Positions 1 to 64,000 of a stretch of DNA of 64,000 bases are shown here, one piece after another. A program made the translations under genes and the position numbers. Within the stretch, counting starts at the first letter, position 1, and each line of letters opens with the position of its first letter. A model generated the notes under the pieces. That model was given only the letters and a program-made list of their open reading frames with translations, had not been told where the DNA came from and ran no database searches. This stretch comes from Hexactinellida sp. DTS-2022 (Eukaryota > Porifera > Hexactinellida). Location: assembly GCA_028753945.1 (NCBI GenBank), contig JAPNXP010000001.1, positions 1,850,501 through 1,914,500 on the forward strand. The letters are read 5' to 3'.

Positions 1-763
1 CGATCCAAGACATATCTATAGTATTAAAACACAAACCTGTATATGTGTGTGTATATATATATTTGTTTGTATGTTACGAGTTGATTGAATAAAGTGGACG
101 GTTTCCAAATGTGATTTTTGGCATATAGGGGTAACTTTTGGCACCCGCCAACAAGTTGAGGTTTCCACTAAAAATTTCTCACACCTCGACAAATTATGAC
201 GTCATTGTCACATTTCGAGAACTCTGAAAATTCACCTAATCGCACATAATTCGCGCCCTCTAAGAGATAAAATCTGAAAATTTAATAGAACATGTACATT
301 AATGATGCGGACACATTGGTCACACCTGATCACCAATATGCTTACTCATTATCGCATGATGACGTAATCACTAAAATTTCACATTGTTAAATTTGACTAT
401 TTAGGCCTATTTACGCTTTATAATCAATATTAGGAGTATATAAACCACCACCAACCGCGAAGCGGTTGGAGTGTGGTTGTGTTCTGCCGCGAAGCGACCT
501 AGCAAGCGAAGCGCGCTAGTATTATAATAAATCATAAGACAGAATAGCACAATCTATTTCATGAGACACCAAAGTATTGTCAGACGTGTCATAGAATTGC
601 AAACTCGTGGTGAGTACAGCTTCAAATTAGGGAATATAAACGTGAACATAAAGTAGCGAAATCATTGGTTAAACCATGATTCGGTTTTCTTCACAAATGA
701 AGAGAATAAGGTTAATCATATTCAGTAACTATATAAATGCAATTGATCTGAATAAAATAAAAT
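1..763. other. Leader region upstream of the CNBD2-like coding exon 1
   Basis: No coding sequence is supported here. A TA microsatellite lies near 50-62. A GC-rich hairpin module at about 443-525 contains two GCGAAGCG cores (see the triloop hairpin family); its best match in the window is the inverted copy near 35660-35710. An in-frame TAA directly precedes the ATG at 764. I cannot place a promoter. Confidence 0.4.
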
Positions 764-1126
764 ATGCAAACAAATCTAAATGTCGATAATATTCTCAGAC
801 CTCAGCAGAGTCAGGTCGCAGTGGAAAAAGTTAGGCCGCTCCTAAAAAATAATAAGTTTAAAAAGACGGTGAATGTACTAATCGACAACTTAAGATGGAT
901 TAATTCACTCATGAATAATGCAGAGGAAAATTTGAAAGAATTCGTTGTCAACACCGAAGAGTTAAACGAGAACACAGATTACAATATGACTAAGGTTCCT
1001 AATTTCAATCTTAATAAGTTCAAAGCAGATATCAGATGCGGACGGATATCTGAAACAGCAAAAGCTATTCTGAAGAAAGAGCCGAGCAGCAGGACAGAGG
1101 AGGAAACTAGGCAACTTTGCAATCTG
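764..1126 (+). CDS. CNBD2: CNBD2-like, coding exon 1
   Basis: 121 codons from an ATG that directly follows an in-frame TAA. The exon ends phase 0 at a consensus GTGAGT donor at 1127. It encodes the mostly helical N-terminal region, including the stretch NFNLNKFKAD and the acidic TEEETRQL segment typical of the region before the first cNMP domain in CNBD2 proteins. Reading past the donor adds only 11 codons before a stop. Confidence 0.75.
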
Positions 1127-4100
1127 GTGAGTTTAGAGGGATATACTGTATATAATTTTTAACATTTCATAATTTACGATGAGTTAGATATTTACACTTA
1201 CGCCATTTTCCTAACTATGCTACTTAATTAACTTGGTATCTATTTGTCATTACATCTGCATTTGAAAGTCAACTTTCTATTATTTATCACAGTTAATACA
1301 GTGCAGGTTTTTTTTAAGGTTGAGACCTTGGTGTAACTCAGGGGTCGGCAACCCCCGGCCCGCAGGCCAGATTTGGCCCGCGAGGCGAAATGATCCGGCC
1401 CGCTGCTTTCTATAAACATGCTCATCATGACCTCCGATTTGTTCATTCAAATAAATCCAAATAAAGTATACCCTCGCTATCCGGAAGAGAGGTGTTCCGA
1501 TTCAAAAAATTATGTTTCGATTCGTGAATTTGTATGGAATAGTCAACTAATACGTTTATATAAACCTCTATAAATGAGATCATGGATTCCTGATAATCCA
1601 AACCATACAAGTCCAAAGCTTTTAAATCCAAACTAAACATTTAACATGCCGGGTATAAGCACATCGTCGGGAACTGCACTTAATGTGCTTATAACTGGCA
1701 TGTTCCTATAACTGACATAAATTATATAGGGTAAATGTCAAAGGTTTTCCAAATAGTGTTCTTAGATCCGATATGTTCTTATAAACGGTATGCTTATATC
1801 CGACGTCTAATGTACTATCCAAAATTCCAAATACTTCTCTAAGACATTTTTTCACAATTCCAATGTACCTAATGTTAAAAAAAATTCCAAATTTTACGAA
1901 TGATAATTTTGGATCTGCTGTTCGGACTAGCGAGGTTCGGAATAGAGAGGGTGAACAATATTTTTATAAATTATAGTGTGGTAACATTATTGAGATAAGT
2001 TAATTCAAATTTACTCCTGATCAACAATTCTACAATGGAACAATTCGGAGTAAGACTAAACGATGGTAAAATCGCTTGGTTCGACTAATGCGGTAAATTA
2101 ATCAATCTGGCCCGTAGGTTCAAAAGGTTGCCGACCCATGGTGTAACTCAACACTGCAGCGGCCGCGGCCGATACGAATCGTGGTGTAATTCCAAAAAAT
2201 CTTGGTGCTTTTTTTCACCAAGATCGGCCTTTAAAAAAACGCTGGTACAGTGTTTTCTATCTGACCCGGCATATTCAATCAACAAAGCTGATTATATAAT
2301 TTCACAGTTCTTTGGATAGCTAGTTTGCAAGATTTCACCAATAACAAGATACGTTTAGGTCCCACTTAATTAATCCGTTTCCCTACAGGAAGTAGATTCA
2401 TTATTTCTATTATCTTGCATTAGACCAAGTAAAATAAACTACCGTAAACAACGGCGGATTCCTGGGGGGGCATGGGGGGGGCAATTGCCCCCCCCCCCAA
2501 AGTTTTTCAACATTAGAATAACTGAAATTAATTAGTGAACAAGAAAGATAATATAATTTATTGGAAATTCTAATAGGATGAACATGTATTAGCTAGCATG
2601 GACAAATTGTAGTTTAGTAGTATGTGTACTGTGTAGTATTCTATAATTGGAATAAAAAAGTAGCTCTGATAAGTTCAATTTTGCCACCCAGAATTTTTAA
2701 AAGAATCCGCCACTGACCGTAAACCTCATTTTATGCGAAATTCCGGTTAATACGACCACTATTTCTGTCCCCTTCAAAGCTTATAAATATAAATTCCGGA
2801 TAAGGCAAAAGCATTTTGACAGTTCCTTGGTGATTGTACTAACGAGGTTCAATTGTACTTGTTCCATCCAGATATTTTATAAATACGTGTAATTTTTTTT
2901 CATTTTTCAATATCATACTCTAAACATATATTAAGCCAACAACAAAAATACTTTGCTACGAAATAAGAAAAGGTGATGCCCAAAATATAAATTGATACCG
3001 TAAAGACTTATTAAAAGTGATAAATAAACACATTTGTAGCAAATATTAATAAGTAAATGTTCGTGAGATAAAAAATAAAATAAATCCAGACGGAGGGGGA
3101 AATGAGGCGGAAGGGGATAATGAGCAAGTATATAATTAGTATACAATCAGGCCCGTAGCATGCCAACATTTATTGGTGCGGCATAGCGACGTAACCATAT
3201 TTATTATAAACAGAAATGAAGCTTTTGTACTTTATACGCGCTTTACTCTATGGTTTAAGTCAGGGGTTCTCAACCGGGGGGGAATTCCCCCCTAGGGGGG
3301 AATTTGGAGAATTTTGGGGGGAAATTTTTTAACAATTTGGTCATACCTTATAATATCTCTACAAAGTAAAATTACATAAATACTTACAAAGGTGACCAAA
3401 ATATACAAGTAACCTATTTACTATACAACACGATAAGTTTACTACTGATTCTTACTCATATTCTCTCTTGTTTGGAATGAATAATATAATACAATTTACA
3501 GTTCACAATTATGGGGGGGGGGGGGGGGGAATGTCTAGAAATTTCGAAAGGGGGGTAACATGATTGTTTCGGTTAAGAACCCCTGGTTTAAGTTACTCAA
3601 CTAAGGGAAATTAAAAATACATAATACTAATAAAAATTTATAGTCTTTATTGAAGTGTAGCAGAGTTGCTACTTGCTAAAGAATCTAATGGTTACAGATA
3701 CGATATATTTTTCCGGTGGCAGCAGCACCTATGCCACACCTGTGGTAATTGTGTTTACCAATACCATTATGCCGCTCCTATAGTTGTCGGTGACTTAAAT
3801 GTCCCCGAATATCTGTGCGGTCACCAAAATTATTGGTGCGGCCATGCCATGGCCGCACCGCGCACCTACTCATACGGCCCTGACAATGCTACAAAAAGAG
3901 TTAGAATTTACAAAGGTATTAAACCCGAAGTTTAAATAAAGATAGCATCATTGATCATGCATAAAATCTAAGTAAATTAACTAATAACTAATATAAATAG
4001 ACAGAATTTTTTATATTTTTAGAGTAGAGGCTAAGTGGTAACAGACTCCTTGAACACCATATTTAGTACGCCAGCTTTTGAAACCTTTCTTAGATATAAG

Positions 4101-7100
4101 TTCAGTAAATTTATCGACGCAACTTTCATTGTCTGGAGTAACAAGAGCGAACATAGAGCCTCCTCCTCCGCTGCCTGTTAGTTTCGTAGCAAACCCTACC
4201 TCTCTAGCTAATTGATGGATAATATCCAATTCGATACGGCTGACTCCTATAGCACAAAGTAGCTGGTGATTTATGAATATCAAATCTTCCAACAGTTTGT
4301 AATTAGGAAGGACTGCATTTGCAATTATTCGATTAAATTCTTTGATGGAACTCTCGCTGATAGCTCCGATACTCGTTAAAATAGGATTAAATATGTTTGG
4401 GATCTCGTCATGCTTATCTCTTACTAAGGAGACCATCTTATGTGTACTTTTTGGTATCAGGCTGTCGATAATAATTAGAGACAGTAATATATTAGGCGGG
4501 AAAGCTTTCAATGAAGTGAATTCGCCTCCTTTGAATTTCATTGTCCCTCCGTGTGTGCAGATAGCGTTGTCGATGCCAGATGGAGTCCCATGCACAATCT
4601 TCTCTGCAGCAAATCCCCAATTGTTAATGTGTGCCAAATTTTCACGGGAGAAAGAATTTGGGTTAATTTCATCTTTAGCAATGCCTTCTTTCAGTTCTAC
4701 CATCGTAATATCACCGTTAATACCATTCGAGAGCTTGATTTCGCCCGTGAGGATTAACAAGAGAGCGGAGACACATACAGCAAGAGCAGCAGAAGACCCT
4801 AACCCAGCCCCCAACGGAGCATCAGTGTCTACCTCTATGCAAATGCTTTTGGATAATTCATTGCAGCAACAAATGGCAGCAAACAGATATAGGAACACGA
4901 GAGAGGCGATAAATGCGTAAGAGTTTGAATTTGCATCTGCTTGGCAAGCTAAAGATTTCAAACCCTCTATCATCTCACTATACTCGGTAACCACTTTACT
5001 CTTTATTGTTTCAAGAGGCCAGGACGCATCGATATTTAGTTTGGGCATTTTGAAATTGATCATTACACTATTTCCGTCAAGTGCACTGTTTTTTAGCAAA
5101 GCATATGTACGCATGTCAACACTAGTGACTAAGGCGGTCATTCCATAAACAACTGCATGTTCACCATGAAGTATAATTTTAGCAGGACACGATACCGCAA
5201 ATGTAGTGGATAGGACCTCAGCCATACTGACGTATATTATAGTGGAACTAAACTATTTGATTAAGTAGAACTAACACAAAATGATAGTATAAGTTAAACC
5301 TGTTTAGAAAGTAAATAAAGTATGGATTGAAGAAATTTATACATTTGTAAACAGGAGGTAGAATAAGGAGCTTTCTTTTTATAAATGAAGTATAAAATCC
5401 CAAGGGATACGTTAAATTGAACTCTGTTAACCTAGGTATAAAGTTTCATCCACTAAACTTTGACTAAAGCAAATTGTTAAATATCATTTACGAATTAACA
5501 AGCCTTCGATTTCGGTCGCTTCGCAATTTCTAATTCTATGTAACAAAAACTAATATATCCACATTATTAATTTCCAATTAACAAATAACGCTATTATATT
5601 GAGTGAAATGTAATCTCTTGGAGCATTTTCAAATTTCATTAATTTAATAATATTTTGTGAAATAAACAACGTATATATATGTTCATACGTGACCTACGTT
5701 ATAATAAGGCCTGTTCACTAGTGTTAAATTTTGGACCATGGATGTCGTTTAAGTCCATTGATAATTTTACAATAAATGTTATAGTCAGAGATAATTAACC
5801 AAGTAGTAATCCAGAACGAAAAATATGAATGCCTTGCTACCCTTGCAGTCGGTTCGTGTCGAAAATTATCTAAAAATAAATAAAGTTAAACCCAATTAGT
5901 TGTTATTGTTCTTCAAATGTTTATTTGCTAAAAATTTATATTCACTTTCATGTTTTCTTTAATATTTTGTACAATTGTAACATTCATTTACTTCAAATGT
6001 GCTCGGTATTAAACCCAATAATATTTACTTCTTCTGGATTACTACAGTGGAACCTCTATAAGTGGGGAACATGGGACGGGGAAAATTTCAATTGCCCCCC
6101 ATTCCCCGGTTATAAAATTCAATAGGAAAAACATTATATATGCTATATTATACAAAGTATTCATATAACACACACATTAATGCACGTTATAGTTATTATT
6201 TGTATATTATGACAATTTAGTTAACTGCTGATCTACACTAGGTGATTTCTTCTAAAAACATCAGAGTAGATCAATCGAAAATATTTTTTCTGTAGAACTT
6301 TAGAGTCGATTTATTGGAAATATTGTATTATTTTATAAGAATCATGTTAGGATTTGTCCATTCCCCCCATTTATGGAGGTTGTTTTGTATGCAGATAAAA
6401 ACTCCTTGAAATTTATGGTCCCCCATTCCCCACTTCCCCGCTTATAGAGGTTCATTTGTATGGATATATACGAATATGGTAAAAAAATTCCCCACTTATG
6501 GAGGTTCCCCATTTATAGAGACCCCACTTATAGAGGTTGCACTGTACTTGGTTAATTATTTCTGACTATAACATTTATTCTAAAAAGAATCAATGGACTT
6601 AAACGACATCCATGGTCCAAATTTTAACACTAGTGAACAGGCCTTATTATAACGTAGGTCACGGTTCATATTATATTTTGAAATATGAAATTTGTAATCA
6701 GGATACTTGTTTACCTATCATATTAGCCAGTCTCTGTCTAGATAGCAATTGTGTCAAACAAACTATGAGAACAATCAAGTTAATAATATATATGTAACGA
6801 GCCCTTCGGTCTCGGTCGCTTTGCGACAGATCGGTGCTACGCACCTCAAGTTAACGGCCGCTGTGCGGCCTTACTCCTCACATTTTCTACCATGGAAATG
6901 GTAGATAGGGACGTTATGATTTTGATTTTCATTAATTTGTTTACCTATTTGTGTAAACAACAACAACAACAAATACTCATATTAGAAAATTTAAACGCGA
7001 AATTCGTGTTCAGCATACTTGTTTACTTATAATACCCGTTGGAAGCTAACTTCTAGGTTGATTTTGAATTTTAATTAATTTGTTTACCATTTTTGTGTAA

Positions 7101-7394
7101 ACAACAACAACAAATATTCATATTATAAATTTATAAACGCGAAATTCGTGTTCGGCATACTTGTTTACCTATAATACCCGTTGGAAGCTAACTTCTAGGT
7201 TGATTTTGAATTTTAATTAATTTGTTTACCTATTTTGTGTAAACAACAACAACAAATATTAATATGAGAAATTTATAAACGCGAAATTCGTGTTCAGCAT
7301 ACTTGTTTACCTATTATAACATTTGAAAGTTAGTTTATATCCCAATATTAATTGCGGTTTCTATTCCCCCATCACTTTAATACAATCCGGACAA

Positions 7395-7425
<31 letters not shown>

Positions 7426-10400
7426 AACAAACAACAATCGAGATTTAATAATACGAGCCCTTCGGTCTCGGTCGCTTCGCGACGGATCACTCTCTCACAA
7501 AAGTCGCTTCGCGACTTTTGTTCGTTCGTGTTAGGCACTACGCGATACAATTAACGGCCGCTTCGCGGCCTTTCCCTCCCCAAAAGCAATCACATTAATA
7601 ATGAGTTTTAATAGCTCAATAAATTTCAGTTGCACGATAAGAAAGCTCTAATCAAAATGATACTAAAAGAAAAACAGGCATAGAATAGACAAATTATTGA
7701 TTAGTTGAACGAATTTATTTTCAATCAATTAGATTGGAGCCTCAGAAAATATTTCTATTAGGCACAGGCTATTTATACTAATTGAATAAGTTAGCTAATT
7801 CATACTAACAAACCCTCGAATTTAATTGGCTAACAAATTTTGACACCTTAAAATGTTAATATTTCTCTTCAAAAACCAATAGATCGTTGTCGCAGTATAA
7901 AATTACCCCTGTATACAAATTTTCAGCTTTCTGGGACTCGTAGTCTTTCCAATTAATTCTGGACAAACAAACAAACAAACAAACACACAAACAAACAAAC
8001 AAACACACACACAACAATTCCTCTTTTTAGTGTGCTTCTTCTAGTAAAAAACGTTATAGTAGGGTCCTACTATAGTTTTATACTCCAAGTGGGGTCTGAC
8101 TGAATGGTGGAAAATGGTGGAAAACATCCGAGAGTGGTGGAAAATGGTGGAAAATGGTGGAAAATGGTGGAAAACTACTTGACTGAATGGTGGAAAATGG
8201 TGGAATTTCTGAATTTTCGTCGAAATGACTGAATGGTGGAAAGTGGTGGAATTTCTAAAAATCGACTGAAAGGTGGAAAATGGTGGAAAACGACTGAATG
8301 GTGGAAAATGGTGGAAAACGACTGAATGGTGGAAAATGGTGGAAAACGACTGAATGGTGGATAATGGTGGAAAATGACTGAATGGTGGAAAATGGTGGAA
8401 AACGACTGAATGGTGGAAAATGGTGGAAAAACGGGGGCTGACTGAATAGTGGAATCTAGTGGAATCTTTGACTGAATAGTGGAATCGAGTGGAATTTGAT
8501 TAAATTGTTAAACACTACGTATATGCTATAAGCTACGTGTGTATCATATTACGTTAATTTTCGCCCATGTAAAATTGTTTGCAATGATTGAACTAGTGTT
8601 GTGCATGAAGTGGGACAATATGATACTATATTAGTATTCTTACTAATCATCTCTATTGAACTGCCCAATGAATACCAACTGGATTTGATAAGGAATTGTT
8701 GATAAATAATGTAATAAGATGTGTCTAAATAACATGGTAACAAAGCCTAACTAATAAATCCTATTGTGTCACTTCATGCACAACACTAGTTCAATCATTG
8801 CAAACAATTTTACATGGGCGAAAATTAACGTAATATGATACACACGTAGCTTATAGCATATACGTAGTGTTTAACAATTTAATCAAATTCCACTCGATTC
8901 CACTATTCAGTCAAAGATTCCACTAGATTCCACTATTCAGTCAGCCCCCGTTTTTCCACCATTTTCCACCATTCAGGCGTTTTCCACCGTTTTCCACCAT
9001 TTTCCACCATTCAGTCGTTTTCCACCATTTTCCACCATTCAGTCGTTTTCCACCATTCAGTCGTTTTCCACCATTTTCCACCATTTTCCACCTTTCAGTC
9101 GATTTTTAGAAATTCCACCACTTTCCACCATTCAGTCATTTCGACGAAAATTCAGAAATTCCACCATTTCCCACCATTTTCCACCATTCAGTCAAGTAGT
9201 TTTCCACCATTTTCCACCACTCTCGGATGTTTTCCACCATTTTCCACCATTTTCCACCATTCAGTCAGACCCCTATAAGTGCACACTATTGAATTTACCT
9301 CTGTCGGACTTCCGGCCGGCCGGCCGGCCGTACGCGATGGCCTGACTAAACCATTGGTGATAGAGATTTAAAATTTGGACAGGAGATATAGAATTCCCTG
9401 AAGATGATCACCTCGAAGCCCGAATTCTCTATTTCGCTTTTGTTCGTCAGTTATATCGAAATTTGTATTCTGGTCCAGTGACTCTTTAATAATTCGAATT
9501 ATCAATTGAAATTATAGAGGTTGTATTCTCCTAAGGATGTTCTTTCTATTTATCAAGTAAAATGAATAGGTCGCTAATCAATTCTACGTTTTATTCACGA
9601 TTATTTACATAAATCAGTCATCTTCTCCATATTGTAATTACTCTATAGTATACTCATACAATAGAACATATTACATAAGCCTACTATCTGCTAGGATAAT
9701 GACTGTTATTGATTGGTTTGTAAGTGAATATGTGTTTCATACAAGTGCAATGAAAACACTTGGAAGTTGGAACATTTTACAAGTTGTTGATGATGTCAAT
9801 TTATTATTCAAGATAGTAACGTAAATACTAGCACGTATTCCTAATTTCTATTTGTAATAATTAATCTTCAATTAATTTAATTAAACATTTGAAGTCTTCA
9901 CAATTCAAACATTAATTAAATTGTACTACATTAAGATGAAATTTAATTTGAATATTGAAATTCTAGTTAAATTAAACATTGGGGAAGTGTAATCAGAAGG
10001 AGCACACTCCCATCCCGTCTGTGAGGGGTTTTTATATATAGATAGATATAGACCATAACTTGGCATTAAAATCGAGAAATAGTGCAGGGCTTAAAGGGTA
10101 CTAGTTTGGCGCTAAATAATTGAGCGCCACATCTGGGCGAGAGTCAAGCGAATAATCTTTGGAATTGGGTATATATAATTAAATAGGAAATAATATTATT
10201 AAAATTTTCTTGTAGGTGGGTCGTATTAAGTTCTTTGAGAAATATCCTCCAACAGTTCGATATGAATTAAGCAAGGTAATCGAGTTTCAGGCATTCGACA
10301 AGGACAAAGTTATCATAAAACAAGGAGACCAAGCCTATAGCTTCTATTTTATAGTCTCAGGATCTGTTCTTGTTGAGGTTACTGAAGAAGATCAAACAGC

Positions 10401-13400
10401 TCAGAATTTGGAGACAAAAATCGTTACCGAACTGAGAGAGGGATCTTCATTTGGGGAACTTGCTCTAATACACGAATGCAAAAGAAGAGCTACTATCGTG
10501 TCGAAAGAAAAGTCAGAATTTCTCGTAATTCATAAAGAAGATTTTGAAGTTAGTTTATACAAATGGTGCAACGTTGAATTTTTAATGTTCGTGAGCACTT
10601 TTACCAAAAATTAAATAGAGCTAATCGTACGTAGTAACAGTATATGAAGTCATAATCAATTCCAAAATTTAAGAAATTTCCTGAAATACATATTATTTAC
10701 TTCTAGCTTAGGTCGGCGTAACCGTTAAAACTCTAAATATAGAGGTAGTCTTATGATAAGGAGGTTCACTTTTGAATAATGTCACAATAATTAAACTTCC
10801 TCTATTTAATTAATAGGTAGTAATGAAGAAGATGGCTGAGAGAGATTGGATTATAAGACATAAATTCTTCAAGCATTGCAGATACACCGAACCGTGGAGT
10901 GACAGCAAAATTAATCTGATCACTGAGTCAAGCAGTATTCAAGAATTCTCTCCAAACACAGTGATTCTCAAGAATTTCTTGAAGAAAGACCACGTGCATT
11001 TCATAATATCAGGACAATGCAAAGTAGTACAAAATATACAACTATATGAGAAAAAGCTCTACCAGGGCTACAAAGAGTATTATTTAAAAAAATCGCACTC
11101 TTACCCAGAAGATTTGGGTTTAGAAGCTCATGATGAATCCCTATATTACGATGATGCACCAAAGGAAACAGATTTTCTCAATAAGTAAGTACACGTATAA
11201 TACTATTTTGATAATATATTTAAATGTTTGCAGGCTATTACATTACCAACCGATGTTGCTATTTAGAAAGTATTATTATCATATAAAGTAGGACTCAGGT
11301 AGTGTACTAGTTGTTAAGGGTAGCTCGTTCAGCTATATTAAAGGTTAGCTTGTTAGCTCAAATAAATTGAGACATGTGGTTGGTAAATTATACGCAATTA
11401 ATTTTTTCAGTAAATTGTATTGCAAAGTAATTTACTAACTCTGGGTTTAATCTCTCCATAATAATGGTTTAAAGAGGAGTTGCAAAATATTTGATTTAAT
11501 AGTAATAAACATTTATAGATCTCACCATAAACAATTCATTTTGCAGGAGCTGGGTTAGTGAATTATTTAATTTAATTGATAGCAATAATTAACATAATAA
11601 ATCCCATCGTTAGGCAGAACCAAAATCTTAGATTACTTAACTTAATTCATTTCTAGTAGAAATCCTAGGTTCCATTGATAGTCTTATTATAGAAGCCAAT
11701 ATAGGTGTAATAAATAAATAATGCATTCGAGACTCTTAGCGCATTCTTTGTTAACAAACAAATCAGATTGATAGTAATATTATGCATACTTATGTCATTG
11801 GCGTAAGCTAAATACATCACGAATAGAAATAAACTGATGGAAGCCAAACTGGATTAATCAAGTATGTATGTAATTTCGGATATAATGTAGGTGAAGATTA
11901 AATCATCAAACCTCAATATAAATATATGCAATGATGCAGCAATAGGAGGTTACATTTTTGTTATTGCCTGGCGCAGATTAAGTGCGAGAATTATAAAAAT
12001 TTCTAGAGACATGCAATACATTCTGTTTTATAATGTGACAAAATTATTTGTCGATTGAACCAAAAATGTAAGAGCTGAATCCAAATTAGTTCCTACGTGA
12101 CGTCACATTCCCATAAATTGGTATACGTGTGTCTCATTGCATGTTGTGTTATTATCGAAAATTGTGGGCGAATCGAATAAAAACTGAATGAGTTATCCCC
12201 AAATATGTGCGTTTATGACGTCATAATCCCGTTATTTCGCTTAGAAAACCAATAGATCGTTGTCAGCGTGTAAAATTACCCCTGTATGCCAATTTTCAGC
12301 TTTCTAGGACTCGTAGTCTTTCCTATTAATTCTGGACAAACACACACACAAACACACACTTGCACTTTGCTATACCTGTGTTGGTACGATACACTATTTA
12401 TGGTTGATTAGTGCAGGGACTAATTAATTAACTGTGTCACAATCAGAAGTAAAATGGGAATTCGTGAACTGCTATCAGGTGTAGAAATTTAGTGTACGTC
12501 TAATGATTTGAATTTTCTACAGATCGGAGCAAAATTGGAAAGCTAGTACAAAATATCTGTTTTTTGCAACCGTGACGTCATAATCCCGTTATTTCGCTTA
12601 GAAAACCAATAGATCGTTGTCGCAGTACAAAGTTACCCCTGCATGCCAATTTTCAGCTTTCTAGGACTCGTAGTCTTTCCTATTAATTCTGGACAAACAC
12701 ACACACACACACAAACAAACAAACAAACAAACACACAACAATTCCGCTTTTAATATACAGATAATCGTTAATAAAACCTAGAGTTGGTTAGCGACCTATT
12801 CATTTTAATTGATAAATAGAAAGAACATCCTTAGGAGAATACAACCCTATAATTTCAATTGATAATTCGAATTATTAAAGAGTCACTGGACCAGAATACA
12901 AATTTCGATATAACTGATGAACAAAAGCGAAATTGAGAATTCGGGCTTCGAGGTGATCATCTTCAGGGAATTCTATATCTCCTGTCCAAATTTTAAATCT
13001 CTATCACCAATGGTCTAGTCAGGCCATCGCGTACGGCCGGTCGGCCGGAGGCCCGACAGAGGTAAATTCAATAGTGTGCACTTATAGTATAAAACTATAG
13101 TAGGACCCTACTATAACGTTTTTACTAGAAGAAGCACACTAAAAATTGTAGAAACTAAGCTTAATTAAGAACGTCTTAAGAACTATTGAGCTATTAATTA
13201 ACTAATAATTAATAACTATTGAGCAATGAGAATAACTTACTCAACATAATTCCCCAAACAAATTACAGTAATCACAACCCAAAATGAATTTTAGGCACGC
13301 GTTATTAAGTCACAGTGTGTAATTCACTAGCCACAGGTGAACTCATTAGTAATATTATAGCTTTTTGGGAATGGGAAAGGCCGCGAAGCGGCCGTTAATT

Positions 13401-16400
13401 AATTTAAACATTTGAAGTCTTCACAATTCAAACATTAATTTAATTAAATTACACTAAAATGAAATGTAATTTGAATATTGAAATTCTAGTTAAATCGGGA
13501 AGTGCAATCAGAAGGAGCACACTCCCATCCCGTCTGTGAGGGTTTTTTTTAATACCAAATTTGTAACTACATATACATGTATGTATTTCGATTTAAGGTT
13601 AATTCGCTTAGTATGTATCATTGTAGAATCGGATAATACATATTTGTTTTTGTTTCTCGGAAAAGTACATATATCCAAGTTATACTGTATGTATCACGGG
13701 GCCTTGTTCATATTTTACTTGTTCATTTCATTTCCAACCAGACAAGACAAAGTAGTTAAATTGAGTTCAACTATAGTTATACGGGTAGGATAGCATCACG
13801 TAAATAAGTTTACCCCAGCTTACTAGTATGTAGCATAAAAGCGCACTTTGTACTCGCAATTAAATATTAATTAGACATTTAAAATAAATATCTATTAATC
13901 TATAATTATAACAAAAACAATAAAAACCAATCTAACTAAATCGTTTGAAATTATACATATCTTTCCAGGACACAAATAGACTAATGCTTAGTGTCTCTAT
14001 CTAACCTATTAAACTTAATTGGTGTGAGGAATACCAGAATTGCCGAGGAGATATACACAGCAACTTGAAACCAATTTATCCAGGTTGTACCCAAAAAAGA
14101 GAGGCTGGCAATCCCAAAGAATAAGATCATGATAACATCAAATATTAATGAAGCCATGAGAGTACTATTAAACTCTGCTATAGGAAAACCAACTTCCACG
14201 ATAAGTTCTTTCAAGATAGGATCAACAGCTGATAAGAAAACACCACAAATAACGCCTGTTGTAGTGAGGAGAATGTATATATTATCTCCAATATGAATGA
14301 TATCTAGGCAGATGAGCGAGAATAACACAAGCAAAATGGCAGCAATTGAAAATAGCGAGACTACTAGTAGCTTCTTTCTACGAGGGAAGTGATCAGCTAT
14401 TTTAGAGAAAAACACTGCAGAGATGGCTCCAGCAATCGACATATAGAATCCCAGCCATCCGACATACTTCTGTGTGACGTGAACAGATAATCTCCTAAGA
14501 TTTGGATAGAGAAACCCATACCAACCAGTGTTAACCCCTACAGGAATAGCGTAACAAAGAGAGAGGAGAATTAAAGGATAATTTCTGGTATAAGATTTGG
14601 CTGTTGCAACGAAATTAAATCTCTCAACAGTAGCGGTGATACTGGGAGCTAACTTGGGTCTGCTTGGAAAGTAAAGAACAATGAGAGCGAATAAAGCAAC
14701 AGGTGCTACAGCTTCTATGTACAACAGCCGTATAATTGAGTCAGTCAGGTCTGATCTACAGTCACTTGAGATACATGAGGTGTTCACGTCTGGCACCAAG
14801 AGAGGTCCTAGAATGAAGGATATAGAAATTCCAATATTGCTGGACTGACCACTGAGAGCTGTTGCTATGTTACGTTCGTTAGAAGGAAACCAGTTAGCAG
14901 ATAACTGCGTGGTTGCGCTGACAACAACAGGACCAGCGAGTCCATTGATAAACTGAGCAGAAAAGAGCAGAATGGTCCCCAAAGTATTAGAAACAGAAAA
15001 GACGAAGCATCGCATAACCCCAGACAGGGAAATTAAAAACATAGCCACGACAACTCCAAACCTCAGTCCTAAGTAATTTATGATAAGATAGAATAATATA
15101 GTACCAGGGATGTATGCAATAGCAGCGGAGTTGGACAACCAAGCAACCGTTGTGCCCTGATCACTTCGATTTAAGGCTACCTCAGTGGAATCGGCAATTG
15201 GTCCCCAGGTGTTAACAAATAGATTCTGTAAGAAGCAGAATAGACTGAACAGGAGCAATACATAAAATCTAGACCATGTCGACTTGATCTTTAAATCGTT
15301 GGGAATTAAAATATGTGTATCCATCTGCATAAGATTTAACTCATTTTGTAAAACATCCAAATCTTCAGAACTCTCACTCTCAACAGCATCTTTGTTAAAT
15401 TCAAGTGTATTGATATTATGAGTCATCTCTTCACACTCTCGTATTTTGTATAATATACTATACTAACATACAATTATTAACAAATTAATTTGTAATCGAA
15501 ACAAGTACATGGTAGTTGCTTTATTAGAAACTCCCCTATTAGCAACATTACTATATTAGCAACCATTTACAGGTCCCGATCAAAAGCATGGGGAGTTCCC
15601 CTATTAGCAATTCGCTTAAATAGCAATTTTATATTATATTAATTTATTAGCAACCTATTTTCTGGTGCCAAGTGTACATATGTTCCCTTATAAGCAGCTC
15701 AAAGTTGCAAATAAACAAACACAAAAAAGTTCACTTTTAAGCAAAAAAAAAAACCAATAGACGAACAACAATTACAATACTCGCACAAATAATAATCATG
15801 ATTTACTATAAAAATTAGCACTTACACATACGTATTGTGTCGACATATTTAGGTTGGTCATGTGACTAGATAATTTTCCAATTAGGGATTCCTCGATAAA
15901 TGTATGGTCTCATGGTTTCAATACTTTAAAGTACTTTATATTATTTATTTTTCATTTTCAAACTGTTTACTATCCAAAGTGGGGTCTCTGTTATATACTA
16001 ACTACCTTTCCCGGTCCATTGCCCCCTATCACCATTTTCCAGGAAAACTGTATGCTCTTATGAAACAAGTAGCTGATCAATAAATACCGTAAGGAGATGA
16101 TAATGTGTATTTTCCAAGGTTGAAACCGAATACTGATATATTTGGTTGAACCGAATATTATTTGCCGAATAGTTGATATTTGGTTGCCAACCTGATATCA
16201 GTATTCGGTATTCGGTTGCCAACCTGATATCACTATATTCGGTATACGAATATTATCAGTATTCGTATTCGGTTGACGTCACCGAATATTATCAGTATTC
16301 GTATTCGGTAGGGCAACTATTCATGAATACTGATATTCGGTTCGAGCGGTTTCAACCTTGGTATTTTCATTATCATTTCTAGTACTTACTATATTAATTA

Positions 16401-19400
16401 AGAGAATGAGAATGACGAATAACTACGTAAAATCATGTTTACTCTTTTTAAAGAAAATTCCCTTATTAAGTTATTAACAACTATTTTGCAAAATTTTGTT
16501 GATAATAAAGCAACTCCACTGTATACGTAAATTGACTACAGTATCCATCATGGGAGAATTCTACAGCAGAGCTGCAACTGACTCATTGACCTAATTGTAG
16601 CTCTAGATTACACTATTGTGTTCTTCGTAGTAATAATTTACATTTATATGTTTAATTAAATATAAAAATATGAGATTATGACATTAAAATATATTTTAAT
16701 AAAATTTTAACCAGACAGAAAGCTATTACTAAATTAGTCAACTATTAAAAAGAATATTCTTGCTTGATCAAGGACAGTTCATAGCGGTTATTTAGAAATA
16801 CTGTGTAGTTCAATTTGTAAGATATTTTCTGTTCTGGCAGGACACCGCTCTAAGTGTTTTTCAAGTATTTTCTTTCTCAATTGAACTCTGCACTTAGAAC
16901 AAGTAGTCATCCTCTCCGGACAGACAATCTTCGCATGATTTCCAATTTCACTTTTATTTACAAGTTGGTGGCAGTAAATGCAGGTTACCATGAGGACTTT
17001 CGTTTCTTCGGCTAGTTTTTCTTTTTCTTGTTTTTGTTCATCTAATATAGAGCATTCTCCCTCTTTGTGACGATTGAAGTGCTTTCTCATTATATCTTTA
17101 TTGCATGAACTGCACCACTTAAAGGCATCTGGGCACTGTCTCGCTACATGGTAGCCTATAGTTTCGAGCTTAACCCAGGACGTGCATAGCCGACATTTCA
17201 CATTGATAGAAGTAGCCATATATATTAGTTACAAATTCCTTCTCTCTTATATACTCAAGGAATCGATGCGCAGAACAATGACATTTTCAGGCTCTGTTTC
17301 AGTTAAAATTTGCAAGTCCTACTCAAAAATACATTGCATACCTTTTTAAATTGTTCGTTTATTTTGGACTTTTATTTACGTAAGTACATGTAAGTAGTAT
17401 TTATTATAATTAAAAGTACCCGTAATTGTTATTGCACACATAGTCAGACTAATTCGTATTACAATCATAGCAATGTCGAAGTCTTATTAATCAAATTTAT
17501 AACCAGGACAGTGCTCCAACGCAGGTTAATTCATAAAATATTTCTTTACTTAGAGAGGATGTAAGAACGCTGCAATATGCTATGCCAATTTCTTATGCCA
17601 TATTTATAATTCACTCTAACGTTGCCAAGGTGGCTCAAATACCCTCTTTTTGCGTCAATGATGAACTAGTATACTATACTGTAAAATAACAAAGAGTAAT
17701 AAAACAAGTAAGTAATATTATATATGAGATCTAACTGGAATGGTAACTAATGATACTAATTATATTAGCTTGCTAATATATTAAATCGACTATTGAGATA
17801 TTGTCCTGCAAGATATCCACAGTAGATGTCCACCTGATTCAAACATTTATTAATTAAATTATATAATTGTTTAATTGTAAAGTATTATCCAGAATTGTAT
17901 GCGCTTGAGCGCTTGAATCCTGTCGTTAGTTTTAAATAGATACACTCAAACACTATTAAAGAGCAACGATAACAACATTAGCATATTTTGTTCTATTCTT
18001 TATCTACTATAACTTTGGAAGCTTGTTTTCAGAACTTTTCACGAGTCACTTGATTGACTCGATGACTCGCGAGTCACCCGAGTTATCGAGTCAGACTCGG
18101 TGACTCAAGTCATCGAATCTTATCACGAATCAATTGACTCGGTGATTCGAGTCACTGAAATATGTCACGAGTCAAATGACTCGGTGACTCATGAAAAGCC
18201 CTGCTTGTTTTGAGGAATTTCAATAATTCCAAAAAAAATTACTTTTGGTCAACAACAAACAATAAATGGAAATATTATAAAATAGAAACCAGAAATTCGT
18301 AATCAGTACTATAGAACTAGAAACAAAATTTCCTTTCTTAAATCCAATTCATGCAAAACGCAAATTTAAATAAATAATAAAATAAAATAAAACAAAATAC
18401 ACTAGAATTGCTTTATTAGCAACTCGCATTTTGCATGAAATTTGGTTGCTAATAGGCGAAGTTGCTATTAGAGAAACAGAAATAACATTAAAAGTTCGCT
18501 TGGAAACTAAGTTGCTAATAGAGCAATGTTGCTAATAGGGGAGAGAACTTTGCTAATAAAGCAATTCCACTGTAAAATAAATAAAATAAAATAAAAAATC
18601 TAAAATTACAGCTGTGGCGACAGCTTTCCTTGAAGGCACTATCTTTTGGTGGTTGGTCGTTTGATAGTACCTCCAAAAGAACATGCTATCGGCAAAGCTT
18701 TAATTTTAGATTTTATTGTAAGGTCATCGTCACTATAAAGGTGATAAATAATTTCAGAATGTGTTTCGGACGGAACGACCCTTAGTGTGCTGGAAGTTTC
18801 CTTTCAGAAATATTCAAGTTTCAGCATAATATAATAGGCAATGTAGTCAGCATTTTTTATGTGCGTGTTGGGTGATCAGTGATCACCCAATTCCAACCAA
18901 CCCATTCGAATTTTTTAATTCACAAAATTGTGAAAACACATTTTTTTGACGATGTCATCATCACCTCAAGGTGTCAACCCACTTGTATATGTGGTACGTG
19001 GCATAAGGACCAAATGATAAATTGAAGTTTGTTTCCATCTTGTATCATCTCTGAGATTAATGAAATTTAGCTAATTAGTAAAAATATTTAATAATTTATT
19101 AATTATTTAACACTATTATTATGTACAGCAGAATAAATTAAGTTCAATTATTTGCAATAATTATTAATCTAAATTGAATTTCACTATCATATTTGAATTC
19201 AGCGCACTCGATAACCCCAATAATCTAATTGGAACCATCTCGAAAAGTTAAACACAGAGCGAATTAATTAGATTAAATATGTCAGTGTATCCATTGTGCA
19301 AGAATATTCTCGCAGAAGTAAATATGATCACATAATCTGTCGTTGTTATGAAATGTAAATTCTTAATTTTCGATTAGAAAATAGAAGCCTACTCGATCTC

Positions 19401-22400
19401 ACAAGTGGAATCAATATAATAATTAGTTGAAACTACCGCACTATTTATTGTTCCTTTTCTAACATTGAATAGGTGCAAAAATGTGTCCAAAAAATTGTAA
19501 TCAAAAATCGTGACTCCAGGTGCACATCTGTAACCCATCAGACACCTATCGTGAAAATTTGGGCTCTTAGTTAAGAAAACTCTGTCTGTGGAGAGGATAC
19601 GGACCATTAATAAAATCTGAAATTACACCTGAGCCGAAAACTTAGTTGTTTAATACGTCTTTTATTGGATACTTATTACGCATAATACGTATAATGTAAT
19701 ACGTATTATAGGGCCGGGAAATAATTATACTATAACCGTGACCTTCGATATATAGGCCATACCACTGAGTATATTTTTCTGGACCATGGATTACTTAAAG
19801 TCCATTGATAAATAGGTTATTTATATTTATTTCCATAACTAGTAGTTTTAATAACCTGCTTTTACTATAGTTAAACGCGTTATAAATGTTCAAGATTGGA
19901 ACATGATATTGCCCAGGACTTGTTAAAGAAATATATTTAAATTTGAATGGAATATTGACACATTCCTCGGTTTCCAGGAAAATGTATATTTCCTAAATGA
20001 ACCATAACTCAAAGACTATCAATTTTATATAAACTGGGCTAGTTCTGATCTATCCGGAATAGGTAACTCTTATTCATTGATAATACATCATTTATGCTTG
20101 ACTTCATTAACTTTTGAGATAATTAGCAAATAATTTTCTAAGCTAATAATCTCTTTATCACAAAAGTAGAACAATTTCTGAAGGATGCTATGAATGCTAT
20201 GTATACCTTGATACCAAGTTCATATCTACTAGTTATAGTACATTTATGACGTCTATCATTACTAGTTATGGAGATAAATATAAATAACCTATTTATCAAT
20301 GGACTTTAAGTAATCCATGGTATAATCAGTGGTATGGCCTTATATATCGAAGGTCACGGTATACCTTACTAATAAAATCGCGCTCATGGAATTTGCTTTG
20401 AAAAACTTTCGGTTTTATCGTTCTTTTATTGTTAATCGACTCATAGTATAACTGCTAGCATCTTGTACAGTGTTTTTTTTTAGGATTTGCTTAGAGGGCC
20501 CTGTTGTATCGTATTTTGAGGCGCTGTATGATACACTATTATAAACCATGGATATGCTATTACAAATTCCACTGTGGTATTTTGAGGCGCTCTGATCGAT
20601 TGAAACGCTACTATAAATGTGATTTCCTAACATTTTGCATTATATTAAGAACTCTAGACTCTGTATAAGTGAACCATGGATGCGCTATTAAAATTATATT
20701 GTGGTATTTTGAGGCGCGTAGTAAACAATTTTCCATTTCGAGAATTCACTTAATTTAATGTAAAATTGATTAGTTATCTTAAATTTGCGAGTAACTACGA
20801 TAAATTATCTCGTAAATGATAGGAAATCACATTTCTAGTAGCGTCTCAATCTATCAGAGCGCCTCAAAATACCACTGTATAATTTGTAATAGCATATCCA
20901 TGGTTTATATTGGTGTATCATACAGCGCCTCAAAATACGATACAACAGCCCTACCAACAATTAGAGGCCCTCACCCTACATTTCATGATATTGAGTACTT
21001 AGCACGTTCAAAATTAGAGGCCCATTGAGAAAAATTAGAAGCCCATTTTGGGCCTCTAATTTGCCTTAAAAAAACACTGATCTTGTATTTATAATCAGAT
21101 TTAAAATTTTACTGTATTTACTTCGAAAACATCCCTGGTTGATCATAGATTTAGCGCATAATACGTACTGATGTATAACGTATCATACGTATTATACGCA
21201 ATATACGCAATAAGCGTATTAATCAACTTAGGCCGACAGTATGTTCCTTGGAGGCACTATCTTTTGGTGGTTGGTGGATTGATGGTGCCTCCAAAAGAAC
21301 ATGCTGTCGGCACAGGTGTATTTCAGATTTTTGTCACGTGATCATCACTGTGGAGGTGTAAAACCATTTCAGAAAGGTGTTTCGGGAGGCAACGACCGTT
21401 AGAGTGGTTGAAGTTTCCTTTTATCACACTTCATTTCGGCACATGGAAATAGGAAAAATATATTGCGTTGGTTGTATTGAAGTAATGCCAGATACATGCA
21501 TACAAACAAGTTCATAGATAAGATAGGGACTAACTGTGATTTATGTATGTACCTATCTGAGCACTAACTAACTTCATTACGTGTAAACTAGATTTTACTA
21601 ATAAAGAATTATGTTAAAATACACTGAGCTACTCTCATTAGTTATTAGATACTACACAAGTTCCTGTTAAGAGAATAGAGCTCTTCACTTGCTACATGCA
21701 TCCATAAGATCAGGAGGGAGAGCGAACTAGAATAAGATTATGGTAATGTATTTGTTCTCACTATTGCCTATCATTTCCTAGGTCTCTTGTTCCCGCGGTT
21801 ACCGCCACTCTGTCTGCGGTCGTAGTAACCCCCTCGGTAGCTGTTATAGCCGCCCCCCTGTCCATACCCGTAGCCCCCTTGGCCATAGCTACCTGGGTAC
21901 ACGGGGTAGGGCGCGTACCCACCCCTGTTGTAACCATGTCCTCCTGAGTACCCGCCATATCCGCCCTGTCGATACCCACTGGATTGCTGTGGGCTGGAAC
22001 GGTAGTCCCGGTGGTCGCGATAATCTCTCCTTCCCCCGCGCCCCATCCGGGGGTACCTGTCTCTCCGACGGACATCTTTCCGCGGGGCCCATTGCGGCTC
22101 TCCTTGCAGCGACTTGATCACCTTGTCCTTTACCAGTTCTGGAAAACGAATCTCTGCAAACAGCTCTCCCTCCTCAGGAATGTGGAACACGAGCTTCATC
22201 TGAGACATCAGCGAAGCCCTGGGGATGAAGTCTGCCACTTGTCTTTGTCTGAAAGAGAGAAAGTTGTCAAAAGGGTGTACAATTACTGCTATTCGTTTGA
22301 ACTGATCGAAAGGTTTCAAGCGACGAGTTTGTGTGGCTTTAAAGATTGATCGAGTATCAATTATCAAGTGGCGATCCTTGGTCGCGGCCAGTCGACAGAA

Positions 22401-25400
22401 CCCATCGAGGAGCTGGGCTTTGAAAGGTAGCGGCTTTGTGGTCGTGACTGGGTCTCCCTCGTAGGTTCGCTTTCTAACGATATCAGGGTAGAACAGGGGC
22501 TGTATCGACTCGTCGCACACGTGGAGGTACCGCTTCCCCTCATTATTCATCATATACTTCTCTACCCATCTGGTCTTGCCGCAGCCCGGCAGTCCGATGA
22601 TGAAGAGTAGTTCCTTCTCCTCGCCCGATCGAGTGCCCGGTTTTATGAGCTTCTCCTCTGCTCCACTGCTCAGGGGGAGAAATCCCTCTGGCAGCTCGTG
22701 CTGGAAAGGAGTAGCACCGAAGTTAACTTCGATTTGGAACTGTCGCGCAGCAACATGAGGGAAGAATGCATCCCTGGTTGCTTTGGGTATCTGGTGAGCT
22801 GATCCCAGATCTACTCCATTCAGTGCAAACGAAGTCTCAGGCGGGTCGGTCTCGAAATTAATCATAACACTGACCACATCTCCATCAGAAAATATTTTCC
22901 CGTAGGAAGTGTGGTTTCTGTCTCGGACGATAGAGCCAGAACTGTCGTAGGCGTACGAGTTAGGAGACGAGCCGAGTAGGAAGGGACATCTGTCTGTCGA
23001 CCATCCTACCCGGACGCCAGGCGCTGGGGCTTCCTCGCATTCAACGCTGGTCGGTAAAAACTTCAAGACTCTACACTCGAACCCAAACTTACCTTCTCTC
23101 ACTCCAAAATTCGCTCTTCCGCCTGCCCACAATAGCTGTAGTGGTCCGTCTTGTCTGTTCTGAGCAGTCAGGCCCTGCCCCGCTATCTGGAAGTTCAGCT
23201 CGCAGTTGACACAGTCAAGTACAATCGATTTATCATCCTCAGGAGGCGTGTACGTGTCCGATTCTATATCCAGGACCTGATCCGCGTCGTCTTCATCCAC
23301 CGTGTCTGCATCCATGGGGGGCAGCTCCTCGACTGACTCTGACTCTGGCTCTGGCTCAAGCTTAGGCTTAGGCTCGCTAGAGTCCATGTCCTCCATCTTC
23401 TCGGTGGAGTCGGGTGGCGCCTCTGAGTTCTCTAAGTTGTCAGCCTCCTTAGACATGTCCATCTCGAAGATGGGAGGCGCTGTCTCTGAGTATTCGAGGA
23501 TAGTCGCTTCTGAGAAACTCTCCGGTTTGGCAACCTCGACAAGAACATCCGGCCCTTCTTTTTCCTCTGTGGTGCATTCCTTCTGCTCCGTCATGTTGTG
23601 CACGGAGTACTCGGGCAAGTCCCCCTCTGGGTCCTCTGGGGTCCCGTTCTCCGGTTCTAAGGGGACATCCATTCCTTGCAACCGCTCATCCACCATTAGG
23701 TCCTGTAGCCGCTTCACCAAGTCTGCTTTCTTGCCCGTAGTGTCCACACCTCTGCGTTTTAGTTCTGCCTTGAGCTTGTCCACTTTGAGCGGACTTACAA
23801 ACTCAGAAACTTGGGACTCAACTTCTTCTTTAGATGACATATCTCATGTGTGAAAGTACTAGGTAGATAACTTGCTGGAAAAGTAAAGAAACCAGAAAAG
23901 ATTGAGCTAATTGAAAATAACAAATAATCCAATAAATGATGCCATATCGATAGTATTTAATGGAAAAGAACAATGTATTGGTTTCATAATAAAGATATGA
24001 TTAAAATTTATGAGATAAACAATCAATAAGTAAGCAGATCTATTAAAAAAATTCAAGCTCATAAAAGATATAAATTAAAGCTCGCTTCAATGTACATTTG
24101 AACAACTGGGAATTATTGGAATTTCCAATTGTGTATTATGTGGGTGGAGATTATAGGGACATATCTAGGACTAATTAGCTAATTACTAGTTGAGGGGGTG
24201 TTCAGACTTCAGGCCTAGGGTGGAGCCCACCCCCTCAGAATTTCAATATTGGGGCCCACTGAAGTCCTGCCACGCCGGATCCACCAAGGATGGAGTGCAT
24301 TGTGCAAACATATTTTGCTACCAAAATGCCTATTTCCACTAAAATGTCATTTAAAGCCACTGTGTTGAATAAATCAAAAAGGTTTGGACATTCGAAACTC
24401 GCTATAGAACTGGGACCAGTGGGCATGTTCGGATAATTAAGTACATTGTGTAATATATTTATTTATTACGAGTGATATTTTGAGGAGGGTAAGGCCACGA
24501 AGCGACGGTAATTGTGTCACGTAGTGTCTAACACGGACGAAGGTTGCTTCGCGACCCTTGTGAGAGAGTGATCCTTCGCGAAGCGACCGAGACCGCAGGG
24601 CTCGTAGTTTATAAATAGCTTTAATTATACGTATAATATAGCTAGAATTACTTAGTATACTATAGGGCAGCGTTTCTCAAACATATTTAACCTCCGCCCC
24701 CCTCCATCGAATTTAGAAATTTCACGTCCCCCTTCCAAAAAATTCCCATTTCAACTATGTGATATAGCAAAATTCTACACTTATACTATCACAACACAAA
24801 GATTTATGTGTGTATATAAATGTTATGTCGATTTTGTCAAATGTTGATTTTCAATCAACATACAAATTGAACTTTAATTGTAGTTTATTTTGTAAAATCG
24901 AGAATATTGATTTTATAAAATCAGCATTTAACAAAATCGATTTTACAAAACCAACTAATAGAATAAGTTGATTTTGTAAAATCGACATTCAGAATGTCGA
25001 TTTTACAAAATCAACTGATAAAATATGTTGATTTTATAAAATCGACATATTTTATTTGTTGAATTTCTAAACCCACACTTAAAATGGCCCGAGCGTTTCA
25101 AATAACCATACAAGACACTTTGTTTAAAGCCTGGTTCTTTTATCTTGTTATGTACTACGTGCTTACTCAGTTAAGCATGGCTTTTACTCTCATTCCACAC
25201 CTTGGTAGAGAATGTTGATTCATGTAGATTTTGTAAAATCAACATTTGACAAAATCGACATACACGTAATTATATATGGTATATAAGTAAGTGATTAACA
25301 ACTATTAACAGGGCTTATGAATCTACTATATAAATTACCCCATTGAATCTAGCAAGAACAATAATACCGGTGGATGAGTGCCCCATGTTGCCCAGGTTGA

Positions 25401-27724
25401 CCTCAAGGTCTAGCTACTCCACTGCTTCAAAGCATACGAGATTGGTTTTATAACTTCTATTGATCTTGTTTAGTTTGTAAATTATGGTAACAATAATATA
25501 ATTACATTACATTCTGTAAATAAAAATGTCAGGGCCGCTGTACTTATTCAGGAAAATTGATTTACTAACAAAACAATATTTCCACCTCTGGGAACCACTG
25601 TGTTAGGAGATGACACCCAATCCCCCCTAGTTACTTCACTGGAGCAGGGATGGTGAATGCGAATGCTAACCAGTCACCGAATAGTTAGAAAACCAAATAA
25701 GTAACCGGTGCAATCTATATAAAATAAATATTTATAATAATCACTTCTAGCGTTGCCAAAACAGAACAGGGTATCTCATATCATATATTTACCTTATTTA
25801 CTCGAATAGGTCCCCTCAAATCAGGGCCGGACTAAGTCATGCTGAAACCCCTAAGGCCTAAGCTATATCATCTTCGGAGGTCCCCATTTTAGTAATATAC
25901 TAAACTACTACTATAAAATTTTACCCATGTATAATAATAACACGATAAAAAAACACTGCCTATCGAAAGGGTTAACGGAACGTCGGGAACTAAGCTATAG
26001 CTACAGTACAGCTTATTTAGTTTATGTCGCAATCCGGCATTGCCTTGAATAATCCCTACATCAAACAATTGCCTCCAGTGTTTGCCAGAAAAGACCACCC
26101 CGGAAAAGGGCAGTAAATTTGGAAAAAACCACTTATGACCATATATGGCAACACTGCATGCCCATTCAGCTTCTATATGCAAGAGACAGCTTCTATATGC
26201 AAGAGACAGATTTTCTAAAGAGATTCTACACTTCTAGTGCACCGATTGTAAAATTTAGGACTTTTGAGAGTGGGTCCCTAATGTTAAACTAAGGTTAGTA
26301 GATTAACCACTGAATACACTGATATACGTATATGATATGTTTACTAATACGTAGTACCAAACGTGCTAGGTAAACGCTGATAAGTGTGGTATGTAGGAAT
26401 TCTTCGATACCAAATATCATTTAAAAGTAATCTAACCGTGTGAAAGATATCAAATTGTGGAATAAGCATTTACTTACTATAGACAGTAAAATAGAATCCG
26501 CACTGTCACCGAAATATATTAATCATGCGAGGCCAGTAAATAGAAAAAGGCAGAAAAGTCCAGAAAAGGGCGTTTTTTTCCGGAAAAAAACAGATTTTTC
26601 CAGCTGCCCCGGTCTTTTCTAGAAAAGGGCGGTTTTTTCCGAATACTGATTGCCTCTAAGGGGTTTCAAAATAGGTAACTAGGTAATCCAGGAATAAATT
26701 ATCATACAATTATCACACAAGCATGTGACGTATTACCTGCATTAGCAATAGTAGCTCAACTAAAAATAATAGCTACGAGTATAGTAGCCGGGTGAAGTGC
26801 CACAGAGTGCCAAGGTGCTTGCAGTTCCATTTAAGTGCCGAGTGTCTGGCCAGATTTTCTGACCCAGAAATTCCTGGATAAACCTTGTTAGAGTGAGTAC
26901 CGTACAAATATTATCTCCATCAAACAATGCAGCATTATTGAATTATAGCGATCATGTATTGTCTAAATCTAAAACCTTTAGGGTGCCCTAAAAAATTTGC
27001 CACCATAATAAAGTGCCGGGGGGGCGATTATTCGAGGGGGGCTACTATTCAAGGAAATACGGTATGTTGATAATCAATTTGTTACTAATAAACAAATTAA
27101 TAAGAGCTTCTTCAATTTGTGGGCTGTCTATAAAACCCCATACAAACTAAGTTAATAATTTGTATACCGTCTATAAATTCTGTGCCAAGAAAATCCTAGA
27201 TAAACCCCAGGCCCTGACTGTAATTGTATATTGTGTAAAAACCTTTTTAAAGCATCCCACTATTTCACGGAGGTTCCAACTTCCAACACCCCCATTAGGT
27301 TAGAATAGTAACAGTAACTAAATAACTCGATTATACCCTAATCACATTTCATCAATATAGAGAAATATTCAAAGAGGATACTTTGAGGAGGAAGAGCAAG
27401 ATCCCGACTTACAAACCAAGATTAAAATTACAACTCCACACTTGGGTAGTGGCTTATCTTACGAAGGGAGATTATTTTGGCGTAGGTGAGAAATTAGAAA
27501 ACGCTCACGTCATTGCAGAAGGTAAAGTCACTTGTATTTTAGTGCCTACTTTCACTTTTATTCATCATGATAATGGAAGAACACTTGAGGAAATGCGTGC
27601 AGATATTCATGATCGTTATCCAAACAAACAAAGTGCAATAAGAAGTTACAATGTAAACAAACGTTGGGATACTTACAAGAAACAAATTGTTCAGGAAGTG
27701 TTACAAAGAAAAGGAAAGATGTAA
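764..27724 (+). CDS. CNBD2: CNBD2-like cyclic nucleotide-binding domain protein, four coding exons
   Basis: Coding exons are 764-1126, 10216-10548, 10817-11184 and 27361-27724, giving 475 residues. Donors are GTGAGT, GTTAGT and GTAAGT, acceptors are all AG, and the phases (0, 0, 2) match at every junction. The N-terminal part ends in a TEEETRQL motif like that preceding the first domain in CNBD2. Exon 2 encodes a full cNMP-binding fold with the phosphate-binding cassette FGELALIHECKRRAT, which keeps Gly, Glu and Arg. A second, degenerate domain starts in exon 3 (VHFIISGQCKVV) and resumes in exon 4 (YLTKGDYFGVGE), so the long intron splits one domain. Mammalian CNBD2 (576 aa) acts in sperm; cAMP binding here is inferred from the cassette. 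The 9.1-kb and 16.2-kb introns hold four opposite-strand genes. A further 5' exon is possible. No transcript evidence is available. Confidence 0.8.
1339..2140. mobile_element. hAT-type non-autonomous element with a second element nested inside
   Basis: It begins CAGGGGTCGGCAACC and ends GGTTGCCGACCCATG, an imperfect inverted repeat. Both sides carry the identical 8-bp duplication GTGTAACT (1331-1338 and 2141-2148). Inside, about 1471-1951 has its own inverted ends (CCCTCGCTATCCGGAA at the left; TTCGGAATAGAGAGGG at the right), so a second element was inserted later. No transposase is present. Confidence 0.8.
2449..2715. mobile_element. hAT-type MITE, G-run rich
   Basis: Ends are CAACGGCGGATTC and GAATCCGCCACTG, an inverted pair with one change. 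Flanking 8-bp duplications ACCGTAAA lie at 2441-2448 and 2716-2723 and are identical. Long G and C runs follow the left end. Confidence 0.82.
3148..3882. mobile_element. Repeat family D, copy 1 (interrupted MITE)
   Basis: It starts CAGGCCCGTAGCATGCC and ends CATACGGCCCTG. The arms around 3176-3257 and 3716-3840 are repeated in inverse orientation at about 32770-33555. The 89-codon open frame inside it (3666-3935) is therefore repeat sequence, not a gene. The flanks share ACAAT but offset, so the target duplication is unclear. It is interrupted by the element at 3261-3585. Confidence 0.6.
3261..3585. mobile_element. hAT-type MITE nested in repeat D, with a G18 run
   Basis: Ends are CAGGGGTTCTCAACC and GGTTAAGAACCCCTG. 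The identical 8-bp duplication GTTTAAGT flanks it (3253-3260 and 3586-3593). It contains a run of about 18 G near 3511-3529 and further G tracts beside the left end. Confidence 0.85.
4011..5225 (-). CDS. MVK: Mevalonate kinase, intronless, nested in CNBD2 intron 1
   Basis: 404 residues (human enzyme 396) with all GHMP-kinase signatures. Residues 14-28 carry PAKIILHGEHAVVYG with the substrate-contacting Lys. Residues 137-147 carry PLGAGLGSSAA, the phosphate-binding loop. Residues 213-220 carry GTPSGIDN with the catalytic Asp. The C-terminal glycine loop reads TGSGGGGSM. The enzyme phosphorylates mevalonate to mevalonate-5-phosphate using ATP, in the cytosol or peroxisome, on the route to isoprenoids and sterols. 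The ATG at 5223-5225 is the first Met and gives the family's usual N-terminus. There is no frameshift or stop. It lies on the strand opposite its host intron. The lack of introns could mean an old retrocopy that is still intact, or a lineage with few introns. Confidence 0.95.
   Translation of the reverse strand: MAEVLSTTFAVSCPAKIILHGEHAVVYGMTALVTSVDMRTYALLKNSALDGNSVMINFKMPKLNIDASWPLETIKSKVVTEYSEMIEGLKSLACQADANSNSYAFIASLVFLYLFAAICCCNELSKSICIEVDTDAPLGAGLGSSAALAVCVSALLLILTGEIKLSNGINGDITMVELKEGIAKDEINPNSFSRENLAHINNWGFAAEKIVHGTPSGIDNAICTHGGTMKFKGGEFTSLKAFPPNILLSLIIIDSLIPKSTHKMVSLVRDKHDEIPNIFNPILTSIGAISESSIKEFNRIIANAVLPNYKLLEDLIFINHQLLCAIGVSRIELDIIHQLAREVGFATKLTGSGGGGSMFALVTPDNESCVDKFTELISKKGFKSWRTKYGVQGVCYHLASTLKI
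5226..5686. other. AT-rich spacer
   Basis: Upstream of the mevalonate kinase start. A partial GC-hairpin motif (CGGTCGCTTCGCAAT) lies near 5513-5528. I see no gene here. Confidence 0.3.
5687..6664. mobile_element. Long-TIR element, family C copy 1, carrying a nested pogo-like insertion
   Basis: About 125 bp at each end are inverted repeats (outer motif CGTGACCTACGTTATAA at left, its complement at right, and a shared CCATGGATGTCGTTTAAG block). The flanking 5-bp repeats TTCAT are identical (5682-5686 and 6665-6669). The uninterrupted sister copy is at 57284-57760. No coding capacity. Confidence 0.75.
6045..6544. mobile_element. pogo/Tigger-like MITE inserted in family C copy 1
   Basis: Ends are CAGTGGAACCTCTATAAG and CTTATAGAGGTTGCACTG, flanked by TA on both sides (6043-6044 and 6545-6546). 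The equivalent point in the copy at 57284-57760 reads ATTACTACTTGG with a single TA, which is the empty site. The interior repeats several CCCCACTTATAGAGG-like segments. Confidence 0.85.
6795..7452 (+). mobile_element. GC-head, CA-tail element, copy A, with three satellite units
   Basis: Opens with CGAGCCCTTCGGTCTCGG and the hairpin ACGGCCGCTGTGCGGCC. Three tandem units of about 140 bp follow, each containing TGTAAACAACAACAACAAA, then a unique segment ending in a CA microsatellite (7397-7421) and ACAACAATCGAGATTTAATA. The second copy at 42165-43262 has the same order but about six units. The 60-codon frame here is repeat. Confidence 0.65.
7453..8028 (+). mobile_element. Second GC-head element, head-to-tail with the previous one
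   Basis: Begins with the same CGAGCCCTTCGGTCTCGG head immediately after the tail of the preceding element. It carries two triloop hairpins (AAAGTCGC-TTC-GCGACTTT and GGCCGC-TTC-GCGGCC) and ends with AATTCTGGACAAACAAAC, a CA/CAAA repeat and ACAACAATTCCTC. The tail half is shared with 12200-12755, 61035-61260 and 63215 onward. Confidence 0.55.
8029..10028 (+). mobile_element. Family A element, interrupted by a large inverted repeat
   Basis: Left end AGTGTGCTTCTTCTAGT and right part AGAAGGAGCACACT form an inverted pair; sequence conserved among copies continues to CCCATCCCGTCTGTGAGGG. It holds an internal palindrome around GTAGGGTCCTAC and a GGCCGGCC run. Complete or near-complete copies are at 27916-28649 (+) and 36927-37735 (-), partial ones at 12762-13140 (-) and 13394-13541 (+). 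About 1.18 kb of foreign inverted repeat sits inside this copy. Confidence 0.7.
8093..9272. repeat. Giant inverted repeat of GGTGGAAAAT units nested in family A
   Basis: The arms (about 8093-8615 and 8762-9272) are near-complementary. Outer parts are tandem 10-20-bp units of the type GAATGGTGGAAAATGGTGG; inner parts are single-copy and include CAATGATTGAACTAGTGTTG and its complement. The loop is about 150 bp. Outer ends read GGGGTCTGACTG and CAGTCAGACCCC. Comparison with the intact family A copies shows it split TTATACT from ATAAGTGC, with an AAGTG-containing imperfect duplication. The 64-codon frame in it is spurious. Confidence 0.75.
10216..10548 (+). CDS. CNBD2: CNBD2-like, coding exon 2 (first cNMP-binding domain)
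   Basis: The acceptor TTTTCTTGTAG ends at 10215 and the GTTAGT donor begins at 10549; the exon is 111 codons, phase 0 to 0. It encodes nearly a whole cyclic-nucleotide-binding beta roll: VIIKQGDQAYSFYFIVSG, then the cassette FGELALIHECKRRAT. There is no in-frame ATG upstream, so this is an internal exon. Confidence 0.85.
10817..11184 (+). CDS. CNBD2: CNBD2-like, coding exon 3
   Basis: The acceptor TTAATTAATAG ends at 10816 and the consensus donor GTAAGT starts at 11185. The exon starts in phase 0 and leaves two bases (AA) that pair with the A opening exon 4 to give Lys. It encodes the link after domain one and the first strands of the second cNMP-like domain, followed by an acidic loop with a DESLYYDDAP stretch. 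Intron 2 is only 268 bp. Confidence 0.82.
11400..12755 (+). mobile_element. Long CA-tailed repeat, copy 1
   Basis: Segments around 11400-11580, 11665-11775 and 12350-12755 recur in inverse orientation between 63215 and the window end at 64000. Near 12240-12370 and 12590-12750 it repeats its own tail: CCAATAGATCGTTGTCGCAG, CTAGGACTCGTAGTCTTTCC, then GGACAAACACACAC. This looks like two tails in series. No coding sequence. Class not determined. Confidence 0.5.
12762..13140 (-). mobile_element. Family A element, partial copy
   Basis: Matches the complement of the left half of family A, including GCGTACGGCCGGTCGGCCGG and the palindrome GTAGGACCCTAC, ending AGAAGAAGCACACT. Confidence 0.65.
13379..13541 (+). 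mobile_element. GC hairpin fused to the right end of family A
   Basis: The hairpin GGCCGC-GAA-GCGGCC at 13379-13393 is followed at once by the family A right end (AATTTAAACATTTGAAGTC to CCCATCCCGTCTGTGAGGG). This shows that the two sequence classes recombine or nest. Confidence 0.55.
13981..15426 (-). CDS. SLC49A4: SLC49A4 (DIRC2)-like major facilitator, intronless, nested in CNBD2 intron 3
   Basis: 481 residues with about 12 hydrophobic segments. The N-terminal tail is polar and acidic (ESESSEDLDVL). TM1 reads VLLLFSLFCFLQNLFVNTWGP, whose NTWGPI is characteristic of the SLC49 group. QFINGLAGPVVV and NWFPSNERNIATA match the SLC49A4 pattern of a glycine-rich TM5 entry followed by a WF-x-ER-x-x-A-T-A loop. 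The human protein (478 aa) is a lysosomal transporter reported to export pyridoxine with protons; that function here is inferred. Other SLC49 members (FLVCR haem/choline transporters, SLC49A3) are the alternative. The ATG at 15424-15426 is the first Met. The gene is antisense to its host intron. Confidence 0.85.
   Translation of the reverse strand: MTHNINTLEFNKDAVESESSEDLDVLQNELNLMQMDTHILIPNDLKIKSTWSRFYVLLLFSLFCFLQNLFVNTWGPIADSTEVALNRSDQGTTVAWLSNSAAIAYIPGTILFYLIINYLGLRFGVVVAMFLISLSGVMRCFVFSVSNTLGTILLFSAQFINGLAGPVVVSATTQLSANWFPSNERNIATALSGQSSNIGISISFILGPLLVPDVNTSCISSDCRSDLTDSIIRLLYIEAVAPVALFALIVLYFPSRPKLAPSITATVERFNFVATAKSYTRNYPLILLSLCYAIPVGVNTGWYGFLYPNLRRLSVHVTQKYVGWLGFYMSIAGAISAVFFSKIADHFPRRKKLLVVSLFSIAAILLVLFSLICLDIIHIGDNIYILLTTTGVICGVFLSAVDPILKELIVEVGFPIAEFNSTLMASLIFDVIMILFFGIASLSFLGTTWINWFQVAVYISSAILVFLTPIKFNRLDRDTKH
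15508..16521. mobile_element. pogo/Tigger-like element with nested hAT MITE
   Basis: Left end after TA reads CATGGTAGTTGCTTTATTAG, right end reads CTAATAAAGCAACTCCACTG without exact identity at the tip, followed by TA. Interior segments repeat CCTATTAGCAA. A related shorter copy is at 18400-18572. It contains the hAT-type insertion at 16115-16360. Confidence 0.6.
16115..16360. mobile_element. hAT-type MITE with GATATTCGGTT satellite interior
   Basis: Ends are CAAGGTTGAAACC and GGTTTCAACCTTG. The identical 8-bp duplication GTATTTTC lies at 16107-16114 and 16361-16368. The interior is a low-complexity array of ATTCGGT/ACCGAAT and GATATCAG words. The 69-codon frame over it is spurious. Confidence 0.82.
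16788..17219 (-). CDS. Small TRAF-type/XAF1-like zinc-finger protein, nested in CNBD2 intron 3
   Basis: 143 residues, nearly all zinc-finger. Three or four spaced units of the C-x2-C ... H-x3-C or H-x4-C kind are visible: CRLCTSWVKLETIGYHVARQC, CSSCNKDIMRKHFNRHKEGEC, CIYCHQLVNKSEIGNHAKIVC and CSKCRVQLRKKILEKHLERC. A charged helix (EQKQEKEKLAEETK) separates the two pairs. This arrangement resembles the TRAF-type fingers of XAF1 and TRAFD1, which act in signalling and protein-protein contact, but the protein is much shorter and no RING is seen. The start ATG at 17217-17219 leaves one finger starting at residue 9. It may be a stand-alone adaptor. A specific orthologue is not recognised. Confidence 0.7.
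   Translation of the reverse strand: MATSINVKCRLCTSWVKLETIGYHVARQCPDAFKWCSSCNKDIMRKHFNRHKEGECSILDEQKQEKEKLAEETKVLMVTCIYCHQLVNKSEIGNHAKIVCPERMTTCSKCRVQLRKKILEKHLERCPARTENILQIELHSISK
17220..18029. other. AT-rich intronic DNA
   Basis: No open frame, repeat family or RNA gene recognised. Confidence 0.3.
18030..18203. mobile_element. hAT-type MITE of GACTC-rich family, copy 1
   Basis: Starts CAGAACTTTTCACGAGTCA and ends TGACTCATGAAAAGCCCTG, with the identical 8-bp duplication CTTGTTTT on each side (18022-18029 and 18204-18211). The interior is a series of GACTCGGTGACTCGAGTCA-like palindromic words. The larger sister copy is at 30663-31148. Confidence 0.88.
18400..18572. mobile_element. pogo/Tigger-like MITE
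   Basis: Left CACTAGAATTGCTTTATTAG and right CTAATAAAGCAATTCCACTG are inverted, with TA on both sides. Shares interior words with 15508-16521. Confidence 0.7.
18605..18830. repeat. Hairpin-bearing repeat, diverged copy
   Basis: Matches 21230-21440. The hairpin arms (GGCACTATC ... TCCAAAAGAACATGC) are still visible but paired less well than in the other copy. Confidence 0.55.
18831..19735. other. AT-rich intronic DNA
   Basis: Contains ACGTATTA-type words near 19655-19712. No gene or defined element recognised; the 72-codon minus frame (19389-19607) shows no domain or composition that supports coding. Confidence 0.3.
19736..20359. mobile_element. Long-TIR element related to family C
   Basis: Left CCGTGACCTTCGATATATAG and right CTATATATCGAAGGTCACGG type ends (the right end actually reads TTATATATCGAAGG) enclose arms that share CCATGGATTACTTAAAGTCC in inverse order. 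Flanks TATAA and TATAC differ at one of five bases. The order of motifs mirrors family C (5687-6664, 57284-57760) although most of the interior differs. Confidence 0.65.
20468..21079. mobile_element. hAT-type MITE with large internal palindrome
   Basis: Ends CAGTGTTTTTTTTT and AAAAAAACACTG; identical 8-bp duplication ATCTTGTA at 20460-20467 and 21080-21087. Arms containing ATTTTGAGGCGC and its complement run inward from both sides. Two short frames (72 and 70 codons) on opposite strands are the same repeat read twice. Confidence 0.85.
21233..21310. repeat. 78-nt long-stem hairpin within a repeat
   Basis: CCGACAGTATGTTC and TTGGAGGCACTATC pair with GATGGTGCCTCCAA and GAACATGCTGTCGG around a loop of about 15-18 nt. 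The stem is about 30 pairs with few mismatches. A diverged copy is at 18611-18690. Confidence 0.6.
21771..23840 (-). CDS. hnRNP U/UL-family SAP-SPRY-ATPase RNA-binding protein, intronless, nested in CNBD2 intron 3
   Basis: 689 residues in the family order. A SAP DNA-binding motif lies at residues 15-49 (VDKLKAELKRRGVDTTGKKADLV broken over two helices). An acidic, Glu/Pro-rich stretch follows to about 205. A SPRY domain covers about 215-390 (GFECRVLKF, VGWSTDRCPF, DGDVVSVMINF). A P-loop polynucleotide-kinase-like domain begins near 412 with the Walker A GLPGCGKT. The C-terminal tail from about 600 is Arg/Gly/Tyr-rich (GRGGRRDYRDHRDYR, RGGYYDRRQ). Human hnRNP U (825 aa) and HNRNPUL1/2 act in the nucleus as scaffold-attachment, RNA-processing and DNA-damage factors; the role here is inferred. 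The coding region is clearly more GC-rich than its surroundings. It is opposite to the host gene and lacks introns. Confidence 0.93.
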   Translation of the reverse strand: MSSKEEVESQVSEFVSPLKVDKLKAELKRRGVDTTGKKADLVKRLQDLMVDERLQGMDVPLEPENGTPEDPEGDLPEYSVHNMTEQKECTTEEKEGPDVLVEVAKPESFSEATILEYSETAPPIFEMDMSKEADNLENSEAPPDSTEKMEDMDSSEPKPKLEPEPESESVEELPPMDADTVDEDDADQVLDIESDTYTPPEDDKSIVLDCVNCELNFQIAGQGLTAQNRQDGPLQLLWAGGRANFGVREGKFGFECRVLKFLPTSVECEEAPAPGVRVGWSTDRCPFLLGSSPNSYAYDSSGSIVRDRNHTSYGKIFSDGDVVSVMINFETDPPETSFALNGVDLGSAHQIPKATRDAFFPHVAARQFQIEVNFGATPFQHELPEGFLPLSSGAEEKLIKPGTRSGEEKELLFIIGLPGCGKTRWVEKYMMNNEGKRYLHVCDESIQPLFYPDIVRKRTYEGDPVTTTKPLPFKAQLLDGFCRLAATKDRHLIIDTRSIFKATQTRRLKPFDQFKRIAVIVHPFDNFLSFRQRQVADFIPRASLMSQMKLVFHIPEEGELFAEIRFPELVKDKVIKSLQGEPQWAPRKDVRRRDRYPRMGRGGRRDYRDHRDYRSSPQQSSGYRQGGYGGYSGGHGYNRGGYAPYPVYPGSYGQGGYGYGQGGGYNSYRGGYYDRRQSGGNRGNKRPRK
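23841..24480. other. AT-rich intronic DNA, probable 5' region of the hnRNP U-type gene
   Basis: The transcription start of the minus-strand gene should lie here. A GC-rich repeat-like segment occurs at 24196-24300. No gene is supported. Confidence 0.3.
24490..24610 (-). repeat. GC-head module (triloop hairpin family), single copy
   Basis: Complement of the CGAGCCCTGCGGTCTCGG head with GGTCGCTTCGCG and GGTTGCTTCGCGACCC cores. It is the same order as at 7453-7570. Confidence 0.6.
24668..25600. mobile_element. Probable hAT-type element with TTTTGTAAAATCGACA satellite
   Basis: Left CAGCGTTTCTCAAAC and right GGGAACCACTG resemble hAT ends. The flanking octamers (CTATAGGG, TGTTAGGA) do not match well, so the borders are less secure. 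Between 24833 and 25265 it carries repeated palindromic words GATTTTGTAAAATCGACAT. Confidence 0.5.
25793..27063. mobile_element. TIR element with CCTTATTTACTCGAATAG ends, probably with insertions
   Basis: Left CCTTATTTACTCGAATAG and right CTATTCAAGGAAATACGG are inverted. The same terminal words flank 43350-43610. The interior includes CGATTATTCGAGGGGGG near the right end, repeated AAAGGGC...TTTTTTCC words at 26550-26640, and AACCCCTAAGG inverted at 25847 and 26655. The two short frames inside show no domains. Confidence 0.45.
27361..27724 (+). CDS. CNBD2: CNBD2-like, terminal coding exon
   Basis: The acceptor ATCAATATAG ends at 27360. The first base completes the Lys codon split from exon 3. 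The exon encodes a basic linker, then VVAYLTKGDYFGVGEKL, which is the turn and cassette region of the second cNMP-like domain without the ligand-binding Arg, and a charged helical C-terminal tail with a YNVNKRWDTYKKQI stretch. The stop is at 27722-27724. On its own the segment is a half domain, which argues for joining it to exon 3 across 16 kb. Confidence 0.78.
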
Positions 27725-27915
27725 ACATATTAGGGATTGAAGGGAGTGTATTTGAACTGTACAACCTTTATTAAAATCAATACAACACTTACATGTTTGA
27801 TAAATGTATCATACCTACATCTATCTAACTTTACAATTAATATGAAAGGAAGGAGATAATTACATGATGAAATGATGAATGAGTTGTGATAGAGATTGAC
27901 TCATAATTAGGATTA

Positions 27916-28649
27916 AGCTTCTTCTAGTAAAAAACGTTATAGTAGAGTCTACTATAGTTATATACTATAAGTGCACAGTTTTAAAATCGTTCTGAAGGAG
28001 TTCCGGCCGACCGGCCGACCGGCCGTACGCGATGGCCTGACTAAACCATTGGGGATAGAGATTTCAAATTTAGACAGGGGATAGAGAATTTCCTGGAGAT
28101 GAACATCTCGAAACTCGAATTCTCAATTTTGTCTTTGTTCGTCAGTTATATCGAAATTTGTGTTCTGGTCTAGCGACTCTTTGATAATTCGAATTAGCAA
28201 TTGAAAATATAGAGCTTGTATTCTCCTAAGGATGTTCTTTCTATATATCAACCAAAATGAATAGGTCGCTAACCAATTCTATGTTTTTACATAATCAGAC
28301 ATCTTTCTCCATAACATATTAATTAATAACTACTATACTGCTAGAAAATTACTGTTATTTGATTGGTTGTAAGTGAAGCTGTTTCATACAAAATTAAAAC
28401 ACTTGGAATACTTTACATTTGATGATGTCAATTATTCAAAATAGTAAAGTAAATACATACATACTTCACTTATTCCTATTTCTATTTGTAATAGTTAATT
28501 TTGCTTTATTATTAAAAATAAAGATTTGAAATCGTTACAATTCAAACATTGAAAAGTAAGTAATTTGAATATTTAAATTACATTTAAATCAAACATTGGG
28601 TGTGGCCTGTGCAACCAGAAGAAGCACACTCCCATCCCGTCTGTGAGGG
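27916..28649 (+). mobile_element. Family A element, uninterrupted copy
   Basis: Runs from CTTCTTCTAGTAAAAAACG to CCCATCCCGTCTGTGAGGG, 734 bp, with the GTACGCGATGGCCTGA block. It serves as the reference for the insertion at 8093-9272. It lies just 3' of the CNBD2-like gene. Confidence 0.72.
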
Positions 28650-29015
28650 TTTTTTATTCTTGTTGCTCTTAGTTCATTAGGACCAATAAAATTCAACTAT
28701 TTTGGAGGTTAGCTTCCGCCTGGGATAATAGGTAAATTGAAATTCCCATTTCGAATTTGGCATTTGCAAATGCATAATATAAATATTTATTGTTGTTGTT
28801 GTTGTTGTTTACAATTGAAAAAAGCGAGACCGCGTAGCAGTGAGTGATCCGTAGCGAAGCCACCGACACCGAAGGGCAAATTTTAATAAATGTGGTTAAT
28901 TGATATTAAAATAGTATATTTCCCATCGTTAAATATTCAATAAGGTGCTAATTAAATTCGGAATTAATTTTTGTATATATATATTGATTCAATAATTAAT
29001 AGCAACCAAAAGAAC
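28650..29015. repeat. GTT-repeat and GC-head remnants
   Basis: A GTTGTTGTT tract and a diverged complement of the GC head (GAGACCGCGTAGCAG ... ACACCGAAGGGC) at 28790-28880. This matches the head and satellite of the 6795-7452 family in inverse order. Confidence 0.45.
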
Positions 29016-29276
29016 TTATTTCTTCTTATCTCCCTTCTTATCCAGTAGTTTAACACTTCTTATTTGAGTCCCATGAGAGCTTGCTCGCTCAGCCAGCTCT
29101 CTCTCGATCCTCTGTACCATCTGAGCCTGAGCTTCCCTTTTAAGAGTACGTGGTTTGTTCTTGTTACGTACCCAATGCTTATTTTTATTAAATATTTCCT
29201 TCTGTTTGGGTGGATAATTGTTCTTCTTTTGTTTGTGTTTTATCTTATTTTTGTTCAGCTTCTGATGTTGGGGCAT
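29016..29276 (-). CDS. Small basic protein, possible UPF0390/C19orf53-type (DUF2462)
   Basis: 86 residues from the ATG at 29274-29276 (MPQHQKLNKNK). About a third of residues are Lys or Arg. The first half is a K/N/Q-rich tail; the second half is a helix (REAQAQMVQRIERELAERAS) followed by RSVKLLDKKG. The order, a basic N-terminus then a helix ending in xxKAS/ERAS and a short KLL segment, resembles the UPF0390 (Leydig cell tumour 10-kDa homolog) family, which is small and nucleolar/nuclear. The match is by pattern only. The frame is open further upstream, but the only other possible start is not ATG, and a CTTACAG acceptor-like site lies in that stretch, so a 5' leader exon is plausible. The start is 344 bp from the divergent RNF212-type gene. 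Confidence 0.55.
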   Translation of the reverse strand: MPQHQKLNKNKIKHKQKKNNYPPKQKEIFNKNKHWVRNKNKPRTLKREAQAQMVQRIERELAERASSHGTQIRSVKLLDKKGDKKK

Positions 29277-29620
29277 TCTACCTACCAGAACTACTAACTC
29301 TGTAAGTAATTTAATTAAGAACAATTGTCAGAAAATACTAGATTTACGAATAATATTTTGAATAGCCGTTATACACATGGAGTTTTTTATTTTATAATAA
29401 AATTTTCATTACAATATATGTAAATGACATGATCATGAAATAATCTCAATTATATTTAATTAAAACGTATCGATTTTCTCTCATCGTTAGGATGAGAAGG
29501 ATAATACAGTTAATTGAGGAATGAATTAAGCCTACAAAAAAATTAAGTACTTAGCAGCTTCTGAACTTCTCTCAGCTCACGAGCTACAAAAACAAACATG
29601 AACCTAAAAGATCAACGGCG
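29277..29620. promoter_or_regulatory. Shared divergent intergenic region
   Basis: 344 bp between the starts of the minus-strand small basic gene and the plus-strand RNF212-type gene. No TATA box is obvious. An ATG at 29599 on the plus strand opens a short upstream frame overlapping the RNF212 start in another frame. Confidence 0.4.
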
Positions 29621-30535
29621 ATGTCTGACTGGATTCATTGCAACCGCTGCACTATTCTTCTGAAGGATGCAAAGAATATAGGACTCGTATTCTATCTCAC
29701 AAACTGCGGGCACATACTCTGCGCGAGATGCAGAACTGCTATATCCAGCAACAGCTGCCCTGTCTGCCAGGTTGTATGCAATACGGTGGAACTTAATGCA
29801 CGGATAGGCCCTGAGATACAAATATTTTTCTCTGAACCGGCACAACTGTTGAAGAAGCACCAGAAGGCAGAACTACAGGTTGTCGAGTTTCAAACTCAAC
29901 ACATCAAGCGCCTGTTAAACAGTCTGCAGCAGGAGAGGGCGCAGTTCAACGCTGAGAGCAAGCAATTACAGGAAGAAAACAGGAGGCTCACTCACGAGCT
30001 GGGGATGTTCAAAGCTGAGAACAATCGTCTCCGATGTAAAGGCAGGACTCCTGACCCTCCCTCCTTCCCGCACACCCCCCCTACCAAACAAACAGCCACT
30101 ACCCCGAAAAGCGTGACCCCCACTCAGGGGTTCTACACACCTCTCGCTAGGAGCCCGTCGCCCATGGGGACACCAGTTGGACATATCCACACCCCTCCCG
30201 GACCTATGAGGTACAGTCTAAAGTCAGGAAGACAAAACAACGCTCCTAGAGCTACTCCTTCCCCAGGGCTCAACCAGAGGATACCTTTTCCCTATAGCTC
30301 TGAACGGACAGAATTAGCAACTCCTATGCTCACGCCAGGAATAACCTCTCTGCTGCAAACGAACCAATTCGACCATCGGACTTCTACCACACCACTCAGA
30401 AACCCTCTGATGAGTCAGAACATTCCAAAGAGCGCTTATAAGTCGAGTCAGTCAGAGTACACTCAGTCCGTTCATCTGAGAAATCCACTTCAGATCACTC
30501 CGCACAAAGGAACTACTTCAAAACTGAACAAATAA
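29621..30535 (+). CDS. RNF212: RNF212/Zip3-family meiotic RING protein
   Basis: 304 residues. A C3HC4 RING occupies residues 7-49 with metal ligands C7, C10, C29, H31, C34, C37, C46 and C49. It is followed by the family-specific segment with IQIFF (VELNARIGPEIQIFF) and a coiled coil at about 80-136 (QQERAQFNAESKQLQEENRR). The tail is Ser/Pro/Thr-rich with TP and SP sites. Members (RNF212, RNF212B, Zip3, HEI10 group) are SUMO or ubiquitin E3-type factors on the synaptonemal complex that stabilise crossover intermediates; this role is inferred from family. Human RNF212 and RNF212B are about 300 aa, matching this length. The first in-frame ATG starts four residues before the typical W of MxxWxxCNRC. 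The coding region is intronless. RNF212 versus RNF212B cannot be decided. Confidence 0.88.
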   Translation: MSDWIHCNRCTILLKDAKNIGLVFYLTNCGHILCARCRTAISSNSCPVCQVVCNTVELNARIGPEIQIFFSEPAQLLKKHQKAELQVVEFQTQHIKRLLNSLQQERAQFNAESKQLQEENRRLTHELGMFKAENNRLRCKGRTPDPPSFPHTPPTKQTATTPKSVTPTQGFYTPLARSPSPMGTPVGHIHTPPGPMRYSLKSGRQNNAPRATPSPGLNQRIPFPYSSERTELATPMLTPGITSLLQTNQFDHRTSTTPLRNPLMSQNIPKSAYKSSQSEYTQSVHLRNPLQITPHKGTTSKLNK

Positions 30536-30662
30536 TATTGTGTTTATCATGACCATAGCGAGATTTTAAACTATACCTATGCTTCAGTGTGTTTCCATAT
30601 GTGTGTAATTACCCATAAATTTCTGAAAAATTTAATCTTTAAACGAGGGCGAACGAAAATAC

Positions 30663-31148
30663 CAGGGGTTTTCACGAGTCACTTGATTGACTCGATGACT
30701 TTCGAGTCACCACGACTCCACGAGTCATCGAGTCAGACTCGGTGACTCGAGTCACCGAATTTTGCCACGAGTCAATTGACTTGGTGACTCGAGTCATCGA
30801 ATTTTATCACGATTCAAATGACTCGGTGACTCGAGTCATCGAATTTTATCAGGAGTCAAATGACTCGGTGACTCGAGTCAGGACTTGTGAGTCATCGAGT
30901 CAGGATTCGCGAGCAATCGAGTTCAGGAATCGCGAATTATTGATGTGTACTTATGGTAAGAATAAGCAATTGGAAATTGAGTATTACCTGAATATTCTTT
31001 TACTAATCTGATTGTATTCAGAATTTGAAAAACCCATGAATCTCAAAAGATATTATCTGATTGACTTGACTCGCGAGTCACCACGAGTCATCGAGTCACT
31101 GAATTTCATCACGAGTCAAATGACTCGGTGACTCATGAAAATCCCTTG
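30663..31148. mobile_element. hAT-type MITE of GACTC-rich family, copy 2
   Basis: Starts CAGGGGTTTTCACGAGTCA and ends TGACTCATGAAAATCCCTTG. Identical 8-bp duplication GAAAATAC at 30655-30662 and 31149-31156. The interior repeats GACTCGGTGACTCGAGTCATCG-type units of about 50 bp, plus a unique central segment. The 89-codon frame through it (30742-31011) is a by-product of the repeat. Confidence 0.88.
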
Positions 31149-31169
31149 GAAAATACTACATTCGATGTA

Positions 31170-31268
31170 GAAATAATTTGATCAGATTTCACCATTCAGT
31201 CGAATTCCACCAGATTCACCATTAATTCACCTTTGATTCCACTAGATTCCACCATTCAGTCAATCCCT
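31170..31268. repeat. Diverged GATTCCACCATTCAGTC repeat
   Basis: A short array related to the inner arms of the inverted repeat at 8093-9272. Confidence 0.5.
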
Positions 31269-31324
31269 AAAAATTTTAGGGATGAAGTTTTTATAATAAA
31301 AGTAGGTAGAAGGTAGAATGCCCC

Positions 31325-31385
31325 ACAATAAGTGATTTGTTACAATGCTTTTAGGCTAAAAGCATTGTAACAAATCACTTATTGT
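31325..31385. repeat. Perfect 61-nt hairpin (29-bp stem, 3-nt loop)
   Basis: ACAATAAGTGATTTG-TTACAATGCTTTTA is followed by GGC and its exact complement. There is no mismatch in 29 pairs. No repeat copy is seen elsewhere in the window. Confidence 0.85.
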
Positions 31386-32769
31386 TCATGTAAAAGTAAA
31401 ATCTTAAATTTCTCATATTTTTGAGTGTACAGTTTTTATGGGAAATTATGATCGCTGACCAAAAAGTGGGTTATTTAAATAGAGTAAACCATCAGAAAGT
31501 GAAGAAAAGACTGCATTCATATTCTGAATCTGTTCTAGTTACTTGAAAGCAGGATACTGTACATAAATCCATAAAAACTAAATAGTATTTATTGTTAAAA
31601 TACGAGAAATTCAATAGTATCGTGGGCGCTTAATTAATAGGACTCACAATATTACTTTGTTATATTTTACGATACACGTATTAGAGAACAAGGGATCTCA
31701 ATTACATTTCACCGCGCCAGCACAGATAGTACCAGGTTACGACGCCAATGCCATCAAGCCATTATTATAGATTCTAGAATCTAGATCGTTCCCTCACTTG
31801 ATTTACTAAAAACTTTATTATCAATTATAATCTACCACAAATGCAATGGGAATGATTTATTAGGACCAGTGACTTGTTTCTAATTCCAAGAGAATATTCA
31901 TAATAAGCGGCCCTGACTGTACAGTAAATACATTACCTAATTGGCCATCTTTACGTAAAATGTTTATTTGGGGTATATAATACGATTGATAATTCTCAAA
32001 GCGCACTTCAATATCAGAATGCATTGTACATGTGAACTAAAGTAAAAACATATAGGACCGGTTTAGACCGTCAATAATCACGAACCGGACCGGATGTTAA
32101 AAATTAGGTCCGGTCTGGTCCAGACCGGGAGTCCTAGTAGTCCCGTCGCAACTCTGCCTCGAAGGATTTTAACTCACATTCACACTGCAAACAATACACT
32201 CCAGTCACTTTACCTCAAAACTCTCACCCCCACTCTCTATGGGTATAACTTATTAATAATTATCAAACCTATAACGAATAACATAATAAATATATAGATA
32301 TATAGATAGATAAATATATTTACTTACAATATGCAATAACTTGTGGATAGGTAATAGTATAATACTATGCTGTTTAGTGAAATACCTCGTCAAACTCTAG
32401 TAAGCGAGTGAACAATTTAATATTAACCAATATTTAATAAATAAAAATAAAATGCCGCCTCCCGTACCAATTTTCTCGAAAAAAGATGGGTGATAAACAA
32501 GTAATTTATTTTATGTGGCCTAAATTAATAAAATTCATTTGATATGGTGTGGTCAATTAATTGCAGGACAAAATGTCATTTAATCGTTTATATTCAAGGC
32601 GGTTCTTCTTGTATAAACTTGCCACACTGGAATATGTTTTTACTTACTTACATACTACATATACGTACATGTCAAAATATACAGAGAATAAGAATAAGAA
32701 ATTTGAGATCATCATTATTTATTTAAGAAGTATACTTGGGTAAACAAAATTTCTCAATAATACATATTC
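31386..32769. other. AT-rich intergenic DNA
   Basis: A GACCGG-rich palindromic patch lies at 32056-32135 (GGACCGGTTTAGACCG ... GGTCCAGACCGGGAGTCC). A GATA microsatellite lies near 32293-32312. Short overlapping frames at 32094-32743 show no domains. No gene supported. Confidence 0.35.
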
Positions 32770-33555
32770 AATATGCACTGACCACACAAATATTCGGACA
32801 CATTTAAGTCACCGACAACTATAGGAGCGGCATAATGGTATTGGTAAACACAACTGCTACAGGTGTGGCATAGGTGCTGCTGCAACCGCCAAACTGTTCG
32901 GTACCATAGTAATAATATAATATATCGTATTTGTAACCATTAGAATATTTAGTAAGTAGCCACTGGCCAGGCACGTAGCTACGGGGGGGTGAGGGGGGGG
33001 GGGGGGCGATTGCCCCCCCAAAGTACTTCTCGCCCCCCCCAAGAGAAGTTTAGGAAGTGTTCGTTATAGTAAATAGACTCGAATTTACTTCAACTGCATG
33101 GTTAAAACTATGGAATTTGTATCTCCCGTTGCTATGTTCATAAGGTTTTATGCACTCATTGTTAGGAAACTCGTCGAATTTAATAGCATTGAATTTCTGC
33201 TAGATCTTTCATCATATAATCGCAGCCCGCTTAAATCATTGTTTCTTTCTGATTTCTGTTATTCAGTCAATTCGTTGATTCGTCCCCCCCCCCTGCACTT
33301 GCCCCCCAGACATAAAACTTGCCCCCCGGGAATTACATACTCTAGCTACGTTCTTGCAAGTAGCAACTCTTGCTAAACTTCAAAAAAGACTGTATAAAAT
33401 TTTCATTGTATTATGTATTTTTTGTATTTCCCTTAGTTGATGTAACTTAAAACATAGAGTAAAGCGCGTATAAAGTACAAAGGATTCATGTCTGTTTACA
33501 ATAAATATGGTGACGTCACTATGCCGCACCAATAAATGTTGGCATGCTACGTATT
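32770..33555 (-). mobile_element. Repeat family D, copy 2, carrying a G-rich insertion
   Basis: Inverse of 3148-3882: GTGCCGCATAGTGACG-type words at right, CCGACAACTATAGGAGCGGC at left. A different element interrupts it at about 32965-33356, beginning CAGGCACGTAGCTAC and ending CTAGCTACGTTCTTG, with long G and C runs. The host sequence AAGTAGC appears on both sides of that insertion. Confidence 0.55.
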
Positions 33556-33871
33556 GCAAGCAATAATATTAATAAATTTAACAAAATCATTTAAACACAG
33601 TTGGTTTCCATGGATTCATAAAGCATGGTATGGTAGGTGAATACTTCTCTAGATTTAGAGTTAGCTTTAGAAACCATACGATTCAGTTCTAGGAGAATAT
33701 GCATAGGCGATTCAAATAAATAAGTTAGAAATTCTAGTTCAATAGAATTGAGGGTAGAATTTGAACTACGACGCAATCATCAATCGGACAACTTCAGGTA
33801 ACATCCTACCTCTAACGCCATCCTAACCATCAGAGCATCAATCTAAAACATACACAGTTCACTGAATCAAT

Positions 33872-35278
33872 ATGGCATCTGATATAGTGGACGGGACTAA
33901 GCTAGAGGATACTACCCCTCAACCGGAAGAGCCCGACACAGTGGTTCTTCAAACTGATTCACCCACAGAGACAGAGACGGAGATCGAGACGAAGTACGAG
34001 TCTCGAAATGATGAAAACGTGGATACCTGCTCACCAGACACAAAAGTAGCCTTGTCAGCAGACGAGATATCGAACATGCCAAGAGAGCGAGGTACTGTCA
34101 AATGGTTCAACGTGAAGGCAGGCTACGGATTCATCAAGCGGGACGGGGGCAATGATATCTTTATCCACCAGACTGCGATCATCCACAATAATCCTGCGAA
34201 GTCTGAGCGGAGCGTACGAGAAGGGGAAGACGTGGAGTACATAGTTATCCGAGGAGTGAAGGGCCCCGAAGCTGCCGAAGTGACAGGTCCTGAGTTGATT
34301 TCGGTATTGGGAAGCGAATACGCGCGGAACAAAGGGGACTACAAGGCTCGACAGATAGGAAGACAAGGTCGCGTAAAGAACTACCAGTCTCGCCCCAGAG
34401 GGTCAGGGCCTCCCCGCAACGGGCCTCTCCCACCCCCGCCTCCCCCTCCTTCCAACAGCAGACCCCCTCGGAGCCAGCCTCGCCAAGGCCCGCCCAGAGA
34501 AATGAACTTTGCGCATTACCGTAACTACCCCCCGCGCAATGGATACAGAGACTATGGGGAGCCTCCGTACAGGGACAGAGCGTATGTGGAGCCGGACTTC
34601 TATCGGGAGCAATACCGAGACAGAGACACTTCATATTGGGATAGGGAAAGGGAGGGGCCTTACAACTACAGGGACCCAGGCAACGACCCTACCAGGTTCC
34701 GGGCACCAAGGAGTTTCTATTCGCGACGTAACAACAAGGTGGAGGGGGACCGGGATGGAGACGTTGAGAGGGAAAGAGATGGGGAAAGAGATGGGGATAG
34801 GGATAGAGACGTGGACAGAGACAATCGTAGACGAAGAAATAATCGTTCGGATAGTGATAGAGATACGCGTGATAGAGATACGCGTGATAGAGATACGCAT
34901 GATAGAGATACGCGTGATCGAGATACGCGTGATCGAGATACGCGTGATAGAGGAATGAACCTCCGAGAAGGATCAGAACGCGAGAGAGGAAGGGGAGGTA
35001 GAGATAATCGGACTCAACGGGGGCCTCGTAGAGGAAGCAACATGCGAAGGAAGACTAGGAGGGACAAGGAAGAGCGAGAGGATAAAGAAACAGACGCTAT
35101 TTCACCTGTTTCCTCAGAGCCTAACGTGAACAGTCTGACTGAAGATTTGGCTGATTTGCAAATGAATGGAGAACCGGTTTCTAGTGAGCAGATAGGAGGA
35201 ACTGGACCTTCCCCCCATTCGAAAGAAGCAGAGCCTCCGGGGGAGATTACCCCGATATCCGCCTCAGTAGAGGCTTAG
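33872..35278 (+). CDS. YBX: Y-box (YBX-type) cold-shock-domain RNA-binding protein
   Basis: 468 residues. The cold-shock domain spans about 72-140 with RNP1 GYGFIKR (84-90) and RNP2 DIFIHQTAI (95-103). [13 protein letters not shown] and [11 protein letters not shown] are Y-box-specific. A Pro-run (about 183-195) and Arg/Tyr/Pro/Asp-rich tail follow, then an RD-repeat zone (about 300-362), an Arg-rich zone and an acidic end. Y-box proteins bind mRNA and single-stranded DNA and control translation and storage of transcripts; the alternating basic/acidic tail is a family trait. The RD zone is coded by a 15-bp minisatellite of about seven units near 34852-34952. The coding region is more GC-rich than its flanks, is intronless, and has an AATAAA at 35634-35639 in the 3' region. 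Orthologous YBX number cannot be given. Confidence 0.93.
34852..34952 (+). repeat. Coding minisatellite, 15-bp unit
   Basis: About seven units of GATAGAGATACGCGT (or GATCGAGATACGCGT), each coding Asp-Arg-Asp-Thr-Arg in the Y-box tail. 15 is a multiple of three, so unit number can vary without frameshift. Confidence 0.9.
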
Positions 35279-35739
35279 TTCACTCTCCAAAGCCGCTTTG
35301 CCTCTAAAGCATCATAGATACAGTCTAGCGTGTCTCTCGACATTATAATTACCATTCCATAGCGTGTCCTAAACCTACTCTACAACCTTATTCTAGTTAT
35401 ATCAGTTCTTGTGGTGTGATCCTCGCAAATTGTCATCATGTCTACACTCTTAGTTCTATTCGTGTCGGTTAACTATTCCAACATCTTACTATCTCACCAT
35501 CTGTATCATCTAGTTCTCTTCTCAACCAACCTTAGACAACTATCCTTACTATCTTACATCAATTTCTCTTAGTTAGGATGATTTGAGTCGATATTTCTAT
35601 AGTGCATGATATGCTTTTAGAGGCAATTATAATAATAAAAGACAATAATTATTAATTAATCGCGACAGAACACAACCACACAACAACCGCTTCGCGGTTG
35701 TTGTGGTTTCATTCTTCTAACGTTAATATTACCTGAAAT
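35279..35739. other. 3' region of the Y-box gene and a GC hairpin
   Basis: Probable 3' UTR to AATAAA at 35634. At 35686-35702 the hairpin CAACCGC-TTC-GCGGTTG occurs within a repeat matching 443-490 in inverse orientation. Confidence 0.5.
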
Positions 35740-36012
35740 CAGGGGCGTCGGAAGCGTGAAATCGGGGAGGGGGAAATCAGAATTTAGAGGGGGCACAGAC
35801 AAAAAGCTAATTCTTAGTAGTATAAAACCCAACGTGATTTTATGTCTTTTTTGATAGTTTCACTTCGGATAAGAGCAGTGGTATCATGACATTTGAACTC
35901 ATGTGTATCATTGGTGTTGTTATTTCATCTATTTGGACAGGGGAAGGGGGCAAAGGCGAGGGGATGCACAGATGAGGGGGGCACGTGCCCCCCCCCCCTT
36001 CTGACGCCCCTG
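35740..36012. mobile_element. hAT-type MITE, G-run rich
   Basis: Ends CAGGGGCGTCGGAAG and CTTCTGACGCCCCTG. Identical 8-bp duplication CCTGAAAT at 35732-35739 and 36013-36020. A run of C precedes the right end. Confidence 0.88.
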
Positions 36013-36218
36013 CCTGAAATAGGGCATAGATTATATAATGCGAGATTGTAATGATTACGTCATCAATCGATAATGAGTATACGCCAAAAATCAAATTGGA
36101 AACCGTCAGTTTCTTCAATCAACTCGGAACATACAAACAATATACACACATACAGTGTTTTTAATATACTACGTATACGATTAATAATTATTGATTGGGC
36201 AGTAAATCATTATTGATT

Positions 36219-36616
36219 ACTGTCAACTCCCGTTATAACTAAATGCTCGGGACCTTAAGTTTCATTTCGTTATAAGCGGAGTTCGAGATTAAGAGAGTTC
36301 ATTACAAGTTAAATTTAGTTGTAACCGGAGTTCATTATAAACTGATTTCGTTGTAACCGGAGTTCATTATAAACTGATTTCGTTATAACCGGAGTTCGTT
36401 ATTAGCAGAATTCGCTATAACAGGTGTACGCGCGTTTTGGGTACCCAGCGATTTAGGGATCCCCATCCATAAACGCTAGCGATATAGGGATGGGGATCCC
36501 TATATCGCTAGCGTTTTGTGGTCGTGGGGTCCTAAATCGCTAGTGATACAGGTACGCCAGTGTTTTGGGTATCCTCGTTTCTGTGCCCTAAATTACTAGA
36601 GATTTAGGGACCTAAG
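36219..36616. repeat. Cytidine-initiated CAACTCCCGTTATAAC element plus CGCTAGCG palindromes
   Basis: TCAACTCCCGTTATAAC followed by several CGTTATAACCGGAGTTC repeats, then a hairpin at 36471-36516 with a 21-bp stem (AAACGCTAGCGATATAGGGA...) and GGGG loop. A related inverse copy lies at 43860-44300. The end motif followed by a GGGACC word is like pogo/Tigger elements. Confidence 0.55.
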
Positions 36617-36757
36617 CAGGCTTGTCAAAAGTTCCTAATTATTAACTCAGGTCAGGTCAGGTCTTTAAAAAAATTCTTCCGGGCAGGCAGTTCAGGTCTT
36701 TTAACAAAAATTGCCTCAGGTCAGTTCAGGTCATGACCTGAACTTTTGACAAGCCTG
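36617..36757. mobile_element. hAT-type MITE
   Basis: Ends CAGGCTTGTCAAAAGTTC and GAACTTTTGACAAGCCTG, a perfect 18-bp inverted repeat. Identical 8-bp duplication GACCTAAG at 36609-36616 and 36758-36765. The interior is CAGGTCAGGTC repeats. Confidence 0.9.
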
Positions 36758-36926
36758 GACCTAAGTTTACATAAAGTGAGTATATCCTAAATTAAAGGTG
36801 TAAAGTACCTATGATTATGTGACTACTTGATGATATATAGATAGGTAATTATACTTCCTAAGGTAGATCACCGATTCGGTTAGCTTATCTTCCTCTATCG
36901 ATACTAGAAGTCATCATAAAAAAAAA

Positions 36927-37735
36927 CCCTCACAGACGGGATGGGAGTGTGCTCCTTCTGATTGCACTTCCTCAATGTTTAATTTGACTAGAATTCAATA
37001 TTAAAATTACATTTCAACTTAGTGTAATATAATTTAATTAATGTTTAAATTGTGACTTCAAATGTTTAAATTAATTAAAGATTAATTATTACAAATAGAA
37101 ATTAGGAATACGTGCTAGTATTTACGTTACTAATTTTAAATAATAAAATTGACATCATCATCAACTTTGTAAAATATTCCAACTTCCAAGTGTTTTCATT
37201 GCACTTGTATGAAACACATATTCACTTACAAACCAATTAATAACAGTCATTATCTAGCAGATAGTAAGTAGGCTTATGTAATATGTTCTATAGTATTCAG
37301 TATACTATAGTATAGAGTAATTACAACATGGAGAAGATGGCTGATTTATGTAAATAATCGTTAATAAAACGTAGAATTGATTAGCGACCTAATAATTTTA
37401 ATTGATATATAGAAAGAACATCCTTAGGAGAATACAACCTCTATATTTTCAATAACTAATTCGAATTATTAAAGAGTCACTGGACCAGAATACAAATTTC
37501 GACATAACTGACGAACAAAAGCGAAATTGAGAAATCGGGCTTCAAGGTGATCATCTCCAGGAAATTCTATATCTACTGTCCAAATTTTAAATCTCTATCA
37601 CCAATGGTCTAGTCAGGCCATCGCGTACGGCCGGTCGGCCGGAGGCCCGACAGAGGTAAATTCAATAGTGTGCACTTATAGTGTAAAACTATAGTAGGAC
37701 CCTACTATAACGTTTTTTACTAGAAGAAGCACACT
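36927..37735 (-). mobile_element. Family A element, uninterrupted copy
   Basis: 809 bp, inverse orientation: CCCTCACAGACGGGATGGG at left and AGAAGAAGCACACT at right. Includes the GTAGGACCCTAC palindrome and the GCGTACGGCCGG block. Confidence 0.75.
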
Positions 37736-38414
37736 AAAAATAAAGATAGTGAAGGATTTGGGCAATACAGTATATAGAAGACTATGCCTTGAACCATGGC
37801 CTACTATATTATACGGCTAGATAAGTCAAGTATTTGCCATTAAATTTCCAGGCCAGTGTTTACTTTCTAATTGCTCGTAAAATAAATCACCTATTGTCTT
37901 GGAATAAACTAAACTTAGGTTTTCAAATACGCTGGAAACATCTAAAATACTTTTGAGAATGATTTCTCATCGGATTTAACCACAATGACGTAATCAAATA
38001 TACATACCCATATATGGTAATGATGTTAAATAAATGTTAGTTTTTTAGATAATTTGAGAATCTAACTTTGCCGTTTTTATCCTAATGCATTTTTCTTGTA
38101 AAAAAACTAACTACAGTAACAAATTATGTCATTCCTTTCACTCAAATTCTTTTCAACGTCAATGTAAGTAAATAATTATGCTATTGTTATCAAACCATAT
38201 GGTTTGTATTTTTTTGAAATGTATAATTAGATTTTAATCTAAGTCTTAAAAGTGCTGTTTGACGACGTAGATGTTGCCCAGTCAGTTTAATGACCGTTCT
38301 TGGGACTTATTTAGCTAATGTTCACAAAATCTCTACTTCAATCGGGAGCCAGTCAACTCGTACCTATTTCAACCCGTCCTTAATTATTTAGTCAACTCGT
38401 ACCTATTTTTTTAG

Positions 38415-39220
38415 GGAAACCTGAATAAGACCGAATGGAATAAGACCGAATGGAATAAGACCGAAAAAAATCAGTACTGGAATAAGACCGAATGGAATAA
38501 GACCGAAAGGAAATCAGTACTGGAATAAGACCGAATGGAATAATACCGAAAAAAAATCAGTACTGGAATAAGACCGAATGGAATAAGACCGAAAAAAAAT
38601 CAGTACTGGAATAAGACCGAATGGAATAAGACCGAAAAAAAATCAATACTGGAATAAGACCGAATGGAATAAGACCGAAAAAATATAAGGGCTGCTTTTC
38701 ACCCTGATCAATATTAGACACTTAGAAAGGCGAGCGTTTTAACCATTCTCCATAAAAGACAATTAGAGTGGCCAGTGTTTTCTCCATGATACATATATCA
38801 CACTTAAAAAGGCGAGTATTTTCTCCATTAATCACATAGTCGGGTGTTTTCTCAATGAACCATAAGAAAGTCGAGGTTTCACTTTTATTCTTACCAATAG
38901 ATACGTATTTCAGAGTAGTCCTTATATTATTCGGTCTTATTTCAGTACTGATTTTTTTTCGGTCTTATTCCATTCGGTCTTATTCCAGTACTGATTTTTT
39001 TTCGGTCTTATTCCATTCGGTCTTATTCCAGTACTTATTTCCTTTCGGTCTTATTCCATTCGGTCTTATTCCAGTACTGATTTTTTTTCGGTCTTATTCC
39101 ATTCGGTCTTATTCCAGTATTGATTTTTTTTCGGTCTTATTCCATTCGGTCTTATTCCAGTACTCATTATTTTCGGTCTTATTCCATTCGGTCTTATTCC
39201 ATTCGGTCTTATTCCAGTCT
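38415..39220. repeat. Inverted tandem arrays of TGGAATAAGACCGAA
   Basis: Left array: alternating GGAATAAGACCGAATGG and AAATCAGTACT words with a period near 43 bp. Right array: the complement. A spacer of about 240 bp separates them and itself includes repeats of GGCGAGTGTTTTCTCC type. The whole would form a very long hairpin. Confidence 0.8.
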
Positions 39221-40713
39221 TAGAAAATCAGATTTTCTGCCTAGATTTTCGGTCTAATTCAGTCAACTCTTTTTTTAGTCAACTCGTCCCTAGTATTTTT
39301 AGTCAACTCGTGCCTATTTTAGGCACTAATGGTCTTTATTTTTGGTCAACTCGTACCTGTTATTTCGGACAACTCGTAACAATTTTTTTTTGTCAACTCG
39401 TGCCTCTTATTTGGGGCAACTCTTACGCGAACCTATTCTATAAGAACCTTGTTCATCAACTTATTCCCAATTTGATTAATTAATAACTTGATATTAATAT
39501 TAAATAATGAGATCGTTTTTATATAATGATGAGAAACAATAACATATTTATCATATATTATGATATCTAGCTATATATGAGTAGTTGAGCACATCTGTTT
39601 AATCCTTAATTAATGACCTTTAGTTTTCCGGGAGTATATCTAATGTATACGACGTTTTTACAAACGGTACACCGTACACGGTCAAAACTTTATGGCAGTT
39701 ATAAATATATTTTCCTCTGAACCCAAATTAAATTGCTTATAGTGTCTTACCATCGACGTAAAATGTCATAACAAATGCTTGAAAACCGTCATGATACAAT
39801 ATTCCGTGATTTATAAGGCCAAATGTGCAATGCAAGAAGCAAACAAATTTGAAATTTCTTCTCGAAAACTTTTCCGTTCGTTTCCGTGAATTAGGGAAGC
39901 TCCATTTTAATCTCAAGTATCATATTGACCATTGACATAGTACAAATAAAAGTTGGTATTTGGGACGAGTTGATTAGGTACGATTTGATATTTGGGACGA
40001 GTTGATTAGGTACGAGTTGACTGGGACGAGTTGATATTTGGGGCGAGTTGATGTATGGTACGAGTTGAAATAGGTACGAGTTGACTGGCAATCCTTCAAT
40101 CTCTACTTCAAATCTCTACTTCATAATTAGTATTAATTACCATATATGGGTATGTATATTTGATTACGTCATTGTGGTTAAATCCGATGAGAATTCATTC
40201 TCAAAAGTATTTTAGATGTTTCCAGCGTATTTGAAAACCTAAGTTTAATTTATTCCAAGACAATATGTAATTTATTTTACGAGCAATTAGAAAGTAAACA
40301 CTGGCCTGGAAATAAAATGGCAAATACTTGACTTATCTAGCCGTATAATGAATGGCGGACACATCGTCGCCGGACATTTCGTCGCCGGACATTTCGTCGC
40401 CGGACATTTCGTCGCTTGGACATTTCGTCGCTGCAGAGTCAACATCCGCTATATCGAATGTCTGTTAATTCAAACTAAGACCGAAGAATAAGTCCATTGG
40501 TTCATTAAGTTGTCTTTAATAAATCACTTCTACCAAAAGCCAAAAAAATCCATTGTTAACAATTGTTTTTAATTTACAATTAAATTCAAGTAAGCTTTGA
40601 TGACAGTTGAAATCATATAAAATAATAACAGTACCTAGGTTGTAGTTACTGATGTACGTATATAAATACGTGAGATAATAGGATATATTATTAAATATTT
40701 ATTCGTAACAACA

Positions 40714-42122
40714 ATGGCTACATCTTTCAAAATCGAAATACTCAAGAGTACTAAAAATAAGGAGAAAGCCTACATTGAAGGGTTTATTTATACTCTTAAT
40801 AAATTTTCCCCACAAATATCACATTGGGTTTGTGAAAATCGTGGAACCCGTAAAGCACGCATATCTACAAATGATGCAAATGTTGTCAAACCTACAAGCG
40901 TTGCAGGTATACATTCCTCTCATACACATGGGCCAAATACCTCCAGAGTTGAAATGATTAAAGGCGTCACTAAAATGAAGACTCGAGCGGAAAACTCGGA
41001 AGAAAGTACTAGATTAATATTCGCAAGTGGGATTGAAACAATGACCAATTCAGCTATTTCTACTCTAGTTAAATTTGACTCGCTTAAACGTACAATCCGT
41101 CGTCATAAATCTGCTAAAGGAGACTTTAATATTTCAACCTCTGCTGAAGATATAACTATCCCTGAAAAATTCAGAACAACATTGAAAGGAGAATCATTTT
41201 TATTATTTGATTCCGGGATTGGCGATGTCAACAGAATATTAGTTTTTGGTACACATCAAATGCTTTCACTTTTGCGAGATTCGAGCAATTGGTTCGCAGA
41301 TGGTACATTCAAAGTAGTACCAAATCAATTCTTTCAACTGTACACCATTCATTGTGAAAAAGATGGTTATATAACACCCTGTCTATATACACTCTTGAAA
41401 AACAAAATGGAAACAACATACAGGAAATTATTCAGAATTTTAATTGATTTAGAACCATCCCTAAATCCATCTCAAATCATGGTTGATTTTGAAAAAGCAG
41501 CCCTTAATGCATTAGAAGACAACTTCCTTGCTGTTATCTCTGGTTGCTTTTTTCACTTTACGCAAAACATATACCGCCAAATTCAGGCAAAAGGATTAGT
41601 AACAAGCTATCTAGAAGATGAAGAATTCGCGATGCAGATGAAAATGTTACCGAGCCTAGCTTTTGTCCCCGAAAATGATGTAATCGATTGTTTCTTGATA
41701 CTAATGGCTGATTTCCGCACTCAGCATTAGATATCGCTGAATATTTTGAGGTAAACTACCTGGGTCAAAGACTTCCTGACCAAAGCCGAAGAGTACCACC
41801 TTTTCCAATAAGGATATGGAATATGCACCAGAGGGTAACTTCAAAATTAGCAAGGACAAACAACGCAATCGAGGGATGGCATAACGCATTCAAATCAGGA
41901 ATAAATTGTCATCATCCAGGTTTTTTGAAGCTACTAAGTCATCTACAACGGGAGCAATCATTACAAGAGGCTATTTTAGTAAAGCGGGATGCAGGCGAAT
42001 GTCCAAAAACCTCAAAACTTAGTGCAGCGAGAAATGAAAGAATTTTAAGTCTTGTCGCCAACTACGATAATAGAGAAACTCTCTCATATTTGCGAGGGAT
42101 AGCTTACAACTTTCAATTCTAA
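40714..42122 (+). pseudogene. MULE transposase with FLYWCH-type finger, frameshifted
   Basis: The first frame (40714-41730, 338 aa) starts at an ATG. It opens with a FLYWCH-like zinc finger (GFIYTLNKF, HWVCENRGTRKARIST, HSSHTHGP) and contains the MULE catalytic core with the first Asp in WFADGTFKVVP and the second in MVDFEKAALNAL, then GCFFHFTQNIYRQ. The frame ends early, and the C-terminal third continues in another frame from about 41727 to 42122, including WNMHQRV and ARTNNAIEGWHNAF with the third catalytic residue (Glu). One small indel near 41660-41730 explains the break, so this copy should be inactive. FLYWCH-MULE fusions are known in animal Mutator families (PHIS/Phantom type). The element's inverted repeats and 9-bp duplication agree with the class. 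Confidence 0.87.
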
Positions 42123-42164
42123 GAAGAATAGTTTACATTACAAAATCAGTAGTATATATTTAAT

Positions 42165-43202
42165 ACGAGCCCTTCGGTCTCGGTCGCTTTGCGACAGATC
42201 GGTGCTACGCACCTCAAGTTAACGGCCGCTGTGCGGCCTTACTCCTCACATTTTCTACCATAGAAATGGTAGAAAGGGACGTTATGATTTAGAATTTTCA
42301 TAAATTTGTTTACCTATTTGTGTAAACAACAACAACAACAAATACTCATATTATAATTTTATAAATGCGAAATTCGTGTTCAGCACACTTGTTTACTTAT
42401 AATACCCATTGAAAGCTAACTTCTAGGTTGATTTTGAATTTTCATTAATTTGTTTACCTATTTTGTGTAAACAACAACAACAAATATTCATATTATAAAT
42501 TTTTGACCGCGAAAATCGTGTTCAGCATACTTGTTTACCTATAATACTCGTTGAAAGCTAACTTCTAGGTTGATTCTGAATTTTCATTAATTTGTTTACC
42601 TATTTTGTGTAAACAACAACAACAAATATTCATATTATAAATTTTTAACCGCGAAAATCGTGTTCAGCATACTTGTTTACCTATAATACCCGTTGAAAGC
42701 TAACTTCTAGGTTGATTTTGAATTTTCATTAATTTGTTTACCTATTTTGTGTAAACAACAACAACAAATATTCATATTATAAATTTTTGACCGCGAAAAT
42801 CGTGTTCAGCATACTTGTTTACTTATAATACCCGTTGAAAGCTAACTTCTAGGTTGATTTTGAATTTTCATTAATTTGTTTACCTATTTTGTGTAAACAA
42901 CAACAACAAATATTAATATTATAAATTTTTAACCGCGAAAATCGTGTTCAGCATACTTGTTTACCTATAATACCCGTTGAAAGCTAACTTCAAGGTTGAT
43001 TTTGAATTTTCATTAATTTGTTTACCTATTTTGTGTAAACAACAACAACAACAAATATTAATATGATAAATTTATAAACGCGAAATTCGTGTTCAGCATA
43101 CTTGTTTACCTATTATAACATTTGGAACTTAGTCTCTATCTCAATAATAAATGCGGTTTCTAGTCCCCCATCACTTTAATACAATCCGGACAAACAAACA
43201 AA

Positions 43203-43245
<43 letters not shown>

Positions 43246-43262
43246 AACAATCGAGATTTAAT
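42165..43262 (+). mobile_element. GC-head, CA-tail element, copy B, with about six satellite units
   Basis: Same order as 6795-7452: CGAGCCCTTCGGTCTCGG, hairpin GGCCGCTGTGCGGCC, then about six tandem units of about 143 bp (42300-43070), unique end, CA microsatellite (43206-43244), ACAACAATCGAGATTTAATA. It lies between the transposase and the right end of the MULE, so it inserted after it. Confidence 0.7.
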
Positions 43263-43349
43263 AATGTAGATTATCGTATTGCCCTGCTAATTTAGCTTTC
43301 ATTCTTTAAATCTTTTCTTAATTCAATATTAAACTTTCCAATCTCGTAT

Positions 43350-43610
43350 ACCGTATATACTCTAATAGTAGCCCCTATTCGAATAATCGCCTACCTCCAA
43401 TAATAGCCCCCCAAATTAGCAAATAAAAATTTACCACCGGTACCCTGAATAGATTTCTTTATCTAATATTAGTCGCAATACGATTATCAATCGACTATAT
43501 TAATTAAATTGTATCAACATGTGATATTCTCAAAAGTCACAAAAATTATTGTTTCAGAAAATGGTCTAAAAAATAATAATCGCCTAGGCTACTATTCGAA
43601 TAAATACGGT
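43350..43610. mobile_element. CCGTATTTACTCGAATA-type MITE
   Basis: Left CCGTATATACTCTAATAG and right CTATTCGAATAAATACGG are inverted; a second internal pair is CGAATAATCGCC and AATAATCGCCTAGG. Same ends as at 25793-27063. Confidence 0.55.
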
Positions 43611-43859
43611 ATGTTCATTTATATTCTATATGAATCATGGTTATCATACACTCAACATACAGTATCTCGAAACTTTAGGGCATATCAAAATCCGTTCAAG
43701 AAGTTTGAATTTCGATAATGCGGATGTTGACTCTGCAGCGACGAAATGTCCAAGCGACGAAATGTCCGGCGACGAAATGTCCGGCGACGAAATGTCCAGC
43801 GACGATGTGTCCGATTACCCCGTATAATATAGTAGGCCATACTTGAACCTATAGGTTCT

Positions 43860-44310
43860 ATATTGAGGGCTTTGGGCCGGGTGGGGTCCCTATATCAATT
43901 AATTGATCCCTATATTGCTACCGCTTTTGGGATCGAATCCAAGGGGGCCCAAAGCGCTAGCGTTTTAGGGACGGGGATCCAAAAAGCGCTGGATACCTAA
44001 AACGCGCTTACACCGGAGTAAAATCAATAGCTCAGAGCAGTGGCGGCTCTAGCCAGCCGCCACTGGTGGGGCACAATTGCGTCACAGGTGGGGTACAGGC
44101 TATTAAACTGGGGCACCCTCACGCCGCCTCTGGCTCAGAGGCTATATGGGATTTAAATGACTTCGTTATATCCATTTCGTTATAACCGAAGATTTAATAA
44201 TGTAATAAGATAGAAGGATTTCCGGACCATTGAATAACTTCGTTATAAGCAGGTACTTAGTTATATCCGACTTGGGTATAACGGGAGTTGACTATAATTA
44301 ATTAATTTGG
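43860..44310. repeat. Repeat related to 36219-36616, interrupted by a hAT-type MITE
   Basis: CGCTAGCGTTTTAGGG and GATCCCTATATTGCTA words, then GTTATATCC/GTTATAACC words, ending GGTATAACGGGAGTTGACTA. Inverse orientation relative to the other copy. Confidence 0.55.
44038..44132. mobile_element. 95-bp hAT-type MITE
   Basis: Ends CAGTGGCGGCTCTAGCC and CACGCCGCCTCTG. Identical 8-bp duplication GCTCAGAG at 44030-44037 and 44133-44140. Confidence 0.82.
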
Positions 44311-44606
44311 TAGCCACAATTTAACACAAAATGGGCAAAATACAGTACGGTATATAAAATTTGATCCGATAGGTCAGTAATACCAAACCTACCAACTGTC
44401 TAGGGATTTCGCCAGGCACGGATCCACCGGGGGGGTGCAGGAGGGTGCGCACCCCCCCAACTCTTCATGAGATTGGACTCAGAGACTGTCACATTTCACA
44501 GATAGCTAAATTAGAGTGATAATTACTCTATGTTTTAAATTTGCACCCCCCCCCCCCCCCACTTTACGACGCACTCGCAGAGAAAACCGCGCTGGAGCCG
44601 ATAGCT

Positions 44607-47270
44607 ATGAGCGCTGCAACCGTACTCCCCATACTACTTCTGCAAAAGCCGCACCAAAGATCGAAATCAAAAGAACATACCAGCTGCTTGACAAGACGTC
44701 TTGAATCGTGGCTGAAAGGAGATATTATCGAACTACTCAATGAAGGCCGCACAATCCAAAATCGCTTAATAGATAAGCAGAACCTAGCGAAGAAGAAGGA
44801 TAAACTTGAGAAGAGATTTGCCAAACTAATGCTTGCTGGAAAAATACATGCAGCAATCAAGCTGCTCTCAAGCGAGGAGGACGGGTTGGGAATCCTACCC
44901 CTCAACACGACCATCACTCAAGGAGAAGGGGACAGAAAGTGGAACAGTACAGTCAAGGAGATTCTAGAAAGCAAACACCCGGCCGCTAGCGAAATGCTCC
45001 CCGAGGCAATGGAGCCCAATCTCGATCAGAAAACTAATGTTCACCCAGTTATTTTTGAAAGTATAGATGGAACCTGCATTCGATCAGCTGCTTTGCACTG
45101 CAGTGGGAGTGCAGGCCCTTCTCAGATAGATGCAGATGGATGGCGAAGACTGTGTACATCTTTCAATATCGCATCTACCGACCTTTGTAATACACTTGCG
45201 AAATTCGCAAGGAGACTATGCACTGAGGATATTGACCAAAGTGCTCTCAGATCCTTTCTAGCATGTAGGCTTGTTCCACTTGACAAGAACCCAGGAGTGC
45301 GCCCCGTAGGAATATGTGAGGTAGCACGTCGAATAATCAGCAAGGCCATTCTTAAAGTTATCGGGAAAGATATACTGGAAATAGCCGGAACATTACAACT
45401 CTGCGCAGGTCAACCAGCAGGAATTGAAGCTGCAATTCACAGCATGCGCCAAACATACGAGGATGAACGAAGCGATGCTCTACTTTTAGTTGACGCATCG
45501 AACGAGTTTAACCAACTAAATAGACGTGCTGCCTTATATAACACAAGAATATTATGCCCTACACTAGCACAAGTATTACAAAATATCTATGGCAGCCCAG
45601 CAGAGCTATACACAGGTGGGGAAACATTATACTCGAGGGAAGGCACGACGCAGGGCGACCCCCTCGCAATGCCAATGTATGCCATTGGCACACTTCCCCT
45701 AATTCGCAAACTGAAACGCGCTCAGGCAAAACAAGTTTGGTATGCAGATGATGCCACCTGCGGAGGCCGGCTACAGCGAGTCAAGGCATGGTGGGACCAG
45801 TTAAATAAAGCTGGCCCTGCATTTGGATACCTGCCAAACTCGAGCAAGACATGGCTTGTCGTAAAAGAAACGAAGAAAGCTGAAGCCGAAGCAATTTTCA
45901 ACGGGACCGGGATCAACATCACCTGTCAAGGAAGAAAACTACTCGGTTCCGCCGTAGGAACAGAAGCTTTTGTGCGATCTTACGTGGAAAACAAAATTGA
46001 CGCGTTCAGATTAGAACTCTCTAAAATAGCCGAGATAGCCAAAACACAACCTCAATCAGCATACGCTGCCCTTACGCATGGACTATCTGCGAAATGGCTG
46101 TTCATTAGTAGGACCACACCGAGCGTAGCTGACTTATTCGCCCCGCTGGAGCTAACCATCCAAGAGCAGCTGATACCAAAAATGACGGGGAGGGATACAG
46201 TGAACCACCAGGAGCGTGAGATTATCGCACTCCCTATACGCCTAGGAGGACTTGGCCTAAATTTTCCTATACTGACCTCAGATCTGGAATATAAAAACTC
46301 GCGCCTAATATCTTTGCCATTAACTGAAAAAATTATCGCACAGGAGGAGAACTATACAGAAATCCGGAATGAAGTTCGCAACGCACAACTGGAGATGCAT
46401 AAGACGAAACGCTTAGCCGCCAAGACAGCATCACTAGAGTTGAAATCTCGGCTGAATGAAAAAGGAGAGCGAATGCTAGAACTCGCATCTGAAAAGGGCG
46501 CCTCAAACTGGTTAACGACAATTCCCTTGGAACGCTACAATTTCGACTTGCATAAAGGTGCTTTCCGAGATGCCCTAAGCTTAAGATATGGATGGAAACA
46601 TAAACACCTACCGTCCCTTTGCGCATGTAACCATCCGTTCTCGGTGGATCACGCTTTCTCCTGCCCGATAGGCGGGTACCCAATAATCCGCCACAATGAG
46701 TTAAGAAACCTTACCGCGGATCTCTTACGTAAAGCAAGATGTAGGGATGTAACAACAGAACATGTACTACAAGACCTTGAAGGAGAGAGAATGGCCTACA
46801 GCACAGCCAACACTCAAGACGGAGCACGACTCGACGTTCGTGCAGCCGGCTTCTGGGGTGGACAGTTTGAACGAGCATTTTTTGATGTAAGGGTTTTCAA
46901 CTCATACGCTCCGAAAAACAGCACCACCCAGATGCGCCAGGTATACGCGTCACACGAAAATGAGAAAAATCGGCAATACCATCAAAGAGTAATAGAAGTG
47001 GAAAGAGCCTCTTTCACACCGCTTATTTTCTCTGCTACTGGCGGCATGAGCAGAACAACAACAATTGTGTATAGTCGTCTTGCGGGGATGATCGCGGAAA
47101 AGCTAGATCAATCCTACTCCATCACCATGAGTTGGATAAGGACCCAACTATCTTTCTCCCTAATACGCTCAGCAGTCATGTGCTTGCGAGGCAGCCGCAC
47201 AAGAAGAAGAACAACCCCGGAACAACCAACAGATCTAATCACGGCTGAGAGCAGATGTGGGGTCTGCTAG
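44607..47270 (+). CDS. Retroelement reverse-transcriptase polyprotein, open throughout
   Basis: 887 residues from the ATG at 44607; the frame is open a little further upstream into a poly-C tract. Recognisable parts: GPSQIDADGWRRL, then LVPLDKNPGVRPVGICEVARR (RT finger region), LLLVDASNEFNQLNR with the first catalytic Asp, GTTQGDPLAMPMYA, and YADDATCGG with the paired Asp (near 45741-45760). After a connecting region with LPIRLGGLGL comes a C-x-C...H-x4-C type finger (CACNHPFSVDHAFSC) and a DxxA...FFDVRVFN stretch that could be a restriction-like endonuclease. This RT class with LDKNPG and YADD is widespread in invertebrate genomes; order RT-finger-nuclease resembles non-LTR elements with a restriction-like endonuclease. 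No RNase H or integrase is seen. There is no stop or frameshift, so this copy may be young. Confidence 0.88.
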   Translation: MSAATVLPILLLQKPHQRSKSKEHTSCLTRRLESWLKGDIIELLNEGRTIQNRLIDKQNLAKKKDKLEKRFAKLMLAGKIHAAIKLLSSEEDGLGILPLNTTITQGEGDRKWNSTVKEILESKHPAASEMLPEAMEPNLDQKTNVHPVIFESIDGTCIRSAALHCSGSAGPSQIDADGWRRLCTSFNIASTDLCNTLAKFARRLCTEDIDQSALRSFLACRLVPLDKNPGVRPVGICEVARRIISKAILKVIGKDILEIAGTLQLCAGQPAGIEAAIHSMRQTYEDERSDALLLVDASNEFNQLNRRAALYNTRILCPTLAQVLQNIYGSPAELYTGGETLYSREGTTQGDPLAMPMYAIGTLPLIRKLKRAQAKQVWYADDATCGGRLQRVKAWWDQLNKAGPAFGYLPNSSKTWLVVKETKKAEAEAIFNGTGINITCQGRKLLGSAVGTEAFVRSYVENKIDAFRLELSKIAEIAKTQPQSAYAALTHGLSAKWLFISRTTPSVADLFAPLELTIQEQLIPKMTGRDTVNHQEREIIALPIRLGGLGLNFPILTSDLEYKNSRLISLPLTEKIIAQEENYTEIRNEVRNAQLEMHKTKRLAAKTASLELKSRLNEKGERMLELASEKGASNWLTTIPLERYNFDLHKGAFRDALSLRYGWKHKHLPSLCACNHPFSVDHAFSCPIGGYPIIRHNELRNLTADLLRKARCRDVTTEHVLQDLEGERMAYSTANTQDGARLDVRAAGFWGGQFERAFFDVRVFNSYAPKNSTTQMRQVYASHENEKNRQYHQRVIEVERASFTPLIFSATGGMSRTTTIVYSRLAGMIAEKLDQSYSITMSWIRTQLSFSLIRSAVMCLRGSRTRRRTTPEQPTDLITAESRCGVC

Positions 47271-47982
47271 ATAACTACTGCACATTACTACACTACACTT
47301 TCACAGTACACTTTCACAACACTTCATAATTTTTACTATTACTTCTTATTATAGCACTGTTATTTTAGTAATGCACTTAATTAAACACCAAACTGGGGGG
47401 AAAATATATATATATATATATATATGTATTGATCCAGCGAATATGTATCTACATTTTCACTAAATCTGTTGGTCTAATCTTATCTGATCTTATACCAGCT
47501 GAATTTTATACTAATTACATATTTAACGTCATAATGAATGGCATGTTGAGAAGAGTGCGGCCACATAGCAGTAACGGGTATCGCAAGTGAGCGCATCCTC
47601 CAACGGATTAACATATTTATCTAAGAACACTTTTTGTATTTAGCAGAGATGAGCGGTTGAACTTCGCCAATACAATAGGGTTGTCAGAAAAATCCAAAAA
47701 ATCTCAATAAAAGTCTCATGATTCCCCGAAATATTATTTATTAGTAAGTAAGTACAAAAGCATATTTACCTTGAATAACTCTTATTTCTCGGCACAAACG
47801 CTGATTTGTCCATAAATAAATCTGACGCGATTCCATCTATAATTATAATTTGATTATAAATATAAATACTACATTAATTAATTACAAATGTATTTAGTCC
47901 CAATAATAAATATCTAATTAGTCAACAATCATAAATAGCTCAATTGTACATCAATCGGGTTCACTCAATAAGAATAACTTTG
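47271..47982. other. 3' flank of the retroelement
   Basis: An AT microsatellite (47406-47427) preceded by a G7 tract may be the retroelement's 3' tail. I could not find a matching target duplication. The rest is AT-rich, leading to the 3' end of the convergent Rubicon/Pacer-type gene. Confidence 0.4.
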
Positions 47983-49869
47983 CTACGAGAGAGTCTGGTC
48001 AGTGAGGGACGAGCGGTGCCTGAGCCTGATGCACTTGGGACACGTGTTTGGATTAAAGCATCGAGAGTGGTAACAAGCTCTGCACTCCTTGCAGCGCGTG
48101 ACCGTGTACAGATCAAAGGGGAACAGAGGCTCTGAGTGTCTGCAGTACTCGCAGATGAAGCCTTTGCCTCGGCAGCTGAAGCAGTGTATGATGTGAGCGC
48201 GGCACTCCACGGCCAGTCTCTCCAGCACAGGCATTAGCAAACTGTCCCGCAGCTGGTATAGGTCTGAAATGGAGTACAAGTGAATGTCTGTAGCCCAATA
48301 AGTGTGGCAATCAAACATAGATACATATTTGACAGCTTTCTTGCACGAGCGAATATAGTGGAACATGTGACACAGCTGAAATCTCTTGATATACACCTTG
48401 TGCAGTGTCCTAACTTGTTTGTACAACCCCTGGTTGATTACCATAACGTTAAATAGTGGCTCCGTAGCAATCCTGTTGAGTAGATTGGAAGCTATGCTTG
48501 AAACTGAGTAGCGTCTGAAGTCCCATGAGTTGAGAATGTATGCAGGAATGCTGAGAGGCCGTGTTGCCATACATGTCTGGCAGAAATACTTGTTGTAGTA
48601 GTGACAGAGGCTGAGGCTTCTGAAGAAAGACCGCTCTATGAGCATACCGCAGCCGGCGCAAAGGAAGCTCTGCTGCTGCATAGCCTGGTCCAGCGAGGGC
48701 GTCGGCTGGATGTTGAACAAGATCTGGGGGCGAGGGGGGGCCCATTGGTAGTTTCCCCGGAGGCGAGTCGGGCCGGGGTTGATATGCACAGGGCCCCTGG
48801 GAGAGGGGACAGGCTTCGAAGAAGCCTGCTCGGAGAGAATGCGATGAGGCAGCGGCAGGAGGTTCTGCGGGGCTTGTGTCCGGTCCACTAGCCAGTCCAG
48901 ACCACAGAGCACTTTGTGTATGAAGGCTCGCTTGAGAATCGTCTGAGTGAGGACGTCAGCAGAGCTGGTAGGCAGCTGGAGAGAGAGGCTGTCCCAAGAA
49001 GGGCCAGTGGGCGTCCCAGAAGCAGGAGTGTCCGGAGAGGAGCACACGGGGGGATCGTCTAATTGCATGGGACACGCACTGAAGGGGGGCAAATCGGAGG
49101 CAGAGGCACTTGTTGCAGAAAAGGAGAGGTGTGGCACGCGCTGGTAAAGAGAGAGCATGCTCTTCATGTTCTGCACCACCTCGTCGTCCTCTGCGACCAT
49201 AAGATCCTCTGTATCATCCCACGGAGCCTGGTGACCCCCTGCGAAAAGTTCCTCCACACAAACGAGCACTGCTTCCGAGAGGGAGAAGTGCAGGTTCTCT
49301 TCGTCGAGGGAGCTGAAAGCACTCAGGTAGTCCTCCCTCGCAGCGGACTCGTCCTTGGACTCCTGTTTGTGGAGCGGCGCTGAGGTCGCAGGCGCAGTGG
49401 CCTTGGTGTTGTGCAGGGGAGTGTCAGTGGAGAGGTACCCAACGGGGCTGTGGGGCAGTCTCTGCTGGGAGCTGCACTCCGAGAGGGCGGGAGAGAGGCC
49501 GGTGACAGGGTGAGAGGAGGGTCTGTTCTTGCTCGAGAGGGGACAGCTAGCTGAATTTTGACTCAGACGCAAGAATATCTTGTAGTCAGCAGCAATGCTG
49601 GTATAGAGGTCGTTGCAGCGGGGTAGCGTAGTGTGTCCTGTGGAGCGCCCGCGACTGTGGATGCGTTTAATTGTGAACTGTTTGTTCAGAGGAATTGAAC
49701 TGTCTGTGTTAGTAGATTGACTTTCTGGGTTACTACTGTAGCCAGACTCTTTACTTTCCGACTCGGAATGCGGTCTCAGAGGTATTCGCAGGAGACTCGG
49801 GTCTGGAGTTCCACAGCGTCCATCTGGTGCTTTGATTCGGACTCGTAGATCCCGTTGTGTTACTGACAT
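47983..49869 (-). CDS. Rubicon/Pacer-type protein with C-terminal Rubicon-homology zinc domain
   Basis: 628 residues. The last ~225 residues are a Rubicon-homology domain: CAGCG and CQTC zinc ligands, IPAYILNSWDFRRYSVS, EPLFNV, FQLCHMF, DIHLYSISDL, then GFICEYC, IFPF-like LFPFDLY, and CKECRACYHSRCF...CPKC. This domain is shared by RUBCN, RUBCNL (Pacer), PLEKHM1/3 and DEF8, and binds Rab7 on late endosomes and lysosomes. The N-terminal 400 residues are Ser/Pro-rich and seemingly disordered, with no RUN or PH domain. That layout and length fit Pacer (662 aa), an activator of autophagosome maturation, better than Rubicon itself. An acidic patch (DDTEDLMVAEDDEVV) lies mid-protein. Start is the first ATG. 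Intronless and GC-richer than its flanks. Confidence 0.85.
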   Translation of the reverse strand: MSVTQRDLRVRIKAPDGRCGTPDPSLLRIPLRPHSESESKESGYSSNPESQSTNTDSSIPLNKQFTIKRIHSRGRSTGHTTLPRCNDLYTSIAADYKIFLRLSQNSASCPLSSKNRPSSHPVTGLSPALSECSSQQRLPHSPVGYLSTDTPLHNTKATAPATSAPLHKQESKDESAAREDYLSAFSSLDEENLHFSLSEAVLVCVEELFAGGHQAPWDDTEDLMVAEDDEVVQNMKSMLSLYQRVPHLSFSATSASASDLPPFSACPMQLDDPPVCSSPDTPASGTPTGPSWDSLSLQLPTSSADVLTQTILKRAFIHKVLCGLDWLVDRTQAPQNLLPLPHRILSEQASSKPVPSPRGPVHINPGPTRLRGNYQWAPPRPQILFNIQPTPSLDQAMQQQSFLCAGCGMLIERSFFRSLSLCHYYNKYFCQTCMATRPLSIPAYILNSWDFRRYSVSSIASNLLNRIATEPLFNVMVINQGLYKQVRTLHKVYIKRFQLCHMFHYIRSCKKAVKYVSMFDCHTYWATDIHLYSISDLYQLRDSLLMPVLERLAVECRAHIIHCFSCRGKGFICEYCRHSEPLFPFDLYTVTRCKECRACYHSRCFNPNTCPKCIRLRHRSSLTDQTLS

Positions 49870-50171
49870 TGTCTACTTTACAATTAATTAAAGAATTATG
49901 ATAATCTATACTTGTTTTGGTACTGGAAAACATGAATTAAGATTTATGTAATTGTAGTTAATCACCTGCTCTGTAACTGTGCAACTACTGAGACACAACT
50001 GGAAACAAGAAAAGTTGCATACTTTTCAAGTAAATTAATTCTACGTATAGTAGTATAACGTAACAAACAACTTATTAGTACAGTACATAATGGATATAGT
50101 GATAATGGTGGGGACATGGGATTTTTGGCCAATCCAATATTATTGTATAATCTGTGCAGAAATTATCACTA
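49870..50171. other. Upstream region of the Rubicon/Pacer-type gene
   Basis: AT-rich. No gene or defined element. Confidence 0.3.
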
Positions 50172-50358
50172 CAGTCAACTCCGCTTAATAGAGGCACCTC
50201 GGGACCAGGTCGCTTTGACCCGATTAAGCGGAGAAATCTATTAATTAACCGAAAATATTTTAAGCAAAATGTAATTCCGTCCTATAAATCCTGTGAAATT
50301 TTGACTCGATTAAGCGTGAAATATATTATCCGGTTGCTCTATTAAGCGGAGTAGACTG
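50172..50358. mobile_element. pogo/Tigger-like MITE
   Basis: Ends CAGTCAACTCCGCTTAATAG and CTATTAAGCGGAGTAGACTG, flanked by TA (50170-50171; 50359-50360). GGGACC follows the left end, as in pogo-like families. A related stretch continues to 50450. Confidence 0.82.
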
Positions 50359-50504
50359 TATATCCAATAATGATATCACTATAAGTTTATAACCAATAAA
50401 ATTTGTATGGGATTTGCTCGGGGACACCTAAAGCGGCAAGATTATCACTATATCCAATATCAACTATACTTATCTATTAATTCATGTACTATATTAGTGC
50501 GGTG

Positions 50505-50960
50505 AAGTGACGTCACGTAGACCTGCGGTCCAGCCGCTCCTGCTCCTATGTCCCTGAAAGAGACCACTCAATGGGTATCTCTGTCACCTGTCAAATCATT
50601 TAAAAAAGGACTGAAATACAACCAAACTTATGTGCCTCGTATTCCAATGACTGAAACTTCGCAATCCGGGGCTCTCATCGATGATATAGAGAATTATTTT
50701 AATAGTTCAAAACAAATCATCTCATTTTTAAGGTTCGTACAGACAGGATAATTTGAAGGTACATGTGCTAGCAGTAACCAATGAGGGTATGTTCATAAAG
50801 GACCCAGTAATTTCCCAGATATCCGGAATTGATAATAAGTGACTAACGGGAGAAAAACATGGAATTACTGTAAAGCAAATTCAGGAACTACTTTCGTTGC
50901 ATCCTCTTAACTGTGACTTTAGAATTCAGTGCTATACATCCATTACTTCAGAAGACTGAC
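50505..50960 (+). pseudogene. Probable intronless degenerate retrocopy of an unidentified gene
   Basis: A frame of 67 codons starts at the ATG at 50548 (MSLKETTQWVSLSPVKSF) and breaks near 50740. Protein-like sequence continues in a second frame (DNLKVHVLAVTNEGMFIKDP) to about 50843 and a third (GITVKQIQELLSLHPLN) to about 50960. Two frame changes within 400 bp without splice sites suggest a decayed copy. The parent gene is not recognised. A TGACGTCA octamer lies 40 bp upstream of the ATG. Alternatively only the first frame is a real exon ending at a GTTCGT donor. Confidence 0.4.
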
Positions 50961-51636
50961 GTAGCCAGGGCCGGGGTCACGGGCGCCTAGCCCTAAACTG
51001 CAATTGATGCACGATGTGCTCCTGACATTCTTGCTTCCATTATCCGAACATCAAGTGCTGGTCCCAATGTTGTTGAATAAAGTAATTCAGTATTAAATTG
51101 TTCGAAAAAAATTACTACTTCCAACGAGTTCGGATCATCAATGTTTCACTATAATAGTATAAAGGCAATGAAGAATGACATCATTGGTAAATATTAAAGT
51201 CAACAAATTCAAGAGAAGAAAATTCCCTGCGCCATGAACAACTTTACGAGGAGCCGACTGCGGGGACACGTGCTCCCCAGCACCGCCACTGAAATGAGTT
51301 GATAATCTATATTATAATAATTAATGACAGGATTGGTTTCAAGTACTTTTGTAAGTTAAGTACAAGTAATCTCTTTATATTTTGTTATTTCAAGTACAGG
51401 TAAACTATAAAGTTCTTAAAAAAATGTACTAGTAGATAAGTACCACGGAAAAATGGCGAAAGTCGAGTAATACTTACCCAACACTGATAAATGAACTACA
51501 GGTTCCAATCGACAGGCTCGGAACGAGGATTCAGCCAGTTCCGCCAGTGTACGGCCATGGTTTGGTCAGAAAATTTCTTCTGGTTAATTAGTAATTATTC
51601 GTAGAGAAAATTGTCTAACTGATACTTTAATTAATA
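50961..51636. other. Intergenic DNA with repeat fragments
   Basis: CAGGGCCGGGGTCACGGGCG at about 50970 looks like a hAT-type left end without a clear partner. An AATAAA lies near 51077. No gene supported. Confidence 0.35.
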
Positions 51637-51968
51637 TAGGGTTCCGCAAACTAGGTTTTTCAGGCCGCATGCGGCCTGAAACAATCTTATGTGTGGCCTG
51701 ATAGCTCAATGGAAATAAGAAATTGGTATCATGTGTGGCCTGAGACATTTATAATTTTAATCTGGCCTGTACACATATACCACTGATTAATACCCTTTGA
51801 CTAGAGTGCTTTATGCACTTTTTGCTTAGAATTAGTATAGTTATAGTATTACAACAACATAATAGTTTTTGTTATAAGTTTCGATAAATTTCTCGATAAT
51901 GTTTGCGGCCTGAGTAAATTTTGCTAAGATTATGTGGCCTGATATAAATTAAAGTTTGCGGAACCCTG
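51637..51968. mobile_element. hAT-type MITE with GTGGCCTGA words
   Basis: Ends TAGGGTTCCGCAAAC and GTTTGCGGAACCCTG. Identical 8-bp duplication AATTAATA at 51629-51636 and 51969-51976. Interior repeats GCGGCCTGA and TGTGGCCTGA. Confidence 0.85.
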
Positions 51969-52227
51969 AATTAATAGGTAATCTCCAATAAAAAAATTCC
52001 AGTGATTCTGTGTGTGTGCAACACGTGCCGAAGTATTGAACAATGTAGGCAAGGCATGATGCATATAAATAATAAGACATGAGGAATCATAACATATAGC
52101 ATATCTAAAGAAGAATGAATATAAGTTGGAAGTGATAGAAATAAATTCATTCTACATATAATTAGTGTCAGTAATTTAAGTGAATAAAGAAGCATCACAC
52201 TTCTAACTAGAAACAAAGGGGTGAGAG

Positions 52228-54498
52228 CTAAACAAGTGTGAATTTAGTAGGAGCTGGAATATCTTGAGTGTAGGAAAATGGCTGTTGTCGGTCAATTGGA
52301 TTTTCTAAATTCCGAAAGTTAGATGCATTAAGAGGAGGTAAGACAGAATCTCCTGCGACCCACGCATTGCTGAAAGTAGCAGCTATTTTAGAGCTTTTTC
52401 TGACAGAATCTCTTAACTCGGAATCGAAGCTCTGATTCAGTCTGTTTTTCTTCTCATCCAGAACATCCAAGGAGTCTATGAGTGGATTAGAGAGACTATT
52501 CATCTGCAGTTCATTGTGCAGCATTTGTTTCTCTTCATTTGTCAGCGCTGACTCCTGGGATCTTGGTGTGACAGCTGAAACAGATTCAGACTCACTATTA
52601 GCTAATTCACCGCCATTTTCAAGCCACGGGTATAGATCAAAGTTTTCTAGGTAATTGTTAAACAGCTGAGTGGAGTACTTGGCAAGAGAAATGCAGGCCA
52701 CCCAAGAATCTAATTGTTTCTTATTAGAAAAAGACAAATGGACTATGGATTTCTCAATTTGGTCAAGAGGTCCGGTTGGGATTAAGGAGCAACAAAATTT
52801 CTCAGGAGATTTATACAACTCGAAATACCTTTGTCCCTTATATAGTCCAACATTTTTCCAGGTAACTAGATTGACCATATCTTTAGTAGAAGATCTTCTC
52901 GATTTTGAATAGTACAAACCAGAAGTACGTAAAATACAGAATATTTTTCTCCAAGAACCTTTCTTTCCAATTTTTATGTTCACAACAGTTGCAATAGGCG
53001 GGAGTGTTTTATCGTAAAATAACTCTTTAATCAAAATCCTCCTGCGAGTTGTATCGTCGAAGTTAGATTCGTTGTCGCTAGACAACGGATGGATAGATGG
53101 CATGAAGAGCTGAGGCTTTTTTAGCAGCAAATACTTCTCAGATATATTTTTGAAAATAATGACATTACTGTGTTGTCTAGGCCAATGTGAGAGGACATCT
53201 AGCACCCTCTCGTGATCTTCTATGTTCCTCTCTAGCCCAAGCGAGCTTAGGCACTCGACCAGACACCAGTTTGGACCAGGAATTTGGTGATTCTTCTCAG
53301 CCATTATAGTACATACACTTCGTGAAGTCATATTTTCATCTATAATGACCATCTTGTATGACATATTAATATCGTATATTTTAAGGACTACTCGCTTCTG
53401 ATTGGCCCTCTTTAACTTGGACAGAGCTAATGAAATCTTAGCTTGTTTGGAGTCCTTAGCTTCAGGTGACTCACCAGTGGGAGGCGAGTCTTCGTATTTC
53501 AGTTCGCTAAGATCAGAAGCGTAGAGGTGGGACTCCTGGATACAGTTGGTAGACTTAAATTTAGGTTTGTCGAGGATTAGGGTAGACTGGTTCGGTAGGA
53601 ATAAATTTGCAGACTGAATGTCAGGCTCCGAGTTGGCTTGGATGGCCTGGGTCATCTCGTCTAGATCGGCTATCAGAGCATCGAGATCTTCAATCCCGAT
53701 ATCCTCACACTTCTCAGAAGCTAGCAGCGGGTCAGTGCAGTCTGGGATAGAAGCCGAGTTCAGTTGCGACAGTTCTTGTAAGCTGAAATTACTTCCGATT
53801 GAATCAGTCTCTGATCTCTTTTGAGAAAACCCTTGCAGCTCAGATAATTCGTTCAAACAAGCCGCTAACAAGTCGTTGGGAGGAGAGCATGCGTTGAAGT
53901 CTTCCTGTGTCGCGGGGGCTAAGTAGTTATATGAACGTTGTGATTGGGGAGATCTATTTTGGGAGGGTTCGAGATGCGAATCGGTTGGCGGAGGAACTGG
54001 TTGCACAAATAAATTATTCTTATTTTCACAAGGAAACTGGTATTCTTCTTTGTAAGTAGTATTACCCTCTTTCGATATGTGTCTGTCCCCTTCGAAAGAA
54101 TAAGTTATCTGCTCATTCTCAAACAGTATACGAACTTCATTGTTACTGGAGACTTTACAAGACTGTGTGAAGTCTTCTTTGACCTTTTTAGCATTCTTTA
54201 AATTTCTCAACGCTCCCATATCATTGTTCACACCTGATTGTATTCGAGAATCTCGTACCGGGTTACTACCTAAACTCTTCACTGATTGTTTTTGATGATA
54301 GAGAGCTATCTCATTGTCTGTGATAGGGGAGGGAGGTATCGGGGGCAGGTCGCCTGAATTAGACTTAGATAAGTAAGGCCCCGGTACGCCTAGACGAGAA
54401 GCGGAGTGGGGAGGAACTGGAGGGGGGTTGGAAACAGCAAGGCTATCGAGAGACAACTTCGTTCTGAAATTCCGCACAGGAAGTGGGGGTGGGTCCAT
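52228..54498 (-). CDS. MRL-family (Mig-10/RIAM/lamellipodin) RA-PH adaptor
   Basis: 756 residues. The N-terminus is Pro-rich (MDPPPLPVR, NPPPVPPHS, LPPIPPSP), suited to SH3 or EVH1 partners. Residues 268-292 (IEDLDALIADLDEMTQAI) form an amphipathic helix like the talin-binding site of RIAM. A basic coiled segment (352-367) leads into a Ras-association domain at about 368-455 (KRVVLKIYDINMSYK, WCLVECLSSLGLER) and a PH domain at about 498-608 (KKGSWRKIFCILRTSGLYY, FCCSLIP, LDSWVACISLAKY). RA and PH in tandem with EDHE and the AKY end are hallmarks of the MRL group rather than Grb7/10/14, which would add an SH2. These adaptors link Rap/Ras and phosphoinositides to Ena/VASP, talin and actin at the membrane; inferred here. 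Intronless; vertebrate relatives have many introns. Confidence 0.9.
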   Translation of the reverse strand: MDPPPLPVRNFRTKLSLDSLAVSNPPPVPPHSASRLGVPGPYLSKSNSGDLPPIPPSPITDNEIALYHQKQSVKSLGSNPVRDSRIQSGVNNDMGALRNLKNAKKVKEDFTQSCKVSSNNEVRILFENEQITYSFEGDRHISKEGNTTYKEEYQFPCENKNNLFVQPVPPPTDSHLEPSQNRSPQSQRSYNYLAPATQEDFNACSPPNDLLAACLNELSELQGFSQKRSETDSIGSNFSLQELSQLNSASIPDCTDPLLASEKCEDIGIEDLDALIADLDEMTQAIQANSEPDIQSANLFLPNQSTLILDKPKFKSTNCIQESHLYASDLSELKYEDSPPTGESPEAKDSKQAKISLALSKLKRANQKRVVLKIYDINMSYKMVIIDENMTSRSVCTIMAEKNHQIPGPNWCLVECLSSLGLERNIEDHERVLDVLSHWPRQHSNVIIFKNISEKYLLLKKPQLFMPSIHPLSSDNESNFDDTTRRRILIKELFYDKTLPPIATVVNIKIGKKGSWRKIFCILRTSGLYYSKSRRSSTKDMVNLVTWKNVGLYKGQRYFELYKSPEKFCCSLIPTGPLDQIEKSIVHLSFSNKKQLDSWVACISLAKYSTQLFNNYLENFDLYPWLENGGELANSESESVSAVTPRSQESALTNEEKQMLHNELQMNSLSNPLIDSLDVLDEKKNRLNQSFDSELRDSVRKSSKIAATFSNAWVAGDSVLPPLNASNFRNLENPIDRQQPFSYTQDIPAPTKFTLV

Positions 54499-55183
54499 GA
54501 TAGTTGTTTACCTAATTAGTTAATTAAATGTTAATTAGAATGGTAACCGAAAGGGATAATTCGAATTTATTAGAAAATCATGATTTGATTTAGAGTCTGG
54601 CTCCTGGGTAGCACCAACCAATGTTCTTAATTAATTAATAACCTGAAATTCTAACCTTGAATTTTCAAAAGTTTTGACCCTTATCTGAACCGGATTAATT
54701 AAATATGGATTCATATTAGACCAAATATTAATTAATCCAATTTAATTAATTGGTAGCTTGAATGTCAATAGTAACCTTAATTAATATTAATTAATATTTT
54801 TAAGAATTTGTAGCATATTGTAATTTCGAAGAACAATAGGAATTCTAAGATGTGGCATGAATCTAAGAATTCCTTTTGTTCTTTATAACTAAAAATTAGC
54901 CACATGAAATCAACTAATAAATTATTTCTTTGAGCTGAGGTGTCATGCCATATATGGTCCCCCATAAGGTTAGTCCGGCCGGGCAATCTACGGTGAGTGG
55001 ATCGTCCCCTTCCGCCATATAAGGCCCCCCGGAACCATTCGGGGTGCTCTGACTCTAATCTGGCGTGTAATGTATATACCTCCGGATATTCTTCGGAGCC
55101 GCAAGTTAATCTCTAGACAATGCGTCTTGCTTAGCCTCATTTGTCAAATTATAGAGAACTAACAAAACTACTACAAAGTGGTA
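54499..55183. other. AT-rich intergenic DNA
   Basis: TTAATTAATTAA-type words are frequent. A GC-rich patch at 54975-55110 includes GGCCGGGCAATC and CCTCCGGATATTC. No gene or bounded element recognised. Confidence 0.3.
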
Positions 55184-55500
55184 CACTTGTAAAATTGGTC
55201 GGGGGGACCAAAATTTTCATGGAAATTTGGTCCTTCTGTGGAAAATTCGGTCCTCTGAAGTTTGTGTTTATTTAGTTACCGTATTCACTAAAATGGTAGC
55301 CTAGGCGATTTTTCGCCTTATTGGGACCAAATATTTTTATGAATAAGCCTGTCACTGGAAAATTGATCCGGGACCAAAATTCCATGGAATATTGGTCCCA
55401 TGATGGTACCAAGAATTTAGGCTAGGACCATTTCCATGGAATATTGATCCCCCGGACCAATTTTCCATGGAATATTGGTCCCCGGACCAATTTTTAAGTG
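55184..55500. mobile_element. TIR element with GGACCAAAATT words
   Basis: Left CACTTGTAAAATTGGTC and right GGACCAATTTTTAAGTG are inverted. Interior is CCATGGAATATTGGTCC repeats. No clear target duplication; the CACT start allows a CACTA-type assignment but does not prove it. Confidence 0.55.
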
Positions 55501-55547
55501 ACAGTTCTATTCTAAAACATGGGCGGCACAAGTCAGGCTATTGACAG

Positions 55548-55848
55548 CAGTGATGTACTCCGTTATCAGTATCGGAGTAACGGTAACGGACATCCGTTAC
55601 TTTCAACTAGTTATCGTTATCTTTAATCAGTTACTTTACCATTACTTTACCATTACTTTACCATTACTTTACCGTAACACTGTTACCGGTACTTCGTTAA
55701 ACTTATTCCATTGCAGTCACTCCGTTACTTTAAGGTAACGGTAACTGATTAAAGGTAAACGGATTAACTGTACAGAAGTAACGGTGAAGGAAGAAATAAA
55801 GTAACGGTAACGGAGTAACGGAAGATTTAGTAACGGAGCACATCACTG
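55548..55848. mobile_element. hAT-type MITE with CGTTACTTT/GTAACGG array
   Basis: Ends CAGTGATGTACTCCGTTA and TAACGGAGCACATCACTG (one base differs). Identical 8-bp duplication ATTGACAG at 55540-55547 and 55849-55856. The interior is inverted arrays of TAACGGT and CATTACTTTAC words. The 65-codon frame in it is spurious. Confidence 0.88.
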
Positions 55849-56317
55849 ATTGACAGACCACTATTGAACTGACTACGCTGCCCCTATATTATATACGTAC
55901 TAACAAGACTAAGACAAAGTGGTACTATTCTAAGAATTTTCAGGGAGGTGCTCCGAGTAAAATCTGAGTTTTATATTCAATATTCATGATGGGAACTATC
56001 CACGGCTGCCATGGATGGTCCGGCCAGACCATATATGGCGTGACAGGAGCAGTTTAGCACAATTCGTTCGTATTAGTAGTAAAATTAAAATCAAAATTAC
56101 ACAATAAAATACTTATACTTCGTAGAATGAGGATAATATTAGAGCTGAGGGAACACGATACAACACGAAACGTGTTTTTGCTGTCTTGGGGGCTCGGGTC
56201 ATGTTCGTGTTCTTTTTCAACAAAAATCTCCCAAGTATTACTTGAAAGAAACGGAGTTGTATGTTGTCTGTACAAAATTAATCTGTTAAAAGGCAAATTC
56301 AAACCTTTATTCTTGAC

Positions 56318-56987
56318 GGGAATGCTGCATTTTACCAACAAAATTCAGGCAAATTACCAACAAATTTGTGACTGTCATTATACCAACACATGTTGCCAAT
56401 TTACCAACAATAGAACATCTATTGTGCTCTATTGTTGGTAAAATGACAGTTGTCATTATACCAACAAGTGTATTCAATTTACTAACATGTTTTCCCCATT
56501 TAGTTTTATGTTTTTCCGCCTACCCGTCAAATGAATAACATGTGCAATTTTTATATAAATTACAATCGCATAAATGGGAGACTGTTCAGACGACTGGGGT
56601 TTTAACTTATACTCAATAATAGTCAATTTAAAAGGTTTGGTTTTCCACGAGACATTGTCCGGACGACTGGGGTTTTCACCGATATGCAATAAAATCAATT
56701 AAAAGTTCGCGTTTTTAGTTCGTTACTGGGGGCATTTGTAAGACGATTAAGGGGCCTGGGAGTAGATAGAATAAATTTTCTACAATAGATTTTCTATTGT
56801 TGGTAAATTGACATCGGTAGTTAACTAACAATAGAACACAATAGATTTTCTATTGTTGGTAAATTGACAACAGTTGTTGGTAAAATGACAACAGTTGTTG
56901 GTAAAATGACAACACTTGTTGGTATAATGACAGTCACAAATTTGTTGGTAATTTGAATGAATTTTGTTGGTAGAATGCATGCTTCCC
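56318..56987. mobile_element. Inverted-repeat element with 8-bp duplication and ACCAACA arrays
   Basis: Ends GGGAATGCTGCATTTTACC and its imperfect complement GGTAGAATGCATGCTTCCC. Identical 8-bp duplication TTCTTGAC at 56310-56317 and 56988-56995. ACCAACAA/TTGTTGGT arrays run inward from both sides. The ends lack CAG, so the hAT class is less sure than for the others. Frames at 56127-57082 here are repeat. Confidence 0.75.
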
Positions 56988-57283
56988 TTCTTGACATTGA
57001 ATAATTTTATTGTATTTGTTCGTGTTTCTTGATGTGGAATTGAACTAGGCTCTTTATAGTTATACCATGGGATGCTTGCCAAATCGAAATGTTAATTAAA
57101 TTAAACACAGGCTAACAGGGGATTTTATCTAATATGAGGCTAAATCGTTTAATTAACTTGAGATAAACCTTGAGAATCTTTAATAGTCTAATAGACAGTT
57201 TATACTACTTTCTTAATAAAGATACAGAAAATTAGCTTTCAAACAGACAAGAAAATGATTGTATACCAGAATAGTAAGTGTAA

Positions 57284-57760
57284 CCGTGACCTACGTTATA
57301 ATAAGGCCTGTTCACTAGTGTTAAATTTTGGACCATGGATGTCGTTTAAGTCCATTGATAATTTTACAATAAATGTTATAGTCAGAGATAATTAACCAAG
57401 TAGTAATCCAGAACGAAAAATATGAATGCCTTGCTACCCTTGCAGTCGGTTCGTGTCGAAAATTATCTAAAAATAAATAAAGTTAAACCCAATTAGTTGT
57501 TATTGTTCTTCAAATGTTTATTTGCTAAAAATTTATATTCACTTTCATGTTTTCTTTAATATTTTGTACAATTGTAACATTCATTTACTTCAAATGTGCT
57601 CGGTATTAAACCCAATAATATTTTACTTCTTCTGGATTACTACTTGGTTAATTATCTCTGACTATAACATTTATTCTAAAAAGAATCAATGGACTTAAAC
57701 GACATCCATGGTCCAAATTTTAACACTAGTGAACAGGCCTTATTATAACGTAGGTCACGG
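57284..57760. mobile_element. Long-TIR element, family C copy 2 (uninterrupted)
   Basis: CCGTGACCTACGTTATAA at left and TTATAACGTAGGTCACGG at right. Flanking 5-bp repeats TGTAA (57279-57283; 57761-57765). Nearly identical to 5687-6664 without its 500-bp insertion, which implies recent activity of the family. Confidence 0.8.
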
Positions 57761-57982
57761 TGTAACTTATAGCCAAATAGATACAATCAATCCTGCAATA
57801 ATTGGAATACCAATTAACTGGGACAACCGCTCAAAGTGTTGGTAACAAAAGAAATTAGCAATAAGAGAAACCAATCCAAAATAAAAATCAATAACTACTT
57901 AATAAAGCTTAAAATACTTATCTCCTGGTTAATCACCCACCTCTCAATACCTAATGGGTTAAACTATACTAATTAGGATATA

Positions 57983-58168
57983 CAGTAGAGCCTCTGAACA
58001 ACGGACACCTTGGGACCGGAACCGTTGTCCTTATTTAGAGGTTGTCCGCTATTTAGAGGTTGCTTTTCTATTAGACATATGCTAAATAAATATATCCGTG
58101 CCACGTGGGTTGTCCGTTATTTAGAGGTTGTCCGCTATTTGGAGTGTCCGTTATGGGAGGCTCCACTG
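57983..58168. mobile_element. pogo/Tigger-like MITE
   Basis: Left CAGTAGAGCCTCTGAACAAC after TA, right GGGAGGCTCCACTG before AT. Interior TTGTCCGCTATTTAGAGG words repeated. The right duplication is imperfect. Confidence 0.65.
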
Positions 58169-58292
58169 ATTATTTATTTCTACTCCTGCTAAGTAAAGCA
58201 TATTGCTCACACAACTGAGAAAATAACCCAACCCTGAATATCCTATCAATGGGGGAGTGTGCTTCCTAATTTATTTCATTGCAATCCTACTA

Positions 58293-58706
58293 CAGTGGAA
58301 CTCGCTTAGTACGTACTCTCGGATTTTACGTACTGTTATCTAATAACCGATTTTTCCTCCTATCTGACCCATTATAAATGATTCGGTTAATACGTACTCG
58401 GATAAGACATACCAATTTATATTCCCAATTAAATAAAATGTATGTATTTTAATTCGGTTAGTAGGTGCTCTAGAAAACTATCACAGAACTCAGGTATTAC
58501 GTATTTGGTTTAAGTGAGTAGGTGACAACTAAAATACTTTAATCATATCGTTAAGTATGTTATATACTGTATACCATACATCGATTCACATCATTGAACA
58601 AGTCAATATTTCGACTTGTGGATTATGCATACGGATAATACGTACCTCGGTTAGTATGTACTTTTTCTTGTCTCCCAAGGTGGTACGTCTTAAGCGAGTT
58701 CTACTG
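58293..58706. mobile_element. pogo/Tigger-like MITE
   Basis: Ends CAGTGGAACTCGCTTAGTACG and CGTCTTAAGCGAGTTCTACTG, flanked by TA (58291-58292; 58707-58708). Repeats of TTAGTACGTACTC type run inside. Confidence 0.8.
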
Positions 58707-58869
58707 TACATATAGGAGTAATATAGGCGTCGCACCTGTAAATGGTTAACTTTAAACTTCAATGCAATATTTTGTGCTTTCCTCAATCTCAATTTATTAA
58801 AATTGTATCCAGTAAATAAACTAAATATTTTATCAATTTTAAGTAAATACTGGTATCGCCTTCACATAA

Positions 58870-59270
58870 TATAAGTAATACGTAATAATTTTGGTGACGA
58901 CGCTCGACGGCAGATGCAGTGTTCGCCAATCACATCGTACCATGGAGCTCAACACCCGTGGGATATATTTTCGCGGGCATTCGGCGAGTAGACCAGTTTA
59001 CTCTTAAAGAGTAATCGAGTAAGTTGGAGGGTATGCAGACGGCTCCAGGATGGCCCAAGCACTGCTTCTAAATACCACAGTGCACACTTAAAGTAAATGT
59101 CGATTCGGTCCTGTCCACTAAAAATAAAGAGCAAAGAACATCGATTTTGTAACGTTTGATTTTGTAATACATAGATTTAGTAATGGTTTGTCTAGGAATA
59201 TACCCAAACAGCTGACAAGTCTTTAGTTGTATGCCTGGGTCAAAACTGAATGGTGTCGAGTGCATATCTT
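58870..59270 (-). other. Protein-like but broken stretch, possible gene fragment
   Basis: This stretch is locally GC-richer than its flanks. On the minus strand, short frames here (for example SNLLDYSLRVNWSTRRMP, then ATG-led 65 codons ending SVHCGI) look less like random AT-rich DNA but contain stops. No family recognised. It could be a decayed gene piece or chance. Confidence 0.2.
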
Positions 59271-60159
59271 TTGTGAAGCAGGTGTGTGTCTAAGTAGTCA
59301 CGACGGGTTCTTCCAACAATGATTTGATAAGAATTAGTCAGGCACAAATTGTCTTTATACAGTTACACTATTATGCAAATACTAATTCCAAACCTAGTAA
59401 AAATATATACTACAGTACACCATCGCTAAACGAACAATTTTGTCTGTTCGGAATGAACAGACACTGTTCGGAATCTTAGCCAGGGTCTACTTAAATATAT
59501 ATTTCTATACTAATTCAGTTAGTATAAAATGTGATGTTATGTACATACTACCTAATTTGTGAAGCGGGACTGAGGAGTAGATACCAAATTTGTGAATGGA
59601 ACGAAACAAGTGGAAATCACTGAATATTGATGATAGCTCAGCACTGCGAATTTAATTGAAGGAGCCAAACTCTAGGTCTAGAGTTTTAAAGAATTGCTGG
59701 GCAGGAAATTTTGACAATTTTGAATCAGTTAATTTTGTTCCGTTCCGTGCCCTATTAGGCATGTCCAAATAGGACTTGAAATACTGTATAATCTGCATAA
59801 TTTTCTATAGGAGGATGATTTTGTTCTTGGGGGACGTCAAAAAGGTAAAAAAAATTTCCGAATGAAATTTTTCTTTCGGATTCGGGTAGATAGCATGTCA
59901 TAGTATAGCTAGGTGGTTAAACAACTCTAAAACACAAGTTTGATTTATTCATGCAGATGTACGGGTCTATCTCCTTAATCCGACTACTCAATAAACCATA
60001 ATTCAGCTATATCCTACACTCTTCTATCTCAAGAGTCTCGGATTATTCAGGTTCTACTGTATCCCGTTTGTTATAATAAGCTACCAAGATATATATTATA
60101 GTACTATTAGATTAAATAACCTATGCATGCATATATAGTAAATCAGAGGCTCAAAGGAG
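59271..60159. other. AT-rich intergenic DNA with a Tigger-like remnant
   Basis: TACAGTACACCATCGCTAAACG at 59412-59433 looks like a pogo-like left end, with TGTTCGGAATGAACAG just inside. No right partner is clear. No gene supported. Confidence 0.35.
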
Positions 60160-60558
60160 CTATCTTATACTTTTCAATCCATCTTCTATTGCCTGTACAA
60201 GGTCATAAATAATTCGATTGGTATCATGTAGAACAAGCAAGTGTTGATGCATAGTCTCTAGTTGTGTTGGTTGTTTGCTGATAGTGTCAAAAGAACCTGA
60301 TAAATAAGATTCAGTCTTTTCAATATAGCTCTCACGTGAAACTAATTTCTTAGCTGCTTTTGTAATTAACTCGCTGCATCCAGAGTCATTCACAATTCCC
60401 CTTGCTAATCTGCCAAACTCCTCCACCTGCCCGGACACCTGAAATATTATCCGTTCCCGAGCATACTCGCAGTGCAACAGCTTACTACTGTCGGATATGG
60501 TGTCATTCATTGTAGTACTGTAATCTAGATCAAAACCAGTAAATTTAATGAAATACAT
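60160..60558 (-). CDS. BORCS7: BORCS7-like subunit of the BORC lysosome-positioning complex
   Basis: 132 residues, predicted all-helical. Residues from about 32 align by pattern with BORCS7 (about 105 aa): a helix with ARGIVNDSGCSELITKAAKKLVSRESYIEKTESYL corresponds to the family's conserved SSELLGQAARNMVLQEDAILHSEDSL block. A second helix (LETMHQHLLVLHDTNRIIYDL) closes it. BORC sits on the lysosome surface and recruits Arl8 and kinesin for outward movement; inferred from family. Two starts are possible: the first ATG (60558) or the Met of MNDTISDS sixteen codons later, which gives a more usual length. Intronless. Confidence 0.68.
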   Translation of the reverse strand: MYFIKFTGFDLDYSTTMNDTISDSSKLLHCEYARERIIFQVSGQVEEFGRLARGIVNDSGCSELITKAAKKLVSRESYIEKTESYLSGSFDTISKQPTQLETMHQHLLVLHDTNRIIYDLVQAIEDGLKSIR

Positions 60559-60920
60559 CTAATTGTGATATGCACTAGTTTTGTTCCAATTATTTTAGGC
60601 GTTTATCTACTATCAGTGACGACAAAATGAAATTTCGATGGTGGATAATTAAGCTACCACCTCACTTTTCTGGATGCGGAAGAATAAACAACGGCCGGTT
60701 TAACAAACCACTCTTATGGCTTAACAAATATCTGATGCTGTAAAACAACACTAATTTAATAACAAATAATGCACCGAAAATAATATGCACAAAGTCAAAT
60801 AGTCCACAATTTATTGTGAATTAGATAAGCCACCAAAGGAAAAATTTGGTGGCTTATGGGGACTTTATGATGAATATATTTAATACATCACAGAGATGTA
60901 TAATTATAAAGATTAGTTTC
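60559..60920. other. AT-rich spacer upstream of the BORCS7-like gene
   Basis: No gene or bounded element recognised. Confidence 0.3.
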
Positions 60921-60924
60921 AAGG

Positions 60925-61260
60925 CGTAGTAAGGCCGCGTAGCGGTCGTCAATTGAGGCGTGAAGCGCCGAACCGTCGCAAAGCGCAGAACCGTCGCAAA
61001 GCGACCGAGACCGAAGGGCTCGTATATTAAATGCACAATTGTTGTGTGTGGGTGTTAGTTAGTTAGTTCGTTTGTTTGTTAGTTTGTCTGTTTGTCCAGA
61101 ATTAATTGGAAAGACTACGAGTCCTAGAATTTTTGAAAATTTGTATCCAAGGGTAATTTGTACCGCGGGTCTGCGACAAAGATCTACATGTATTGATTTT
61201 TTAAGCGAAATTATGGGATTATGACGTAAAAAGATAGGTATTTTAAGCATAACTCCTTCA
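60925..61260 (-). mobile_element. GC-head plus CA-tail junction, inverse orientation
   Basis: Reading on the minus strand: CTAGGACTCGTAGTCTTTCC-like tail, CAAAC repeats, ACAATTG, then CGAGCCCTTCGGTCTCGG head with GTCGCTTTGCGAC repeats and GACCGCTACGCGGCC. It is the same tail-then-head order as at 7390-7570. Two short frames in it are spurious. Confidence 0.6.
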
Positions 61261-61942
61261 ATTTCGATCGAATTGACTAGATTTCATAGAACAGGTTAAC
61301 ACAATGCGAAACACCTGTTTATACATTGTGGTTATATGACGTCACGAAATAACAAAGTAAGTAATAACTCCAACAGTTTCCACTCAAACGCTCCCAAATA
61401 TTATCACTTTCTAAGAACTAATTGTGTTACACTTTGAGCCAATTTTATATTTATTCACTGTAATTTTCGTTTGGTTATTAATAAAAATTTAAACCTAATT
61501 TTTGATTAATTATGGGTTTTCTACAATTCAATACATTTGCGTAGGTCCCCAAATTTCGAGGAAATTCTATCCGAAGGTTCAAACAGCTGAGAAAATGTGT
61601 ATTTGGCATATATCAATGAGTGTTCTGAGCTTAATATCCCAACTGGGTGTTAAATAATCCATTTACGTTCTAATAAGAACTTAGTAAGATAGTTTTCATA
61701 CCGCCACAAATCCGGCGCAAACTCACTTTGAAATTTAAGAAAAAAATTTTTGTTAGTTAATTTTAATTTTATTGCTGTTTTCTCGGTTTCTTTGGCGTAC
61801 AAATACACACAGATAATTTCATGTCAATTTGTTCAGTGGAAGTGCTACCACGAGCCTCCAGTATAATCACCCCTTCATTGATTTTTAAAGATAACTTCAA
61901 TATTCATCCTAATATTTTTTGTGAATTTAATATAATTGTATC
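61261..61942. other. AT-rich intergenic DNA
   Basis: The left part (TATGACGTCA near 61335) resembles body sequence of the CA-tailed repeat. Nothing else recognised. Confidence 0.3.
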
Positions 61943-62477
61943 CAGGGTTTCATCTAGGCGTACGCGACCAGGAGCGTAATTTTGGAATGAAATTTTTCTA
62001 GGCGCGCGAAAATCGAGAAACTCCCATAGACGTAATCAGAGTTGGGTTCGGGTTCAGATTCGGATTTAGAATCGGGTTCGGGTCGGGTTCGGGTTCGAAG
62101 TTGATCAGTTCGAACTTTGTGCGTAATTTTTTTAAATTCAATGAATTAAATTCTATTTTTTGAAAGATTATATTTACAATAGAACATTATATGGAATTTT
62201 AATGAAATGGCCTCATAAGGACATTTATGGGATAAATATTATTAAGCCATAATATTGCAACAGAGTTGGAATCGGGTTCGGGTTTCTCGGGTCGGGTCGG
62301 GTTCAGATTCAGATTTAGAATCGGGTTCGGGTTGAAGATCGTCGGGTTCGGGTCGGGTTCTGAATAGTGGACCCGATTCCAACTCTAGACGTAATACAAA
62401 TTGAGTATTTTAGGCGCGTGTGAGCGAGCTCAAACTTAATCTAGGCGCGCAGAAAATTTTGCCTAGATGAAAGCCTG
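61943..62477. mobile_element. hAT-type MITE hosting a nested hAT-type MITE
   Basis: Ends CAGGGTTTCATCTAGGC and GCCTAGATGAAAGCCTG. Identical 8-bp duplication ATTGTATC at 61935-61942 and 62478-62485. Confidence 0.88.
62037..62387. mobile_element. Nested hAT-type MITE with GGGTTCGGGTTC array
   Basis: Ends CAGAGTTGGGTTCGGG and CCCGATTCCAACTCTA. Identical 8-bp duplication GACGTAAT at 62029-62036 and 62388-62395, lying within the interior of the larger element. A second CAGAGTTGGAATCGGG start occurs inside at about 62264. Confidence 0.85.
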
Positions 62478-63214
62478 ATTGTATCTCATCCAGTGTTGAT
62501 ATTTGAATATTAATAATCATTGATAGCAGTATTAGACATATACCCAAACGGTAGTTTCAAGTGCTTATTAAAAATTCGGGCGTGGTACTAACATAACAAC
62601 ATATTTGGTTGTATTCTGGTAAATACGCAACTCAATTTTCCTAAGTAAGAAGAAATGCTGTAATGATCTTGTTGATTAATAATATTTTACTTATCAATTT
62701 ACTCTAAACACAACAATGAATGTAAATTATGTAAAACTAGTCTTCAAAGTAAAGAGAAAATTTAGAATTAAGATCATGTACAAAATTATATGCTAAGGTA
62801 AGTAGTATTATTAATAATACATTGAATCACCAAATTCCACTCATTTGTTAAAGTAATAATCCTGAGCCAGTATTACATCTTCCTGACCACAGAGCATGAA
62901 GAAGTAGAGGGAAGAGGGCGTGAGCAGACGACTATCCGTGAAATGGGATGCTAATAGCGAAGTGAGCAATAAGTGGGTAGGTTCTCTAAGAATGTACTCC
63001 TCTAGTGAAAGGAGACACAGTACTGACTTAGCTGCAGAGAGCGGATATGGGCGGTTATTAGGTGAGCTAGATATCAGGTTGAGTAAGATTCTTTGTAAGA
63101 AGTCTCGTGTAATATTGGAAGGTACAAAGCAAAAGGGATCATCTTCACAATATTTCTAGAACATTAAAATGTTTGCATAAAAGTGTATTCTTGTTTAATC
63201 TATCTATCTATATC
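62478..63214. other. Intergenic DNA with one unproven exon-like frame
   Basis: A plus frame at about 62907-63159 (residues such as LSVKWDANSEVSNKWVGS and RLLGELDIRLSKIL) has gene-like composition and begins after an AG that could be an acceptor (GAAGTAG at 62900-62906). No ATG opens it and no family is recognised. It may be a last exon, a gene fragment or chance. Confidence 0.3.
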
Positions 63215-64000
63215 TATCTATATATTAAAAGAGGAATTGTTGTGTGTGTGTTTGTGTGTTTGGATGTTTGTCCGTAATTAATTGGAAAGACTACCAGTCC
63301 CAGAAAGCTAAAAATTTGTATACAGGGGTAATTTTGTACTGCGACAACGATCTATTGGTTTTTGAAACAAAATAACGGGATTATGACGTCACAGTTTCGA
63401 AAAACAGATATTTTGTACTAGCTTCCCAATTTTGCTCCGATCTGTAGAAAATTCAAATCATTAGACGTACACTAAATTTCTACACCTGATAGCAGTTCAC
63501 GAATTCCCATTTACTTCTGATTGTGACACAGTTAATTAATTAGTCCCTGCACTAATCAACCATAAATAGTGTATGGTACCACCACAGGTATAGCAAAGTG
63601 CAAAATCGATTTTCGACTGTGTTCTATTGCAAACAATTCAAGTATGAGTGATTAACGAAAGTTATTAGTTAAAATGTATCATATTATTCTTAGCACTATG
63701 TGTGTGATCTGATTTGTTTGGTTAACAAGAATGCACTCGAGTAGTTAACTTCTCTGATGCATTGTTTATTTATTACACACTATTGGCTTCCTATTAATAA
63801 GACAATGAATGGAATTCCGTAATTTCTAATATACCCCTATTATGAAATTAAGTAGTTGATTCATCAAAGGATTTAGGATCTGTCTAATTATGAGATTGAT
63901 TATGTTTATTATTACTATCAATTAAATCAAATATTTTACAACCCTGGATTTAACCATTATTATGCAGAGATTAAATTACTTTGCAATACAATATACTGAA
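63215..64000 (-). mobile_element. Long CA-tailed repeat, copy 2, running off the window
   Basis: Complement of 11400-12755: starts AAAAGAGGAATTGTTGTGTG after a TATC microsatellite, then GGAAAGACTACCAGTCCCAG, CAACGATCTATTGGTTTTTG, and continues through matches to 11665-11775 and 11400-11580. The far end is outside the window. Confidence 0.6.

Follow-up and report, generated by a model that had tools for sequence, protein, structure and literature searches.

A sponge cNMP-binding gene that very probably hosts four antisense single-exon genes in two giant introns

The closest described systems come from a glass sponge, a ctenophore and, as far as the host protein is concerned, the mouse. For the glass sponge Aphrocallistes vastus, the excerpted text of the genome paper gives 2,432 nested genes (12.4%), with 12,409 single-exon transcripts and 19,578 genes, and presents glassin as a single-exon nested gene in two glass sponges (PMC10282587). 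The same excerpts describe introns that are mostly short, with a mean of 516 bp on one scaffold, and report a trans-spliced leader motif; they also count 83 nested genes in Oopsacas minuta and 0 in Ephydatia, low counts for which the authors blame the annotation method (PMC10282587). In the ctenophore Hormiphora californensis, 2,357 nested genes were placed in 1,654 hosts, and a figure legend in the excerpts presents a single host that holds four of them (PMC8527503). CRIS is a cNMP-binding protein of the mouse, expressed only in sperm precursors, and the excerpts of that report describe one CNBD as its sole motif (PMC3854790). How does a sponge locus with one host and four guests compare with these?

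The window analysed here is a stretch of 64,000 nucleotides (C1:1,850,501-1,914,500) from a 112.4-Mb assembly of 18 contigs. Very probably it holds one 27-kb plus-strand host gene with four coding exons, which encodes an intact and a degenerate cNMP domain, is spliced as one pre-mRNA and carries four minus-strand single-exon genes in two giant introns (Table 1). A single host with four antisense nested genes is what had been predicted, and the exon borders, the reading frame and the protein matches that cross junctions 1 and 2 bear this out. The original prediction also called the host CNBD2-like, a name that we take to be the current one for the mouse gene CRIS.

Table 1. Features of the host gene, its nested genes and the fold-back repeat, in window coordinates
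Feature	Position	Strand	Description
Host exon 1	764-1126	+	ATG at 764; 363 nt; phase 0 end; donor CTG/GTGAGT
Host intron 1	1127-10215	+	9,089 bp; contains mevalonate kinase gene
Mevalonate kinase	4011-5225	-	404 aa; single exon; in host intron 1
Fold-back repeat	8103-9261	.	GGTGGAAAAT-type motif; longest arms 244 nt, 98% complementary; in intron 1
Host exon 2	10216-10548	+	333 nt; donor GAA/GTTAGT; canonical cNMP-binding domain
Host intron 2	10549-10816	+	268 bp
Host exon 3	10817-11184	+	368 nt; donor TAA/GTAAGT; putative first half of degenerate second cNMP-like domain
Host intron 3	11185-27360	+	16,176 bp; contains three antisense genes
MFS transporter, SLC49/FLVCR type	13981-15426	-	481 aa; single exon; in host intron 3
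Small CEP104/TRAF-type zinc-finger protein	16788-17219	-	143 aa; single exon; in host intron 3
hnRNP U-type protein (SAP + SPRY + P-loop + RGG/GY-rich)	21771-23840	-	689 aa; single exon; in host intron 3
Host exon 4	27361-27724	+	364 nt; stop TAA; putative second half of split cNMP-like domain, and C terminus

The host introns have GT-AG borders throughout, and splicing the four exons gives one open frame of 475 aa with phases 0, 0 and 2. The exon lengths and this frame thus confirm the predicted phase agreement at all three junctions, although such agreement arises by chance in about 1 case in 27 and is weak evidence taken alone. At the 5' end the open frame starts at 761, with a stop just before the ATG, and an ATTAAA lies 46 nt 3' of the host stop codon. 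Splice sites were scored with vertebrate weights; on this scale the intron 3 donor is good (3.1% of the GTs in the window reach its score), the exon 2 donor weak (12.3% of the GTs) and the exon 4 acceptor mediocre or ordinary (21.8% of the AGs). A hexamer coding score put exon 1 above all 47 non-coding frames and exons 2, 3 and 4 below 4, 2 and 5 of them, respectively, and for each of these three exons another frame outranked the true one. This test is uninformative; exon 2, which is surely coding, also got the wrong frame. Neither a close second copy of the host in the 112.4-Mb assembly nor, at E <= 0.1, a second genome-wide match to exon 4 was found.

The domain content of the host protein is clearest around exon 2, whose open frame (10216-10614) matches PF00027 with 65.9 bits (E 3.1e-18; cut-off 27.5); the joined protein reaches 80.8 bits against the same cut-off. 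Among solved structures, Rap guanine exchange factor 4 (1o7f, E 2.3e-27), presumably EPAC2, comes closest to the host protein and aligns to residues 101-238. This alignment spans the last 21 codons of exon 1, which ends at residue 121, and runs on into exon 2 across junction 1. Junction 2 (residue 232) is covered by cGMP-dependent protein kinases (5ezr and others, which we take to be apicomplexan) that match residues ~139-300 in one stretch, as judged by match range and not by alignment.

Is a second domain cut in two by the 16.2-kb intron, as had been claimed? Exon 3 alone gives 12.2 bits against PF00027 (E 0.19, profile positions 2-33) and exon 4 alone gives no match, whereas joining them raises the score to 19.4 bits (E 0.0011), two stretches passing individually; the output positions only the first of these, within exon 3. 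The second cNMP domain thus stays below the PF00027 cut-off (19.4 versus 27.5 bits), and we read it as degenerate. None of ten control joins, in which exon 3 was fused to six shuffles of exon 4 or to two other window frames, or two shuffles of exon 3 to the real exon 4, gave a cNMP match. Eight of these ten had an intact exon 3, yet its own 12.2-bit match went unlisted, so HMMER filters may explain part of the control result. Searching the joined half against solved structures returned four matches at E <= 10, all of them PKG1 chains (E 0.5-1.4), which align weakly to the exon 4 stretch LTKGDYFG...VTC. In HHalign comparisons with the cNMP domains of the genome, the whole joined half aligned through exon 3 alone (E 0.0055). 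Once the long insert that sits between two beta-roll pieces was cut out by hand, both halves aligned (score 34.7, E 3.4e-6, probability 87.7); leaving the host's own exon 2 out of the templates gave a score of 30.1. When the exon 4 piece was shuffled 200 times, one shuffle tied with the HHalign score, and two of 300 natural 55-aa pieces of the window exceeded it, both from the real domain of exon 2. A small local cNMP HMM gave 7.5 bits for the joined exons and 3.2 bits for the exon 4 frame, the latter not significant, with at least 4 of 1,000 shuffles higher (best 5.5-6.1 bits). Taken together, the HHalign result and the position of GDYFG in exon 4 support an intron that cuts one domain. The continuity of the cNMP-like domain across junction 3 is supported, not proven, by sequence comparison, and the gain on joining exons 3 and 4 agrees with the claim of a split domain.

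Could the main transcript instead end in intron 3? Intronic polyadenylation would then leave a product of exons 1-3 only (...DFLNK), the exon 4 form being rare or a relic. Directly past the exon 3 donor the frame reads K and then the stop TAA at 11186-11188. Intron 3 contains 38 AATAAA, where 18 are expected from base composition, the first of them 177 nt past the donor, and the mediocre acceptor of exon 4 would suit the same outcome. Exon 4, however, has a 132-codon open frame that is in phase with exon 3 and resembles the missing half of the domain; when 300 one-strand stretches of 3 kb were simulated with the surrounding composition, ~2% held a chance frame of at least 120 aa. We therefore regard a main transcript without exon 4 as unlikely, and favour splicing of exon 3 to exon 4 across the whole intron. 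Exon 4 might also be a separate transcription unit, served for example by trans-spliced leaders, or the halves might be joined in trans. The leader motif described in the A. vastus excerpts makes this conceivable for a glass sponge, but exon 4 begins mid-domain and the cis splice sites match in phase; moreover, translation from its first in-frame ATG would give just 43 residues, which makes exon 4 a poor gene on its own. Such a separate origin of exon 4 is extremely unlikely, and a host spliced in cis from four exons remains the preferred reading.

How exceptional are introns of this length in the genome? A sample was compiled by reading the gaps that separate matched pieces of a domain as introns, for kinesin motors at 25 loci, for myosin heads and for dynein DHC_N2 domains. 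Kinesins gave 33 gaps from all 62 rows; myosins and dyneins gave 78 gaps from 73 of 79 and 32 of 44 rows, respectively, after dropping whole-domain single-piece rows, four dynein rows on C3, a single row on C6 and another on C15. Two of the 78 gaps, of 177 and 363 nt, proved not to be introns, as an open frame runs through them, so the sample is ~109 and not 111; further short gaps may be inserts, and exons missed by the profile lengthen some gaps. A protein-kinase search was unfit for this use, the best 127 of 419 candidates being scored and mostly unbroken. Only three of the ~109 sampled introns exceed 9 kb (10,220, 13,048 and 13,378 bp), all in other conserved genes, and for this reason the giant introns of the host belong to the upper tail. 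Two of the three host introns pass 9 kb, and the 16.2-kb intron is longer than every sampled one.

Repeats cover ~37% of the two giant introns when defined as sequence that recurs within the 235 kb of genome DNA compared, overlapping loci included. On this measure coverage is 54% in intron 1 and 34.8% in intron 3, or ~28% in the latter without 14072-15156, where the transporter gene matches its own broken copy. Once transcribed, the fold-back repeat of intron 1 could pair into a long hairpin. A dispersed repeat family lies just past the 3' end of the host (window 28000-28660), with related copies in intron 1 (9312-10035) and elsewhere; at least 45 matches came from the 40 places scored out of 749 candidates in the genome. 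An error of assembly behind the long gap, or a rearrangement that recently broke the gene so that its halves ceased to make a joint message, would fit the rarity of such introns and the repeat content of both, but is barely credible given that the halves lie in order on the same strand of a 17.6-Mb contig, that both reading frames are intact and that other conserved genes here have introns of 10-13 kb.

The remaining surroundings of the host are mixed. Downstream, at window 29624-30535, lies a single-exon RING-finger (zf-RING_5) coiled-coil protein, which in our view presumably resembles RNF212-type proteins. Farther on, the plus strand carries FLYWCH/MULE transposase-like frames and a long reverse-transcriptase frame (RVT_1) at 40666-42122 and 44523-47270. 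Upstream of the window, two minus-strand frames (L036:457-2971) likely make up the host's neighbour on that side; in the first, which we assume to be EPS8-like, SAM_3 matches and SH3 stays sub-threshold.

The four guests are open single exons inside the inferred host introns, all antisense to the host. Reading frames and domain matches thus bear out the predicted layout, with mevalonate kinase in intron 1 and the other three genes in intron 3. The mevalonate kinase matches a family model (TIGR00549, 194.2 bits against a cut-off of 163.05) and a solved structure (PDB 1kvk, E 5.3e-61), and it has a single genome match at E <= 0.001. The transporter, searched with a query that carried one extra upstream codon, matches MFS_1 (E 6e-20) and FLVCR1 (8ubw, E 9.1e-13). 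The gene had been predicted to resemble SLC49A4 (DIRC2), but the five solved structures related to it are all of FLVCR1 or FLVCR2, which we take to be members of the SLC49 family, and it is called SLC49-type on this basis. It has a paralogue on C4 (42%), also in one frame, and a broken copy ~140 kb upstream of the window (C1:1,709,423-1,711,107; L030), which shows 76-84% DNA identity and contains stops and frame shifts. This broken copy is interrupted by a 389-bp insert whose short inverted ends are flanked by an 8-9 bp duplication with one mismatch; an intron was considered for it and rejected, as the ends resemble those of a DNA transposon.

The small protein predicted as a TRAF finger does carry a zinc finger, but the family name was imprecise: zf-TRAF stays under its cut-off (21.0 versus 27 bits), whereas CEP104_ZnF (PF21039) passes (33.4 versus 27.4 bits). 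A weak similarity to FLN29 (2d9k, E 0.0072) was also found, and the gene has a single genome match at E <= 0.001. The hnRNP U-type assignment holds, with SAP (E 7e-11, 41.9 bits; cut-off 23.9) and SPRY (E 8e-14, 52.2 bits; cut-off 26.3) passing their cut-offs in order in a query without its first M. A candidate P-loop follows SPRY, AAA_33 being just under its cut-off of 27 (26.0 bits, E 1.2e-5), and an RGG/GY-rich tail was spotted by eye. Across the genome, a full-length match was found at its own place alone, with two weaker matches in the SPRY region.

Did these single-exon genes arrive by recent retroposition? This was rejected as the default explanation, there being few second copies and no poly(A) remnants, and single-exon genes being common. 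Three of the four nested genes (all but the transporter) have no close second copy genome-wide, and neither of the two nearest relatives of the transporter is an intron-bearing parent copy. Within 700 nt downstream there is no A/T run of at least 8, save a run of eight A that lies 430 nt beyond the transporter; over the same distance the hnRNP U-type gene has no AATAAA or ATTAAA. How common are unbroken genes here? At seven of 25 kinesin loci a single open frame covers the entire motor, and dynein heavy chain frames of 3,993-5,038 aa occur at six places (C1, C2, C4, C8, C11), of which two, of 4,499 and 4,848 aa, were checked to be stop-free; open-frame lengths in the genome were relied on for single-piece matches or where checked in this way. 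Other dynein heavy chains are cut into many pieces, and genes of this genome seem to be either intronless or intron-rich.

Other nests were sought as open frames in six sampled introns of at least 3 kb, a survey that misses introns outside the domains and intron-bearing nested genes. The C5 intron holds two MULE/FLYWCH transposase frames, with a third frame of 178 aa outside the scan. Frames of 171-222 aa lie in the C13 intron, and the one scanned had no Pfam match; the C10 intron holds a Pif1-like helicase fragment and shorter frames outside the scan. No frame of at least 110 aa was found in the C17 intron and none above 115 aa in one C14 intron. The other C14 intron, 3.2 kb long and part of a myosin gene, contains a 434-aa single-exon NHL-repeat frame (L057:1405-2706, plus strand) antisense to its host. 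One of the six sampled introns thus hosts a likely cellular gene, antisense and single-exon, in what is a small sample.

How might such a locus work? Most likely the host yields a single long pre-mRNA that would lose both giant introns through ordinary splicing, while the nested genes would use their own minus-strand promoters. The introns have probably grown to 9.1 and 16.2 kb in part through repeats. By analogy with CRIS and its confinement to sperm precursors, host and guests may escape conflict between the strands if they are expressed in different cells or at different times. Interference with the nested genes by antisense transcription, which the original prediction also raised, is a hypothesis. 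A bolder proposal is that host transcription is a switch, in which 27 kb of antisense transcription lowers all four nested genes and the nest is a selected regulatory unit; we hold this to be very unlikely. If it were true, turning the host on, for instance only in sperm precursors, would lower mevalonate kinase and the hnRNP U-type gene, and it is only if antisense transcription regulates the nested genes that the nest matters more. As it stands, the locus is a clear and checkable example of giant introns packed with genes, in a genome many of whose genes are intronless. It also bears on annotation, as gene finders that bar nesting would break up the host or miss the genes inside it.

Set against the described systems, the host product would resemble CRIS as a stand-alone cNMP-binding-domain protein, a likeness drawn from the excerpted description alone; unlike CRIS with its one CNBD, it appears to add a degenerate second cNMP-like fold. 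Four nested genes in one host had been called unusual. This is not supported, in view of the 12.4% of nested genes in A. vastus, the four-in-one host of Hormiphora and the NHL-repeat gene antisense in a myosin intron of the present genome. Judging from the A. vastus and Hormiphora papers, the nesting, the single-exon nested genes and the count of four are all already known, and such nesting is already known as common in compact sponge and comb-jelly genomes. As far as the excerpts of these papers go, the genome studied here is like that of A. vastus in being a small animal genome rich in single-exon genes, with single-exon nested genes, and unlike it in that the introns of A. vastus are mostly short while the host introns here are of 9.1 and 16.2 kb. 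The locus is like the Hormiphora one in having four genes nested in one host; there, according to the legend, two of the four are doubly nested, whereas at the present locus each of the four stands apart from the others and runs antisense to the host.
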